Source of the DNA: Pseudomonadota bacterium
GTDB taxonomy: Bacteria; Pseudomonadota; Gammaproteobacteria; Steroidobacterales; Woeseiaceae
NCBI GenBank assembly: GCA_022572185.1
Contig: JACZWL010000018.1
Span: 1-56,752, forward strand
Direction: 5' to 3'
Length of the DNA: 56,752 bases
A program made the position numbers and the translations under genes. Numbering within the stretch: the first letter of the stretch is position 1; each line of letters opens with the position of its first letter. Of this stretch, positions 1-56,752 are shown piece after piece. Under the pieces are notes generated by a model. The model did not search any database. It saw nothing but the letters and a program-made list of their open reading frames with translations, and was not told the origin of the DNA.

Positions 1-1031
1 GACAAACCGCTTTGCTTGCCGAGTACGATACGACGCAGCGCCGAAACGATATCGGCGGAGTAAGGTTCGATTGCTTCGGGAATGTGGAACTGGTTCGCAA
101 CGGCGCCGCTTTCCCGCGTAAACAGATTTTCACCGACCACCGGACGCCAGCCATCGACGCGATAGTTCCCTGCATCTTGCACCAGCGCAGAAACTTTTCG
201 TGCCTGCGACAGATCGAGTTCGACAGGTACGTCATATAAGCACGATAAGGCAAGCGCCACCTCACATATGTCCGAGTTGCCGGCTCGTTCACCGATGCCA
301 TTGATAGTGCCCTGTATCCAGTCGGCACCACCACGCACCGCCGCAATAGCCAGCGCAGTACCGAGACCGAAATCATTGTGGCCATGGAAGTGCAGCGGTA
401 TATCCGGGCCAATCCACCGACGCACGGTTTGTATCAATTTCTCGACGGCTTCCGGCGCGCAGGCACCGATGGTGTCGACAACGGCTACTTCTGCTGCGCC
501 GGTTTCTATGGCGCGTCCATAAACTTCCTGCAAGTAGCCCAGGTCACTGCGCGTGCTGTCGACAGGGAAAAAGAGGACCCGCATATCTTTGTCAACGGCA
601 TGCTTGATCGCCTCCGTTAAACGCTGCAGTACGATCTCGCGATCAAAGCCGTATGCTTTCATCTTCACTTCGCTTGTAGAGATTTCAATCAGCGTTTGCT
701 TGATGCCGAGTTCGATCAGCGCATCAAGATCGCCTTTCACAGCACGGGAAAACCCCCATATTTCGGAGTCCAGCCCGGCCTCAACGATGCGTTTGACTGC
801 CTGGGAATCCGCTTCCGACACGCGCGGGAATCCCGCCTCGATCCTGCCGACGCCGAGATCCGCAAGGCCGCATGCAATATTGAATTTCTCGTCCGGATTG
901 AATACGACGCCGACAGCCTGCTCACCGTCTCGCAAGGTCGTGTCATAAAACTTCACGGGCTTGTCATGATCGAAGCCCTTCCTCACTTCCTCGAGTTCGT
1001 TCAGTTCGCTGGTCCAGATGTTTTTCTGCAC
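1..1031 (-). CDS. DRE-TIM metallolyase (homocitrate/isopropylmalate synthase-like), 3' end beyond window
   Basis: A continuous minus-strand frame of about 343 residues runs off the left edge. It was read from the bases because it has no stop in the window. FYDTTLRDGEQ at residues 28-38, the HFHGHND metal site (His216 and His218) and GIGERAGN near residue 250 identify the Claisen-condensing DRE-TIM family (homocitrate, isopropylmalate and citramalate synthases), with HMG-CoA lyase more distant. I chose the GTG start because GGAAGG lies 7 bases upstream and the frame is closed just before it by the stop of the neighbouring cyclase gene. It is the last visible gene of the permease-led operon. 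It could join a 2-oxo acid to acetyl-CoA or run a retro-aldol cleavage of a pathway product. The substrate cannot be read from the sequence. The family is certain; homocitrate, isopropylmalate or citramalate specificity is not. Confidence 0.85.
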   Translation of the reverse strand, partial: MQKNIWTSELNELEEVRKGFDHDKPVKFYDTTLRDGEQAVGVVFNPDEKFNIACGLADLGVGRIEAGFPRVSEADSQAVKRIVEAGLDSEIWGFSRAVKGDLDALIELGIKQTLIEISTSEVKMKAYGFDREIVLQRLTEAIKHAVDKDMRVLFFPVDSTRSDLGYLQEVYGRAIETGAAEVAVVDTIGACAPEAVEKLIQTVRRWIGPDIPLHFHGHNDFGLGTALAIAAVRGGADWIQGTINGIGERAGNSDICEVALALSCLYDVPVELDLSQARKVSALVQDAGNYRVDGWRPVVGENLFTRESGAVANQFHIPEAIEPYSADIVSALRRIVLGKQSGL

Positions 1032-1055
1032 TGTTTTGCCTTCCAATGTGTCAGT

Positions 1056-1865
1056 TCATGCGATGGCGATGGGTCGAATCAACGATGCCTCACCACCTTT
1101 GATTTTCAACGGCAATACGATCACCGTGAAAGCGTACTGCTGATCGGCTGCCAGACTTTCCAGGTTCAGGCTTTTCATCACATATATGCCATTCTCGATC
1201 AAAAGCACGCGGTGGGCATCAAAAAGATCGGGCACGCCGATCGATAAATTGTCAGTGCCCACAAGCTTCGGTTTTTTTGCCGCGAGCCAGCGTACCGCTT
1301 CAGGCGAAAGGCCCGCCCACTTGTGCAGGTAGGTGTCACCGTCAGTTTCGAAGTAGCTGCCGAATCCGGTGCGAACGATGGCACAGTCGCCTTGCTTTAA
1401 TTCGGTGCCCTGCCTGTCGGCCGCAGCCTCGAGATCTTCAACCGTGATGGAATATTTTTCCGGCAATACATCCAGGCCTTTGAGGGCCGCAACATCAAAC
1501 ATGACCGCACGCAAGACGAGCGGTGGCACATCTTCCATGCTGTGCAAGGGTTCGGGAAGATCAACAAATCCAGTGCCGCGCTGATACGGCGTTATATCGA
1601 TACCCTGCACTTTCAGATCCTGCGACATATGCACCGGTGCATCGAAATGGGTGCCGGCATGCATCGAGGTAATCAGCATCCCTATGGCATGCGAAAAGCC
1701 CGGCTCGATCTTGCCGAGGTCTTTGAGCACATGCTCGTGGTAGTCGAACATAAAATACTGATACGGCGGATCAAAGGGATGAACCGGCATGCCGTTCCAG
1801 TAGCACTGGCCGAGGTCGTAGACACGGGCGCCTGCAATCAGATCATGTAGTACTTCCTGGCCCAC
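1056..1865 (-). CDS. Cyclase-family metal-dependent hydrolase (kynurenine formamidase/isatin hydrolase type)
   Basis: This 269-residue protein has the cyclase-family metal motif HxGTHxDxPxH (His69, His73, Asp75, His79). Characterised relatives are kynurenine formamidase, isatin hydrolase and metal-dependent polyketide-type cyclases. They hydrolyse amides, including cyclic amides. The GTG start at 1865 has GAGG just upstream and sits 12 bases after the M20 stop. An in-frame ATG at 1913 would overlap the M20 gene by 37 bases and adds basic residues outside the conserved domain, so I rejected it. In the operon it lies between the M20 amidohydrolase and the DRE-TIM lyase, so a ring-amide or N-acyl hydrolysis step is likely. 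Isatin hydrolase is a tempting call because indole-monooxygenase-like genes occur elsewhere in the window, but motifs alone do not separate the subfamilies. Confidence 0.83.
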   Translation of the reverse strand: MGQEVLHDLIAGARVYDLGQCYWNGMPVHPFDPPYQYFMFDYHEHVLKDLGKIEPGFSHAIGMLITSMHAGTHFDAPVHMSQDLKVQGIDITPYQRGTGFVDLPEPLHSMEDVPPLVLRAVMFDVAALKGLDVLPEKYSITVEDLEAAADRQGTELKQGDCAIVRTGFGSYFETDGDTYLHKWAGLSPEAVRWLAAKKPKLVGTDNLSIGVPDLFDAHRVLLIENGIYVMKSLNLESLAADQQYAFTVIVLPLKIKGGEASLIRPIAIA

Positions 1866-1876
1866 AGACAACCTCG

Positions 1877-3151
1877 CTATTTTTCTGCGACTCCGCAGCA
1901 AGTGAGAATGCACTCGATATACACTTTGATGATGTCCAGCATATCGCCGATATGCACCGCTTCACCCTGATGGGTATCGAAGCCGCCGCCACCGCTACGA
2001 ATACGTCCGGCGGATCCATAGTTTACCGTAACAATGCCGTAACGATTCATGTGCGCCGCGTCGCTGTACCAGATTTCGTTGCCAAACTCCGGCGGCTTGC
2101 CCAGTTGTTCAGTGTGCGCGGCCACGATCATCTGAATCAACTCGTGGTCGTCAGGGATCGACGTACCCGGTGCGGAGACGTAAATATCCACCGTTGTACC
2201 CTCGAGCGAGGCGTGCTCTTTCTCGAGACCGCGAATCAGTTCCCGCACCTCCCGATAAACCTCAATCGGCAATACATCGGGCGGCGTACGCACATCCATG
2301 TAGATACTGCAGGCCTCCGGTGTCCTTGCGCCACGCCAGGGCCATCCGCCCTCAATCGCGGCGATGTTCACCTTCGGCTGTGTGCCACCGAATTCGTTGC
2401 GCTTCATGTAGCCTGGAATCCAGTCGTTGAGCGCATCCAGTATCAGGCTCGAATTACTGACCGAGTTTTGCTGATACTCGGACCAGGCGGTATGAATAAG
2501 CATGCCGGGTACCGTGATTTTGAACCAGCTCGTTCCGCAGTGCCGCGGGATCACCATCATGTTGGTCGGCTCGCCGAGTATGCAGTAGTCGGCGACCGCG
2601 CCGTGCGTAATGGCGTACTTGGTGCCGGGGCCGTAGCCCTGGTACATCCTGCCCTCGAACTCATTGACCGGTGCTTTTTCGATTTCACCGGCAACGCCGG
2701 CGATCACGACGTTGCCGGCGATCTCGATGCCGGCAGCCCTGATCGACTCACAGGCGAGCGTGTAGGTGGCAAGCGCACTTTTCATATTGAAAGTACCCAT
2801 GCCGTAAATCCACTCATCGTCCACGACATTGCCTTCACATCGATAGCCCAGACCGCGGTGAGCCTGCTCCGGGCCAAACGATGTATCGAGATGACCGTTA
2901 AACATGAGGGTCTTGCCGCCGCCGGCACCTTCCCATAATCCGATGGCGTTATAACGCTCGTCTCCGATCGGCTGCAAGCTCGAGCGAAAGCCCGCGCCTT
3001 GCAGCACTGCATGGAATTCCCGGGCCATATCGCCCTCGAATCCGGTCGGACTGGGGACGTTGACGAGCTGCACGACAAGATCGACGAGACGCTTGCGGTC
3101 GATCTTGTCGACGGCTTTTTTTACCAGTGCTTGATCTACGTTATTAGCCAT
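1877..3151 (-). CDS. M20/ArgE-DapE family amidohydrolase (bridging Asp replaced by Asn)
   Basis: This 424-residue protein has the M20 metallopeptidase/deacylase layout. FNGHLDT gives His87 and Asp89, GEIE has Glu156 and Glu158, LGEPT has Glu194, and a C-terminal SDAAH gives the last histidine. The dimerisation/lid domain lies around residues 205-330. Such enzymes remove N-acyl groups or cleave dipeptide-like amides in the cytoplasm. Two departures stand out: the metal-bridging aspartate of the GxGxxDMK motif is Asn122 (GMGTFNMKS), and the usual adjacent Glu-Glu pair is split as E-I-E. The gene starts 32 bases after the FAH gene and belongs to the same operon. The role is probably deacylation or amide hydrolysis of a ring-opened intermediate. 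The altered metal site makes ordinary dinuclear zinc chemistry uncertain. Confidence 0.85.
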   Translation of the reverse strand: MANNVDQALVKKAVDKIDRKRLVDLVVQLVNVPSPTGFEGDMAREFHAVLQGAGFRSSLQPIGDERYNAIGLWEGAGGGKTLMFNGHLDTSFGPEQAHRGLGYRCEGNVVDDEWIYGMGTFNMKSALATYTLACESIRAAGIEIAGNVVIAGVAGEIEKAPVNEFEGRMYQGYGPGTKYAITHGAVADYCILGEPTNMMVIPRHCGTSWFKITVPGMLIHTAWSEYQQNSVSNSSLILDALNDWIPGYMKRNEFGGTQPKVNIAAIEGGWPWRGARTPEACSIYMDVRTPPDVLPIEVYREVRELIRGLEKEHASLEGTTVDIYVSAPGTSIPDDHELIQMIVAAHTEQLGKPPEFGNEIWYSDAAHMNRYGIVTVNYGSAGRIRSGGGGFDTHQGEAVHIGDMLDIIKVYIECILTCCGVAEK

Positions 3152-3183
3152 CTTGGCGTTACCTTGTTTAATCGGTTAGTGGC

Positions 3184-4116
3184 TCAGTCAGCGGCGACGA
3201 TATGCACGGTGAGGGTGCCAAGCTCTGCCACGGTGGCATCGACCCGGTCACCGGCCTTGAGCCAGACCGGGGCCTTCATTCCGGCCGCGACACCCGGCGG
3301 GCTGCCGCTGGTAATGATATCGCCGGGCTCAAGCGTGGTGTTAGACCACCAGGAAACCAGCTCGGCCGTCTTGTAATGCATATCGCCGGTATTCGCATCC
3401 TGGCGCAACTCATCATTAACCCGCAGTTTCATATCCAGATTATGCGGGTCTGACAACTCGTCGGTGGTAACGAGATGCGGGCCGAACGGGCATGACCCGT
3501 CAAAGCTCTTGCCCAGCAGAATCACCTTGTTGGCGTGCTCACGGGCCTGTATGTCGCGGGCCGACAGATCGTTGAATACGGTGTAGCCCGCCACATAGTC
3601 CATGGCATCAGTCGGAGACACGTGAAATGCTTTTTTGCCGATGATAATGCCGATCTCGATTTCGTAATCCAGTTGCTTGGTGAAACGCGGAATCGCCACA
3701 CTGGATCCCGACGCCGTGACGGAGGATGGCGCCTCCAGAAACCCGGTCGGATGTTCGAAATGAAAATCACCCCAGTTATGAGACTGCCACTCCGGCTGCT
3801 GCCAGTCCGTCAATTCCTTGAGATGACTGTCGAAATTGCAAGCTGTGTGGATGATCTTGCCGGGACGGGGCACGGGTGCGTCGAGCTCGATGCTGTCGGC
3901 TGCATAGACATGCGCTTTCCCTGCGACATCCTGGCCGAGTTCGTCTAACAGCGTCTTTGCCTTCGCGAACCCCGCTTCGCCCATATCCAGAAACGCCAGC
4001 ATGTTATCGGGCAGCGCGCCCTTGCTAAGCGCGTGCAGATCCACGTAATGCCCTTCTACGAAAGCGCCGATAGTCGACCTGGCGCCATCATTTATCCTGA
4101 AAGTTGCAAGTCGCAT
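3184..4116 (-). CDS. Fumarylacetoacetate hydrolase (FAH) family protein
   Basis: This 310-residue protein has the C-terminal FAH fold. The metal ligands ExE (Glu152, Glu154) lie in YEIEIGIIIG and Asp183 in FNDLSARD, and the C-terminal GDIITSGSPPGV loop is typical. Relatives hydrolyse acylpyruvates, isomerise or decarboxylate oxo-diacids, or cleave fumarylpyruvate-type products. Its start lies 3 bases after the stop of the LLM gene, so the two are almost certainly co-transcribed. In ring-cleavage pathways FAH enzymes act on the 2,4-dioxo acids left after opening, which suits a late step here. Nothing in the sequence fixes the substrate. Confidence 0.9.
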   Translation of the reverse strand: MRLATFRINDGARSTIGAFVEGHYVDLHALSKGALPDNMLAFLDMGEAGFAKAKTLLDELGQDVAGKAHVYAADSIELDAPVPRPGKIIHTACNFDSHLKELTDWQQPEWQSHNWGDFHFEHPTGFLEAPSSVTASGSSVAIPRFTKQLDYEIEIGIIIGKKAFHVSPTDAMDYVAGYTVFNDLSARDIQAREHANKVILLGKSFDGSCPFGPHLVTTDELSDPHNLDMKLRVNDELRQDANTGDMHYKTAELVSWWSNTTLEPGDIITSGSPPGVAAGMKAPVWLKAGDRVDATVAELGTLTVHIVAAD

Positions 4117-4119
4117 GAC

Positions 4120-5202
4120 TCAGGCTCCCGGCTTCAGTTTCGGCAGGACTTCCTCGCCGAACAAGCGAATCGTTTCGAGGTTGTCTGCTTCGCTGGCGCC
4201 AGCAACTTCGAGCAGCGGTGTATTCAGGCCTGCGTCCACTAATTCCTGAGTAATTTCCAGACATTCCTCAGGTGTTCCCGAGATAACCGTGAACGCTCGC
4301 TGCATTTCGTCGCTGACAAGATGCGTAACATTGTCTTCGGTGCCGGCTGCGATCGCCTCACGAAACGGTGCCCAGCCCTCGTCGGGCAGGCCTGATGTGC
4401 TGAGAATGACATCATTCTTGATATTGCGGAGCTTATTGATGATGTAAGTTCCAACGTAGCTGCGGGTCGCATCCTTGGCCTTGGCCCCGTCTTTCGAGCA
4501 TGCTGTGAGAATAACGCCGCCGACCGGGAAGTCAGATGGTAATTCGCGGCCAACGGCCGCCGCTCCCGCCCAGCAATTTTCCCTCGCATAACGGGTAAAT
4601 CCGGGTGATGTCAGTCCCGGCAGCAGCAGTCCATCAGAGATCTTGCCGGCCATCTTCTGCATAAAAGGTCCGGTCGCCCCGATGTAAATTGGAATTTTCG
4701 TGCGCAGCCCCCGGCCTTTGCGATCGATAGCCGGCATGTCACATTTGAACAACTCGCCGTCGTATGCAAATGCCTCTCCGCTTGCGATGCCCCGGATAAT
4801 ATCTACCGCCTCACGGTGAGTTTTCACCGGCGTATACTTTTTCATGTCAAGGTCGAGGTATTCGGTGCCAACCTTGCCCGCACCGAGACCCATGATGAAG
4901 CGCCCGCCGGACAGTTCGTCCATTGCATTCGATTCCGATGCCTGAACCGTTGGGTGCCGCATGTATGGCGACGTGATCCCCAGGCCAATTGGAATCTTGC
5001 TGGTGGCCATTGCGGCTGCGGCCAGTGTCGTAAAGCAACCGCGCGACTCGTGACCGTACTTACGAAACCAGTGATAGGCCTCCGCGATCCAAAATCCGCC
5101 GCTGCAGCCCGATTCCTCGGTTTGTCTCGCATAGGCCTGAATAGCGGAGATGGGTTCGTAGGATTTGAATATGACTCCCACATTTGCTGGTGTTCCGCTC
5201 AT
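4120..5202 (-). CDS. LLM-class (luciferase-like) flavin/F420-dependent oxidoreductase 1
   Basis: This 360-residue TIM-barrel protein is of the bacterial-luciferase-like class. Recognisable parts are GFWIAEAYHW near the N-terminus, the non-prolyl cis-peptide region IGLGITSPYMRHP, and the GLGAGKVGTEYL strand. The style, including the DELSGGRFIMGLG segment, resembles methylenetetrahydromethanopterin reductase and F420-dependent members more than FMN monooxygenases. An AGGAG sequence precedes the ATG. In this operon it could open a hydroxylated N-heterocycle, as RutA does with uracil using FMN, or reduce an intermediate with F420. fbiC and cofC about 42 kb away make F420 plausible. The cofactor cannot be settled by eye. 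Confidence 0.87.
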   Translation of the reverse strand: MSGTPANVGVIFKSYEPISAIQAYARQTEESGCSGGFWIAEAYHWFRKYGHESRGCFTTLAAAAMATSKIPIGLGITSPYMRHPTVQASESNAMDELSGGRFIMGLGAGKVGTEYLDLDMKKYTPVKTHREAVDIIRGIASGEAFAYDGELFKCDMPAIDRKGRGLRTKIPIYIGATGPFMQKMAGKISDGLLLPGLTSPGFTRYARENCWAGAAAVGRELPSDFPVGGVILTACSKDGAKAKDATRSYVGTYIINKLRNIKNDVILSTSGLPDEGWAPFREAIAAGTEDNVTHLVSDEMQRAFTVISGTPEECLEITQELVDAGLNTPLLEVAGASEADNLETIRLFGEEVLPKLKPGA

Positions 5203-5245
5203 TTATCTTTCTCCTGATAAATCTTGTGCAATTATTTCAGCCGTC

Positions 5246-6400
5246 CTACAGACTGGCTTCGCCGCCCCGGTAGTAAGCTACCGGCACACCTGACAAGGCT
5301 TCTCCGCCGTTTTTGCCGACACGGAATGTCTCCTGAAAATACAAACAGGCCTGGCGATCTTCCGTCATCACATGTGGATGCATGGAGCACACCATGTTCT
5401 CCGGCAGCTCAAACTCCGTGCCCTCCCCGATTCTCGGGAACTCGATCATCGTCATGCCAATCGAATGGCCGGATACATGGCCCAGACGCCAGCCTTTCCC
5501 TTCGAACGGCGTGATGCATTTCCTGTGCACTTCGTGGGCGCTGGAGCCGGCTTTCAGATTTTCCTTCACGATGGCATGAAACTCTTCATAGGCATCCATG
5601 AGCCGCTGCGTTTCCGCGCTGATACCGCCTGGCGCGATCATGCGTGAAAATTCCACCCAATGACCGCCAAGGCCGGCAACTTCAAGACCATATAACAAGC
5701 CATCTGAATCCTGGACCTTTCGATTCGCGTCAGGAAACACCATCTGCGGCAGCAGTGAGCCGTCCGGTCCAACCAGAACCATATCCATGGTATTGCGCGC
5801 CGTTCCCAGGCTTGCAAAGGTTTGTTCCGCAACGCCCATGAGCTCCGCTTCCGTTTTGCCGGCTTTGTACGCCTGGACAACCGCTAATACGCCCGCCTTG
5901 TTGACATCCATGGAGTGACGTACCGAGGCGATTTCTTCCTCGCTTTTCTGAGCCCTCGAGTAATCGAATGCTTCGTCAAAGTCGACGATGTCGAGATCAG
6001 CATCGACCAGTGCCCGATAGTCGCGGACCGGCATGATGAAATTCAGGCCGTAGACGCCGACCCGTTTATGGCCGCGATTCTTGCATTCATCGGCCATCCA
6101 TTCGCCGCAGCTCACGGTCTTGATTTGCTTGTCGATAAACGTCCGGGTGTGATCTCCAACCCAGGTCGCCTCCTTCGGGTACACGGCCGTTGCTTCGCCG
6201 TCCATCGGCACCAGCACATAGGCGTAGCGATGCAAAATATGGAAGCCGCACATGTAGCGAACTGCGCCTTCAAATCCCGTGTACTCACTGCCACTTATAA
6301 TAAGTGCATCGAGGTCTGCTTTCGCCATTGCTTCTCGCGTGTTGCGATAACGCCGGTCGATTTCCTGCTGGCTGGGTTGAAACTGTTCTATGGTCGTCAT
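5246..6400 (-). CDS. M24 'pita-bread' family hydrolase (creatinase/Xaa-Pro peptidase-like)
   Basis: This 384-residue protein has the N-terminal creatinase domain (about 1-150) and the C-terminal pita-bread domain. GHSIGM and IEFPRIGEG correspond to the conserved His and Glu regions. The metal motif where aminopeptidase P has two aspartates reads LEVAGLGGHWVEFSR, with Glu in place of both Asp. The final ligand region is FQETFRV. Creatinase and ectoine hydrolase are non-peptidase members of this fold that hydrolyse small amidine or guanidine compounds. This protein sits in a catabolic operon with a permease and an M20 deacylase, so that kind of activity is likelier than peptide turnover. The pairing with M20 recalls ectoine degradation, but the other genes do not fit it. 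Confidence 0.82.
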   Translation of the reverse strand: MTTIEQFQPSQQEIDRRYRNTREAMAKADLDALIISGSEYTGFEGAVRYMCGFHILHRYAYVLVPMDGEATAVYPKEATWVGDHTRTFIDKQIKTVSCGEWMADECKNRGHKRVGVYGLNFIMPVRDYRALVDADLDIVDFDEAFDYSRAQKSEEEIASVRHSMDVNKAGVLAVVQAYKAGKTEAELMGVAEQTFASLGTARNTMDMVLVGPDGSLLPQMVFPDANRKVQDSDGLLYGLEVAGLGGHWVEFSRMIAPGGISAETQRLMDAYEEFHAIVKENLKAGSSAHEVHRKCITPFEGKGWRLGHVSGHSIGMTMIEFPRIGEGTEFELPENMVCSMHPHVMTEDRQACLYFQETFRVGKNGGEALSGVPVAYYRGGEASL

Positions 6401-6416
6401 TGCCCTACCCTTCTTA

Positions 6417-7337
6417 TCAATCGTCGCGCGTCCATGAATGTTCCAGGCCCTCGATCAGGGCCCAAATCGCCTGATTCAATGGCGTCGGAACACCGGTTTG
6501 CTCGCCGAATTTCACGATGCCACCATTCAGCGCGGCCACTTCCGTGGGGCGCCGTGCGAGTGCGTCCTGCAGCATGCTTGCTTTGTGATGGTAGGCTACC
6601 TCGCGGGCATGATCGACGAGTTTGTCGGGGTCGCTGTCCAGGGTGATGCCCATTGCATCCGCTACAGCCACGCCTTCGGCCACCAGGCCTGAAATCACTT
6701 TTCTTACGGCCGGCTGATCACAGGCTACACCATGAGGCAGGCCAGTCAGTGCGCCGATAGGATTGGTTGCGGCATTGAATATCAGCTTGGTCCACTGGGC
6801 GCCGCGAGAGTCCTCCATGGCCAGTGTCTCAATGCCCGATTCAGTCAGGCGTTCGGCCAGCAATTCGATTTCGGCCATCGTGGCGGGCTTGGGTTCGAAT
6901 GGCCCCAGCCACGTTTTTCCACCGGTATCCTGCTCGACGTGTCCGGGTTCGACGACGTGGCCGGCCGGAAAGGTCGTGCCACGAATCACGCGGGGTACAT
7001 ATTCGGCGATGATTTCCTCGTTGCCCACTCCGTTTTGCACGGTGCACACAGCGGCATCTTTAAAAACGCTCGCAGTGCTCTCGATAGCCGCACGCGTATG
7101 CAAGGATTTTGTCGCGACGATGCCAAACTCGCATGCCGGTATGTCGCTGGGATTCGACGTCGCTTTGGGATAAGAATGCACGTCGGACTCGCCGGACAGC
7201 CGCAGCCCGTTCGCGTTGATCGCGTCTATATGATCCCGATCCACATCGAAAGCCCAGACCTCCACGTCTTCAAGCTTCGCCAAATGGGCCGCAAATAAAC
7301 TGCCGATTGCGCCGCAACCGACGACACAGACTTTCAT
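6417..7337 (-). CDS. PanE/ApbA-family (2-dehydropantoate 2-reductase-like) oxidoreductase, copy 2
   Basis: This 306-residue protein has an N-terminal Rossmann motif (VVGCGAIGSLFAAHLA) and the PanE C-terminal helical domain (WTKLIFNAATNPIGALT). Family members reduce 2-oxo groups of ketopantoate or related compounds with NAD(P)H. Its ATG overlaps the TGA of copy 1 (ATGA), so translation is probably coupled. The two copies are clearly paralogous along their length but divergent. Neither stands with panB or panC, so pantothenate synthesis is not supported. In this setting they more likely oxidise or reduce hydroxy/oxo acids of the degraded compound. Confidence 0.85.
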   Translation of the reverse strand: MKVCVVGCGAIGSLFAAHLAKLEDVEVWAFDVDRDHIDAINANGLRLSGESDVHSYPKATSNPSDIPACEFGIVATKSLHTRAAIESTASVFKDAAVCTVQNGVGNEEIIAEYVPRVIRGTTFPAGHVVEPGHVEQDTGGKTWLGPFEPKPATMAEIELLAERLTESGIETLAMEDSRGAQWTKLIFNAATNPIGALTGLPHGVACDQPAVRKVISGLVAEGVAVADAMGITLDSDPDKLVDHAREVAYHHKASMLQDALARRPTEVAALNGGIVKFGEQTGVPTPLNQAIWALIEGLEHSWTRDD

Positions 7338-8308
7338 GTTCTTCTCCCCTCATCTTCCTGTTGCCAGCTATGTTCAATTCCTTTAATGAGTCCGTAAAGG
7401 GCCTCATGAATCGGTGCCGGTATGCCGAGCTTGTTCGCTTCCCGAACGATTGCACCCGTCAACCAGTCGACCTCCGTGAGGCGTTTCGACCGGACGTCGT
7501 CCAGCATCGAAAACACATGGGCATACTCATCGTCGCCGGTCTGCCCATGACGCACCGCTTTGACGTTCATTTCCCACGGGTCCTGATAAAGTTCGATGCC
7601 CTGAGCCGCCGCCACCCGTTTGCCCTCATCCATCATGTCGAATACCAGTTGACCCAGGTCTGCGGCTTTCTCCCTTTTCGCAAAGTCCTTGATATGCGGC
7701 AGGTTCGTAGCGGCACCGATGCTGTTGACGACTGAGTTGAATACCAGCTTCGACCATTGCGCCGGGCGCACGTCATCGAAAGCCTTCGCCTTGAGTCCGG
7801 AGCGCTTGATGAGCTCTGCTACCTGTTGCGTCATCTCTCTACTTGCGCCACGCCCTGCCCAGGGTCCCAGCCAGGTCTCTGTATCCAGCTCATACTCGAC
7901 ATGAACATCGGAGTGACGCACGCCGCTCATAAATGTGATCGCCGAAATGATCGGCCAGTCGCCGTATTGTGCAACCACATCCTCACAGCCCAGGCCATTC
8001 TGCACGGTCATTACGGTGGCGTCCGGAAAGTATCCCGACAGACGTTGCGCAGCCGCTTCAACGGCCGTCGCTTTGGTCGCGATGATGATTAACTCAACGT
8101 CCCCGAGCTGCTCCGGGTCCATGCTGGCCTGAATCGGTGTTTGTAAATCAGACTTGCCGCTTACCTTCAAACCCTCGCGATTGAGCCGATCCTCGTGCTC
8201 CTGACGCCGCACCAACACCCTGGCGCTGACCTGCGATCCCAGGTGGCCCGCGAACAGACTACCGATCGCGCCGGCGCCAACCACACACACCGACTTGATC
8301 GGCTTCAT
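7334..8308 (-). CDS. PanE/ApbA-family (2-dehydropantoate 2-reductase-like) oxidoreductase, copy 1
   Basis: This 324-residue protein begins MKPIKS and has the Rossmann motif VVGAGAIGSLFAGHLG followed by the ketopantoate-reductase C-terminal domain (WSKLVFNSVVNSIGAAT). I chose the ATG at 8308 because it overlaps the permease TGA as ATGA and sits directly before the Rossmann strand. An upstream in-frame start at 8377 would lie inside the permease gene. It is the second gene of the permease-led operon and is followed by a paralogue. The pair may act as a heteromer or on two successive intermediates. The cofactor is probably NADP(H); the substrate is unknown. Confidence 0.85.
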   Translation of the reverse strand: MKPIKSVCVVGAGAIGSLFAGHLGSQVSARVLVRRQEHEDRLNREGLKVSGKSDLQTPIQASMDPEQLGDVELIIIATKATAVEAAAQRLSGYFPDATVMTVQNGLGCEDVVAQYGDWPIISAITFMSGVRHSDVHVEYELDTETWLGPWAGRGASREMTQQVAELIKRSGLKAKAFDDVRPAQWSKLVFNSVVNSIGAATNLPHIKDFAKREKAADLGQLVFDMMDEGKRVAAAQGIELYQDPWEMNVKAVRHGQTGDDEYAHVFSMLDDVRSKRLTEVDWLTGAIVREANKLGIPAPIHEALYGLIKGIEHSWQQEDEGRRT

Positions 8309-9723
8309 GATCGAGAAACCGCGGCAACGGGTCGGAACACCGTCAGGCGCAGCGCCGGATAAACAATGGCAACGCAAACCACCGAGGTGAAGACCTCAAT
8401 GGGCTGATAAGGCCCCAGCAACCAATGAGCGCAAAAAACAGCGAAGAGGATCGCAATGACTCCCGCCCAGTTGACCGCGTCGGGTTCATCGCTCGTGGAC
8501 CCGAGTCGTCGTCCTACAAAGTAGTAATCCGCAATGATGGTGGCGGCCAGCGCACTGAGAAGAACGCCCATCAGCTTGATCCACCCTTCGACAAAATGCA
8601 GGATTTCTCCGTATAACAATGCCAACGCGATGACATTGGCGAGAATCACGAATGTGAGACGTCCGGGTCGCCAGCGAAACAACGCATCAAACAGATTCGC
8701 AAGACAAAGTGATGAGCTGTAGTTGTTCAGGACCTGGGCTTTCGCCTGGGCCAGTATCATGAGCAGGAACCCGATGGCGCCACCGAACACCATGAAAGTC
8801 GCGGCAATGCTGTCGGGGCTTTTCAGTACCTGCTGTCGCGCAGCCTCCGCCGGCATTCCTGCCATGTCGGCAAAATAAGCGGCCATGGAAGGCGCCGCCG
8901 CTTTCATGATGATCCCGCCGATAATCATCATCAGCAGGGATTGGACAAAAATGGCGATCATGGCGGCTGCCGCGACGTGGCCCGTCGATTTTCCGAAGCG
9001 ACCGAAATCTGCGGTATTCAGCGCCAGGGCGCATGCCGGCCCGACCAGCAAGTTCAATGCAAATATGAATTTATCGGTGCTGGACCGAATGCCCATATTG
9101 ACCAGCGTGCCCGCATCGAGTTGGCTTTCGAACAGCAAACCGTCCGAAAAACTTCCATCGCCTCCGGTCAGAACAACAAACATCATCCAGGCGAGCACGA
9201 GCAGGAAGCCGATAATCATCAGCGAGGAGGTTCGCGTAACCACGCTGAAACCAAATGCCGTGAGCAGGATCCAGGCCAGCGTCATTGAGCCGTAAATCAG
9301 AATACGCACGCTCCAGCCGTCATCCATCTCGAAGAAAAAAAGGAAGCCGCGATACAAGAGGCCATTTTCAACGGCCAGGAAACCGATGATCAGAAATCCA
9401 AATATGAGTGACGCGAGCGCCGAGCCGCGAATGCCCAGCCCGTATCTGCGTGTGATCAGCGTATTCGATAAGCCGGTCTCGACGGTTATTCGTGCCAGAG
9501 CCCAGCCGAGCGCGCTGCCAATGGAGAACGAAATGATGCCTGCCAACAGTGCAATCTTGACGCCGGCCACAAAGCAAACGACGGCACCGAAGAACATGAT
9601 GACCAGCGTGGTTATGAGGCCGACCGTGTTCCAGGTAATCTTCAGCCAGGTCTCGCGTTCGCCATCGGGCACACGCTCGAGGGCGTGATCCTCCATTCTG
9701 CTGCTTAGATTCGATCCAGCCAT
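8305..9723 (-). CDS. NCS1-family permease (cytosine/purine/allantoin-type)
   Basis: This 472-residue, highly hydrophobic protein has about twelve predicted membrane segments. It has the N-terminal pattern of nucleobase:cation symporter-1 proteins (ITVETGLSNTLITRRYGLG, with a helix-breaking segment). Relatives carry cytosine, uracil, hydantoin, allantoin, pyridoxine or thiamine. It is the first gene of the minus-strand operon and starts 220 bases from the divergent molybdenum hydroxylase operon. That makes it the probable importer of the compound the operon degrades, and the best single hint that the substrate is a small N-heterocycle or ureide. The ATG at 9723 has only a weak ribosome site; an ATG nine codons further in is an alternative. 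Confidence 0.85.
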   Translation of the reverse strand: MAGSNLSSRMEDHALERVPDGERETWLKITWNTVGLITTLVIMFFGAVVCFVAGVKIALLAGIISFSIGSALGWALARITVETGLSNTLITRRYGLGIRGSALASLIFGFLIIGFLAVENGLLYRGFLFFFEMDDGWSVRILIYGSMTLAWILLTAFGFSVVTRTSSLMIIGFLLVLAWMMFVVLTGGDGSFSDGLLFESQLDAGTLVNMGIRSSTDKFIFALNLLVGPACALALNTADFGRFGKSTGHVAAAAMIAIFVQSLLMMIIGGIIMKAAAPSMAAYFADMAGMPAEAARQQVLKSPDSIAATFMVFGGAIGFLLMILAQAKAQVLNNYSSSLCLANLFDALFRWRPGRLTFVILANVIALALLYGEILHFVEGWIKLMGVLLSALAATIIADYYFVGRRLGSTSDEPDAVNWAGVIAILFAVFCAHWLLGPYQPIEVFTSVVCVAIVYPALRLTVFRPVAAVSRS

Positions 9724-9943
9724 ACAGGAAATGCTAACTCAGTCACCAGCCAACGACTCGTCGTATCGAGCAGACACTTTGGCATTATGGACTGCTATGC
9801 AGAATTTCGGCCGCTTCGACGGTCACTGTTTTTTGGTTTCGCGCACCGGGAACGATGCGTTATTTCAACGTCATTATTATCCACTATTTTGACAGCATGG
9901 TTATGTGCTATTTTACGCTGCTCATATAAAGTGGGGAAAAGTC
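9724..9943. promoter_or_regulatory. Divergent control region of permease and molybdenum hydroxylase operons
   Basis: These 220 bases separate two divergent operons and must hold both promoters. The segment from about 9860 is AT-rich compared with its surroundings. A TTGACA lies at 9889-9894, but the best matching TATTTT (9909-9914) is only 14 bases away, so I do not assign exact boxes. A TATAAA lies at 9924-9929. GTGGGGAAA just before 9944 is the ribosome site of the FAD subunit. I see no convincing operator dyad. Confidence 0.5.
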
Positions 9944-10837
9944 ATGTACCCGGCACCGTTCGATTACCATCGCGCAAATTCAGTAGACGAGGCAATTGGC
10001 ATGTTGTCCGATATCGGCGAGGGCGCGCGGGTAATGGCGGGCGGCCAGTCACTCCTCCCTGTGCTGAAAATGCGCTTTGACGAGCTGACGGACATCGTTG
10101 ACATCGGCCGGATTCCCGACCTGAATCAAATTGAAGAGAATGGCAATGGCGTGAGCATCGGGGCCCTCACGACTCACAGTTGCATCGCTGCTTCAGCTCT
10201 TGCTGGCTCCGTACCCATCCTGCTGGACTGTGCCAGCGGCATTGCCGATGTTCAGGTACGCAGCCGCGGGACCATTGGCGGCTCGGTTGCCTCCGGTGAC
10301 CCGAGTTGCGACTGGCCCGCTTTGTTGCACACGCTGGACGCCGAGATTCAATGCCAGGGTCCGAATGGCACCCGAACTCTGGACATTAACGGCTTCGTCG
10401 AGGACCTCTACCAGACCGCACTGCAACCTAGCGAGATTATTACCGGCATCCGTTTCAAGAGGCCGGGCGCGGGCAGCGGCGGCGCTTATTGCGCCTTCAA
10501 GCGTTGTGCGCCGGCCTATCCGACGACATCAGTCGGGGTGCAATTGACAATTACCGATGGACAGGTCGAATCGGCCCGGGTGGCCCTGGGATCATCCGGC
10601 CTGACTCCCATACGTGCGCAGCAGGCGGAAGCGGAACTCGAGGGTCAGAGTCTGGGCGCCGGGCAAATCGGCAGGGCCGCAGATGCGGCTGTCGCAGCTT
10701 CAGATCCCGTCGATGATCAACGTGGATCGGCTGACTTCAAACGCCAGCTGATTGCTCATCTGACCAAACGAGCTATTGGTATTGCGGAACGGCGTGCTTC
10801 CGGAGAACAGGTAGTCAACAGTCACGAGTATTACTGA
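9944..10837 (+). CDS. Molybdenum hydroxylase FAD-binding (medium) subunit, CoxM-like
   Basis: This 297-residue protein has the FAD_binding_5 domain: [14 protein letters not shown] near residues 33-46, then [17 protein letters not shown] for the second FAD contact, and the C-terminal CODH FAD domain. It passes electrons from the iron-sulfur subunit to an acceptor in xanthine-oxidase-family hydroxylases. The ATG at 9944 follows GGGGAA, and the [15 protein letters not shown] opening is the usual start of this family; an ATG at 9905 lacks these. One base separates it from the small subunit, so the operon is tightly coupled. The subunit type says hydroxylase, not which substrate. Confidence 0.93.
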
Positions 10838-10838
10838 A

Positions 10839-11321
10839 ATGAGCGAGCGTATCGGCATAACTGTTACTGTCAATGGCACCCGTTACGAGCGGGAAGTGGA
10901 ACCGCGATTATTGCTGGTGCAATTGATTCGCGAAGAGCTGCGTCTGACCGGCACACACATAGGCTGCGATACGAGCTACTGCGGCGCCTGCACCATTTTG
11001 CTGGACGGTGAACCGGTCAAGTCTTGCACCATGCTTGCCGTGCAGGCCGATGGCGGCGAGGTTCTGACGGTGGAAGGTCTTGAAAAGGACGGGAAACTGC
11101 ACCCCTTGCAGGAAGCCTTCTCCGAACACCACGGACTGCAATGCGGCTACTGCACACCGGGCATGTTGATGTCGGCGTACTATTTGCTGGAGCAGAACCC
11201 GGATCCCAGCAACGCTGAGATTCGTAAGGGTATCCAGGGCAATCTGTGTCGCTGCACCGGCTATAAAAATATTTTTGCGGCCATTTCCGACGCAGCGGCG
11301 AAGATGCAAACAGGATCGTAG
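10839..11321 (+). CDS. Molybdenum hydroxylase [2Fe-2S] (small) subunit, CoxS-like
   Basis: This 160-residue protein carries both iron-sulfur motifs of the family. The plant-ferredoxin-type cluster uses Cys43, Cys48, Cys51 and Cys63. The second cluster uses Cys102, Cys105, Cys137 and Cys139 (QCGYCTPGM and NLCRCTGY). It relays electrons from the molybdopterin centre to FAD. It starts one base after the FAD subunit stop, and the CoxG-like gene follows immediately. All eight cysteines are intact, so it is probably functional. The length is normal for the family. Confidence 0.96.
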
Positions 11322-11879
11322 GTGGCCATAGAATTCAATGGCGAGTTTACGGTTGCGACACCGCGTGAAGATGCGTACGCCGTATTGTCTGAGACGCAAA
11401 AGTTTGCGCCCCTGCTGCCCAGCTATCAATCGCATGAGCTCCAGGAAGATGGATCGGCCGTCGTCAAGATAAAAGTGGGTGTCGGCAAGATTCGCGGGAC
11501 GGCGAAGGTGAATCTGAAGCTCGAAGAAAGCGAGGCACCAATACGTGCGAGGTATGTAGGTAAGGGTACGGTGATGGGCGGCGTCTTCAACCTCATTGCC
11601 ACATTCGAGTTGGAGGATGCCGGGCAAGGCCAGACGCGCGTCAAATGGCACGGTGACCTGATAATGTTCGGCAAGCTGGTGTCTTTGGCGGGCGGAATGA
11701 TTAAACCGATTGCCAAGCGGGACATCGGCCGTATGGTCGAGGCCATTCAGGCAGCCCTTTCCGGCGAAGCCGGGGTGGTGGCAGTACCCGAGCCTCGTGT
11801 ATCTCCAGTGGCAAAGCTCCTGGCACTATGGAAGAAACTGGTATCTCTCGTTCGTGGATTGTTGAGGAAACAAAAATGA
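11322..11879 (+). CDS. CoxG-like SRPBCC-family protein
   Basis: This 185-residue protein begins with GTG directly after the TAG of the 2Fe-2S subunit. It has the SRPBCC/CoxG fold pattern: MEFNGEFTV-like first strand, AVLSETQKFAPLLPS helix, then beta strands and a long C-terminal helix near GKLVSLAGGMIKP. CoxG recruits CO dehydrogenase to the membrane, and homologues are common in molybdenum hydroxylase operons. The basic, leucine-rich tail (about residues 165-185) may contact the membrane. Its 3' end overlaps the large-subunit start as ATGA. A membrane-anchoring role is inferred from the family. Confidence 0.83.
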   Translation: MAIEFNGEFTVATPREDAYAVLSETQKFAPLLPSYQSHELQEDGSAVVKIKVGVGKIRGTAKVNLKLEESEAPIRARYVGKGTVMGGVFNLIATFELEDAGQGQTRVKWHGDLIMFGKLVSLAGGMIKPIAKRDIGRMVEAIQAALSGEAGVVAVPEPRVSPVAKLLALWKKLVSLVRGLLRKQK

Positions 11880-14293
11880 GTTGGGTTGGAAAGTCTCTGC
11901 GACGCAAAGAAGACGATCGTTTAGTGCGCGGCAACGGTTTGTTCGCTGACGACGAACAAATCGAGGGCATGCTGCATTTGTATATTTTGCGCTCTCCTTA
12001 CGCACACGCGCGGATTCGTGGAATCGATACCGCCGCGGCAGAGTCACTGGCCGGGGTTGCCTGCGTCCTGACCGGCGCCGATATCAAAGAGCAATGCGAT
12101 CCGTACATGCAGCTCGGGCCGGAGCCCTGCGACAAGATCATCGATTTGCCGCTTGCCACGGACAAAGTCGTATTTCAGGGTGAGCCCGTGGCAGCCGTTG
12201 CCGCGGAAACCGCCGCTCTTGCCATGGATGCCGGTCAACTCATCGAAGTGGACTACGAGATGCTGGATGCGGTCGTTGATCCCGAACAAGCGCTCGAAGA
12301 CAAAATTGTCTTACACGAAGCCGCCGGCACGAATCGTGTCTGGCATAGTGTCTTCGAATATGGCGATGTGGACAAGGCGTTCGAGGATGCGGCCCATGTC
12401 GTGAAGATCGAGCGCATGCATTTCCACCGCTTCGCCAGCACGCCCGTGGAAAACAACGCGTGCGTAGCGGAGTGGACCCGTCAGGGAGATGTAGACTTTC
12501 TTTGCAACAACTCGTTTATTGGTTTTGCCGTGCAATTACTTGCGCCGGGCTTGCGCCTGCCTATGGAGAAAATCAGGGCCCGTACGTACGACATCGGCGG
12601 CAGTTTTGGTGTCAAGATCTGGAACTACGTGTACATGGCACTGGCTGCGCTTGCATCCAGAAAATGTGACGGCCGAAAAGTGAAGTGGTCGGAGACGCGT
12701 ACTGAGCACTTGCTGGCATCAGGTCATGGCAACGAACGCACTTTTCTGGATACCGAAGTTGCGCTGGACAAAGACGGCGTCATTACCGGAATCAGGTCAC
12801 GACATATTGATGATTGCGGCGCGTATACGCGCTACGAGCCATTGGGCTGTGTGATCTGGGCACAAGTGCTTCCGGCGACCTACGGGGTGCGAAACTTCCG
12901 TATCGACTTTACACAGACAGTGACCAATAAGTGCCCTGTCGTACCGAACCGCGGTTATTCCCGTATGCAGCATCTATGGTTCATGGAACGTGTCGTCGAT
13001 ATCTGCGCACATGAGTTGGGCATTCCCGCCGATGAGATGCGTCTGAAAAACTATGTGCGCGAATTCCCGTACGAGACGCCCAACGGCTGTGTCTACGACT
13101 CGGGCGATTACCCGATGATGCTCGAAAAGGCCAAGGAACTGATCGGTTGGGATGAATGGAAGAAAAAGCAGGCTGAGGCGCGGAAAGAAGGCCGCTGGCT
13201 CGGCATCGGAATAGGTACGACACTCGATTCGGGAACCAATAATTTCGGTCAGGCCCAGATAATGAATCCCTACCTGCCGTTCTCGGGCAATTCAGAGGTC
13301 TGCGTCATTCGTCTCGACTTCGACGGATCGGTCATCGTCACCCTGGGTACGGGGCCGTCCGGCCAGGGCCATGAAACCGCTACCTCCCAGGTGGTTGCCG
13401 ACGAACTCAACATAGATCCTGCGATGGTTACCGTACGCACGGGATTTGATTCAGCCTGGAACACATTTTCCGGTCATTCCGGTACCTACGCGAGCCAGTT
13501 TGCCGTAACCGGCCTTTCAGCGGTGCACGGTGCCTGCCAGAAACTTAAAGTTGAAATGCGGCAGCTCGCCTCGTTCATGTTGGAAGCCGATGAGGACGAC
13601 CTGGAATTCGGTGTGGGCGATGAGGGACCGCAACTCGCGGTCAAAGGCACGGACAAAGCGATCAACTATTGGTTCATGAGTAATGTGGTCAATAACAATA
13701 ACGCATTACTCGGCGGGAACCTTGCGGACGTTACCTTGAATGTACGTCACGTCTACCGGCCACCGTTCGAGGCACCCGACACCGAAAAGAAATTCGGCAA
13801 TCTGACGCTGACCTATGCCGCGCAGCTGCACATCGCCGTAATAGAGATTGACAAGAATACCTGTAGGCCAAACATCCTCGCATACGCTGCCGTGGATGAT
13901 TGTGGAAGCGTAATCAATCCACAGATTGCGGCCGGACAGGTTCATGGCGCTACCGCGCACGGCATCGGGGCTGCGTTGCTGGAGACATTTAACTACGACG
14001 AGACCGGCAATTTGCTGACCGCAACATTCAGCGACTATTGCCCGATTACATCGATGAATATTCCTGATATTCAGTACGGCCACATCGAGTCACCCTCCCC
14101 GTTCAGCTACAACGGGGCGAAAGGCATGGGCGAAGGAGGCGGCGCGCCGTTACACACCATATCGGCCGCGATACAGGATGCCCTGCATAGTGAAGGCATC
14201 ATCGTCAATGAGTCCCATCACTCGGCGCCGAAGGTGTTCGAACGCGTCAATGCACCCAACCGGGAGAAAGTAGTCAGCGTCGAATCCCGATAG
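11876..14293 (+). CDS. Molybdenum hydroxylase molybdopterin (large) subunit, CoxL-like
   Basis: This 805-residue protein is the catalytic subunit of a xanthine-oxidase-family hydroxylase. SLRRKEDDRLVRGNG opens the aldehyde oxidase/XDH domain. GAKGMGEGG carries the catalytic glutamate (Glu753). The active-site loop reads PNRGYSR where CO dehydrogenase has AYRCSFR and other family members often have AYRGAGR, so it is not a form I CO dehydrogenase. I used the ATG at 11876 (ATGA overlap with CoxG) rather than one 48 bases upstream inside coxG. No coxDEF or XdhC-like maturation genes are present in the window. The substrate is probably a heteroaromatic or aldehyde taken up by the divergent permease. 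Confidence 0.92.
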   Translation: MSWVGKSLRRKEDDRLVRGNGLFADDEQIEGMLHLYILRSPYAHARIRGIDTAAAESLAGVACVLTGADIKEQCDPYMQLGPEPCDKIIDLPLATDKVVFQGEPVAAVAAETAALAMDAGQLIEVDYEMLDAVVDPEQALEDKIVLHEAAGTNRVWHSVFEYGDVDKAFEDAAHVVKIERMHFHRFASTPVENNACVAEWTRQGDVDFLCNNSFIGFAVQLLAPGLRLPMEKIRARTYDIGGSFGVKIWNYVYMALAALASRKCDGRKVKWSETRTEHLLASGHGNERTFLDTEVALDKDGVITGIRSRHIDDCGAYTRYEPLGCVIWAQVLPATYGVRNFRIDFTQTVTNKCPVVPNRGYSRMQHLWFMERVVDICAHELGIPADEMRLKNYVREFPYETPNGCVYDSGDYPMMLEKAKELIGWDEWKKKQAEARKEGRWLGIGIGTTLDSGTNNFGQAQIMNPYLPFSGNSEVCVIRLDFDGSVIVTLGTGPSGQGHETATSQVVADELNIDPAMVTVRTGFDSAWNTFSGHSGTYASQFAVTGLSAVHGACQKLKVEMRQLASFMLEADEDDLEFGVGDEGPQLAVKGTDKAINYWFMSNVVNNNNALLGGNLADVTLNVRHVYRPPFEAPDTEKKFGNLTLTYAAQLHIAVIEIDKNTCRPNILAYAAVDDCGSVINPQIAAGQVHGATAHGIGAALLETFNYDETGNLLTATFSDYCPITSMNIPDIQYGHIESPSPFSYNGAKGMGEGGGAPLHTISAAIQDALHSEGIIVNESHHSAPKVFERVNAPNREKVVSVESR

Positions 14294-14325
14294 CCAGGAA
14301 TCCGAGAGACTCTCAGGCATTCATC

Positions 14326-14595
14326 ATGAGTTTTGTCGAGGTCCGCGACCACGCCATGTGGGTCAAAGATATTCACGGCAACGAGTCACTGCAAGAGCGG
14401 ATTCGCGAAATGAAAGAAGGCGAGCTGATTGCACTCAAAGTCAATGGCGTTCGCGGCATGTGGGAAAGAATGAAGGACAGCGGAGATGCCCACGCCACGC
14501 CAGGCATCAAGGCCTTGGGCGAGGCCGGATCGAAATGGCATGAGTTGCGCAGCGAACGGCAAGGCGGTATCACGACCGTTGAAACCTGCGACTAA
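14326..14595 (+). CDS. Small conserved-looking protein of unknown function
   Basis: This 89-residue soluble, charged protein (MSFVEVRDHAMWVKD start) lies 32 bases after the molybdopterin subunit on the same strand. It is mixed alpha/beta in character, with no cysteine pair, signal peptide or membrane segment. Its single cysteine is near the C-terminus. The phrase EGELIALKVNGVRGMWERM looks like a folded core rather than random translation. Position suggests it is the last gene of the hydroxylase operon. I do not recognise a family, and no function is assigned. Confidence 0.6.
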   Translation: MSFVEVRDHAMWVKDIHGNESLQERIREMKEGELIALKVNGVRGMWERMKDSGDAHATPGIKALGEAGSKWHELRSERQGGITTVETCD

Positions 14596-14640
14596 CCCGA
14601 TTATTGCACCAGTTGGCAATCGATGAGCCGATTCGATTGG

Positions 14641-14698
14641 CTGACATTCAATGCTGAATCACTCCAACGAGTGCTGGCAGGATCCATTGCGGACATTC
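14641..14698 (+). repeat. Dispersed hairpin repeat, copy 1
   Basis: The segment shares CTGACAT, the 22-base block GCTGAATYACTCSAACGAGTRCT (three differences) and GCGGACATTC, in order, with copy 2 at 15661. It holds the small hairpin CACTC-caac-GAGTG at 14660-14673. It lies between the hydroxylase operon and the DJ-1 gene. Confidence 0.55.
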
Positions 14699-14734
14699 CT
14701 TCAATCCTCAACATCCACCCTATTCAATTATTTC

Positions 14735-14764
14735 TTGCGCGCTTGATGTCCACATGATATCAAG
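14735..14764 (+). promoter_or_regulatory. Possible promoter and dyad upstream of DJ-1/PfpI gene
   Basis: TTGCGC (14735-14740) and TATCAA (14758-14763) are spaced by 17 bases. They overlap an inverted repeat, CTTGAT (14742-14747) and ATCAAG (14759-14764). GAGGAA lies just before the ATG at 14806. The match is moderate and untested. Confidence 0.3.
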
Positions 14765-14805
14765 TTTAGGAGTTCGCTCACCCTGACTCTATTGAGGAAT
14801 AAACA

Positions 14806-15447
14806 ATGCTTGTGAATATTCTCGTGTATCCCGGAATGACGATGCTTGATGCCATGGGCCCCTATGAAGTACTCAGCAGGCTGCCAGAGGCCCGCATTCA
14901 ATTTGTGGCGCTCGACACGAAAGCTATCACCTCAGATACCGGCTTTATGACCTTTTTGCCAACATGCGATTTAGATTCTGCGGGCCAGGCCGATGTGTTA
15001 CTCGTGCCCGGTGGGCCACCTGAATTCGTTATGCCGATGGCCAAGAATCCTAAAGTTCAGCAATGGTTGCAAGATCAGCATGAAGGCTCTCGGTATACGG
15101 CGTCGGTGTGTACTGGCTCACTTATCTTGATTGGGGCTGGCATCATTACAGAAGGTGGCGTGTCATCACACTGGGCAGCAGCGGAAACTATCGAAAAAAT
15201 GGGGCTTACCTACACCGGCAAACGCATAACCCAAGCTGGCAAAATATTCACGGCAGCCGGTGTATCCGCAGGTATTGATCTGGCATTGGCGCTGAGTGCA
15301 GAAATCGCAGGCCAACCTACCGCACAGGCTATTCAGGTGGGCATTGAATACGATCCGGCACCACCCTTTCCCTATGCCGGGGACGATCCCGCATGCAAAC
15401 AACGTGCTATCGAGGCGATGAGTTCAAACAAAAATTTGGAGGGATAA
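14806..15447 (+). CDS. DJ-1/PfpI family protein (isonitrile hydratase-like)
   Basis: This 213-residue protein has the DJ-1/PfpI fold. Glu21 lies in GPYEVLS, and the nucleophile-elbow cysteine is Cys102 in ASVCTGSLIL. The VCTGS elbow and overall length match isonitrile hydratase and the amidase-like domain found in AraC-type regulators. There is no DNA-binding tail here. A clear ribosome site (GAGGAATAAACA) precedes the ATG. It is a single-gene unit flanked by two repeat copies. Isonitrile hydration is the best-known activity of close relatives; glyoxalase or chaperone-like roles are alternatives. Confidence 0.85.
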   Translation: MLVNILVYPGMTMLDAMGPYEVLSRLPEARIQFVALDTKAITSDTGFMTFLPTCDLDSAGQADVLLVPGGPPEFVMPMAKNPKVQQWLQDQHEGSRYTASVCTGSLILIGAGIITEGGVSSHWAAAETIEKMGLTYTGKRITQAGKIFTAAGVSAGIDLALALSAEIAGQPTAQAIQVGIEYDPAPPFPYAGDDPACKQRAIEAMSSNKNLEG

Positions 15448-15660
15448 TCCCCAGTTGCATCATGTATGAACGCCTGGATTTGGCCGGCTCCTGTCTGACA
15501 AAATTTCCGGCGTAGACGAATGACTAATGACCGCGACATTATCGAAAGCGGCCGGTCGAGAACAACAAGAATTGATTCAGTGATTCGGGGTCGGACCCGC
15601 GTAAGCATCCAGACACTGCCAGCTTTGCTTCGACCCGAACGGCGGTATTTTTCCTAATAG

Positions 15661-15717
15661 CTGACATGCTGGGCTGAATTACTCGAACGAGTACTATTGA
15701 CCCAAGCGGACATTCGT
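15661..15717 (+). repeat. Dispersed hairpin repeat, copy 2
   Basis: This copy matches copy 1 at 14641 in three ordered blocks. Its hairpin TACTC-gaac-GAGTA (15680-15693) differs from copy 1 by a T-A in place of a C-G closing pair. The compensatory change supports a conserved stem. Between the last two blocks the copies differ in sequence and length. Confidence 0.55.
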
Positions 15718-15837
15718 GGTGGCGACTTTTGGGCGACGACTCCCCAGGTTTCATCTCTAGAAGACATCTCGCAAGTGCCCGATATCGAGATCGGTTCGGC
15801 GTTCGCTTGGCCAAGACGCAGTATTCGATCAGCGAGT

Positions 15838-15891
15838 CTGGGCCGCCCGTGGGAATGGGGCGCGAGCCTGATGTTAAGATTCGGTAACTGA
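15838..15891 (+). pseudogene. C-terminal remnant of a TonB-dependent receptor
   Basis: The frame ending at the TGA at 15889-15891 reads LGRPWEWGASLMLRFGN. This matches the barrel end of the intact receptor at 41437-44160 (VGRPRQWGLSLMYRFGE), including the terminal aromatic strand. Upstream codons in this frame do not continue recognisable receptor sequence. It ends 35 bases before the FAD oxidase gene. The second intact receptor is likewise followed within 14 bases by a flavoprotein gene, so an ancestral receptor-oxidase operon is likely. Confidence 0.6.
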
Positions 15892-15926
15892 GTCGGAGTG
15901 GAACTACGAACCGGGGAGGCCTGCTG

Positions 15927-17360
15927 ATGATTGAAATTACAACGCTCGACAATAGCCAAGTATCCGTGGACGACGCAACACTGCAAGAGTTTGAGTCGGC
16001 CGTCCGTGGAGAAGTCCTGACCGCGGAGCACAGCGGATACGACGAAGCGCGCGTCATCTTCAATGGCATGATCGACCGACGTCCGGGCCTCATCGCACGT
16101 TGCACCGGTGTAGCCGACGTCATGCAATGCGTGAATTTCGCACGTGAGCATCGCCTTCTGACCGCGGTTCGGGGTGGCGGTCACGGCGTGGCGGGTAGCG
16201 CCGTTTGTGACGGCGGACTAATGATCGATCTGTCGCAGATGAACGCCGTGGATGTCAATCCGCAAGCACGTGTGGCCAGGGTGCAGGGCGGCACCGCTCT
16301 GGGCGGTGTCGATCATGAGACGCATCCATTTGGACTTGCGGCGCCCGCGGGGGTCGTCTCTACTACCGGCGCTGCCGGCCTGACAACCGGTGGCGGCTAC
16401 GGTTGGCTGCGCGGCAAGCACGGCATGTCAATCGACAATCTGTTAGCAGTCGAGATGGTTACGCCAGACGGCGAGTTTCGTCGGGCCAGCGATACCGAAA
16501 ATACCGACCTGTTCTGGGCCGTTCGCGGTGGAGGCGGCAACTTTGGTGTCGTGACCATGTTCGAGTTTCGCCTGCACGAGATCCCACCGATGCTAATGCT
16601 TTGCAGCCCGATGTACGCGGCGGAGCACGCCCGCGAAGTCCTCCACGGCTGGCGGGCATTTATGGAAACCGCGCCGGACGAATTTACGACGGAGTTTTTC
16701 TTCTGGACGATCCCCGAGCATCCGAATTTTCCCGAGGAATTCCACGGCCAGCACGTGGTAAGTCCGGCCGGTGTTTACCTTGGGCCCGCCGAAGAGGGAG
16801 AAAAATTTGTGCAGCCCCTGAGGGAACTGGCCCCGACGCTCCTGGACTTGAGCGGTCCGCAGCGATTCGTCGATATCCAGCGCATGTTTGACCCTTATCT
16901 CCCCTATGGAGAAATATTGAGCTACTGGAAGGCGCTTTATATGGATGAGCTTAGCGACGAAATGATCGATACCCTGATTGAGGTTTTTCACAGCCGACCC
17001 GCGGTGGTCTGTCCGTTTGTCCTGCACGATTTGCGGGGCGCCAGCCAACGGGTGCCCGAGGACTCCACGGCCTTCTTCGGCCGCCATTGGTCGTATTTGA
17101 TGGAGTTCAACTCGTCCTGGCGGGACCCCAGCGAGACGGACTCCGTCGTCGCCTGGACGCGGCAAGTCTGGAACGATATGCGGCAACGCTATTCACAGGA
17201 CGGCGGTGGTTACCTTAACATGACCAACTACGACGAGGACGGCGAAGCCTTGGTGCAAGAAACTTATAAGGAGCATTATCGGCGCTTGCAACAGATCAAG
17301 AATAAGTATGACCCGATGAACCTGTTTCGCATGAATCCGAACATCTTGCCCAAGGCGTAA
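15927..17360 (+). CDS. FAD-linked oxidoreductase with BBE domain, 1 (6-hydroxynicotine-oxidase type)
   Basis: This 477-residue protein has an N-terminal PCMH-type FAD domain and a C-terminal berberine-bridge-enzyme segment (YLNMTNYDED, KYDPMNLFRMNPNI). The RGGGHGVAG loop supplies the histidine expected to bind FAD covalently. The second, cysteinyl attachment point of bicovalent members is absent (APAGVVSTTGAAG), so a single covalent bond is expected. There is no signal peptide, so it should be cytoplasmic, unlike the Tat-exported paralogue at 38048. Relatives oxidise alcohols, amines or N-heterocycles such as 6-hydroxynicotine. A strong hairpin follows the gene. Confidence 0.88.
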   Translation: MIEITTLDNSQVSVDDATLQEFESAVRGEVLTAEHSGYDEARVIFNGMIDRRPGLIARCTGVADVMQCVNFAREHRLLTAVRGGGHGVAGSAVCDGGLMIDLSQMNAVDVNPQARVARVQGGTALGGVDHETHPFGLAAPAGVVSTTGAAGLTTGGGYGWLRGKHGMSIDNLLAVEMVTPDGEFRRASDTENTDLFWAVRGGGGNFGVVTMFEFRLHEIPPMLMLCSPMYAAEHAREVLHGWRAFMETAPDEFTTEFFFWTIPEHPNFPEEFHGQHVVSPAGVYLGPAEEGEKFVQPLRELAPTLLDLSGPQRFVDIQRMFDPYLPYGEILSYWKALYMDELSDEMIDTLIEVFHSRPAVVCPFVLHDLRGASQRVPEDSTAFFGRHWSYLMEFNSSWRDPSETDSVVAWTRQVWNDMRQRYSQDGGGYLNMTNYDEDGEALVQETYKEHYRRLQQIKNKYDPMNLFRMNPNILPKA

Positions 17361-17377
17361 AGGATAGAAGCATCTAT

Positions 17378-17403
17378 CGCCCCCACTGAGTCAAGTGGGG
17401 GCG
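17378..17403. terminator. Strong 10-bp hairpin between convergent genes
   Basis: CGCCCCCACT pairs perfectly with AGTGGGGGCG around a 6-base loop. It lies 18 bases after the oxidase stop and 147 bases from the convergent hydrolase stop. There is no T-tract, so it may block both directions weakly or protect the 3' end. Confidence 0.6.
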
Positions 17404-17549
17404 AGCGGGCGCTCGACTCGGGTCCAGCAGATGAAACGCGCAACGGTTCAGCTGATGGGGAGAGCACGAAGGCGCGCTGCGCCGACGTGAATTCCTCCTT
17501 GTTTGTACAGTCAGAACCGGCCGATCACCAACGACGATTCAGAGGTTCC

Positions 17550-18458
17550 TCAGCGTTCGTCTGCAAGCAGTATTCCGGGATCCGGCGTGTCCTCGAGCCC
17601 CCAGCCTCCCATCAGGTAGTGATGCACGATGCGAATGGCAGTCTGCCCTGCATGCTCCTTGAAACCATCGAGATGGCCGAAGCGCTCACCGAGCTCGTTT
17701 TGCACATACGTGGCCATGGCATCGTGCACCCAGATAGGCGTGAAACTGATGAACGCCTGCTGGCAGGTGGTCTGCATGGCCTCGATATAATCACAGCCTT
17801 CTTCGAAGCGCTTGCGATCAGTGACTTCGTAGCGTCCCGGTACGAAGCGCTCAAAATCCAGATCCAGAAAACTGCGCATTATTTTGACGAAATTGGCAAT
17901 GTGATAATCTGGCATCAAACCGTAACGCGCGTTCGCTAATATCGTATCGCTGGAAAAAAACAGTTTCTCGTCTTCGAAATATGCGGACAAATGTCCGGTG
18001 CCATGCACCGGGCCACGATTCAGTAGAGTGAACTCCGCGCCGTCGTAGGTGACGCTGTGCTCCTGACCACTGAGCGCATCGGTGACAGGAAGCTGGCCGT
18101 CCGCATTTCGCATCGCGATGACTTTCGCCGTCATTTCATCCGCCACGATTTTTGCATCGGGCGCAAAATCTGCGGCAAAGCCCGCATGATCGAGATGGTC
18201 GTGCGTGTAGATAACCGTAGAGACCGGCTTGTCCGGAATGCTGCGGTTGATTTCCGCGGCATATGCGCGGGCGCGCGCCGGTGTGCCGAATGTATCGAAC
18301 GCAACGACAGAACTTTCCGCTTCGACAAAAATACTGCGGTATTTGCCGTCGCTGACGGTCCACAGCCGCTCGGACAGCTGTTCGCTCTCCATCTTCGCCT
18401 CCGCTGCCAGGTAGCCTTTCACAGCGTCGCTCGTAAATATTCCCTTGTGTTCGCTCAT
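17550..18458 (-). CDS. Metallo-beta-lactamase-fold hydrolase 1
   Basis: This 302-residue protein has the MBL motif HDHLDHAG (HxHxDH), then GPVHGTGH with a third metal histidine and FFSSDTI with the bridging aspartate. I chose the ATG at 18458 (MSEHKG) because longer forms would run into the upstream paralogue. The C-terminal helical region (QNELGERFGHLDGF) matches that of its neighbour. The fold covers lactonases, sulfatases, glyoxalases and quorum-quenching enzymes. A hydrolytic, perhaps lactone- or ester-cleaving, role in the surrounding catabolism is likely, but the substrate is unknown. Confidence 0.86.
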   Translation of the reverse strand: MSEHKGIFTSDAVKGYLAAEAKMESEQLSERLWTVSDGKYRSIFVEAESSVVAFDTFGTPARARAYAAEINRSIPDKPVSTVIYTHDHLDHAGFAADFAPDAKIVADEMTAKVIAMRNADGQLPVTDALSGQEHSVTYDGAEFTLLNRGPVHGTGHLSAYFEDEKLFFSSDTILANARYGLMPDYHIANFVKIMRSFLDLDFERFVPGRYEVTDRKRFEEGCDYIEAMQTTCQQAFISFTPIWVHDAMATYVQNELGERFGHLDGFKEHAGQTAIRIVHHYLMGGWGLEDTPDPGILLADER

Positions 18459-18475
18459 TTCCTTATCTCCACGAT

Positions 18476-19417
18476 CTATAGCGGCGAGGTGTCGGCCGTC
18501 ATGTTGCCCTCGATACCCCATCCACCCGTCAGGTAATGCGTCATGTACCGGGAAAGATTCATCGCACAGTACTCGTCGAATCGGAAAAAATTGCCGAACT
18601 TTGGCTGGAGATGTTCATACGTGTATTTCGTCACCTCCACGAAATCGTCAACGTCGAGGCCCGCTCCGATGGCCTCCTGGGCGATCTCCGCCATCTGGTC
18701 GTAGTATTCGAGACTATCCTCGAAGCCTTTGCGGTCCGTAATCCAGAAGTGGCCGGGTACGAAGGTGTCCCAGTCCAGGCTCAGGAAGCGGCGCATCACT
18801 GGTACGTAGGGGCTCAGATGCCAGTCCGGGAAAAACGTATAGCCGACGCCCGGTATCACGGTATCCACCATGAATAACAATTTGGATTGCGGGAAGTAGG
18901 CGGCAACGTTGCCGTCGCCGTGTGTCGGACCGGGATAAATCAGTTCGAACTCGACGCCGTCTATTTTGTACTGCTTGCGTTCGCCAGACCAAATTTCGGT
19001 GCCCGGAAGCTGACCGTCGGACTTCCTTCCCAGGATGACCTGATTGCAGAGTTGATGGGCGACAATATCCGCTTCGCCCGCCAGGTCGGCTGCATAGCCT
19101 GCGTGATCAAGATGCTCGTGCGAGTAAACAATGGTGTGCACGGGCTTTTTCGGGAATACGCGCGCAATGGCGCCTCCGTAGGCACGGGCTCCGCCTGGCG
19201 TGCCGAGTGTGTCAAATGCGATGACTCCCCTGTCACCCTCGACGAATATCGTCCGGTAAATTCCTTCGCTAACCGACCAGATATTATCCCGGACAGGGAC
19301 ATAGGTAATGTCGCGCCATGCCCCCTGAATGCCTTGCGATCCGGGTATTGTGAAAATTCCGCAATGTTCGCCAGAAGATTCATCCTGACCATCTTGCTGT
19401 TGTTCTTCATCGGTCAC
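18476..19417 (-). CDS. Metallo-beta-lactamase-fold hydrolase 2 (paralogue of 1)
   Basis: This 313-residue protein has HEHLDHAG, GPTHGDGN and MVDTVI as metal-site segments and shares its layout with the downstream gene, including similar C-terminal endings (YLTGGWGIEGN and YLMGGWGLEDT). The GTG start has AGGAG seven bases upstream. It adds about 20 acidic, glutamine-rich residues at the N-terminus, which looks like a flexible tail. Seventeen bases separate it from MBL 1, so they form an operon born of tandem duplication. Neither has a signal peptide. It lies divergent from LLM enzyme 2, with only 88 bases between. Confidence 0.86.
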   Translation of the reverse strand: MTDEEQQQDGQDESSGEHCGIFTIPGSQGIQGAWRDITYVPVRDNIWSVSEGIYRTIFVEGDRGVIAFDTLGTPGGARAYGGAIARVFPKKPVHTIVYSHEHLDHAGYAADLAGEADIVAHQLCNQVILGRKSDGQLPGTEIWSGERKQYKIDGVEFELIYPGPTHGDGNVAAYFPQSKLLFMVDTVIPGVGYTFFPDWHLSPYVPVMRRFLSLDWDTFVPGHFWITDRKGFEDSLEYYDQMAEIAQEAIGAGLDVDDFVEVTKYTYEHLQPKFGNFFRFDEYCAMNLSRYMTHYLTGGWGIEGNMTADTSPL

Positions 19418-19505
19418 GGCGCAGCTCCTGAATGTTCAGAGGGGATTGAGTGTACTATGATCGGTATCCTGGCCGGCAATTGATAATAAATACAAGGGGG
19501 GGAGT

Positions 19506-20579
19506 ATGCGATTCGGAATCTACGCCGAGATGCAGTGTCCGGACGACAAGTCTCATGAAACGGTCTACCAGGAAGTCTTTCGGCAGGTCGTGTATGCCGA
19601 TCAGCTTGGTTTTGATGCGTATTCAATCATCGAGCACCACTTTTTCCAGAACTTTGGAATCTCGGCGAATCCACTGGCGTTTTTTAGCGCGGTCGCTCAG
19701 AAGACTGACCGGATTCGTTTTCGGACAGCCCTGCATACGCTCCCTTTCCACAATCCGCTCAGGTTGGCAGGGGAGATAGCTGTTGCCGATATTCTTACGG
19801 GAGGACGTTTGGAATGTGGCATCGGCAGGGGCCACGCCTGGCTTTTTGGTCCCCTCAACGTGCCCCTGGAGGAAAGTCGGCCTCGGTTCGACGAGGCGAT
19901 TGAGATCCTTATCAGGGCCTGGACGGAAGAGCGCTTCTCCCACAAGGGCACTTTCTGGAATTTCGAAGACGTGGCGGTTGTGCCGAAGCCGATCCAGAAA
20001 CCCCACCCGAAACTCTTCACCGGGGGCACCAGCGATATCACCTACCAGATGGCAGGCGAGCGCGGCTGGGGTATCTTCGTGCCGCCGCTGCTGCCGTGGG
20101 CCGTACTCGAGGGACCTCTCGATATCTACAAGGAAGCATGTGACAAGGCGGGCAACAAGCCGGACGTGCTCTACCTGCGACCCGTCTATCTGGGCGATGA
20201 CGATGCCCAGATCCGACGCGAAGTCGAGCAAGCCGTGCTCAACTTTCTGAAGTTCAACGCGAGCCCGATATTCTCCAAGCCACCGTTACCACCGAAGGAG
20301 GAATTGATCGCAAAGGGTTACGGGTTTTATGCCAGCGGGGCCCTGGAGGGTCTGACAAAGCTGACTTATGACGATATCGTAAAGCAAGAAATTGGCTTCA
20401 TCGGATCGCCGCAAAAAGTGATCGATCAGATAGGCAAGCTGCAAGAAAAAGGTGGCATTGGCGAGCTGACGATTCTCGCGAACTTTGGCGGTATCGAGAA
20501 CTGGAAAGCCATTAAGACACAGGAACTCTTCGCGGAACAGGTGATGCCCGCGTTCCGTGGGGGAATTTCTACGGCCTGA
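19506..20579 (+). CDS. LLM-class (luciferase-like) flavin-dependent monooxygenase 2
   Basis: This 357-residue TIM-barrel protein has the luciferase-like motifs IIEHHFF near residue 38, RTALHTLPFHNPLRLAGE, and the GGRLECGIGRGH loop before the conserved RFDEAIEIL helix. The style is that of bacterial-luciferase-type FMN monooxygenases more than of the F420-type enzyme in region A. A GGGGGGAG ribosome site precedes the ATG. It is divergent from the MBL pair and 40 bases upstream of the peroxiredoxin gene. A flavin-using oxygenase step followed by MBL hydrolysis of a lactone or ester product is one possibility. Confidence 0.88.
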   Translation: MRFGIYAEMQCPDDKSHETVYQEVFRQVVYADQLGFDAYSIIEHHFFQNFGISANPLAFFSAVAQKTDRIRFRTALHTLPFHNPLRLAGEIAVADILTGGRLECGIGRGHAWLFGPLNVPLEESRPRFDEAIEILIRAWTEERFSHKGTFWNFEDVAVVPKPIQKPHPKLFTGGTSDITYQMAGERGWGIFVPPLLPWAVLEGPLDIYKEACDKAGNKPDVLYLRPVYLGDDDAQIRREVEQAVLNFLKFNASPIFSKPPLPPKEELIAKGYGFYASGALEGLTKLTYDDIVKQEIGFIGSPQKVIDQIGKLQEKGGIGELTILANFGGIENWKAIKTQELFAEQVMPAFRGGISTA

Positions 20580-20619
20580 GGCGTGCGTTCGAGCGCCGCA
20601 TAGGCATTGCGTAAGCATC

Positions 20620-21273
20620 ATGAGTCTCAAGAACGACATAGATGAGTTCAAGTCCACGTTCCTGCCGCAGATACCGGGACAGCTCAGAAATACCATGGAC
20701 AAAGCGCAGCAGGCTTTGAAAGATTCGCGCATCGCCGAGCGCGCACTCGCTGCCGGAAACGACGCCGTAGATTTCACCTTGCCCAATGCCAGGGGTGAGC
20801 AGGTTTCTTCAGAGGCACTGCGCCAGCAAGGGCCGATTGTGGTGAGTTTTTATCGAGGTGGCTGGTGCCCCTATTGCAGCCTGGAACTGAAAGCGCTGCA
20901 GAGCGTGAACGCCGAGATCGAGGCGTTGGGAGCGCGTCTCGTCGCCATTTCACCACAGGTGCCTGACGAGTCATTGTCGACCGCAGAAAAAAACCGGTTG
21001 GAATTTGAGGTGTTGAGCGACGTCGACAGTAAAGTAGCCGATCAATACGGTCTGACGTTTTCGCTGGATGAGGACTTGCGGCCGGTTTACAAGAATTGGG
21101 GTGCCGATGTTGCCGTGGTAAACGATGATCCGGATTGCAAACTACCGCTTCCGGCAACCTACGTGATCAGTCAGGACGGCAAGATTGTGCATTCCTTTGT
21201 AGAGGAAGATTACACCGAACGCCTTGAACCGGACGAGATACTTGACTCCCTGCGCAATTTACGCAGGGACTAA
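20620..21273 (+). CDS. Peroxiredoxin-like (AhpC/TSA, thioredoxin-fold) protein
   Basis: This 217-residue protein has a thioredoxin fold with GGWCPYCSLEL, giving Cys83 and Cys86 as a redox pair, after a helical N-terminal extension of about 45 residues. The ATG at 20620 begins the conserved MSLKNDIDEF extension. An upstream in-frame start would overlap the LLM gene. Proteins of this type reduce peroxides, which fits a neighbouring flavin monooxygenase that can leak peroxide. It ends 69 bases from the convergent CrtI-like gene. Peroxiredoxin versus disulfide reductase cannot be settled from the motif. Confidence 0.87.
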   Translation: MSLKNDIDEFKSTFLPQIPGQLRNTMDKAQQALKDSRIAERALAAGNDAVDFTLPNARGEQVSSEALRQQGPIVVSFYRGGWCPYCSLELKALQSVNAEIEALGARLVAISPQVPDESLSTAEKNRLEFEVLSDVDSKVADQYGLTFSLDEDLRPVYKNWGADVAVVNDDPDCKLPLPATYVISQDGKIVHSFVEEDYTERLEPDEILDSLRNLRRD

Positions 21274-21342
21274 TGTCAGAATTGCCACACTTTGTATTTG
21301 GTGGCTAGAGAGGTGGCCCAACAAGGCTAAGTTGATGGAGTA

Positions 21343-22920
21343 CTAGCTCAGGGCCCTGGCCACAAGATAGCCGGAGACACCGCCCAGTCCGGGCCCGGGG
21401 TGTGTCGACGCACCGATGTGATACAGATTCCTGACCGGAGTCCGGTGGCCTCTGGTCGCGCGAAGCGGTCGCCAGAACATGAACTGGTCGATGGAGCATT
21501 CTCCCGAATACGGGTCGCCGCCCACCAGATTGACGTTGATGGTCTCGAGATCCGCCGGCGAGAACACCCGACGCCCGACAATGCTGCGCTCGAGATTGGG
21601 AACCTGTTCGGCCAGGCGCTCGACGATTCGATCCGCGTACAGTTCCCTCACCGTTTCATTCCACTGGCCATCCGCGGGAATCGCGATCTCGCCTCTCTGA
21701 TCCCCTTTGAGGATGCGGGGCAGCTCCTGCAACTGGAGCCACAGGATCCACTTGCCGTCCGGCGCGCGGCTGGGGTCGACGGTCGTCGGCTGTGCAACGA
21801 CGATCGTTGCCGATTCCGGCAGAAGGCCTCGATCTGCCTCGTTGACTGCCTTGGAAACCGCGTCCAGCCCCGCTGTGAGGTGAATCATGATCACCTTCTG
21901 TAGTTCCGGCGCCGGCCATTGGGGTGGCTCGTCCAATGCCAGGTGAATCTGCATATCGCCACGCCCGTATCGATACGATCGGGACTGCTGCAGGACCTTT
22001 TCGTTGACATCAGTTGGCCCCAGCAGGCCCTGATAGAGCTGAGTCGGCGTGACATTACAGATCACGGCGCGGCTGGCGAGATACCGGCTGCCATCGGCAG
22101 TCTCCACACCGACCGCTCTACCATCCTTGGTCATTATCCGGGTCACATCCGTGTTTCGCCGCAGTTCGCCACCATACGCCTCGATGATCTTCTCGAAGGC
22201 CGCGACCAGCTGATAGCTGCCGCCCTTGACGACCGGATTACCGACCTGTTCGAGGGTATACGGGATCAGGCGGCCCATCAGACCGGAGAATGAACTTTCC
22301 GTTCCCAGTCCGGTATGCAGGATCCATGGCGCCAGCAGGGCCCGCAGCAGGTCGGATTGAAAACTATCTTCCAGCCAACTGCGACAGGTCTGCATCGCCT
22401 CGCCGAAGAAACTCGCGGTCGCGTGCAAGTTTTTTCTCCAGACCTCCGACAACAGCAGTTTCGCTGTGGCAAGTCCCCACAACTCACCACCCAGAAGACC
22501 AAAGATCAGCCCGGCGTTATCGTCGATGAGGGCCATGCTTCGCTGATACGCTTCTCCATCTCCGGTCGCGAGCGACTCGAAGGTCTTCATGTTGTCTTCA
22601 CGGGAGGTGGTGAGGATCAGCGAACGTCCGTCCGGGAGCAAAACACCGGTCGGACTGTCGTTATTGGTGTACTCCAATCCGCTATCGTGTAACGCGTCGC
22701 CCAATTCCGCATAGCCCGGAGAGGTGACGAAAAGCGGATGCACCGCGGACAGCACATCGTGACTGAAACCGGGAACCGTCACCTGCTCGGTACGGATACA
22801 GCCGCCCAAACGGTCGTTTCGCTCCAGTATGCAGACCTTGCGGCCAAGGCGTGCCAGTATCGCCGCGCACACCAGTGAATTAATACCGCTGCCGACGATG
22901 ATGCAGTCGAAGCTCTTCAT
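21343..22920 (-). CDS. CrtI/PYROXD2-like FAD-dependent oxidoreductase
   Basis: This 525-residue flavoprotein has an N-terminal dinucleotide-binding motif (IIVGSGINSLVCAAILA) and the C-terminal GASTHPGPGLGGVSG typical of phytoene-desaturase-like and PYROXD2-like enzymes. Its ATG shares one base with the TAA of the flavin reductase gene (TAATG), so it is translationally coupled as the last gene of the StyA-like operon. No carotenoid genes are near, so a desaturase or isomerase step on the operon's own substrate is likelier. The reaction is not known. Family assignment is firm; function is open. Confidence 0.88.
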   Translation of the reverse strand: MKSFDCIIVGSGINSLVCAAILARLGRKVCILERNDRLGGCIRTEQVTVPGFSHDVLSAVHPLFVTSPGYAELGDALHDSGLEYTNNDSPTGVLLPDGRSLILTTSREDNMKTFESLATGDGEAYQRSMALIDDNAGLIFGLLGGELWGLATAKLLLSEVWRKNLHATASFFGEAMQTCRSWLEDSFQSDLLRALLAPWILHTGLGTESSFSGLMGRLIPYTLEQVGNPVVKGGSYQLVAAFEKIIEAYGGELRRNTDVTRIMTKDGRAVGVETADGSRYLASRAVICNVTPTQLYQGLLGPTDVNEKVLQQSRSYRYGRGDMQIHLALDEPPQWPAPELQKVIMIHLTAGLDAVSKAVNEADRGLLPESATIVVAQPTTVDPSRAPDGKWILWLQLQELPRILKGDQRGEIAIPADGQWNETVRELYADRIVERLAEQVPNLERSIVGRRVFSPADLETINVNLVGGDPYSGECSIDQFMFWRPLRATRGHRTPVRNLYHIGASTHPGPGLGGVSGYLVARALS

Positions 22921-23927
22921 TAGCGCTGACCCTCGTCCTTCGAGTCATCGGGGACAAGATGCGCGGGTTTGTACTCGCCCGAGTTCACCCATTGTAATAG
23001 CCCCTTGAGATTATCTTTGAACTGCTTCGCCTCTTCGGCAGAGAATTCACCCAGCGCGTCCCATTCGTGGGCTCTCGCGGCCGCAATCAGAGGAACGATT
23101 TTGTCCAGGCCTTGTTTCACAATCCAGTATCGAGTCTCGCCGGCGAAATCTTCGCCACTGGTAATCCAGGCCTTGTCCTGCATGCTGCGAAGTAGTCGGC
23201 TCAACTCGTTTTTTTCGGCCAGGACCATGTCACGCAGTCGCTCGAACGTGAGACCCTCGTGGTTCTCCGCCAGGCAGCACGTGATTCGCCACTCAAACTG
23301 ATGGACACCCGCCTCATCGAGTACCACCTGGAACTGCGACCGGAAGCGCGCGGCCGTCTGCGTCAGTAAATAGTCGAGGTACTCCTCGACGAAATCCTGT
23401 CCGGCTTCCTCTCGCGTCTGCGTAACTCCGATCACCGGATGCGGCTGGGAGACCGCATATGAGCCTTTGTGAAAAACCAGGCCGGATCGCCCACTGGCCT
23501 CGAATGTCACGACTTCGCCAACCAGGATCAGATGATCGCCACCTTCGTAGACAAAAGATTTCTTGCACTGAAAATAGGCGGCACAGCCGGCGAGGATGGG
23601 CGCGCCACCGACTCCTTCGGTGAAAGACACGCCCCGAAACTTGTCCTTCGTCCCACTCGTCGCGAAACGTTTCGACAGACTGACCTGATCGGCAGCCAGA
23701 ACGTTGACCACGAAATGTTCGGCGGTCTCGTATATCTTGAGGCTGTGGGTCCTTTTGTCCAGGCTCCACAGTACCAGTGGAGGATCCATGGAAACGGAGT
23801 TGAAACTGTTCGCCGTGACGCCAATGTACTCGCCATTCTCACCGCGAGTCGTGACGATCGTGACACCGGTAGCGAAATGACCCAGGGCCTGTCTGAAAGA
23901 GTCCGTGTCGATTGCGCCGCTGGTCAT
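22920..23927 (-). CDS. Flavin reductase with C-terminal MarR-like domain
   Basis: This 335-residue protein has an N-terminal flavin reductase domain (about 1-165; ALGHFATGVTIVTTRG, then GVTANSFNSVSMDPPL). The C-terminal half (about 175-320) looks like a MarR-type winged helix (FEWRITCCLAENHEGLTFERL, helix-rich). The same fusion is known in the reductase component of Acinetobacter p-hydroxyphenylacetate hydroxylase, where the tail autoinhibits until the aromatic ligand binds. It should supply reduced FAD to the StyA-like oxygenase two genes upstream. This tail is the only regulator-like domain I see in the window. Confidence 0.87.
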   Translation of the reverse strand: MTSGAIDTDSFRQALGHFATGVTIVTTRGENGEYIGVTANSFNSVSMDPPLVLWSLDKRTHSLKIYETAEHFVVNVLAADQVSLSKRFATSGTKDKFRGVSFTEGVGGAPILAGCAAYFQCKKSFVYEGGDHLILVGEVVTFEASGRSGLVFHKGSYAVSQPHPVIGVTQTREEAGQDFVEEYLDYLLTQTAARFRSQFQVVLDEAGVHQFEWRITCCLAENHEGLTFERLRDMVLAEKNELSRLLRSMQDKAWITSGEDFAGETRYWIVKQGLDKIVPLIAAARAHEWDALGEFSAEEAKQFKDNLKGLLQWVNSGEYKPAHLVPDDSKDEGQR

Positions 23928-23946
23928 GACAGACCCCTGGGGACAC

Positions 23947-24735
23947 TTACCCCGTGAGCTTCGAGACCTGGTCGACGGTCTGCTCCGGACCCATCGCTGT
24001 GTAGCCCCCGTCCACTGCGATATCGGTGCCCGTTAGCCCGGACGCGTCATTGCTGCAAAGGAAGGCCACTGTCGCACCAACTTCATCCGGCTCGACCAGC
24101 CGTCCGATCAGATGTAATGGCGCGGCGACCTTGTCCGCTTTGGCACGGTTGTCGCCACTGAGGTCCCTCATCACATTGGACCAGGTCCAGCCCGGTGAGA
24201 CCGAATTCACACGAATATTGTCCGCCGCGAGATTTAGCGCCTGATTGCGTGTCATGCCAATGATCGCCGCCTTCGAAACCGCATACAGCATGCGTCCGGG
24301 TTGTGCGCGCTTACCACTGATACTGCCGAAGTTCACGATGGCGCCGCCGCCGCGCTCGCGCATCCGGGGCACCACTTTCTGTGCGAATATCGCAGCCCCG
24401 ACCAGGTTGACATTCAGCGCGGTCAGCCACTCGTCGCGCGTGGAGTCGATCCCGTTGTCGAGATAAGTGCAGGCCACATTGATCAGGCAATCGACACCAC
24501 CGAAGCGCTCGACCGTTGCGGCAATGCATGCGTCGATTTGCTTGTCATCGGTGATGTCGGTGTGTTCGTAAATGACATCCGGACCCATATCTTGCGCGAC
24601 GCGCTGGCCCTCTTCGTCGGCGATGTCGGCGAGGACGACTTTAGCGCCTCCATCTCTGAGCGCCTGCGCCGCTGTCCAGCCGATCATTGTGGCGCCCCCA
24701 CTCACGATGGCAACCTTGTTGGTCAAATCCGCCAT
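23947..24735 (-). CDS. Short-chain dehydrogenase/reductase
   Basis: This 262-residue classical SDR has the catalytic segment NFGSISGK and YAVSK (Ser, Tyr, Lys). The nucleotide loop reads SGGATMIG rather than the usual TGxxxGIG, a common variant. It lies 17 bases after the StyA-like gene and 19 before the flavin reductase. An SDR beside an indole/styrene-type monooxygenase and its reductase is also found in indole-oxidation (iif) clusters, where the SDR acts on the diol-like product. That parallel supports oxidation of a hydroxylated aromatic. The exact substrate is inferred, not shown. Confidence 0.9.
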   Translation of the reverse strand: MADLTNKVAIVSGGATMIGWTAAQALRDGGAKVVLADIADEEGQRVAQDMGPDVIYEHTDITDDKQIDACIAATVERFGGVDCLINVACTYLDNGIDSTRDEWLTALNVNLVGAAIFAQKVVPRMRERGGGAIVNFGSISGKRAQPGRMLYAVSKAAIIGMTRNQALNLAADNIRVNSVSPGWTWSNVMRDLSGDNRAKADKVAAPLHLIGRLVEPDEVGATVAFLCSNDASGLTGTDIAVDGGYTAMGPEQTVDQVSKLTG

Positions 24736-24752
24736 GGTGTTCTCCTTCTCAA

Positions 24753-25973
24753 TTACTTGGCCGCGTCGATCAATTTATCTGCCGCTTGCGGATCCTCCCA
24801 CCAGGGAAAATAGTTGCTGGGATCGCTAAAGCCATTGGTAATGCGGCTCGCGAGCTCCGGTTGCGTCTGCGCTGCCGCCAGAAGCTTCTGCATATTTTCC
24901 GTGGGGGGGATCAACAGGCTGTTGGTCCAGCGGGTAACCCATTGAGCATAATCCCAGTAGGCGTCGAAGGTCTGCTGCATCCATTTTTCATCGAATGGGT
25001 CGGATTCCCGTGACAGGATCGCGTCCAGGTATACGGCCGCCGACTTGCTGGCGTTGTTCGATCCCTGTCCGGTGATCGGGTCGTTGAGACATACGGTATC
25101 AGCCATGCCAAGCACGGCGCTGCCCGACGGCAGCCGGCCGATCGGCTCCTTGACAGTTGGCGGAAAACGCCCGGCCAGGATGCCGTTATCATCGGTCAAC
25201 TGTATGTCACGGCAGCGTTCTGCCTCCCACGGCAGAAACTCCGCCAGTATCTGTTTGCTCTTTTCCAGATGCTGCTCCGGGCTCTTGACGTCGGCCCAGC
25301 AATCCATCGGCCCGTCTGGAACACCTTCAAAGACCATGATCTCGCAAGGTCCGGTGGTGGTCAGCGCCGGGAAGACGAAATACTCGCCGACGGCGGGAAT
25401 GATGTTAAAACAGACAGCCGAATACTCTTCGCGCGGCACCATGTTCGTCACATAGGTGAGCGCCAGCGCACGCATGGGCTTGTCGAACGTGGACTTGTCC
25501 TCGTCGCGCTTAAAGATGCGGCCGATTTCGCCCTTGCCCGAAGCCACCACCACCAGGTCGGTGTCGGCGGCGAGTTCTTCGAGCTCATCGAGACTCGCTT
25601 CCAGGTTGAGCAGCTTGCCGCCGAGATGCTCGAACTTGTCCATCCATGCCGGCATTTTCACTCGCTGGTCCACCGACTGAGCCGGGGCATCGAGACGGGC
25701 AGCCCAGTCGATCGCCCTGGATCCATCGGGGCCGACGATGGTAAGGCCAACGCCATCGATCTGCGGGCATTCCTCATCCCAGAGGTTGAGATCCACCTCG
25801 CGCTCATGCTGCAACGCCATATCAAACATGCATTGACTGGATAGAACACGGCCTTGCTCGACCTCCTGGCGACTACGATTCGTCACCACAGTGACGTCGT
25901 AGTCGTGTCGCAGGAGTCCGATGCCGAGTTGCAGCCCTGAATGCCCGGCGCCGATGATTGTAATCGCACGCAT
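24753..25973 (-). CDS. StyA-like group E flavoprotein monooxygenase 1
   Basis: This 406-residue single-component FAD oxygenase begins MRAITIIGAGHSGLQLG (GxGxxG), which fixes the start at 25973. A start 96 bases upstream would add unrelated residues. The DLVVVASGKGEIGRIF strand, DPITGQGSNNA flavin segment and RWTNSLL helix parallel styrene monooxygenase StyA and indole monooxygenases. Group E enzymes epoxidise vinyl or indole double bonds with FADH2 from a partner reductase, here the third gene of the operon. It heads the four-gene minus-strand operon. Indole, styrene or a vinyl-phenol are all reasonable substrates. Confidence 0.88.
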   Translation of the reverse strand: MRAITIIGAGHSGLQLGIGLLRHDYDVTVVTNRSRQEVEQGRVLSSQCMFDMALQHEREVDLNLWDEECPQIDGVGLTIVGPDGSRAIDWAARLDAPAQSVDQRVKMPAWMDKFEHLGGKLLNLEASLDELEELAADTDLVVVASGKGEIGRIFKRDEDKSTFDKPMRALALTYVTNMVPREEYSAVCFNIIPAVGEYFVFPALTTTGPCEIMVFEGVPDGPMDCWADVKSPEQHLEKSKQILAEFLPWEAERCRDIQLTDDNGILAGRFPPTVKEPIGRLPSGSAVLGMADTVCLNDPITGQGSNNASKSAAVYLDAILSRESDPFDEKWMQQTFDAYWDYAQWVTRWTNSLLIPPTENMQKLLAAAQTQPELASRITNGFSDPSNYFPWWEDPQAADKLIDAAK

Positions 25974-26216
25974 TCTCTGCCCCTGTCCGATCTTGTTGGT
26001 AGCGACTAGCTGGTGGCCGCCCGTTTTTCTTGTTTCGACGTCAGGACGATCCGTAAAATAGCGTAGCACAGCAAACCGTCGAAAGCTGCAATCGCGCGGC
26101 GCGAACCAGGACGATCAATTACACTCTGGTAGCGACGACTCACAAAAACAATAGAAGCCGCCGGATGGCTGGTTCGGGCCGGTATGCGCTATCCGGATGC
26201 GGCAGAGGAGAACACA
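25974..26216. promoter_or_regulatory. Divergent control region of StyA-like operon and nitrilase-fold gene
   Basis: These 243 bases sit between divergent starts and should hold both promoters. Two short direct repeats are visible: TGGTAGCGAC near 25998 and 26130, and CAGGACGATC near 26042 and 26108. GAGGAG lies six bases before the ATG at 26217. I could not assign reliable -35/-10 boxes. Confidence 0.4.
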
Positions 26217-27275
26217 ATGATCGAGCCGTACAACGCAGTCGGACTGGTCCCCACCATGTGGGGCATAAGCAAACGCGAGGACATCTTCAAGAACATCGAA
26301 CACCACAAACACATGCTGAAAGCAGCTTGCTGGTTATCGGACATCGATTTCCCAGTCAAGCTGGTTGCCATACCGGAAGGCGCCTTGCAAGGGTTTAACG
26401 ATGAGGTCATGGATGTTGACCATGCGGATTATGCCAATACCTGTGCAATTGATATACCGGGTCCGGAAACCGATGCACTGGGCGAACTGGCGAAACAGTA
26501 TGGTGTTTATATCATTGCCCAGGCCAAGGCCCGTCACCCGAAGTTCAAGGACCGGTTTTTTAATATCGGATTCATCCTGAATGATGAAGGCGACATCATT
26601 TTGCAGCATTACAAAACGGTCACGCTGCTACCTGTTGAGCACTCCATGACACCGCACGACGTCTTCGACTGGTGGGTGGAAGAGTATGGATACAATCTGG
26701 ATGCCTTCTGGCCGGTGGCGGATACACCGCTGGGTCGGCTGGGGATCATGATGGCCAACGAAGGATCCTATCCTGAAAACGCACGGGCACTGGCCATGAA
26801 TGGTTGTGAGGTGGCGTACCGTGCCGCCATCCCGCACCCTGCTGCGGCGAATGATTATTTTGAAATTCAGAACCGGGCGCGGGCGCTGGATAACAATATG
26901 TTTGTAGTTGCTCCCAATATGGGCACCTATTATCTCACCCAGGATTCAGAAACGCCCATCGACACGTTTGGCGGTGCATCCATGATCGTGAATTACCGCG
27001 GTCAGATTGTCGGTAAACAGGCCTACGGCGGTGTCTCCACCTGGGTATCAGGACCCATCGATATTGCCGCCCTGCGCCACCATCGCGCCAACTCGCAGTG
27101 GACCAACTGGATGAAAGACCTGAAGACCGAAATGTATCAGCAGGTCTATGCCAAGGAGATCTATCCGAAGAACCTGTATCTGGATCGCGCACCGATGAAG
27201 CATGCCGAGTTCAAGGAAAAAGTGACTAAGAAACAGATCAGCCTGATGCAGGAAAGGGGCATCTGGAAAAAGTGA
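26217..27275 (+). CDS. Nitrilase-superfamily protein lacking the catalytic cysteine
   Basis: This 352-residue protein has the carbon-nitrogen hydrolase fold of the aliphatic amidase/formamidase branch. Glu54 (AIPEGAL) and Lys133 (HYKTVTL) of the Glu-Lys-Cys triad are in place. At the nucleophile the sequence reads LGIMMANEGSYPE where amidases have LIICDDGNYPE, so the cysteine is Ala180; the codon is GCC. The rest of the fold, including the C-terminal extension, is intact and the frame is clean, so this is not simple decay. Classical amidase or nitrilase activity is unlikely. It is divergent from the StyA-like operon. It may be a regulator, a scaffold, or an enzyme with different chemistry. 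Confidence 0.85.
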   Translation: MIEPYNAVGLVPTMWGISKREDIFKNIEHHKHMLKAACWLSDIDFPVKLVAIPEGALQGFNDEVMDVDHADYANTCAIDIPGPETDALGELAKQYGVYIIAQAKARHPKFKDRFFNIGFILNDEGDIILQHYKTVTLLPVEHSMTPHDVFDWWVEEYGYNLDAFWPVADTPLGRLGIMMANEGSYPENARALAMNGCEVAYRAAIPHPAAANDYFEIQNRARALDNNMFVVAPNMGTYYLTQDSETPIDTFGGASMIVNYRGQIVGKQAYGGVSTWVSGPIDIAALRHHRANSQWTNWMKDLKTEMYQQVYAKEIYPKNLYLDRAPMKHAEFKEKVTKKQISLMQERGIWKK

Positions 27276-27314
27276 ATGAAGCCCATCGATGATTGAGTAG
27301 CGGTTGAAGCGAGC

Positions 27315-27343
27315 GATGATCTGATCGTAGCAGCGCGATCATC
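27315..27343. terminator. Possible weak hairpin between convergent genes
   Basis: GATGATC and GATCATC form a 7-bp stem around a 15-base loop between the nitrilase-fold gene and the convergent UbiD gene. There is no T-tract, so the call is tentative. Confidence 0.25.
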
Positions 27344-27403
27344 TGTTGCCGAAACTCCGGCGGAAAGGGCTGTCGCGAAGTTATCCCGGCCTGAAGCAGA
27401 CCC

Positions 27404-28768
27404 CTAATCGTCGATATCGAAATTGCTGAGATCGACATCCTGCATGGTTACGCGCAGGTATTTTTCTTCCCTGGGCAAAGGAACGGTGGCATCGATACCG
27501 AGGCGGACCCACTTGTCGTTCTCGACCATCGGGTTCAGTCGATGGCCATCCGTCTCCGGCAGCTGGACCAGATCCTTGTCGTAACGACAGCGCGTAGCGA
27601 CTGCCCACTCGACCTCGCCGATATCGAAGATATCGACGTCCGTGTCGACCACCGTGACCGTCTTCAGAAACACCAGGGTGTCAAAAGCCACATCAATCGC
27701 ATCACGCGGCGTGCCACCACCGCAGGTGTCCAGTTGCACTACCAGGGTATACGGCACGCTGCCATCGGAGAAATGCACTGCTGTCACGTTGGGAACGGCG
27801 CTACGGATGCGCTCGAAAACTCCCGCTTCGGCCACCGATGCATAGGCCTGACGAACTTCGGGGCCGGACAGGATGGTGTGGAAAATTGGTTTTCGCCGGC
27901 GGGTCATTGCGGTAACTTCAAAGACCCAGCGCGGTTTCCGTGAGGCGTAGTAGCCGGTGACTTCGGCATACGGTCCCTCGGCTTCGCGGATGTCCGGCAG
28001 GAGCCGCCCTTCTATGACAAACTGGGCATTGGCAAACGCCTCCACGTCAACGCTTTGCGCCCGGATCAATTCCACCGGCTCACCGCGAATCTGGCAGGCG
28101 ATGCCGACCTCGTCCATCTCGATCGGCGCCACCGACGCGGGTGAGGCAGCAGCCAGGTGCACACCGAGATCGACACCGTTGTTAACAGTTATCTCCAGTG
28201 CCTCGCCACGCGCCTCGGCTCGCCTGAAATAGTCCATCACATGGCCGAACTCTTCCAACAGCAACGTGCAGCGTCGCTTGCCGGTTACCATCATACGGTG
28301 AATGGAGAGATTGCGGACACCGGTATCCGGATCTTTGGCGATGACGACGCTCGAGGTCAGGTAAGGCCCGCCGTCGCCCTCCGCATGACGCGGGATCGGT
28401 AAGGTCGAAAGATCCGGATTCTGTTCAATGATCTCATTGGCGGGCCCGGTTTCGACAATGACGGGCTCGACCGGGTTTTTCCGCCAGGCGGCAATTTCGT
28501 CGCTGAGGACAAACGGCAGGCGTTCGCTGCTGGTGCCGAACATGCCGGCCGTCGTGGAACGGTTCCAGTAGAGACCAACCAACACCGGATAATTCCGGTC
28601 CTTGACGTTCTCGAACAACACGGCCTTGCCGCCCTCGAACTTCTTCGCGACGCCGGCCAGCTCACAATCAGAATCTACCGCACTCTTTATCCGCACCAGT
28701 AGATTGGCCTCGTCCAGGTAATCGATATAGGACTGCAGGTCGGTCAGACCACGCTTGAACAAATCCAT
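27404..28768 (-). CDS. UbiD-family (prenylated-FMN) decarboxylase
   Basis: This 454-residue protein matches UbiD/ferulate-decarboxylase-type enzymes. REAEGPYAEVTGYY holds the two catalytic glutamates, and VNNGVDLGVHLAAASP and HTILSGPEVRQAY are family segments. These enzymes remove or add carboxylate on aromatic or acrylic acids using prenylated FMN. The ATG at 28768 follows GGGGGA and begins MDLFKRGLTDLQ, as does the truncated copy at 40877-41008. No UbiX prenyltransferase is in the window, so it must be supplied elsewhere. It is the last gene of the TPP enzyme-MFS-UbiD set, with a 179-base gap upstream. An aromatic acid is the likely substrate. Confidence 0.92.
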   Translation of the reverse strand: MDLFKRGLTDLQSYIDYLDEANLLVRIKSAVDSDCELAGVAKKFEGGKAVLFENVKDRNYPVLVGLYWNRSTTAGMFGTSSERLPFVLSDEIAAWRKNPVEPVIVETGPANEIIEQNPDLSTLPIPRHAEGDGGPYLTSSVVIAKDPDTGVRNLSIHRMMVTGKRRCTLLLEEFGHVMDYFRRAEARGEALEITVNNGVDLGVHLAAASPASVAPIEMDEVGIACQIRGEPVELIRAQSVDVEAFANAQFVIEGRLLPDIREAEGPYAEVTGYYASRKPRWVFEVTAMTRRRKPIFHTILSGPEVRQAYASVAEAGVFERIRSAVPNVTAVHFSDGSVPYTLVVQLDTCGGGTPRDAIDVAFDTLVFLKTVTVVDTDVDIFDIGEVEWAVATRCRYDKDLVQLPETDGHRLNPMVENDKWVRLGIDATVPLPREEKYLRVTMQDVDLSNFDIDD

Positions 28769-28947
28769 AATGCTGTCCCCCACCTGCCGAAATCGGATTT
28801 TTTGAATGTGAGCGAAAGTCTGTCTGCATCGCCTGCAGAGACCGGTTCTATAAGCGGTCTACGCGCATGGCATCCGTCTTTCCAACGCTTTTGTTATCAC
28901 CGCAAGTGTCGTCTGATTCATGGCGACCCTTGCAAACAACGAATCAC

Positions 28948-30255
28948 TCAGCTCGTGCCCGGCTGTAACTCCCTGGCACGAATCGTAAATGCGGCGAAGC
29001 CTGCTACCAGCAAGGGCATCGCGAATAATACAAAATAAGTCGCCTTGGACCATTGCAGAGCAATCATGATACCGCCGAGATAGGGACCCATGATGGCACC
29101 GATTCGGCCCACACCGATGGTCCAGCCAATGCCTGTGGTTCGTAACTCGGTCGGATAGATTCGCGCCGCCACCGAGTAGAGTCCGATGAAACCGCCCATG
29201 ACAAAAAACCCGATCAGAAAACCGACGCCCAGCAATAACGGCACGTTCTGCCCCAGGAAGCCGAACAGTCCAACGCATCCGGTACCAAGCAGCAGGAACG
29301 TCAGGATCAGCGGCCGCAGGCCGCGCGTGCCGGAAAGGTAACCGAGCGTTGGTATGCCGATGACGGCCCCCGCATTGACCATGAGTCCTGCCAGAATACC
29401 CTGCTCCAGCGGCAGGCCGGCATCGACGACGATCTTCGGCACCCAGCTCAAGACGAAATAAACGGTCAGCGAGTTCAGTACGAAAGCCAGCCAGAGCTTC
29501 AGCGTGTTCGTGCGTCGTGCGCGGGTGAGGAGTGCCACAACACTGCCGGAGGTTTCCGTTGCCGGCACCGGTGGCAGTACATCCAGCGTCGCTTGCCGCA
29601 AACCGCGCAATATCCGATTGATCTTATCGAGCGCTTTCGCGGGTTGCTTCTGTGCTAGAAACACAAGCGATTCGGGCAGCGCCAGGGCCGCGACCGGAAT
29701 CATCAGTGCGCCCATCATCGCGCCGCCGAAGAATAAAACGCGCCATCCATATTCGGGCACGAGCCATGCGGCCATCAGGCCACCCAGGGTCCCACCGATC
29801 GGGTAGCCTGCCTGCAACAGGCCAATCGTCAGGTTACGGTGCCGGTCCGGCGTGTATTCGGCCACCATCGAAGTCAGGCTTGCCAGCATGCCGCCGATAC
29901 CGAGGCCCGTTAATGCTCGGGCAACAATCAGTTGCGGTACGGATCTGGAGAGGCCCGTTATTACCATCATGACCGAAATCGCCACGATGCAGATCAGAAT
30001 CATCGCCCGCCGGCCGATGCGATCGGTTAGCGGAGCAATGAACATCGAACCAAGCGCCATACCGACCAGGCCGGCACTGAAAACCAGACCGAGTGCCGCA
30101 GGTTGAATGGCCCATTCGTCAGCGATCGGCGGTGCGGCAAAGGCAATGGCCAGAACATCGAAGCCATCCAGCATATTCAGCATGCAGCAGATGCCGATCA
30201 CGGCTATCTGCAATTTCTTCACCGGGCTGTTGTCGATGAGTTCGCGTATATCCAT
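28948..30255 (-). CDS. MFS transporter, aromatic acid:H+ symporter (AAHS) type
   Basis: This 435-residue protein has twelve membrane helices. The LDGFDVLAIAFAAPPIADEW opening and the DRIGRR loop between helices 2 and 3 are typical of the aromatic acid/H+ symporters BenK, PcaK and MhpT. It should bring benzoate-like or hydroxycinnamate-like acids across the inner membrane. Its neighbours, the UbiD decarboxylase and TPP enzyme on the same strand, and the divergent TonB receptor, form a complete uptake-and-use unit. The specific acid is not visible from the sequence. Confidence 0.9.
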   Translation of the reverse strand: MDIRELIDNSPVKKLQIAVIGICCMLNMLDGFDVLAIAFAAPPIADEWAIQPAALGLVFSAGLVGMALGSMFIAPLTDRIGRRAMILICIVAISVMMVITGLSRSVPQLIVARALTGLGIGGMLASLTSMVAEYTPDRHRNLTIGLLQAGYPIGGTLGGLMAAWLVPEYGWRVLFFGGAMMGALMIPVAALALPESLVFLAQKQPAKALDKINRILRGLRQATLDVLPPVPATETSGSVVALLTRARRTNTLKLWLAFVLNSLTVYFVLSWVPKIVVDAGLPLEQGILAGLMVNAGAVIGIPTLGYLSGTRGLRPLILTFLLLGTGCVGLFGFLGQNVPLLLGVGFLIGFFVMGGFIGLYSVAARIYPTELRTTGIGWTIGVGRIGAIMGPYLGGIMIALQWSKATYFVLFAMPLLVAGFAAFTIRARELQPGTS

Positions 30256-30356
30256 ACAAGATCAGTCCGTTACCTGCAAAAAACTCTCGTCTTACAGACT
30301 ATAGTGGTTTACTGGCACGGGAAATATTTTTTTGTCGACACGTTTTATGCAGGCGA

Positions 30357-32000
30357 TCACCGACTGCGCAGGCCCTCGCTCATGCGAACGAACGCGTCGG
30401 ACACATCCAGCGGATCGAGATGAACCTCGATCATCAATGGTCCCGGCCCGGTGTGGCTTTCGGCACGTTCGAGCGCAGCTTCCAGGTCTCCCTCGGTGTG
30501 CACATCCTCGCCGCACACGCCACCGAATGCTTCCGGCAATCGGTGGTAGTCCCAATCCTGAATGTCGTTGAACGGGCCCTCGTGGATCAGGCGCTCGGCA
30601 GTATAGCCCCGGTTGTTCAGAACGAAAATGATTGGCGATTTGCCGTAGCGCACCATCGTAGACAATTCCTGCGCGGTCATTTGAAACGCGCCATCACCTT
30701 CCAATGCAATAACTCTTTGACCCGGTTCGGCGGCAAAGCAGGCGCCTAAGGCGAATCCAATACCGGATCCAATGGATGCCCAATAGCTTGAAGCAAAATA
30801 TCGAGTGTCTGGCGGCAGTTGGACGTAGGCCATGTTGATAGACGGCCCGGAGTCGGCTACAAACACATCGCCCGGCGCAAGGAAATGCGCGATGCGATCG
30901 AAGAAGCGTTCGTTGCTTATCGGAGCATCCGCAACGGGTTCGAAGGGTCGATGTACGGTATGTACAAACTCCTGCATCGGGATGTCAAGACCGGCCCAAT
31001 GTCCTTCCGGCAGGATGGCGAGCAAGCGGTCAATGACATCGGCGACCGGCACACCGGTAAAGGTCCCGTCGGACGTTTTTACCTGCCCATCGAAGACATG
31101 CATGGTTCGATCATCTGACAGATTCGCCGAGGAGCCACCCATATTGAAGTCGGATGCCACCGCCCCGAACCAGACCACCGCGTCGGCCCCTTCGACAAAC
31201 TCGCGCACCGGTTGCGGGCTGCCGAGACCGTGGTAGATGCCGATACATCGCGGGTGATTTTCGAGAAAGTCCGGTTTTCCGGTAAACACCGAAGCAACGG
31301 GCACTCCGGTCTTGTCCACCAGGGATTGCACTGCAATGCGCAGGTCCGGAGTATTTATCTCGTGGCCGACTAACAGCACACAACTGCGGGCGGCTTGCAT
31401 TTTGCTGACCAGCGATTCAACCGCTGCCGCCGTGGCAGCAGGATCCCCGCTCCTGACGGGTTCGAGAGCTTGATCGGTCGCCCGCGAGACGGCCTGCCGC
31501 TGCACATCCTGTGCAATTTCCAAATAGATTGGCCGGCGCTCACTCCGGCAGAGTTGCAGCAACTCATCGATATCCTGTGCAGCCCGCGCCGCGTCATCCA
31601 GGACCTTGGCAGCCACGGTGATCTGCTCGAAGATCCGCAGGGAAGCGTCGTAGCGATCGGGCAGGACATGATGCAAATGAGGCCGGGTCCGGTACGCTTC
31701 GCTGGGTGGCCCTCCGCAAATCACCACCATCGGGACACGTTCGGCGTAGGCGCCGGCGGTCGCGTTGACCAGACTGAATGCGCCGGGTCCGTACGTCACA
31801 GCAACAGCGCCCAGACCCCGCATGCGGGCGTAGCCATCCGCCGCGTAACCCGCATTCAGCTCGTTACAGGTCGCGACGTGCTCGACATCGCTGGCGACCA
31901 TCGCCTCAAAGAAGGGCAAGATATAGTCTCCCGGGATGCCGAACAGGTGATCGACTCCGAGACCCTTGAGGCGGCTAAGAAGAAATTCTGCGACTGTCAC
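30357..32000 (-). CDS. ThDP-dependent decarboxylase, pyruvate/indolepyruvate decarboxylase type
   Basis: This 547-residue protein has the three ThDP-enzyme domains. GIPGDY and CNELNAGYAADGYAR carry the cofactor-activating Glu47. PHLHHVL has the His110-His111 pair specific to pyruvate decarboxylases. EGDGAFQMTAQELSTM opens the ThDP/metal motif. The PFNDIQDWDYHRLPEAFG segment is a signature of indolepyruvate/phenylpyruvate/pyruvate decarboxylases. It converts a 2-oxo acid to an aldehyde, which the aldehyde dehydrogenase at 34732 could oxidise. It heads the minus-strand unit divergent from TonB receptor 1. An aryl-pyruvate or arylglyoxylate is favoured by the aromatic context but not proven. Confidence 0.9.
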   Translation of the reverse strand: MTVAEFLLSRLKGLGVDHLFGIPGDYILPFFEAMVASDVEHVATCNELNAGYAADGYARMRGLGAVAVTYGPGAFSLVNATAGAYAERVPMVVICGGPPSEAYRTRPHLHHVLPDRYDASLRIFEQITVAAKVLDDAARAAQDIDELLQLCRSERRPIYLEIAQDVQRQAVSRATDQALEPVRSGDPAATAAAVESLVSKMQAARSCVLLVGHEINTPDLRIAVQSLVDKTGVPVASVFTGKPDFLENHPRCIGIYHGLGSPQPVREFVEGADAVVWFGAVASDFNMGGSSANLSDDRTMHVFDGQVKTSDGTFTGVPVADVIDRLLAILPEGHWAGLDIPMQEFVHTVHRPFEPVADAPISNERFFDRIAHFLAPGDVFVADSGPSINMAYVQLPPDTRYFASSYWASIGSGIGFALGACFAAEPGQRVIALEGDGAFQMTAQELSTMVRYGKSPIIFVLNNRGYTAERLIHEGPFNDIQDWDYHRLPEAFGGVCGEDVHTEGDLEAALERAESHTGPGPLMIEVHLDPLDVSDAFVRMSEGLRSR

Positions 32001-32133
32001 CAGAACAATAATAGCAAGCTATGTCGAGGTTTTGGCTCCGCCCGGCTCCCCGCAACTGTCATTCATGGCGGTAACGGAAGAAATATCCAGGCCGACGCGG
32101 CTTATGGAGTAGCGCCACCGAAGGGGTCGATGT

Positions 32134-32152
32134 AAACTGGTCAGTACAGTTT
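32134..32152. promoter_or_regulatory. Operator-like inverted repeat between TPP enzyme and TonB receptor 1
   Basis: AAACTG and CAGTTT form a perfect 6-base dyad with a 7-base spacer. The site lies in the 242-base divergent gap, about 90 bases before the receptor ATG. Its spacing suits a dimeric regulator. I found no second copy at the other divergent starts. Confidence 0.35.
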
Positions 32153-32242
32153 CAGCATCAGTGGCAAATCAAGAAACAACCAGCCGGAGGGCACAAAGCG
32201 CCCGATCCCGGGGCGTGCTGATACCTGTCGAGGGGGAATATT

Positions 32243-34642
32243 ATGTCTAATAAGAGTTTTGCAGTTCATCGTCTATTGGTCGTTGGCGCCACCTGCGCGG
32301 TCGTTGCAACGGGCGGACTGACAGCACCGCGCGCAGCGGCGCAGGAGCAGGCGGGCCTCGAAGAAATCGTCGTCACCGCGCGCAAACGTGAGGAGAACCT
32401 GCAGTACACGCCGATGTCGATTACCGCGTTGACCGCCGATGATCTGGCGCGCAGGGATATTTCAAATATCAATCGCATCGATGAAGTCACACCTAACCTG
32501 GTTTTTCACACTGTCTCGCCGTCATCCGGGCAGACCAACAGCGTCATGGTATTTATCCGCGGTGTCGGTCAGCTCGATTTTACCGGCACGACAGAGCCCG
32601 GCGTCGGCATCTATGTCGACGGCGTCTACTACGCACGTTCCATATCGAGCGCGATCGAGTTTCTCGACATTGAGCGCATTGAAGTGCTGAGAGGGCCACA
32701 GGGCACCCTGTTCGGACGAAATACCATCGGCGGTGCAATCAACGTTGTCACCAAACAGCCGGCCGATGAATTCGGCGGCTACGTGGACCTGGTTGTTGGC
32801 ACCGATAGTCGGACAGATGTCACGTTCAATGTCGATTTTCCGATGACAGATACCTTCAAGGGCAAATTTACGGTGGCCACCCGTCAGCAAGACGGCTACG
32901 TAATAAATCAGGCCACCGGAGTCGACTATGGCGATCGGGATGCCCAGTCGGCACGGCTGGTCCTGCGATGGGAACCCAACGACGACTGGATGTTGACGCT
33001 CAACACTGATTACGTGACCCAACGGGAGAACTCGGCACCGAATTCGCTGACCACGGTTAATCACTTAGGCATCTTTGCGGGCTTTTATAACTTCAGCCCC
33101 AACGCCCCGCTCCCCAATTGTCCGTTGCCGCCGCCCGACGACCCTGTCGGTGATCCGCTCTGTTACAGTTCCGACTGGATCGTTGGATCTGAGGCGGACT
33201 GGTCGGGCCTGTCCAGCCAGTCGGACCTCGACAACTGGGGCGTCAGTCTGACCGCAGATTGGCTGGGGGATTCCGTGAACCTGAAATCGATCACGGCATA
33301 CCGGGATCTGGATTCATTCTCCTCGCGGGATGGCGATCATTCGCCCCTGGTCATATTCCAGACGACGGATCTCTTCGATTACGATCAATTCAGCCAGGAG
33401 TTCCAGTTGAGCGGACAGTCCCGCGATGAGCGATTGAACTGGCTGGCCGGCTTGTACTACTTTGAAGAGCAGGGGATTAACACGAACCCGGTTTTCATCT
33501 CGGTCGGGACCCTGCGCAGCGGTGGTTCGTGGGACCATGACACCTCGGCGTTGTTCGGTCAGCTAACGTATGACCTGACGGACAAGTTAAGTTTGACCGC
33601 AGGCGTACGTTATACCGAGGAGACCAAGCGCTATACACCGGACAACGTATACGAAACGCCGTTCGGTTTTGGGCCGGGCACCATCGCCGGTATCGACCCG
33701 GCCATCTGGGCGACCTATCCCGCCTCGATCACCGTCCCGGTGGAGGCCGCCCAGGCGATGTTCGGTCTGCCTCCTAATGTTGCGCCAGCCTTTTTTATGA
33801 CGGAGGCGGTCGGCTCAGGCGTATTCGTCCTGCCGAACACGCAAGTGACTCAGGATATCGAAGAGACCTCGCCGATGGTGAGCTTGTCCTACCAATTAAA
33901 TGACGACGTCATGTTTTACGGGAGTTACGGTGAGGCGTTCAAGGGCGGCGGCTTTACGCAGCGGGTAGCGCAGATTCGGTTGGCGACGCCGCAGTTCCAA
34001 CCGGAATTCGTGAAGTCATTCGAAATCGGGATCAAGACCCTGCTGTTGGACAATCGCTTGCGGCTGAACGCGGCGGCTTTCCACAACGATTACGAGGATA
34101 TCCAGATTTTCGTCCGCCAGGCCATTGCGCCGGTGACGGTGAATGCAGGTGACGGCACGATCACCGGAATGGAGATCGATTTCGATTATTTGCCTGTCGA
34201 TGCGTTTCGACTCACTGGCGGTATCGGCCTGCTCGACGCCGAGTACGATAGCCTGTTGCCGGAGGCGATTGCCAATGGCATCAGCCTGGATAACCAATTC
34301 ACCAAGGCGCCGGAAATCAAAGCCAATGTCTCTGGCATATACACCCATGACTTGGGCGGCGGTGGATCACTGTCGGCTCGGATCGACTACTCGTATACCG
34401 ACGACATGTTTCACGATCCGCAGAATCACCCCGAATTGTTCTGGGGAAGTTATTCGCTGCTGGGTGCCGCGATCAACTATGAGTCCGCAAATCAAAAATG
34501 GCTGGTCACGCTGGGCGGTAGGAATCTGACTGATGAGCAATATATGTCCTCGGGTAGCTGGTCACTGGCAACGGGCAGCTACAACGAGGCGGTCTTCGAC
34601 CGGGGGCGGCAGTACTACGCGAATGCAAGGTTCGGTTTCTGA
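32243..34642 (+). CDS. TonB-dependent outer-membrane receptor 1
   Basis: This 799-residue protein has a signal peptide (about 1-34, cleaved near APRAAA-QEQ) and a TonB-box region (LEEIVVTARKREENLQ). The plug carries IERIEVLRGPQGTLFGRN and GGAINVVTKQP. A C-terminal 22-strand barrel ends in the aromatic YYANARFGF. GGGGGAATATT gives the ribosome site. Receptors of this CirA/Fiu-like, sphingomonad-style type import compounds well beyond iron chelates. It is divergent from a ThDP decarboxylase-MFS-UbiD unit, so it probably takes up an aromatic or lignin-like compound. Siderophore uptake is a weaker alternative, since no iron genes are near. Confidence 0.93.
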   Translation: MSNKSFAVHRLLVVGATCAVVATGGLTAPRAAAQEQAGLEEIVVTARKREENLQYTPMSITALTADDLARRDISNINRIDEVTPNLVFHTVSPSSGQTNSVMVFIRGVGQLDFTGTTEPGVGIYVDGVYYARSISSAIEFLDIERIEVLRGPQGTLFGRNTIGGAINVVTKQPADEFGGYVDLVVGTDSRTDVTFNVDFPMTDTFKGKFTVATRQQDGYVINQATGVDYGDRDAQSARLVLRWEPNDDWMLTLNTDYVTQRENSAPNSLTTVNHLGIFAGFYNFSPNAPLPNCPLPPPDDPVGDPLCYSSDWIVGSEADWSGLSSQSDLDNWGVSLTADWLGDSVNLKSITAYRDLDSFSSRDGDHSPLVIFQTTDLFDYDQFSQEFQLSGQSRDERLNWLAGLYYFEEQGINTNPVFISVGTLRSGGSWDHDTSALFGQLTYDLTDKLSLTAGVRYTEETKRYTPDNVYETPFGFGPGTIAGIDPAIWATYPASITVPVEAAQAMFGLPPNVAPAFFMTEAVGSGVFVLPNTQVTQDIEETSPMVSLSYQLNDDVMFYGSYGEAFKGGGFTQRVAQIRLATPQFQPEFVKSFEIGIKTLLLDNRLRLNAAAFHNDYEDIQIFVRQAIAPVTVNAGDGTITGMEIDFDYLPVDAFRLTGGIGLLDAEYDSLLPEAIANGISLDNQFTKAPEIKANVSGIYTHDLGGGGSLSARIDYSYTDDMFHDPQNHPELFWGSYSLLGAAINYESANQKWLVTLGGRNLTDEQYMSSGSWSLATGSYNEAVFDRGRQYYANARFGF

Positions 34643-34731
34643 GCTTAGCCGCGGCGCGGGTGATGCGACAGACAGGGGCGAACTTACCTTCGTCCCTGTC
34701 ATCCCCGCCGTGGTGGCCGGCGGCGATCCGT

Positions 34732-36195
34732 TCAGCCCGCAACGGGCAGTTGCACCGTGATCCATTTCCACTCGGTCAGGGTATCGATGTCGATATCCGT
34801 GCCCTCACGCCCGAAACCACTGCTGCCCGTGCCACCGAAGGGCACGTGGGGTTCATCCGCCAGGGTCGGTGCATTGATGTGCACCATCCCGGCATTGATG
34901 GACTGGGCAAGCTTCAGGGCTTTATCGATATCCTGGGTAAAGACGGCCGCGCTCAAGCCGAACTCGGTATCGTTGGCCTTCTCCAGAGCTTCGTCCGCGC
35001 TGTCCACAGGGTAAATCGAGGTCACCGGGCCAAAGGTTTCCTCGCGGCACACGACCATCTCTTCCGTTACCCCACTCAGGATGGTGGGCTGGCAGCGGTT
35101 GCTGACCCAGTCACCGCCGGTGATCACCGTCGCGCCCTTGCTTTTCGCATCCTCGATATGGCTGCGCACCCGCTTGCGCTGACGCTCGCTGATGATGGGG
35201 CCCAGCCAGGTATCCGGATCGCGCAGATCACCGATGCCCAGGCCTTCGGCAGTGCTCTTGAATTTTTCGACAAATTCATCCAGAACGTCCCGTTCGACAT
35301 AGATCCGGCTGGAGGCCATGCACGCCTGGCCCTGGAAAAAGAACGAGCCGAAGGCGGCCGCCTGCACGGCGGCATCGATATTCGCATCGTTCAGAATCAC
35401 CAGGGGATTCTTGCCACCCAGTTCCAGCACCACGCGCTTCATGTTCTGACCGCAGAGCGCGCCAATGTGTTTGCCGACGCGGCAGGAGCCGGTAAACATC
35501 ACGGTGCGCACCAGCGGGTGCGTCGTCAGACTGTCGCCGATGTCAGCGCCCAGGCCCGTGACGACATTGAACGCGCCGTCGGCCAATCCGGCTTCCTTGT
35601 ATAGTTCTGCCAGGCGCAAGGCGGTGACCGAGGCCATTTCGGAAGCCAGCATGACCACCGTATTGCCGGTTGCAAGCGGCGTTGCGCTCAATTTGGTGTG
35701 CTTCAATAAAGGCACGTTAAACGGGGTAATGCTGGCAATCACCCCCAGGGGCTGACGCAGGCTGAAACTCAGCCGGCCGGGAATATCCGGCGGGATAGTA
35801 TCACCGCGCACCTGGCGCGCGACCCCGGCAGCGGCCCGCAAGCAGCCAATAGCGTATTGCACTTCGAACTGTGCCTTACCCACGGGAGAACCGACTTCGT
35901 CGATCAGAATATCGACGAATTCCTGCCGGTTCTGTTCCAGCAACTCCGCGGTCTTGCAAAGAATGGCTTCCCGCTCCGCGGCCAGCGTTTTCGAATAGGA
36001 CGTGAAGGTTTCCTGGGCCGCTTGCACGGCCTTGTCGATGTCCTGCGCCGTGCCTGCCGCAAGACGGGCGAATACGGAATCGTCCTCCGGGTTCAGATCA
36101 TCCAGATACTGTCCGGAATCCGAGGGCACAGGCCTGCCTGCGATCCAGTGGTCCCAGGTCTTGATGCTTTTCAGGTTTTCAGCGGCCGTCGACAT
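34732..36195 (-). CDS. Aldehyde dehydrogenase (benzaldehyde/vanillin-dehydrogenase-like)
   Basis: This 487-residue NAD(P)-dependent aldehyde dehydrogenase has all key residues: Asn160 (TPFN), Glu258 (LELGGKNP) and nucleophile Cys292 (GQACMASS). The C-terminal GGTGSSGFGREG segment is also present. The pattern resembles aryl-aldehyde dehydrogenases such as vanillin or benzaldehyde dehydrogenase. It stands alone, convergent with TonB receptor 1 and 288 bases downstream of the cytochrome c gene. It can oxidise an aldehyde made by the ThDP decarboxylase or the periplasmic FAD oxidase. CGGGAG precedes the ATG. Confidence 0.93.
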   Translation of the reverse strand: MSTAAENLKSIKTWDHWIAGRPVPSDSGQYLDDLNPEDDSVFARLAAGTAQDIDKAVQAAQETFTSYSKTLAAEREAILCKTAELLEQNRQEFVDILIDEVGSPVGKAQFEVQYAIGCLRAAAGVARQVRGDTIPPDIPGRLSFSLRQPLGVIASITPFNVPLLKHTKLSATPLATGNTVVMLASEMASVTALRLAELYKEAGLADGAFNVVTGLGADIGDSLTTHPLVRTVMFTGSCRVGKHIGALCGQNMKRVVLELGGKNPLVILNDANIDAAVQAAAFGSFFFQGQACMASSRIYVERDVLDEFVEKFKSTAEGLGIGDLRDPDTWLGPIISERQRKRVRSHIEDAKSKGATVITGGDWVSNRCQPTILSGVTEEMVVCREETFGPVTSIYPVDSADEALEKANDTEFGLSAAVFTQDIDKALKLAQSINAGMVHINAPTLADEPHVPFGGTGSSGFGREGTDIDIDTLTEWKWITVQLPVAG

Positions 36196-36483
36196 GTCGT
36201 TCTCCCGGGTGGGTTCCTTGTTTGCGGATTATACTGCTCATCATCCGTCGTTCCACAGCTTCAGAGGTGAGATGTTCTTCGAGATGATACGACGCAAGGT
36301 CGAGCAGGGTTTCGGCGAAGGCAAATCAAGGCGCTATCCGAATCCATGGAATGCGACCCGCTGCGTCGTGGCGTGCTCGAGAGCTAACCGAATTATTCAC
36401 CCCTACGAAGTGCCGTCCTTGCGCTCTCGCTCAGTCTTCAAGCGATCTTCCGCAACAAAGATGAAACATTCGGCCTGGCAGGC

Positions 36484-37044
36484 TCACTGCCCGGCGAAGT
36501 ATGCAGCCAGCTCTTCGACATCCTGATCCGACAGCGGTTTCGCCAGGGGCGCCATCACGGGATCGGCACGGCGGCCAGCCTGATAGTCCTGTAACTGCTT
36601 GACCAGATAGCGCTCGTGCTGACCGGCGAGCTTCGGCCACAGTGAATTGGTCGCTGTCATCTTCGCGCTGTGACAGGCGGCACAGGTCCTGGCTTGCCCG
36701 GGCTGCGCGGTCCCCTCACCCGCTGCAGCAGGCAGGGAACTGAAATAGGCCGCCAGGTCGCTGATGTCCGCATCGCTCAAGTTTCTTGCCATGGGACTCA
36801 TCCATGGATCATGGCGTGCCCCATCCCGGAAATCCCGCATCTGCTTGACCAGGTAGCCTTCGCTCTGCCCGGCAATATTCGGCCACAGGTAGTGGTCGCT
36901 GACACCTTCCGCGCCATGGCAGGCCAGGCAGGGGATCGACCGGGCTTTGCCCGCCGCCGCATCACCGGCATGGGCCAACGATGCCGTCAAAGACCAGAAC
37001 GCCCAGAAGGTCACGGTCGATACCAAATGCATCCCGATTTTCAT
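36484..37044 (-). CDS. Periplasmic diheme cytochrome c (c4-like)
   Basis: This 186-residue protein has a signal peptide ending ASLAHA near residue 26 and two heme c motifs, CLACH (Cys39, Cys42, His43) and CAACH (Cys121, Cys124, His125). The two halves are internal repeats, as in cytochrome c4 and in c-type partners of flavin dehydrogenases. Its ATG overlaps the upstream dehydrogenase stop as ATGA. It is encoded with a Tat-exported FAD oxidase, so it probably accepts that enzyme's electrons in the periplasm. This resembles p-cresol methylhydroxylase or eugenol hydroxylase systems in logic, not in sequence family. Confidence 0.92.
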   Translation of the reverse strand: MKIGMHLVSTVTFWAFWSLTASLAHAGDAAAGKARSIPCLACHGAEGVSDHYLWPNIAGQSEGYLVKQMRDFRDGARHDPWMSPMARNLSDADISDLAAYFSSLPAAAGEGTAQPGQARTCAACHSAKMTATNSLWPKLAGQHERYLVKQLQDYQAGRRADPVMAPLAKPLSDQDVEELAAYFAGQ

Positions 37045-38048
37045 TTCCCAAACTCCGCGGCAGTGGGTAGCAAAGACTGCGCCTCGAGCAAGCGGACGAA
37101 CTCTGTCAGTCGCTGGCGCTGGTAGGCGGCGATATCGCGACCCTCGTAATCGTAAAATCCGACGCCGTCACGCAAGCCGTTGCGGCCCTCGCGCATGTTA
37201 CGTTCAATTATCGCCGGCGGCGAAAACCGACCTTCATCGATGTTCTTCGCCAGATAGTTGGAGGCATAGTAGAGAATGTCGCCACCTCCCCAGTCGATGA
37301 ACTCCAGCAGGCCGAAGACGGAATAACGGGGACCAAAGCCCACGCGGATCGCCCGGTCAATATCTTCCGCTGACGCCACCCCTTCGTCCACCAGTCGCGC
37401 CGCTTCGTTCAAGGCCAGGGCCTGAATCCGCGAAACGATATAGCCGGGCGATGCCTTGCACACCACCGGCACTTTGCCGATCCCTTCCAGCAGCTGCTTG
37501 AGGGTCGCCACCGTGTCTGCACTGGTCTGGTCCGACGGCGAGATTTCCACCAGCGGTACGAGATAGGCGGGATTCAGCCAGTGCGCATTGGTGAATCGTT
37601 CACTGTCTGCAATGAATCCGGCCAGGGTATCCGCCAGCAACGTCGAGGTAGTCGACGCGACAATCGCCCGTCGGGATGCGGACTCACTCAGCCAGGCGTA
37701 AGTGCTCTCCTTGATCTCCACTACTTCGGCTACCGCCTCGAAGATAAAATCGGCCCCCTGGAGGACATCGCCACTCGTGGCACGGGCAATGATATCGGTG
37801 TCAGTGGCAATTTCGCGGGCCCGGTCCGCCGACAACACGCCCGTATCCGCCAGCAGCTGGATTTCCGTAGCGAGATCCGTCCGCAGCGAAGCTGCCAGCT
37901 CCCGGAACGCGTCGGCCGGCCGCTCCTCGCTGTCGATGAGCGCAACCGGGTAGCCGGCCCAGGCGAAGCTCAGGGCGATTCCCCGCCCCATGCGCCCGGC
38001 GCCGACAACTGCGATATTGGCCATTTGCTCCTGCATCGCGGCTTGCAT
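37041..38048 (-). CDS. 3-hydroxyacyl-CoA dehydrogenase family protein
   Basis: This 335-residue protein has an N-terminal Rossmann motif (VVGAGRMGRGIALSFA) and the C-terminal hydroxyacyl-CoA dehydrogenase domain (FGPRYSVFGLLEFIDWGG). It also has the catalytic-type segments FTNAHWLNP and GYIVSRIQALALNEA. Relatives oxidise 3-hydroxyacyl-CoA, carnitine, gulonate or other hydroxy acids with NAD. The ATG shares bases with the oxidase stop (TGATG); internal ATGs at residues 5 and 9 are alternative starts. It is cytoplasmic, flanked by two periplasmic proteins, so it likely handles the product after import. No CoA ligase is next to it, so a non-CoA hydroxy acid is possible. Confidence 0.87.
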   Translation of the reverse strand: MQAAMQEQMANIAVVGAGRMGRGIALSFAWAGYPVALIDSEERPADAFRELAASLRTDLATEIQLLADTGVLSADRAREIATDTDIIARATSGDVLQGADFIFEAVAEVVEIKESTYAWLSESASRRAIVASTTSTLLADTLAGFIADSERFTNAHWLNPAYLVPLVEISPSDQTSADTVATLKQLLEGIGKVPVVCKASPGYIVSRIQALALNEAARLVDEGVASAEDIDRAIRVGFGPRYSVFGLLEFIDWGGGDILYYASNYLAKNIDEGRFSPPAIIERNMREGRNGLRDGVGFYDYEGRDIAAYQRQRLTEFVRLLEAQSLLPTAAEFGK

Positions 38049-39517
38049 CAGGTCTGCCCGAGGTAACCGTGAAACACGCCTTTGGGGTCGTATTTCCGGC
38101 GCAGCTCACCCAGGCGCTTCCAGTTCTCGGTGCCGAAGCAGACTTCCAGTGCTGCCGGAAAACGCATCGAATTGAATTCGTTGATGTAATGTCCGCGGGT
38201 GTACGGCTGCATCAGCTCGACCGATTCATCCAGCCATTTGAAGTTCGGCTCGATGTCGTCGGCCGTCTCCGCCATCTGATACCAGGAAATGTAGTGATCG
38301 GCAGCATATCTGAGACTCGAATCGCTGTCGTCCCTGGATTGATTGATGCCCCAGGCCGATAGCACGAAGGAACGCGGCGAACGCGGTGGCACCTCCTGCA
38401 TGCGTTCCGCCAGCGCCAGCAGGCCCTCTGCAGGTTTGTCCGTCCAGATGTTGTGGATGGCCGTGCGGTTCGGGCTGGAGTGATCGGTCTCCTGACCGGC
38501 GTACAGCTCCGACCAGCTCAGCAGCGCGTCTTCTTTTTTCAGGATGCTCATGGCCGGCAGCGCGCTGCGCGCCACCGGCTCCAGCAGCGCCAGCCCGTCT
38601 TCCCGGGAGCGACCGAAGGCGATGGCGCTGACCGCGCCGACCAGGTCTCGCCGCGCCGGCGGCTCATCAGGCGGGAAGAACCGCCCCACCACCGCAATGA
38701 TTTCCAAGCGCCGGTCTTTGGCGGCGGTGATCTCCTCCAGCACCTTCGTGAGATATGGCATCTTGTCGATCGGCACCAGGTATTTGCTCTTGATGATGGC
38801 CTGGGCGGTGGGAAACAACTTCAGCTTGTAGCGCAAGACGGCACCGAAAAACCCCGGGCCGGCACCCCGGATCGCCCAGAGCAGGTCCGGATTCTCGGTC
38901 GCCGACACCGTGAGTCTGCCGCCATCAGCCATCACGATCTCGGCGCCGATAATGGAGCGACAGGCGATATCCCAGTCCGACATGTTCCAGCCAAGACCAC
39001 CACCGATGAGGTAACCGCCGAGACCGACGATGCCCGTGTGAGCCGCCGGGAAGGCCCATCCCTGGGGATGGGTGATCTTGATGAAATCCTCACTGCGTAT
39101 ACCGGGCTGGACCCAGGCGGTGCCGGCGTCCGCGTCGATTTCCACCTCACGAAGACGCGACAGGTCAAGCAGCATGCCGCCATTGCGCAGGCAGCCGCGG
39201 GCCGGGTTGTGCCCGGTCGCCCGGGTCGCGACCTTCAGCCCCTGCTCGCGGGCGTGGTTTACCGCCTGGATCACGTCCTGTTCCGATTGAGCACGGATGA
39301 TCGTGTCGGGATAACGATCCGGCTTGAAGATGTACCAGACCATGCTGGATCGCCAGAGCTCGTAGTTACTGTCGCCCCGGCGGATGATCACGCCGCTGAT
39401 GCGATGCAGGCCGCTCGCCACAGTTTTGGCGATCGCGGCTGATGCCCCCATCGCGCCGGCACACATCAAGCTGAGGCCTGACACCATTCGACTTAAAAAA
39501 CTACGCCGCGTAAACAT
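38048..39517 (-). CDS. Tat-exported FAD-linked oxidase with BBE-type C-terminus, 2
   Basis: This roughly 489-residue protein starts with a Tat signal: TRRSFLSRM, then a hydrophobic stretch and an AAIA-type cleavage region near residue 33. The PCMH-type FAD domain follows, with RATGHNPARG supplying the likely FAD-binding histidine, GGYLIGGGLGWNMSD, and a C-terminal YDPKGVFHGYLG. I chose the ATG at 39517, five bases after AGGTGA; ATG 39520 and GTG 39526 are in-frame alternatives. Tat export fits a protein folded with covalent flavin. The co-transcribed diheme cytochrome is the probable electron acceptor, so it may act as a dehydrogenase on an aromatic alcohol or phenol. Confidence 0.9.
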   Translation of the reverse strand: MFTRRSFLSRMVSGLSLMCAGAMGASAAIAKTVASGLHRISGVIIRRGDSNYELWRSSMVWYIFKPDRYPDTIIRAQSEQDVIQAVNHAREQGLKVATRATGHNPARGCLRNGGMLLDLSRLREVEIDADAGTAWVQPGIRSEDFIKITHPQGWAFPAAHTGIVGLGGYLIGGGLGWNMSDWDIACRSIIGAEIVMADGGRLTVSATENPDLLWAIRGAGPGFFGAVLRYKLKLFPTAQAIIKSKYLVPIDKMPYLTKVLEEITAAKDRRLEIIAVVGRFFPPDEPPARRDLVGAVSAIAFGRSREDGLALLEPVARSALPAMSILKKEDALLSWSELYAGQETDHSSPNRTAIHNIWTDKPAEGLLALAERMQEVPPRSPRSFVLSAWGINQSRDDSDSSLRYAADHYISWYQMAETADDIEPNFKWLDESVELMQPYTRGHYINEFNSMRFPAALEVCFGTENWKRLGELRRKYDPKGVFHGYLGQT

Positions 39518-39533
39518 CATTATCACCTGTTGT

Positions 39534-40877
39534 TCATGCGGCCGCCTCGGCCGCCAGCATCTGTTCTGTTGCTCTAAAATATTTCAGCCCCCAGGCCAGT
39601 ATCAATCCACCCAGGGCAGCCGCCACGGTGCAAACGATCGACATGGAGTAGCCGACCGCGTTGACATCCTCAAACACGAAGTCCGTCAGCAGCGCCACCA
39701 ATGTCGCACCGCCGGTGATGCCAAAGAGATTCATGAAAACGAAAAACAAGGCCGTGACCTGCGCTCGCATCCGGTTCGGCGCCATGAGCTGCAGGCCGGC
39801 TGCCGAAGTGGCCATCGGAAAGCTCGCAAAATAGAAAGCCACGGCCAGTACCGCGAGGGCGCCTGGCAGATCTGACATGGAGGAAAACAGCGCGGCGGGA
39901 ATCAGCACCCCGATGGAGCCCACGATGCCTGCCCGCAGCGGGGCGTCGCCATGACCCCGCCGGGTGAAGAAATCGACCAGCCAGCCACTGCTCAGGACGC
40001 CGGCCGTATTGGCCAGCAGGACCACGACGCCGAGATAGAGTCCAGCCTCACCCTGCGACAGGTCGAACACTCTCTGCAGATAGGCAGGCGCCCAGGAAAG
40101 AAGTGCAAACAGTTTCAGGGACAGCAAACCGAAGCCGAGGAAATGCGCCGTAAACGTCGCGCGATGGCCACGGATGTATCTGAGCACCTGGCGGATGGTA
40201 TAACCCTTTCGAGACCGCCCATCGCCGGCATCGACCACACCGGTACGCTCTGGGTCTCTGACCGTGAGATAGAACACCAGCGCCACCAGAACACCGGGCA
40301 GACCGACAATGAAGAAAGCGCCCTGCCAGGGTTTGACGGTGCCGATTATCGGCAGACTCAGCCCGCCGAGACCTTCCAGCCATTCGACGACACCCCCACC
40401 CACGATGAAGGCAAGTCCGGATCCCAGGAAGGCACCCATGGAGTACACGCCCAGGGCGAGACCGAGCCTGGATTTGGGAAAGGAGTCGGTGATGATGGAA
40501 TAGGCCGTCGGAGAAAGTGCCGCCTCGCCCACCCCAACGCCGATGCGCGCCAGAAAAAGTTGCCAGAAAGTTTGCGCCAGGCCGCACATCGCCGTGGCAA
40601 TACTCCAGACGGTCATGCCGGCAGAGATAATGAACGGTCGCGGCCCCACGTCCGCCCATCGGGCCAGAGGCAGACCCATGATTGCGTAGAACAGCGCGAA
40701 GGCGAAGCCGATCAGCAGACTGAACTGCGTGTCGGTAATCTGCAGATCCGCCTGAATCGGCACGATCAGCAGAGCGATGATCTGCCGGTCCACGAACGAC
40801 AGGATGTAGGCGACCATGCACAGCGAAACGGTATACCAGGCGTAGGCCGAAGAGGGTCGTCCGGCCGCGGCAGCCAT
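39534..40877 (-). CDS. MFS transporter (spinster/sugar-phosphate-like branch)
   Basis: This 447-residue protein has twelve membrane helices. The FVDRQIIALLIVPIQADLQ first helix and RIGVGVGEAALSPTAYSII motif are typical of spinster-type MFS proteins common in proteobacterial aromatic and steroid catabolic islands. The ATG at 40877 overlaps the stop of the truncated UbiD gene (TGATG), and there is no ribosome site of its own. Translation probably depends on reading through the UbiD remnant. It leads the operon with the FAD oxidase, dehydrogenase and cytochrome. Confidence 0.88.
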   Translation of the reverse strand: MAAAAGRPSSAYAWYTVSLCMVAYILSFVDRQIIALLIVPIQADLQITDTQFSLLIGFAFALFYAIMGLPLARWADVGPRPFIISAGMTVWSIATAMCGLAQTFWQLFLARIGVGVGEAALSPTAYSIITDSFPKSRLGLALGVYSMGAFLGSGLAFIVGGGVVEWLEGLGGLSLPIIGTVKPWQGAFFIVGLPGVLVALVFYLTVRDPERTGVVDAGDGRSRKGYTIRQVLRYIRGHRATFTAHFLGFGLLSLKLFALLSWAPAYLQRVFDLSQGEAGLYLGVVVLLANTAGVLSSGWLVDFFTRRGHGDAPLRAGIVGSIGVLIPAALFSSMSDLPGALAVLAVAFYFASFPMATSAAGLQLMAPNRMRAQVTALFFVFMNLFGITGGATLVALLTDFVFEDVNAVGYSMSIVCTVAAALGGLILAWGLKYFRATEQMLAAEAAA

Positions 40878-41008
40878 CACGATCTGGCACTGCCGGCGAG
40901 TTCGCGGCCGGCATCGACCTCGCTCTTCACCCGGATCAGGTGGTCATGTTGATACAGGTACTCGGCATACGCTTGCATATCGATGAGGTCTCGTTTGGCC
41001 AGGTCCAT
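40877..41008 (-). pseudogene. 5' remnant of a second UbiD-family decarboxylase gene
   Basis: The 43-codon frame begins MDLAKRDLIDMQAYAEYL. It matches the start of the intact UbiD gene at 28768 (MDLFKRGLTDLQSYIDYL) through the ELAG segment at about residue 39, then ends SARS-stop. The rest of the roughly 450-residue gene is missing. Its stop overlaps the MFS start, so a deletion has joined the head of the UbiD gene to the MFS operon. The remnant may now serve as a leader peptide that supplies ribosomes to the MFS gene. Confidence 0.75.
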
Positions 41009-41436
41009 GACAGTCATCCTTCCAACGTTACAACTTGCTGTGCTTGGGCCAGCATGTGACCAGCCCCGCCTCAATCCCAAACAGGTCGAGGGCTCGGCTC
41101 ATAAATAAGCAGTTCGCTAGCGGTGGCAGGTCAACCGTAATCCAATGTAAAACATGCAGTCATACGAATATATTATTAGTAATCAACAAGTCTTGGCGGA
41201 TAGAGCGGGATTCGAACCTACCACATTCCTTATAACTATGCGGAATGCAGCGGCCAGTGCCGCCGCGTCCACGCCCCATCGTTCATTGTTGTTCATCCTG
41301 ATTTCCCCTATGCTGGGTCTGCGTCGGCGCCTCCGGATCCAACCAACAGCCTAACAAAGCAAGGAAAGCGACAAGGATCGGCGGAAGCGCATTATCGGAA
41401 GAAGGCCAGCCTGGCCAGTCCGTAAAGGGGGAAGAC
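41009..41436. other. Intergenic region upstream of TonB receptor 2
   Basis: These 428 bases separate the UbiD remnant from TonB receptor 2 and contain a tRNA 3'-end-like sequence (41195-41246). A small frame reading RAGFEPTTF across it is only the antisense of the T-loop and is not a gene. AT-rich sequence at 41155-41190 may hold a promoter. GGGGGAAGAC before 41437 is the receptor's ribosome site. Confidence 0.5.
41195..41246 (-). repeat. tRNA 3'-end remnant (possible attachment site)
   Basis: On the minus strand the segment ends GGTTCGAATCCCGC, then TCTATCC, G and CCA. It has a perfect T-loop (TTCGAAT), a T-stem with one mismatch, the 3' half of an acceptor stem, discriminator base and CCA. 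The CCGCCA ending resembles bacterial tRNA-Ser. A 6-bp stem (CATTCC/GGAATG) lies just before the T-arm. No matching 5' acceptor half (GGATAGA) or D-arm is present, so it is not an intact tRNA. Such 3' ends are typical att sites of integrated elements. Confidence 0.55.
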
Positions 41437-44160
41437 ATGTCATTTCTGTTTCGAATTTCGTCGACTATCACCATCACCATCGCCGCCGGGATCGCCGCCA
41501 TCGGTCTTGTCGGAACCAGTGCTCATGCCCAGGAAGCGGGCGCCACGGCCTCGTCGGTCCTGGAGGAAATCGTCGTGACCGCCCGGCGGCGCGAGGAAAG
41601 GCTGCAGGACACGCCGATCTCGATTTCCGCGTTTACCGGCGCATCGTTGGACCAGCGCCAGATCAATCGCCTGAGTGGAATCGGCTCGTCCACACCGAAC
41701 CTGATGTTCGACACCGGCGCGACATTTTCGGGTGCAAACTCGTCGGCTTCAGTCTTTATTCGCGGTATCGGTCAGGTCGACTTCACGCTAACCACCGAGC
41801 CCGGCGTGGGCATATACCTCGATGGCGTTTACATGTCACAAACGATCGGCAGCGTGCTGGACCTGGTCGATATCGAGCGTATCGAAGTGTTGCGTGGACC
41901 ACAGGGTACGCTGTTCGGGCGCAATACCATCGGCGGGGCGATCAATGTGACGTCCAGGAAGCCGGCCGACGAACTGCAGGGTGACGTCAAAGTCACGGTC
42001 GGCGAGGACAGTCGCTTCGACGTGCGCGCCGGGGTGAATTTTCCGATTACAAATAACCTGGCGGTCCGTTTGTCCGCCGCTACATTTGGCCGGGACGGTT
42101 ATGTCGCCGCGCCGAACACGCCGAGTGGCGAGGAACTCGGCGACATCGATCAGGACGTCGCCCGCTTAGCGTTGGGCTGGGAGCCGAACGAGAAATTCAG
42201 GCTGGATTTCAACGCGGACTGGTCCCGGCAGCGGGAAAACGGCGTACCGAATGTGCTGGTCGGGGTGTTCGACGGCGCCGCCTTTGCTATTCCTATCCCG
42301 CCGCTCGGCACTTTGCCGACCGATGCTTTGGTGCCGCTAAGTTTTGTGGATCTCCACAATCTGGTGGCGACGGCACCATTCGGTGAACAGGGTTGCTTGT
42401 CAATGTTCGTGGTACCGATGTTGTTTGCCTGTCCGCCGAACGTGGTGCCAAACCCGCGATTCCTCCAGTCCGTCATTTGCGGCGGCAGCGGAACGCCTAA
42501 CCCTGTCTTCAATTGTCCGCCCGGTCAGAGCGATATCATCAATATTCAGAACGACCCCTGGGTCAACACCAGCACGCTTGCCCTGGCTTCGGAGAGCGAT
42601 GTCTGGGGCGTGAACCTGACGCTGGCCTATGACTTCAATGGGGCCACGATCAAGTCAATCACCAGTTATCGTGAGATGGAGGCGTTCACCGCATTGGACA
42701 TTGACGCCGTCGAAGTCCTGATCGGCGACCTGGTGAACGATTTTGATACCGAGCAATTCACCCAGGAGTTTCAGCTGTCGGGCGTCGCGATCAATGACCG
42801 CTTGAACTGGCTGGTCGGTTTCTACTATTTCACCGAAGAAGGGACCGGCCTGGACGATGTGGAATTCACGGTCGCGCGATTTCTATCGGGTGCTCAGGTT
42901 GACAACGAAAGCACAGCCGCCTTCGGTCAGCTGACCTTCGACTTCACGGACAAGCTGTCGCTGACCGCCGGCCTCCGGTATACGGATGAAACGAAGAAGT
43001 TCATTGTCCCGGATACCTGTTTCGCGCTACCGAAGGGGCCGGCAACAACGGTCTTTGACCCGACCACGGGGCTGGACGTCACGATCACTTGCGCCCGGCT
43101 GCAAAGTGTGATCGATCCGGGTTTCCTGAACGGTACCGATTCAACTGACCCTACTTCCGGATTTTTGCCGTGGATCAATTTTCTGGTCGGGGGCGACGTG
43201 AATCGAGATTGCTGCCTGCCGATTTCCAATGCGGCCGGTATACCGGTCGGCGGGTTAATTCCGGGCCTGGATGTTTCGCCGACCACCGGCTTGCCGCAGG
43301 CTCCCGTCAATGGCAACGGCTTCCCGCTCGTACCGGGCGGGACGGCCGAAAGGTCGTTCGACGACTGGACGCCCCATATCAATCTGGCCTACAAGTGGAC
43401 CGATGATCTGCTGACCTACGTGTCCTATTCGGAAGGGTTCAAATCCGGCGGGTTCGTGCAGCGGGTCTTTCCACCCAAGACCGAAGTCCCGTCGTTCGAG
43501 CCGGAGAGTGCCAAGGTATACGAACTCGGGTTCAAATGGCTGGGGGCCGACGAACGGCTCCGGCTCAACGGCGCAGTGTTCTTTACCGATTACGAAGACC
43601 TGCAGATCGAGGTCAATGACGGCATTGCGCCCGTTACACGCAATGCTGCGGAGGCGGAGATCACCGGTTTCGAACTCGAGCTGACGGCGGTGCCCGGCGC
43701 GAACTGGCTGATCCAGGCCGGTGTCGGGTATCTCGATGCGGAATACACGAAGCTGGACCCCAGCCAGAATTTCACCACCGATCTGCGCGAGCTCACGCTA
43801 GCTTCGAAACTGGTTAATGCCCCTGAGTGGACGACTAACGTGGGCGTCCAGTACACGGCTGCTTTTGGCGGCGGTGGGCAACTGATCCCGCGAGTGGACT
43901 GGGCCTATACATCAGAGGTATTCAAAGACGCCTTGAATTACCCGGAACTCAGGCAGGACGATTACCATCTGGTCGACGCCTATCTGACCTACATCGCGCC
44001 GCAGGGAAATTGGGAAGCGGCTCTGTTTGCGACCAACCTGACGGACGAGGAATACATCACGTCCGGCTTTGCCAACGGGCTGACCCAGGGCCGGATTACC
44101 GCGAACGTCGGTCGTCCGCGCCAGTGGGGCCTGAGCCTTATGTACCGTTTTGGCGAATAA
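41437..44160 (+). CDS. TonB-dependent outer-membrane receptor 2
   Basis: This 907-residue protein has a signal peptide (cleaved near TSAHA-QEA, about residue 32), a TonB-box region (LEEIVVTARRREERLQ), the plug motif IERIEVLRGPQGTLFGRN and a barrel ending LSLMYRFGE. It is clearly a paralogue of receptor 1 but about 100 residues longer, with larger extracellular loops. These include cysteine pairs around residues 325-360 and 525-595. The StyA-like monooxygenase follows after 14 bases, so uptake and first oxidation are probably made together. Its tail matches the remnant at 15838-15891. A hydrophobic aromatic ligand is inferred. Confidence 0.93.
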   Translation: MSFLFRISSTITITIAAGIAAIGLVGTSAHAQEAGATASSVLEEIVVTARRREERLQDTPISISAFTGASLDQRQINRLSGIGSSTPNLMFDTGATFSGANSSASVFIRGIGQVDFTLTTEPGVGIYLDGVYMSQTIGSVLDLVDIERIEVLRGPQGTLFGRNTIGGAINVTSRKPADELQGDVKVTVGEDSRFDVRAGVNFPITNNLAVRLSAATFGRDGYVAAPNTPSGEELGDIDQDVARLALGWEPNEKFRLDFNADWSRQRENGVPNVLVGVFDGAAFAIPIPPLGTLPTDALVPLSFVDLHNLVATAPFGEQGCLSMFVVPMLFACPPNVVPNPRFLQSVICGGSGTPNPVFNCPPGQSDIINIQNDPWVNTSTLALASESDVWGVNLTLAYDFNGATIKSITSYREMEAFTALDIDAVEVLIGDLVNDFDTEQFTQEFQLSGVAINDRLNWLVGFYYFTEEGTGLDDVEFTVARFLSGAQVDNESTAAFGQLTFDFTDKLSLTAGLRYTDETKKFIVPDTCFALPKGPATTVFDPTTGLDVTITCARLQSVIDPGFLNGTDSTDPTSGFLPWINFLVGGDVNRDCCLPISNAAGIPVGGLIPGLDVSPTTGLPQAPVNGNGFPLVPGGTAERSFDDWTPHINLAYKWTDDLLTYVSYSEGFKSGGFVQRVFPPKTEVPSFEPESAKVYELGFKWLGADERLRLNGAVFFTDYEDLQIEVNDGIAPVTRNAAEAEITGFELELTAVPGANWLIQAGVGYLDAEYTKLDPSQNFTTDLRELTLASKLVNAPEWTTNVGVQYTAAFGGGGQLIPRVDWAYTSEVFKDALNYPELRQDDYHLVDAYLTYIAPQGNWEAALFATNLTDEEYITSGFANGLTQGRITANVGRPRQWGLSLMYRFGE

Positions 44161-44174
44161 GCGAAGAGGTTGCG

Positions 44175-45539
44175 GTGAGGAAGATCGCTGTCATCGGCGC
44201 GGGCCAGGCCGGCCTGCTCGCGGCCCATGCCCTCCACCAGAATGGGTACGAGGTATCGCTTTACTCGGATAAAACGGCGGACGACTTTCTCACCAAGACA
44301 CGACCGACGGGTACTGCCGCTCGATTCCACATGTCGCTCGAGTTCGAACGCGAACTCGGACTCGAGCACTGGGGAGACGTGGCGCCTCGCGGCGAAGGCG
44401 TGCATCTGCACTTCTGTCGGAAGAAGGGCAACGTATTTCTGACCCTGCTGGGTCGTCTGGACGATTATTATCTGGCGATCGATGTCAGACTGCAGAGCGC
44501 AACCTGGATGCGTGAGCTGACAGAGCGAGGTTGCCGGGTCGAAATTGAGAACATCACCATCGACCGGCTCGAAGAGATCGCGGCCGAGAACGATTTGAGC
44601 ATCGTGGCCGCGGGACGGGGTGAGATTCAGCAACTCTTCCCGCGCGACGAGGCCCGCAGCACTTATGACCGATCCCAGCGCTTCCTGGCCATGGTGTGTG
44701 TGCACGGGATCCCCATGAACTTCGACTATGCCCCGTATTACCGGCCGGTGAAGTTCAATTTCTTCGCCCCGCACGGTGAGTGTTTCTGGGTGCCCTGGTA
44801 TTCGATGAATGCGCAGCAATCCTGGAGCCTGGTATTCGAGGCCAAGGATGACGGCCCGTTCGACCGTTTTCGCGATGTCAAGTCCGGCCAGCAGGCACTC
44901 GATCGAGCCCGGGAGGTGGTCAAGGATATGACGCCCTGGGACTACGAGTGGCTGAAGGATGCGGAACTCTGCGATGAGAATTCATGGCTGGTTGGCAGCT
45001 TCCTACCGCAGGTTCGACAAGTCGTCGGGACGCTCCCGTCGGGGCGCAACGTCATCGCCCTCGGTGACACGGCCCATTCCCTGGACCCGATCGGGGGTCA
45101 GGGGGCAAACAATGGCAACAAGATGACGCGCAATCTGGTCGAATGCGTGCTGGAGCGGGAGGACCAACCCTTCGACGCGGACTGGATGCGGGGCACGTTC
45201 GATCGTTTCTGGGAACGACACCGTTACATCGACATGTTCAATAACACGCTGCTCGAGCCACTCACCGACGCTGGCAAGATAATTCTCGTGGCGCAATACG
45301 GCAGTACGGCCGAAGCCGGGAACGATAGCCCCCAGCAGAAGATCGCGGATGCCTTCGTCAGCAATTTCAACGATCCGATCGAGCTCACGGAGGCCTTCCA
45401 CGACAGCGACAAGGCCAGGCAGGTGGTGAAAGAGGCGTTCGGATCGTCGTTCTGGCCTGTGCTCCGCGGCGGGCTGGGCATCGCCAAGGCGCAGCTCTTG
45501 CAGATGCTGGGCAGGCCCGGGGGCCATCCGGGAACCTGA
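44175..45539 (+). CDS. StyA-like group E flavoprotein monooxygenase 2
   Basis: This 454-residue protein starts with GTG after AAGAGGT and opens with VRKIAVIGAGQAGLLAAHAL (GxGxxG). DLSIVAAGRGEIQQLFPRDEA and DPIGGQGANNGNKM match the second and third flavin segments of styrene/indole monooxygenases. It shares the layout of monooxygenase 1 but is longer at the C-terminus. No flavin reductase lies next to it, so it may borrow the MarR-tailed reductase at 22920. Being downstream of TonB receptor 2, it probably acts early on the imported compound. A longer upstream frame overlaps the receptor gene and was rejected. Confidence 0.88.
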   Translation: MRKIAVIGAGQAGLLAAHALHQNGYEVSLYSDKTADDFLTKTRPTGTAARFHMSLEFERELGLEHWGDVAPRGEGVHLHFCRKKGNVFLTLLGRLDDYYLAIDVRLQSATWMRELTERGCRVEIENITIDRLEEIAAENDLSIVAAGRGEIQQLFPRDEARSTYDRSQRFLAMVCVHGIPMNFDYAPYYRPVKFNFFAPHGECFWVPWYSMNAQQSWSLVFEAKDDGPFDRFRDVKSGQQALDRAREVVKDMTPWDYEWLKDAELCDENSWLVGSFLPQVRQVVGTLPSGRNVIALGDTAHSLDPIGGQGANNGNKMTRNLVECVLEREDQPFDADWMRGTFDRFWERHRYIDMFNNTLLEPLTDAGKIILVAQYGSTAEAGNDSPQQKIADAFVSNFNDPIELTEAFHDSDKARQVVKEAFGSSFWPVLRGGLGIAKAQLLQMLGRPGGHPGT

Positions 45540-45586
45540 CCGATCGATCGGCATACGGGGCCGACTCACCGGTCTCCTATTGCATG

Positions 45587-46543
45587 CTATTCGGGAAGCT
45601 GACGCCGGCTGTGCCGATTGAGGTTGCCGACAACCAGCCAGATTCCCAGGCAAATGAATAATCCGCCGATCAGATGATAGAAAAAGATTTTCTCGCCCAG
45701 AAACGTGACAGCCAGCATCGCACCGAACAGCGGAATCAGATTGATAAACATCGCCGCGCGGCTGGGACCGATTATCTGATTTCCCAGGTTCCACATCAGA
45801 TTACCAAACACGGAAACCAATAACGCGAGTTCAAGTACCACCACAACCGTAGATGAGCGCATCGGCACGGTCGCATAGAACAAAGATTCCAGAATATAAA
45901 ATGGCAGCAACATCAAACTGCCCATCAGCGTGAGGGCGAACAGTGATTCGACGACAGAGAGATCGCCGGGCAACTTTCTCAGATTCAAGGCATATGTGGC
46001 AAGGCCGCACATGGCTGCCAGAGCAATCAAATCTCCACTGTTCAATTGCAGGTTTGACACATTAGTCCAGTCACCCTTGGACATCATGACCACGACACCA
46101 AACAACGCGAAGATGATGCCGACAACACCGCTCCTGGAAATCCGGTCCTGCAGAAACACGACTGCCAGTAGCACCGTAAGAACCGGCTGAACCGCATTGA
46201 TCAGGGAGACGTTGATTGCCGTCGTAAAGTTCAGCGCCACCAACAACACGGAGGTGCTGCCCACGATGAGAAGTCCAAGCACGGCCAGGATTTTCAGGTG
46301 TGCGCGATAAATTTCGCGTCGTTCGAGGATTTTCGGCACCACGAAGGGTGCCAGAAACAGTGCGCCAACCGTCCAGCGCCAAAAGGATAGTCCTAAAGGG
46401 GGAATCTCGCCGTGTACGCTTCTGCCGATAACGTGATTACCCGCCAGGCACAGGGCCGTCAGAGTCAGTATCAGGTGCGCCCCTCGTGGTGTCCTGATCC
46501 AGGCGAATTTCCTGTTGGCTACCGAACGAGTTTCCTGCGTCAT
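45587..46543 (-). CDS. EamA/DMT-family transporter
   Basis: This 318-residue protein has ten predicted membrane helices arranged as two EamA repeats. The N-terminal repeat includes SFWRWTVGALFLAPF and NFTTAINVSLINAVQPVLT, and the second has QIIGPSRAAMFINLIPLFG. Members export amino acids, nucleobases or other metabolites. It starts 60 bases after fbiC on the same strand, so it may be co-transcribed with the F420 genes. Nothing shows that it moves F420 or a precursor. It converges with StyA-like monooxygenase 2. Confidence 0.88.
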   Translation of the reverse strand: MTQETRSVANRKFAWIRTPRGAHLILTLTALCLAGNHVIGRSVHGEIPPLGLSFWRWTVGALFLAPFVVPKILERREIYRAHLKILAVLGLLIVGSTSVLLVALNFTTAINVSLINAVQPVLTVLLAVVFLQDRISRSGVVGIIFALFGVVVMMSKGDWTNVSNLQLNSGDLIALAAMCGLATYALNLRKLPGDLSVVESLFALTLMGSLMLLPFYILESLFYATVPMRSSTVVVVLELALLVSVFGNLMWNLGNQIIGPSRAAMFINLIPLFGAMLAVTFLGEKIFFYHLIGGLFICLGIWLVVGNLNRHSRRQLPE

Positions 46544-46602
46544 CCCGCTCTGCCGTTTAATGCGAATAATCTGCTGAGAAAGTCGTACAGATCAAGGTGA
46601 AA

Positions 46603-49017
46603 TCACTGCGCCTGCAAACTGGTATCGAACTGTCGAAAATTGCGGGCGCTGAGATTATGTACGGGCACCAATGCCGCCGCACTGTGTGAAGCACTTACCC
46701 GGTCTGTCGGCGTCTCGCCGTAGAGCGTGTTGCGCTGACGTGGGTGACGACCGATGCTTCTGATCAATCTGTCCATCGCATCCGGCGCCATCTCCTGACC
46801 GTGACTCGCGCCGGCCGCACGCGATATCGACTCGTTCATCAAGGTGCCACCCAGGTCGTTCGCACCGGCATTCAGGCAATCGGCAGCTCCGGCCTCGCCG
46901 AGCTTGACCCATGAGACCTGGATGTTCGGGATCAAGGGATGCAGTACCAGCCGAGCTACGGCATGCATCAGTATTGTTTCCCGATAGGTTGGACCCGGCC
47001 TTGACAAGCCCTTGCGGTGCATCGGCGCTTCCATATGCACGTAGGGCAACGGGACAAATTCTGTTATGCCGCCAGTGCGTTCCTGCAGGTCGCGAATCGC
47101 CAGAAGATGCCGTGCCCAGTGCTGAATTTTTTCCAGGTGACCGAACATGATGGTTGAGGTTGTGTGCAGACCCAGTCCGTGTGCGGCCGCGATGGTGGAC
47201 AGCCACTCCCCCGCCGTGATCTTGTCCGGGCATATAATCCGGCGGATGTCATCATCGAGAATCTCCGCTGCCGTGCCGGGCAAAGTGCCGAGGCCGACGT
47301 CCTGCAGCTGTGCCAGGAAATGCTCAACAGAAACACCAAATGTCCTGGCGCCATGAGTAATTTCGAGCGGTGAAAACGCATGTACATGTATATCGGGTGC
47401 AGCCCGTTTCGCTGCGCGGCAAATGTCGATATAGGTCTGACCAGTAAACGCCGGGTGAATACCACCTTGTAAACAGACTTCTGTCGCACCGCGGCTCCAG
47501 GCTTCCGCCGTGCGGCGCTCTATCTCCTCGAGATCGACGACGTATGGCGCGCCACGCAGATTCTCGCTCGTCTTGCCCTTTGAAAAGGCACAGAACGAGC
47601 ACTTGTAAAGGCAGATATTCGTATAGTTGATGTTCCGATTGACGACGTACGTGACAACGTCGCCGGTCACTTCACGACGCAATTGATCCGCCGCATGACA
47701 AACCGCTGCAACACTGCTGCCGCGGACGCGAAACAACACCTCGACATCCGCTCGCGTCAGACGCTTACCGGAGCGGGAGCGTCCGAGAATACGACTCAGG
47801 CGTGCATCGAACACTTCATGATTGCTGGCACCGGCACCTTGCAATCGCCAGGGCGGAGTTACCTCTGCACCGACCGCCCATTCCTCCGGACGGCTGTCAT
47901 CGCGGGCATAGCCATCGCTGTCCGCGTGCCGCAGTACGGCGCCGATCAGTCCGGAGTCTATCCACTGATCACGATCCTCAATGTATGACGGATAAACTGT
48001 CAAACGCGGTATCAGACTTTTTTTCGCCGTCGCCGTAATATCGGCCAGATCCTGCACAGGCGGCCAGGGTGACTCCGGATTGACATGATCGGGTGTCACG
48101 GGCGACACACCGCCCCAGTCACTGATCCCCGCGTGGATGAGGGCCACGGGATCCTCGGCATTCAAATTCGGCGGCACCTGTATGCTCATGTCGGGCCCGA
48201 ATACATGACGCGCGATCGACACCGTCCAGAGCAACTCTTCTCTCGCCGGCGGCGCAAAACCTGCCATTTTTGTGCCCGGCTTCGGCACAAAATTCTGAAT
48301 AATGATTTCCTGAATGTGCCCGTATTGCTCGTGCAAGGCACGCAAAGCCAAGAGGCTGTCAATCCGTTCGCTGCGGGTTTCGCCTATACCGATCAGGATG
48401 CCGCTCGTAAAAGGTACCCGGGCTTCGCCAGCCGCGCGGATGGAATCCAGTCGAACCGACGGCTGCTTGTCCGGCGAACCATAATGCGGTCCGCCCCGCA
48501 GGGAAAGACGCGACGAGGTGGTTTCGAGCATCATTCCCATCGACGGCGCAACAGCGCGAAAACGCCGATAGTCGGACAAGGACATGATGCCGGCGTTGAG
48601 GTGCGGCAACAAGCCGGTTTCCCGGCGCACGAGTTCGGCCATCTCAGCCAGGTAATCCAGAGTCGTGTCGTGCCCCATCGCCTTCAGGGCAGTCCGGGCG
48701 GTCTTATAGCGGAGTTCCGGCTTGTCGCCGAGGGTAAACAACGCTTCGCGGCAACCGGCTTGTCTGCCCTCCCGGGCAATCGCCAGGACCTTATCGCGAT
48801 CGAGATAGGGTTGCGCCACCCGTCGCGGCGTCTTGGCATAGGTACAGTAGTGACAGACATCCCTGCACAATTCTGTGAGCGGAATAAATACTTTGGGCGA
48901 GTAAGTCACGACGTTGCCGCTACCGGCGTCGCGAATCCTGGCGGCTGCACGCATCAGGCGTTGCAGGGACCATTTATCCCCCATGCGCAGTAATTCGTTT
49001 CGATCTGTAGAATTCAT
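46603..49017 (-). CDS. fbiC: FbiC, bifunctional F0 synthase (CofG-CofH fusion)
   Basis: This 804-residue protein carries two radical-SAM domains. The N-terminal CofG-type site is CRDVCHYC (Cys51, Cys55, Cys58). The C-terminal CofH-type site is CLYKCSFC near residues 467-474. Together they make 7,8-didemethyl-8-hydroxy-5-deazariboflavin, the chromophore of coenzyme F420, from tyrosine and a flavin precursor. The fused form is the rule in actinobacteria and in the few proteobacteria that have acquired F420 synthesis. It begins 9 bases after cofC. cofD and cofE are not in this window, so the pathway must be completed elsewhere. Both cysteine triads are intact. Confidence 0.96.
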   Translation of the reverse strand: MNSTDRNELLRMGDKWSLQRLMRAAARIRDAGSGNVVTYSPKVFIPLTELCRDVCHYCTYAKTPRRVAQPYLDRDKVLAIAREGRQAGCREALFTLGDKPELRYKTARTALKAMGHDTTLDYLAEMAELVRRETGLLPHLNAGIMSLSDYRRFRAVAPSMGMMLETTSSRLSLRGGPHYGSPDKQPSVRLDSIRAAGEARVPFTSGILIGIGETRSERIDSLLALRALHEQYGHIQEIIIQNFVPKPGTKMAGFAPPAREELLWTVSIARHVFGPDMSIQVPPNLNAEDPVALIHAGISDWGGVSPVTPDHVNPESPWPPVQDLADITATAKKSLIPRLTVYPSYIEDRDQWIDSGLIGAVLRHADSDGYARDDSRPEEWAVGAEVTPPWRLQGAGASNHEVFDARLSRILGRSRSGKRLTRADVEVLFRVRGSSVAAVCHAADQLRREVTGDVVTYVVNRNINYTNICLYKCSFCAFSKGKTSENLRGAPYVVDLEEIERRTAEAWSRGATEVCLQGGIHPAFTGQTYIDICRAAKRAAPDIHVHAFSPLEITHGARTFGVSVEHFLAQLQDVGLGTLPGTAAEILDDDIRRIICPDKITAGEWLSTIAAAHGLGLHTTSTIMFGHLEKIQHWARHLLAIRDLQERTGGITEFVPLPYVHMEAPMHRKGLSRPGPTYRETILMHAVARLVLHPLIPNIQVSWVKLGEAGAADCLNAGANDLGGTLMNESISRAAGASHGQEMAPDAMDRLIRSIGRHPRQRNTLYGETPTDRVSASHSAAALVPVHNLSARNFRQFDTSLQAQ

Positions 49018-49026
49018 AATTCTGAA

Positions 49027-49704
49027 TTACGCAGTTTCGGCGGCAGCGACCCTGTCATTCAGCCGCGTCACAACACCAGATCGTTGCAGAAACTTTAGCG
49101 TGTCGCAGGAATCGTTCTGGCGACATAAGTATTGCAGATCGTCGGCTGTGTCGATATCACGCTGAAACGCGGTGTCATCAAGCACGCTCACCTTCTGCCC
49201 TGCGGCCTGAGCCGCCAACGCATGCCGCTTTGCGCTGCCCGCGCCGAACGAGAACTTTACCTGCTGTGGCATCGTCGCAATGAATGCGTTGGTGCCGCCG
49301 TCCCGGACGGCACGACAGATAGTGACTCCCTCCTGGTGACCGCGCAGGATGCGGGCGAAATCTTGACTGCAAAGGCGCGGCAGGTCCGCGGCGACCAGCA
49401 GGAACGTTTTCGCCGACTGAATTTCAGGCATCTGTGCAATCCGGGTCACATTAGCGGACACGTCGAGCGTTGGGTCATCATTCTCATACGCACAGTCGAA
49501 TCGTCTCGCGAGTTCTTCCTGTTCAGGGCCCTGCCCCAGTAACAGTATGCGATCGATTTCCGGCGTATTGCATAAGGCCCTCAATACATCGGTCGCCATC
49601 AGCCGGGCGACGCTTTCGCGCTGTGTGCCCGCAAGCACGGATGACAGACGTGTTTTGGCCCGATCAAATGCCTTGACCGGCAATATCGCCCAGGTCTTGC
49701 TCAT
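49027..49704 (-). CDS. cofC: CofC, 2-phospho-L-lactate (or 3-phosphoglycerate/PEP) guanylyltransferase
   Basis: This 225-residue nucleotidyltransferase has the CofC opening TWAILPVKAFDRAKTRLS, the AADLPRL metal/nucleotide loop and the GGTNAFI motif. It activates phospholactate, phosphoenolpyruvate or 3-phosphoglycerate with GTP to build the F420 side chain. Some proteobacterial CofC proteins prefer 3-phosphoglycerate, giving 3PG-F420; which applies here cannot be read by eye. I chose the ATG at 49704 because it immediately precedes the conserved SKTWAILPVK; the longer form adds eight residues. It is the first gene of the cofC-fbiC pair. Confidence 0.92.
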   Translation of the reverse strand: MSKTWAILPVKAFDRAKTRLSSVLAGTQRESVARLMATDVLRALCNTPEIDRILLLGQGPEQEELARRFDCAYENDDPTLDVSANVTRIAQMPEIQSAKTFLLVAADLPRLCSQDFARILRGHQEGVTICRAVRDGGTNAFIATMPQQVKFSFGAGSAKRHALAAQAAGQKVSVLDDTAFQRDIDTADDLQYLCRQNDSCDTLKFLQRSGVVTRLNDRVAAAETA

Positions 49705-49968
49705 GGCGTTTCGCTCTGGCAACAACAAAGAATCTGCGGCAATACTGCCTTAGTCTGCCGCGAATCTCCTTGTTTTTTCAAGAATCTGTCTTGACTGGCT
49801 AGCGAAGCGATCGCGGCTATGGGGCAACGATATACGGCAGCATCGGCAAGCATTAAGCCTGTGCATGAAGACCTGGCCATCGTAGCCGAAAAGTGGATAT
49901 TTCTCGCGCCGGAACGCCTAACATCCAAAACGGTGCTAGCCAGAATCGCCCCGACGCGCTGACGGCAT

Positions 49969-51030
49969 TCAGTAATTGATAGACGGTGACATCGATGGAT
50001 AAAACAAGCCGATCAGACGCATGCCATCCGGCGATGTGCACTCCAGAGAATGCGCCTGTTTCAGTGGCAGAAAAATAGTGTCACCCGGTTTGACGGGCGT
50101 TTTTGTCTCGTCAGTCCACATGAATCCTTCACCTGAGAGTATCGTGATGGTCTCTTCATACAAATGCCGGTGATGCGCTGCACGCGACTGTGGAATTTCA
50201 CCGATGAACTGGGAGACCGGTGTGCCATGAGTCTTGTCGCCGATCAATACCTGGAAGAAGCGGTCTGCCATTGCTTCCTGTTTGCTTTCATCCACACCCT
50301 GCACGCGATCCGGAATTGAAGTATCGAAAACCTGCGGCATCTGCTCCAGGGTCTCGGGTGTCGCACACGGTGGGCAAACCGAAATATTCATTGCGATGGG
50401 TTCCGCGTCTTTGTTGGTAATCTGAAAACCCTCTCCCGGTTTAATGCACACACCGCTCTCGGCCGAGACAGGAAACGCGCGATGGCCGATATTGACGGTG
50501 CCCTGTCCCGAGACGATAAAAAGCACGACATCGCTGCCAGGGTAGCTCAGAACGGGTGACTGGCCGGTTGCTACGACCGCTTGATATTGCGATAGATTTT
50601 TCGCGCCATCGACCACGCCGATAACCGGGTAGATCTTCATAGTGCCAAGCGTCGACAATGCTGACTCGGGCACCCGAATGACGTAGCAGCCATTATCCAG
50701 CTTTGCCTTTAATGCCCCGCCCTCGCCCGCTACGTAATCCACAAGTACCACGCCGACGCCATCAGCCTCACCGGCTTCCGCATAGGTGTCGGAAAGACTG
50801 TTGTGGGATCCATCACAAAACGGTTGTGCCTTGGTATGTTTGCAAGCGCAGAGAAGCTTTTCCCCCGTTTGTTCCGCAACCCACTTTAGCGGGAGGAATT
50901 CCGTCACTTTATGCGATCCGTCGCAAAACGGTTGCTTCTTGCTGAGCCCACAGGCACACCAGAAGTAGCTCTTACCCTTCTCAAGCTGAACGAGATACGG
51001 CTTGAGCCGTGCGATTGTTGCTGTGCTCAT
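49969..51030 (-). CDS. CDGSH iron-sulfur / bicupin fusion protein
   Basis: This 353-residue protein begins with two CDGSH motifs (Cys25, Cys27, Cys36, His40 and Cys61, Cys63, Cys72, His76), each able to hold a mitoNEET-type 2Fe-2S cluster. Two cupin domains follow. The second has the HHRHLYEETITILSGEG metal motif and a downstream LKQAHSLE histidine. The ATG at 51030 lies after GGGAAAAGACG. The tandem CDGSH unit could be a redox or sensor module for a cupin enzyme or sugar-isomerase-like domain. I do not recognise this exact fusion. It is divergent from the D-lactate-dehydrogenase-like gene. Confidence 0.87.
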   Translation of the reverse strand: MSTATIARLKPYLVQLEKGKSYFWCACGLSKKQPFCDGSHKVTEFLPLKWVAEQTGEKLLCACKHTKAQPFCDGSHNSLSDTYAEAGEADGVGVVLVDYVAGEGGALKAKLDNGCYVIRVPESALSTLGTMKIYPVIGVVDGAKNLSQYQAVVATGQSPVLSYPGSDVVLFIVSGQGTVNIGHRAFPVSAESGVCIKPGEGFQITNKDAEPIAMNISVCPPCATPETLEQMPQVFDTSIPDRVQGVDESKQEAMADRFFQVLIGDKTHGTPVSQFIGEIPQSRAAHHRHLYEETITILSGEGFMWTDETKTPVKPGDTIFLPLKQAHSLECTSPDGMRLIGLFYPSMSPSINY

Positions 51031-51285
51031 TTCGTCTTTTCCCAAAGGTTTGTGTCTGTCAGATCAACAGATGCTTTTGTCGCTTCAATGCGCGAAAAAG
51101 CGTATCGATGTCGTCATGGTTGTTATAAAGTTGAGGCCGAGGAGTGAACGCGCACTTCCGGCCCTATCGCTCTCATTATGCCGCCGTGTTCACCCGTCAC
51201 GATACGATTCTTCAAAGTGCAGCCTCAACTGAGCGCTCACGGTAACAAAGAGCTATGACCACATCTACAACGAAGCCGGCATCCC

Positions 51286-52692
51286 GTGAACGAACCAGCT
51301 AAAAGCCTTGAGATTGCACTCGATGAGTTGAACGAACTCCTCGGCGACAGATTAAGCATCAGCGATGCAGTCCGCGATCACCACTCACACGACGAATCGT
51401 GGCATCCGGCACGACCTCCCGACGCTGTCTGTTTTGTGAACAGTGCTGAGGAGGTTTCCAGGACGATTGCCATATGCAGCAGGCACAGAATACCTGTCAT
51501 CGCCTTTGGTACTGGCACCGGACTGGAAGGCGGCACTGTCGCCCATAAGGGCGGAATTTGTATCGATACTTCGAAAATGAATGCCATTCTTCAGGTAAAC
51601 GCAGAGGATATGGATTGCACGGTCCAGGCGGGCGTCACCCGAAAGCAACTTGACAACTATTTGCACGATAGCGGATTGTTTTTTCCGATTGACCCCGGTG
51701 CAGATGCCTCTCTTGGCGGAATGGCGGCGACACGCGCATCGGGTACCAACGCTGTCCGCTATGGCACCATGCGGGAAAACGTTTTATCGCTGAAAGCTGT
51801 GATGGCAGACGGCAGCATCGTCACAACGGGCCATCGTGCCAGAAAATCCGCAGCGGGCTACGACCTCACTCATCTTTTTATCGGGTCAGAAGGAACACTC
51901 GGAATCATTGTTGAACTGACCTTGCGCCTGCACGGCAAACCAGAGGCAATTTCATCCGCAAGGGTCTATTTCGACGATGTCGACGGCGCCGTCAATACGG
52001 CGATTCAGACCATACAGTTTGGTATCCCTATCGCGCGCGTTGAACTGCTCGATGCGGCCCAGATGAAAGCAATCAATCAGTACTCCGGAACCAGCTATCC
52101 GGAAAAAGTTGCACTTTTTCTCGAGTTTCACGGCAGTCACGCGTCAGTAAAGGAACAAGCAGAAATCGTTGGTGAAATCTGCACAGATCTTGGGGGTTCC
52201 GACTTTGAATGGACAGCCTACGAAGAAGAACGGCGTGAAATGTGGGACGCGCGACACTCCGCAGCTTACGCCGCCATGGCGGTCAAACCTTCTGCAAAAA
52301 CATATGCCACCGATGTCTGTGTACCGATTTCGCGTCTGGCAGACTGCATCCGCGAGACTCGCGACGATGTAGAGAGAAGTGCCGACATAACATCATTTCT
52401 CCTTGGCCATATCGGCGACGGAAACTTTCACTATGTCTTTCTTATCGATCCTGATGACCCGGCGGAATACGAACTAGTACAACAACTGAGTGAGCGAATG
52501 GTGCAGCGGGCGATTCGCATGGGCGGCACCTGCACCGGCGAGCATGGTATCGGGCTGGGCAAGCGAAAATTCTTGCAGCTGGAATTCGGGGAAGAGGCGG
52601 TCGCGCTGATGCGGACCATTAAGTCTGCCATGGATCCTCACGATATCCTGAATCCCGGCAAACTGTTGCCAGCAGAGCAAGCGCGACCTTAG
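51286..52692 (+). CDS. FAD-binding oxidoreductase (D-lactate dehydrogenase/GlcD-like)
   Basis: This 468-residue protein has a PCMH-type FAD domain (FGTGTGLEGGTVAHKGGICID, then GADASLGGMAATRASGTNAVRYG) and the FAD-oxidase C-terminal domain with LLGHIGDGNFH and GTCTGEHGIGLGK, whose histidines bind metal. That set is characteristic of D-lactate, D-2-hydroxyglutarate and glycolate dehydrogenases. The start is GTG; a nearby ATG at 51254 is out of frame and stops quickly. It has no iron-sulfur partner gene here, so it is closer to single-subunit LDHD. It may oxidise a D-2-hydroxy acid to a 2-oxo acid, possibly for the aminotransferase downstream. Confidence 0.88.
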   Translation: MNEPAKSLEIALDELNELLGDRLSISDAVRDHHSHDESWHPARPPDAVCFVNSAEEVSRTIAICSRHRIPVIAFGTGTGLEGGTVAHKGGICIDTSKMNAILQVNAEDMDCTVQAGVTRKQLDNYLHDSGLFFPIDPGADASLGGMAATRASGTNAVRYGTMRENVLSLKAVMADGSIVTTGHRARKSAAGYDLTHLFIGSEGTLGIIVELTLRLHGKPEAISSARVYFDDVDGAVNTAIQTIQFGIPIARVELLDAAQMKAINQYSGTSYPEKVALFLEFHGSHASVKEQAEIVGEICTDLGGSDFEWTAYEEERREMWDARHSAAYAAMAVKPSAKTYATDVCVPISRLADCIRETRDDVERSADITSFLLGHIGDGNFHYVFLIDPDDPAEYELVQQLSERMVQRAIRMGGTCTGEHGIGLGKRKFLQLEFGEEAVALMRTIKSAMDPHDILNPGKLLPAEQARP

Positions 52693-52712
52693 GGGTGCTT
52701 CGATCTATGCGT

Positions 52713-52961
52713 ATGAAAAATTTTCTTTGCATGATCTTGGCGGCCTTCTTCGTTGCCCAGGAAGTTGGTAACACGCCTGAAACACTTCATGACGGTCTGT
52801 GGGCTTGGCTGCCTGATTCGATACTCGAGCGGATTCAGGCGAACAGGCTACCGCCCTTTGCAAAGATTAAGGCGTACGATTACGGGATCCGAATCCCTGC
52901 TTATGCCTCCGCTGCGGGCATCTATACTTGCGTATCCACTTCGTCATGCGTGACGGCGTGA
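52713..52961 (+). CDS. Dubious small ORF or gene fragment
   Basis: An 82-residue frame starts MKNFLCMILAAFFVAQE, which looks like a weak signal peptide or membrane start. It continues LPDSILERIQANRLPPF, which has folded-protein character. It starts 21 bases after the FAD oxidase stop and overlaps the minus-strand remnant by 40 bases. I do not recognise a family, and it may be a fragment of a longer lost gene. Confidence 0.3.
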   Translation: MKNFLCMILAAFFVAQEVGNTPETLHDGLWAWLPDSILERIQANRLPPFAKIKAYDYGIRIPAYASAAGIYTCVSTSSCVTA

Positions 52962-53230
52962 TTTACAGTCTCGACAACAACAGCACAGCCGCACTCAAAG
53001 TTACTGCTGAAGTATTTTCGCCATGACTTCCCGGTCGATATGGCATTGCCCATGCAGCGAACCTTGAATGCGCCAATGGGTTGCAGGTTTTCGAGTTTGA
53101 GGTAAATCTCGTCCGCTCTGTCGTGAAGATTGAGGCGCAGCAGAGGTGTTCGAATGATGTATGGCGCGAGCAAATTTCCGGCCGCGCGAATTTCTTGCAG
53201 TGTCGGGGCAGTGAGAGTTGTGGCGGGCAT
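52922..53230 (-). pseudogene. 5' fragment of a threonine ammonia-lyase (IlvA-like) gene
   Basis: The frame from 53230 reads IRAAGNLLAPYIIRTPLLRL, then EIYLKLENLQPIGAFKVR, the N-terminal part of PLP-dependent threonine dehydratases, including the cofactor lysine region (usual S-FK-R is AFKVR). Homology stops after about 64 residues (CMGNAI). The following codons to the stop at 52922 show no family match, and the other 250 or so residues are absent. It is therefore a truncated gene, not a small functional one. Confidence 0.7.
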
Positions 53231-53447
53231 GTCCGGATCTTGGTTAACCGCAAGCAACAAATTAGACGTTTTGAAAGCTCGGATCAATCAAATCTTCCGA
53301 GTGAGGATAAACGCTGCAACGGATACATGGATAGCATGACGGGAATTGCTGTTTTTCAATATTTGTCATGTTTGGTTTGGCATCAGGCGCCGCTTGACGG
53401 CGCATATCATCTGGCTGGTTTCGTCCTGCCGGATGCCGGGAGTTCTT

Positions 53448-54614
53448 ATGAAATGGCCAGCGGATAGGATCACACAAAGCTCACCAAAGAGCTTCGGGAT
53501 GTACGAAAAAGCCATGGAATATATGGCTCAGGGCAAGGATGTTATTCATCTTGAGGTCGGCCGGCCGAATTTCGATACGCCATTGCATATCAAGGAGGCT
53601 GCCAAGAAAGCACTCGATGACGGAATTGTGCATTACGGAGAGTTTCCCGGAGACTCCAAGCTTCGTGAAGCGCTCTCGGGCAAACTCAAGTCGCTTAACA
53701 AGCTCGACGTATCACCCGACGAGGTTCTGGTCACCAATGGTCTTACTCATGCTGCCTATGCGGTCTTCATGGCGGCACTGGATGAGGGTGATGAGGTTAT
53801 TCTGTTGGAGCCCTATTATCCCCAGCATATCAATAAGATAGAGCTGTCTGGCGGCAAGATTATCACGGCACCCCTGGACAGGGAGAACGGTTTTCAGGTA
53901 GATCGAACGGCGATCGAATCGCGAATTACTGAGAAGACACGAATGATCTGTATCGTTAACCCGGCCAATCCAACCGGCAGGGTTTTCAGTCTTGACGAAC
54001 TCAAAATCATTGCCGATTTGGCCATAGAGCACGATTTGCTGGTAATAAGTGATGAGGTTTATGAGCAGATTACTTACGACGGTCACCAACATATCAGCAT
54101 TGCTTCGCTACCCGGAATGTGGGAGCGGACATTCAGTTGTTTCGCCTACACCAAAGCGTTTGCGATGGATGGATGGAGATTGGGTTACGTAGTTTGCAAA
54201 AAGGAATTCATGCCCGCGTTGCTGAAGATCACCGTAAACGATGTCGCTCATGTCAACGTATTTATTCAGGCAGGCGCTTACGCCGCAATTACCGGCCCAC
54301 AAGACTGTCTCGCTGAAATGCTGCAAGAGGATGCCCGCCGCAGAGATCTGGTATGCCGGCGCCTGAACGAAATAAAAGGAATTGTATGCCCGTCGCCACA
54401 GGGAACCATTTATGCATTTCCCGATGTCAGTGCGATCGGCAAGCCGTCGCTGCAGATAGCGGAGGAGATATTGGCGGAGACCTATGTCGTTACGGAGGAC
54501 GGCGCATTTTATGGATCCACGGGCGAAGGGCATCTGCGCATTTGCTTCGGTGCCGAGCCTTACGAAAGGTTAGAGCAAGCCATGGATCGGCTGCAAGAAT
54601 ATTTCGAAAAATGA
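53448..54614 (+). CDS. Class I/II PLP-dependent aminotransferase
   Basis: This 388-residue fold-type I aminotransferase has NPANPTG (171-177), Asp202 and Tyr205 in SDEVYEQ, and the PLP lysine Lys236 in YTKAFAMDGWRLGY. It also has the substrate arginine region LRICFG near the C-terminus. The pattern fits aspartate/aromatic aminotransferases of the I-gamma group. I chose the ATG at 53448 behind CGGGAG; upstream starts add residues from the degraded region. It is next to a sodium symporter-family transporter, so it may deaminate an imported amino acid. Confidence 0.9.
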   Translation: MKWPADRITQSSPKSFGMYEKAMEYMAQGKDVIHLEVGRPNFDTPLHIKEAAKKALDDGIVHYGEFPGDSKLREALSGKLKSLNKLDVSPDEVLVTNGLTHAAYAVFMAALDEGDEVILLEPYYPQHINKIELSGGKIITAPLDRENGFQVDRTAIESRITEKTRMICIVNPANPTGRVFSLDELKIIADLAIEHDLLVISDEVYEQITYDGHQHISIASLPGMWERTFSCFAYTKAFAMDGWRLGYVVCKKEFMPALLKITVNDVAHVNVFIQAGAYAAITGPQDCLAEMLQEDARRRDLVCRRLNEIKGIVCPSPQGTIYAFPDVSAIGKPSLQIAEEILAETYVVTEDGAFYGSTGEGHLRICFGAEPYERLEQAMDRLQEYFEK

Positions 54615-54700
54615 ATTCTGCTTGGTGTCGGATTGCCGATAACCGTTGAGTAAACTGCTCTATTCGAAGCCATCTGGTTCACGTTCCCGAGGACAATTCC

Positions 54701-56083
54701 ATGGATAAATCACTCGACACTGCTTTCAAGCACGAAAAATGGTCATCGGGGACTGCATTCCTGCTTGCCACCATCGGAGCAGCCGTCGGGCTGGGAAATC
54801 TGTGGCGTTTTCCCTTCATGGCCGGCCAAAACGGTGGCGGTGCGTTTGTCCTGATTTATATCGGCTTCGTCGTATTTCTGAGTGTACCAATCATAGCCGC
54901 CGAGCTCGCGATTGGGCGGCGCGGCCAGGGCAGCCCTATCTCGACGATGCGCAAACTGTCGAGCGAGGCAGGCGCGAGCGCTTCATGGCATGCTATTGGC
55001 TGGCTCAGCATTGCCGTTCCGCTAATCGGCCTCAGCTTTTACAGTGTCGTGGCGGGCTGGTCGATCGACTACATCGTGCAAGCTGCGGTGAATGCTTTTT
55101 CACAGTTCAGCGGCGCTGACTCTGAACGTGCATTCAATGAAATGCTGTCATCGCCATTACGGTTATTGTTTTTCCACACGTTGTTCCTTACCACTGCCGT
55201 TTTTATCGTCGCACGCGGCATCGGCAACGGTATCGAGCTCATCGCCAAGTTCATGATGCCGGGTTTGTTTGTGATACTTATCGGCCTCGCAATCAATTCT
55301 GTGATAAACGCCGACATCAGCCGCGGGCTGGAGTTTCTGTTCAGTCCGGATATCAGCAAGATCACGCCTAAAGTCGTGTTTCTTGCAATGGGGCAAGCGT
55401 TTTTTTCCGTCGCAATAGGTGTGGGCGTAATGATTACGTACGGAGCCTATGTCCCTAAGCAGATATCCCTGCCAAAAGCGGCGCTGACGATTGCGCTGGC
55501 TGATACTGCCGTAGCGCTGTTAGCCGGCATCGTCATTTTTCCACTGGTATTTTCGCATGGCCTTGATCCTGCCGGTGGACCGGGTTTGATATTTGTCACG
55601 CTCCCGGTGGCATTTGGCAACATGCCGGGCGGGCATATCGTGGGTCTTTTGTTTTTTATCTTGTTGTTTTTTGCGGCATTCTCAAGCGTGATCGGAATGC
55701 TGGAACCGGTAGTATCCTGGCTGGAGGAGCATAAGGCATTTTCCCGCCCAAAAATGGCAATTCTCGCTGGAAGCTGTGGATGGGTGCTGGGTATCGCAGC
55801 TTTACTGTCTTTCAATGTCTGGTCGGATTTGAAATTACTGAGCTTCGTGCCACTGTTGGAGGGGAAAGGAATTTTCGAACTGCTCGATTTTCTCGTATCT
55901 AATCTGATGCTCCCTTTTAATGCGTTGCTCATCGCAGTCTTTGCCGGCTGGATAATGTCGAAAAAAGCAATCCTGGACGAGCTCGGTTTGCAGAACAAAG
56001 TGCTTATTGGGTACCTGCGTTTTATTCTTCGATATGTCGCACCCGTGGTCATCGGCCTGATCTTCTACACCAGTCTGACCTGA
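54701..56083 (+). CDS. Sodium:neurotransmitter symporter family (SNF/NSS) transporter
   Basis: This 460-residue membrane protein has the NSS first helix IGAAVGLGNLWRFPFMAGQNGGGAF (given here as residues about 25-50) that forms the sodium and substrate sites in LeuT. About eleven or twelve helices follow. Bacterial members import amino acids such as leucine, tryptophan, tyrosine or alanine with sodium. It starts 86 bases after the aminotransferase on the same strand, so uptake and transamination of one amino acid is a natural pairing. The specific amino acid is unknown. Confidence 0.93.
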   Translation: MDKSLDTAFKHEKWSSGTAFLLATIGAAVGLGNLWRFPFMAGQNGGGAFVLIYIGFVVFLSVPIIAAELAIGRRGQGSPISTMRKLSSEAGASASWHAIGWLSIAVPLIGLSFYSVVAGWSIDYIVQAAVNAFSQFSGADSERAFNEMLSSPLRLLFFHTLFLTTAVFIVARGIGNGIELIAKFMMPGLFVILIGLAINSVINADISRGLEFLFSPDISKITPKVVFLAMGQAFFSVAIGVGVMITYGAYVPKQISLPKAALTIALADTAVALLAGIVIFPLVFSHGLDPAGGPGLIFVTLPVAFGNMPGGHIVGLLFFILLFFAAFSSVIGMLEPVVSWLEEHKAFSRPKMAILAGSCGWVLGIAALLSFNVWSDLKLLSFVPLLEGKGIFELLDFLVSNLMLPFNALLIAVFAGWIMSKKAILDELGLQNKVLIGYLRFILRYVAPVVIGLIFYTSLT

Positions 56084-56201
56084 GCAAGCAAGGCTTTCCT
56101 GTTCCCGCTGTGTTTGGGACAGAGGAATGTTTCAGGCCGCGGTTACTGCCCGGCCACCATCTTGAAGCTGGCGCCAGCCCGCTGGATGCTTTCGGCCGAA
56201 A

Positions 56202-56752
56202 TCACGGATTGAAGCCGACGGCGTCGCCAATGTGGATCGTCAGGATCAGGAAGACAGCCGCCATCGCAAAAAGCTTCAGTAACAGCGGCCCTGTGAATCT
56301 GACCCAGGCGCCGTAGGGAATCCTGCCGAGCGCCAGGGCCCCCATGACCAGTGCACTGGTCGGGACGATCATATTTGTGAAGCCGTCACCAAACTGGTAG
56401 GCCAATACGGCCGTCTGCTGCGGGACGCCGGTGAGTGTTGCGAGCGGCGACATGATCGGCATCGTTACAAATGCCTGGCCGCTGCCGGAAGGAATAAAGA
56501 AGTTGCAGATCGTCTGCACGACGAGCATGCCCAGCGCAGATACTTCCGCTCCGAAATTCTTAAGCAGATTCGCGAGGGCATTGATGATGGTATCGATGAC
56601 GCGACCGTCGGAGAGCACGACCTCGATCGTTCGCGCAAACCCGACCATCAAAGCCGCTGCAGTCATTTCTGCAGCACCCTTGATGAATGTGCGACTCGTT
56701 TCGCCAGCCGGAATCCGTGCGATCAATGCGGTGAGCAGACCGATGCCGAGAA
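56202..56752 (-). CDS. YfcC/DcuC-type carrier, 5' end beyond window
   Basis: About 183 C-terminal residues are present, and the frame stays open to the right edge. NFFIPSGSGQAFVTMPIMSPLA (residues spanning a re-entrant loop) and YQFGDGFTNMIVPTSALVMG are signatures of the YfcC family, related to arginine/ornithine and C4-dicarboxylate carriers. At least four membrane segments are visible. It is convergent with the NSS transporter, 118 bases away. Family members may carry amino acids, short-chain acids or peptides; substrate unknown. Confidence 0.88.
   Translation of the reverse strand, partial: LGIGLLTALIARIPAGETSRTFIKGAAEMTAAALMVGFARTIEVVLSDGRVIDTIINALANLLKNFGAEVSALGMLVVQTICNFFIPSGSGQAFVTMPIMSPLATLTGVPQQTAVLAYQFGDGFTNMIVPTSALVMGALALGRIPYGAWVRFTGPLLLKLFAMAAVFLILTIHIGDAVGFNP

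Follow-up and report, generated by a model that had tools for sequence, protein, structure and literature searches.

We report that two divergent operons at one end of a Woeseiaceae contig belong to a conserved gene set that co-occurs with the genes for F420 synthesis, and we consider it probable that this set is a horizontally mobile catabolic module for the F420-dependent reductive degradation of an N-heteroaromatic compound. A more specific form of this reading, which we rate as evenly balanced, is that the set serves Proteobacteria as a cassette, spread by horizontal transfer, with which a hydroxylated N-heteroaromatic carboxylate is reductively dearomatised at the expense of F420H2, the cassette comprising in its fullest form an FO synthase, F420 assembly genes, an NADPH:F420 reductase, a Mo-hydroxylase and Mo-cofactor maturation genes. 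The window examined here, the whole stretch of 56,752 nucleotides, is one complete contig of a MAG in 99 contigs whose completeness is rated 96%.

Nine minus-strand genes lie divergent to a plus-strand coxMSGL operon, as a sequence-only reading of this DNA had described, and all are found at the coordinates given there. The 9/9 minus-strand proteins, as well as CoxM, CoxS, CoxG and CoxL, exceed the Pfam cut-off of a family. From the contig end inward, the minus strand encodes an HMGL-like DRE-TIM protein of the IPMS/homocitrate-synthase-like kind (3-1046; PF00682, 3e-64), a cyclase-family metal hydrolase (CYC; 1056 to at most 1913; PF04199, 2e-27) that is a candidate cyclic-amide hydrolase and whose uncertain start is a GTG or TTG at 1913, 1901, 1871 or 1865, an M20 hydrolase (1877-3151), an FAH-family C-C hydrolase or decarboxylase (3184-4116; PF01557, 1e-65), an LLM-class F420-type hydride transferase (4120-5202), an M24/creatinase-fold hydrolase (5246-6400; PF00557, PF01321), two PanE-like 2-oxoacid reductases (PanE2, 6417-7337, and PanE1, 7334-8308; both PF02558 and PF08546) and an NCS1 permease (8305-9723; PF02133, 2e-10). 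The HMGL gene is truncated by the contig end, so the operon may extend further; among the matches listed, its protein falls under the cut-off of every NCBIfam model. On the plus strand, coxM (9944-10837; PF00941, 2e-44, and PF03450) encodes the FAD subunit of the Mo-hydroxylase, coxS (10839-11321; PF01799, 9e-35, and PF00111) the 2Fe-2S subunit, coxG (11322-11879; PF06240, 6e-21) a maturation or membrane-anchor protein, and coxL (11876-14293; PF20256, PF02738, PF01315) the molybdenum subunit. The several ATGA junctions noted earlier are three four-base overlaps (NCS1/PanE1, PanE1/PanE2 and coxG/coxL), while the gaps at HMGL/cyclase, M20/FAH, FAH/LLM, LLM/M24 and M24/PanE2 are 9, 32, 3, 43 and 16 bases, respectively. 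Three further parts of the window hold possible accessory genes: two MBL-fold hydrolases (17550-19417, minus strand), with 53-69% homologues by cluster genes in L051, L105 and L107; a CN-hydrolase of the amidase/nitrilase type (26184-27275, plus strand; PF00795), with 68-69% homologues by the cluster in L037, L040, L041 and L119; and an aldehyde dehydrogenase (34732-36195, minus strand), with cluster-side homologues of ~69% in L037, L040 and L041 and of 76% in L119.

Using the LLM protein as a scan query, we obtained 52 loci (63-86% identity) and 50 other LLM-bearing genomes, which were compared with a background of 397 other genomes of the same phylum. The same genes recur together at these 52 loci. 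A CoxL orthologue occurs in 43/50 LLM-bearing genomes versus 0/397 in the background, the matches being partly fragments and two of them containing an in-frame TGA, and a PanE2 orthologue occurs in 46/50, one as a fragment with stops. Counted by locus, FAH is found at 48/52, an HMGL homologue at 35/52, PanE1 at 23/52, M24 at 20/52 and NCS1 at 10/52. The gene set is thus one conserved unit. This gene-neighbourhood comparison, which had been proposed as a check on the earlier claim that the two operons form one system, upholds that claim; the nominal p-values of Fisher tests of co-occurrence overstate it, since the genomes are related and not independent. Among the 50 genomes, CoxL was not found in G463, G472, G479, G481 and G484, nor in G441 and G445, and the latter two, assemblies of 2.3 and 2.0 Mb, also lack any match to CofH, CofE or NpdG. 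G481 is a planctomycete in which LLM and FAH are present, CofE was not found and CofH matches only below its cut-off. No match above 36% identity appears in 39 same-family and same-order relatives, and all matches in a plasmid search with LLM are below 60% identity (27-31% for the 15 listed). At L027-L029, L031 and L033-L035, the divergent position is occupied by dmsABC (DMSO-reductase type) together with FdhD. Replacement of CoxMSL by this enzyme was rejected, as 23/27 dmsA genomes also have CoxL, which makes it an extra enzyme.

The system also reaches beyond the region 1-14595 treated in the sequence-only reading: at 46603-49728 of the same window, on the minus strand, lie an FO synthase, FbiC/CofGH (46603-49017; CofH model 499.6 bits, above cut-off, with Pfam radical SAM and CofH_C domains), and CofC, the guanylyltransferase of F420 synthesis (49027-49728; TIGR03552, 124 bits, cut-off 105). 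An FbiC homologue is present in 22/52 loci, in 21 of these immediately after M20. At the genome level, above-cut-off matches occur in 44/50 LLM-bearing genomes for CofH, 45/50 for CofE and 44/50 for NpdG, whereas CofH is found in 3/397 background genomes. Individual scores include 1116 bits for FbiC in L061 (cut-off 1018) and 221 bits for NpdG in L026 (cut-off 150), and CofE-CofD-CofC adjoin coxMSGL in contigs of Azonexus, Afipia and Hyphomicrobiales. The gene set therefore co-occurs with F420 synthesis, and it does so in three proteobacterial classes. In the MAG that contains the window, CofH and CofC are present, CofE and CofD were not found, and no NpdG scores above cut-off. In the nearest relative, CofD is paired with CofE and CofC adjoins FbiC, a layout from which we take the gap in the MAG to reflect missing contigs. 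A second F420-type LLM gene is present in the genome of the window, where F420 may also serve other uses.

The LLM protein is of the F420 type yet distinct from Mer, and its use of F420 is predicted. Its best NCBIfam profile is that of Mer (TIGR03555), at 178.5 bits versus an equivalog cut-off of 348.7, followed by other F420 models that are all below cut-off, and in sequence comparison Mer (E=1e-40) is followed by a next family at 8e-16. For the predicted fold, VIA-align Z is 37.5-39.6 for Mer and 33.0 for Adf; FGD, at 30-32, falls below Adf and on a level with the highest-scoring monooxygenase chain, 2i7g (30.6). The sequence-only reading had likened the protein to RutA, and on a full RutA-type explanation it would be an FMN/O2 monooxygenase that oxidatively opens a pyrimidine-like ring, the F420 genes being incidental. 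RutA does share the LLM fold, and an NCS1 permease with amidohydrolases would suit pyrimidine use, but the RutA chains (Z 24.9-25.7) rank well below Mer and Adf, no RutA profile appears in the best 25 of 27 families at E<=1e-3, and the LLM gene travels with F420 synthesis. The analogy is thus not supported, and we regard this explanation as very improbable. Slightly less probable still is a role as a Mer homologue in C1 metabolism, that is, in methylene-tetrahydropterin reduction. Mer is the nearest relative by both sequence and fold; however, in addition to the shortfall in bit score, the catalytic Glu6 of jMer aligns with Ile11 of the LLM protein, a position that is Ile in 29/31 and Leu in 2/31 relatives, and Asp96 aligns with Lys110, which is nearly invariant in the LLM family. 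Exchange of Glu6 for Gln leaves jMer with 0.4% of its kcat (PMC11094777), and because this glutamate is absent, the LLM protein should not be a Mer-type C1 enzyme.

In the PDB, the CoxL protein comes closest to chains of a CoxL, of quinoline 2-oxidoreductase and of 6-hydroxypseudooxynicotine dehydrogenase, and it scores 400 bits with the CO dehydrogenase equivalog TIGR02416, whose cut-off is 991. The M20 protein is nearest to 5-nitroanthranilic acid aminohydrolase (NaaA, 5k8m), with 188 bits across residues 1-419 against 46 bits for the next sequence family, and the FAH protein is nearest to HpcE (8sky). An earlier parallel with ectoine degradation by M24 and M20 enzymes is weak, given this M20 affinity and the 44 bits of M24 with the DoeA model NF038259 (cut-off 575). 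CYC is replaced in other genomes by a PuuE-like protein, and both occur together in 0/52 loci and 0/19 genomes, the pattern that two enzymes catalysing one hydrolysis would give. At 8 loci, cluster genes are accompanied by an acyl-CoA dehydrogenase gene whose product, judging by its motifs, we take to be glutaryl-CoA dehydrogenase-like; it scores 201-223 bits with the corresponding NCBIfam model (cut-off 470) and matches only the general family in Pfam. The same F420-dependent catabolism could be directed at an aromatic, alicyclic or terpenoid acid, with the nitrogen-related genes acting on amides only. HMGL, PanE, FAH and the acyl-CoA dehydrogenase all handle carbon acids, and alcohol, aldehyde and FAD-cytochrome genes are close by in four genomes, but NCS1, CYC/PuuE-like, the NaaA-like M20 and the quinoline-oxidoreductase-like CoxL together indicate C-N chemistry. 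For this reason we favor an N-ring and judge such a substrate unlikely; the opening of an N-containing ring, as originally proposed, is still the best reading of the set as a whole. Less likely again is biosynthesis, in which a small metabolite would be built with F420-dependent reduction as in actinomycete antibiotics. LLHT reductases are listed in antibiotic pathways (PMC8498797), the HMGL protein, as a condensing enzyme, and the reductases might serve anabolism, and an NRPS-like A-MT-PCP protein near FbiC in one genome (G442, L099 8894-11827) would suit such a use. However, no assembly-line gene is among the recurring families identified, many single genes lying outside that set, and the permease, ring hydrolases and AraC regulators appear catabolic. 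Finally, the LLM and cox operons could be unrelated neighbors by chance, in keeping with the number of genomes in which the CoxL orthologue and LLM lie on separate contigs; set against the CoxL distribution given above and the adjacency of the two operons in the window, L021-L023, L026, L059 and L061, this is extremely improbable.

For the favored reading, F420-dependent reductive degradation of an N-heteroaromatic, we propose a sequence of steps by analogy with the conversion of nicotinate via 6-hydroxynicotinate and tetrahydro-6-oxonicotinate to glutarate; the order of steps, the class of substrate and the reductive logic are all inferred. A probably carboxylated N-heteroaromatic would be imported, by NCS1 where it is present, and hydroxylated beside the ring nitrogen by the coxMSGL Mo-hydroxylase. 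The Mer-like LLM protein would then dearomatise the ring with hydride from F420H2; FbiC and CofC/D/E would provide the cofactor, and NpdG would return it to its reduced form. CYC, or the PuuE-like protein in genomes that carry it instead, may then open the cyclic amide so formed. The NaaA-like M20 would act on an enamine or amino acid to set ammonia free, and the FAH protein would cleave or decarboxylate the chain. Later, oxo acids may be passed on to HMGL, by homology an acetyl-CoA-type synthase, to both PanE-like reductases and to M24; the sequence-only reading had likewise proposed that PanE-like and DRE-TIM enzymes might handle the final oxo acids. As substrates we considered nicotinate, picolinate/homarine, the thiamine pyrimidine (HMP), purines, pterins and cyclic imides, and a pyridine-carboxylate is our tentative best guess.

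The THON route of nicotinate degradation includes a Mo-hydroxylase and ring-opening enzymes. In this route, which is used by aerobic proteobacteria, a hydroxylated pyridine is reduced and then opened, with glutarate as the endpoint in A. caulinodans (PMC3511419). The proposed reduction of a hydroxylated ring followed by its opening resembles the THON route of Azorhizobium caulinodans, Bradyrhizobiaceae SG-6C and Eubacterium barkeri, and the glutaryl-CoA-dehydrogenase-like gene at 8 loci is reminiscent of its glutarate end. Unlike the THON route, which has a 6-hydroxynicotinate reductase and an ABC transporter, the cluster has an F420-type LLM and NCS1, and it additionally contains HMGL, two PanE, M24, FAH and the NaaA-like M20. 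From the RutA pathway it differs in having an LLM nearest the F420 group, while sharing the LLM barrel and N-ring import. With the Mer/LLHT family the LLM protein shares its fold, F420-type membership and closest sequence, whereas Glu6 and Asp96 are replaced and the operon is catabolic-looking and proteobacterial. The M20 protein is alignable with NaaA over its full length, and the pathways differ. Actinobacterial picrate degradation differs in phylum and gene set, and is not known to involve a Mo-hydroxylase. Its similarity lies in the reduction of an electron-poor aromatic by F420H2 and an LLHT (PMC8498797). Proteobacterial fbiC and cofC are also found in the FO/3PG-F420 system of the betaproteobacterium Mycetohabitans rhizoxinica, where FO is necessary for symbiosis with a fungus (PMC11104420), a role in host communication rather than degradation.

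A passage of a 2021 review states that no F420-using enzyme had been studied experimentally in bacteria outside Actinobacteria, and the reason for F420 in Proteobacteria is listed there as an unanswered question (PMC8498797). Our fold comparison shows that the PDB holds structures of an F420 enzyme from Thermomicrobium, which belongs to the Chloroflexi (PMC8498797). Our literature searches found no paper on this gene set, in agreement with the earlier statement that no known pathway has the whole of it, no catabolic F420 role for Proteobacteria, and no pathway paper on homarine. The co-travel of the set with F420 genes points to a possible reason for F420 production in some proteobacteria, and the purpose of the cofactor in this phylum becomes testable through one enzyme. 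If the proposed reading is true, it would give F420 its first enzymatic, catabolic role in the phylum, add a new branch to the aerobic breakdown of N-heterocycles, and correct the annotation of such LLM genes as FMN monooxygenases or Mer.

The gene calls of the sequence-only reading are borne out: all nine minus-strand proteins score above the Pfam cut-off of a family, the plus-strand set is indeed coxM, coxS, coxG, and coxL, and the ATGA overlaps it described are present as four-base overlaps at three junctions. Because the window is one whole contig, the HMGL gene (DRE-TIM) is truncated at the contig end, at position 3. In a scan of 84,980 species genomes with the LLM protein as query, we find 53 related stretches, or 52 distinct loci, with best-segment identities of 63-86%. 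Comparison of their neighborhoods resolves three layouts. Type A is that of the window (NCS1-PanE1-PanE2-M24-LLM-FAH-M20-CYC-HMGL), and its divergent partner is coxLGSM in loci such as L021, which has the full set at 63-88% identity, or dmsA in L027-L029, L031, and L033-L035; a labelled NCS1 or CYC (cyclase-family hydrolase) is absent from some type A loci. Type B reads LLM-FAH-M20-FbiC-(CYC or PuuE-like)-HMGL-PanE1-PanE2-M24, with divergent coxMSGL in L059 and L061, and type C reads FAH-M20-(PuuE-like)-HMGL-LLM with PanE and M24 divergent (e.g., L057, L060, and L071). With many loci ending at contig ends, FAH is seen in 48/52, M20 in 44/52, HMGL in 35/52, PanE1 in 23/52, PanE2 in 22/52, M24 in 20/52, and NCS1 in 10/52.

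Genome-wide, 50 genomes with an LLM locus were counted (L054 and L072 left out), and these contain a CoxL orthologue in 43 cases (E<=1e-180, some as fragments) and PanE2 in 46 (E<=1e-60). Of 397 further genomes from the phylum, none contains the CoxL orthologue, and none contains LLM at E<=1e-50. That the minus-strand genes and coxMSGL form one system is almost certain. By record title, the carriers are gamma-, beta-, and alphaproteobacteria and one planctomycete. No LLM match above 36% identity occurs in 39 same-family and same-order relatives of the window; the distribution is therefore patchy, which suggests horizontal transfer of the cluster. The planctomycete contig (L066, 1-4879) carries two LLM genes, a PanE-like gene, and FAH, and its genome has neither a CofE nor a CoxL match; an F420-free or other use of LLM is possible there.

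The best profiles of LLM are F420-type, with Mer first, and against PDB sequences Mer is matched at 1e-40 and the next family at 8e-16. With the predicted model (mean pLDDT 88.7), the first eight Foldseek ranks are Mer, and structural alignment gives model-based Z scores of 37.5-39.6 for Mer, 33.0 for Adf, 30-32 for FGD, tied with the monooxygenase chain 2i7g (30.6), and 24.9-25.7 for RutA. Glu6 of jMer is reported to be required for catalysis, with 0.4% of kcat left in the Gln variant (PMC11094777). This residue aligns with Ile11 of LLM, and of 31 relatives, 29 have Ile at this position and 2 have Leu, which makes it very unlikely that LLM is Mer itself. The near-invariant Lys110 of the LLM family aligns with jMer Asp96, located at the pterin, and a lysine here would fit a carboxylated substrate.

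That the cluster uses F420 is very likely. The FO synthase FbiC is found in 22/52 loci, directly after M20 in 21 of them (in L051 the full copy is located farther along, and a weaker match in L069 is left out of the 22); that of L061 scores 1116 bits versus a cut-off of 1018, and the NADPH:F420 reductase NpdG of L026 scores 221 versus 149.8. Among the 50 other LLM genomes, CofH, CofE, and NpdG exceed their cut-offs in 44, 45, and 44, respectively, with a CofH background of 3/397 genomes. None of the three is found in genomes G441 and G445. G446 has no CofH match, NpdG above cut-off, and CofE as a fragment; CofH is fragmentary in G455 and G465, as is CofE in G438; G481 lacks CofE and its CofH stays below cut-off; and NpdG falls below cut-off in G437, G471, G477, and G481. 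CofE-CofD-CofC adjoin coxMSGL in Azonexus, Afipia, and Hyphomicrobiales contigs, and L106 has CofC, CofD, CofE, and NpdG flanked by coxMSGL on one side and M24-PanE2 on the other. The window contains FbiC (46603-49017) and CofC (49027-49728); in its own MAG, CofE and CofD were not found, nor was NpdG above cut-off. In its nearest relative, CofD and CofE are together and CofC adjoins FbiC, with a 2-oxoacid:ferredoxin-oxidoreductase-like gene pair between CofD-CofE and CofC-FbiC (L097, 5890-8558). Since there is one more F420-type LLM gene in the genome of the window, F420 may serve other uses there.

The nearest PDB relatives of CoxL are a CoxL, quinoline 2-oxidoreductase, and 6-hydroxypseudooxynicotine dehydrogenase, and it falls far under the CO dehydrogenase profile cut-off. 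A DMSO-reductase-family A/B/C complex also accompanies the cluster (L035, 971-5148; L117, 12269-17500), with FdhD in some loci; its A subunit, nearest to but far under the cut-off of PhsA, occurs in 27/51 genomes, and CoxL is present in 23 of these 27. The extended cluster includes a second xanthine-oxidase-type hydroxylase (XdhA/4-hydroxybenzoyl-CoA-reductase-like; L119, 7902-11633; L121, 1099-4876; L122, 8761-12606), whose large subunit is ~86% conserved across Azonexus, Afipia, and Hyphomicrobiales. After coxMSGL, L118 (4618-10576) encodes a MoxR-type ATPase, an unmatched 386-aa protein, an XdhC-like factor, a MocA-like cytidylyltransferase fusion, and a cysteine desulfurase, a combination suggestive of Mo-hydroxylase maturation. 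The window holds another catabolic block at 22920-36195 (StyA-like monooxygenase, CN-hydrolase, UbiD decarboxylase, indolepyruvate-decarboxylase-like ThDP enzyme, and ALDH, plus a flavin reductase, MFS, and TonB receptor named by eye), followed by a cytochrome c and FAD-binding protein (36484-39526). Homologues of this pair (FAD protein 37-40%) occur together with ADH, CN-hydrolase, and ALDH genes in the vicinity of the cluster in L101, L102, L113, and L119, from Afipia, Hyphomicrobiales, Rhodocyclaceae, and Azonexus.

M20 is nearest, over its full length, to 5-nitroanthranilate aminohydrolase, whose substrate loses an amino group positioned beta to a carboxylate. CYC is weakly related to kynurenine formamidases and isatin hydrolase, and a PuuE-allantoinase-like protein seems to replace it: the two occur in 13 and 16 of 52 loci, never together, and CYC, found in 18/51 genomes overall, is absent from all 19 with a PuuE-like gene, which was scored in the fetched loci only. 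That a single position is filled by either of two unrelated cyclic C-N hydrolases suggests that the ring of a cyclic amide is opened. In four close relatives of the window (L022, L026, L031, and L032), HMGL directly follows M20 with neither gene in the locus and no CYC match in the genome; a third ring-opening variant may therefore exist. FAH is related to hydrolases and decarboxylases. An acyl-CoA dehydrogenase gene lies beside cluster genes in 8 loci; from its motifs we take it to be glutaryl-CoA dehydrogenase, which NCBIfam and Pfam profiles do not confirm.

In the simplest order, CoxMSL would hydroxylate the substrate, LLM would reduce the product with F420H2, CYC or the PuuE-like protein would open the ring, M20 would deaminate, and FAH would cleave a C-C bond; no step in this order is assigned to HMGL, both PanE proteins, and M24, which leaves the main gap in the scheme. 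Degradation of an N-heteroaromatic compound is the probable function, and a pyridine carboxylate is a tentative choice of substrate. The reductive nicotinate route, reported to run via tetrahydro-6-oxonicotinate to glutarate in aerobic proteobacteria (PMC3511419), shares this logic, but the reductase of the cluster is a different one. A biosynthetic pathway is improbable, although an NRPS-like protein with AMP-binding, methyltransferase, and carrier domains, encoded in genome G442 (L099, 8894-11827) with FbiC and CofC a few kb away, would favor it.

Our literature search, which covered few subscription papers, found no paper on this gene set, an absence that is not proof of novelty. A 2021 review asks what Proteobacteria make F420 for and says that F420-using enzymes of these bacteria had yet to be studied (PMC8498797), and a 2024 paper gives FO a symbiotic role in one betaproteobacterium (PMC11104420). 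We file the gene set as probable reductive N-heterocycle degradation, a known kind of pathway, with F420 as the hydride carrier being its variation.
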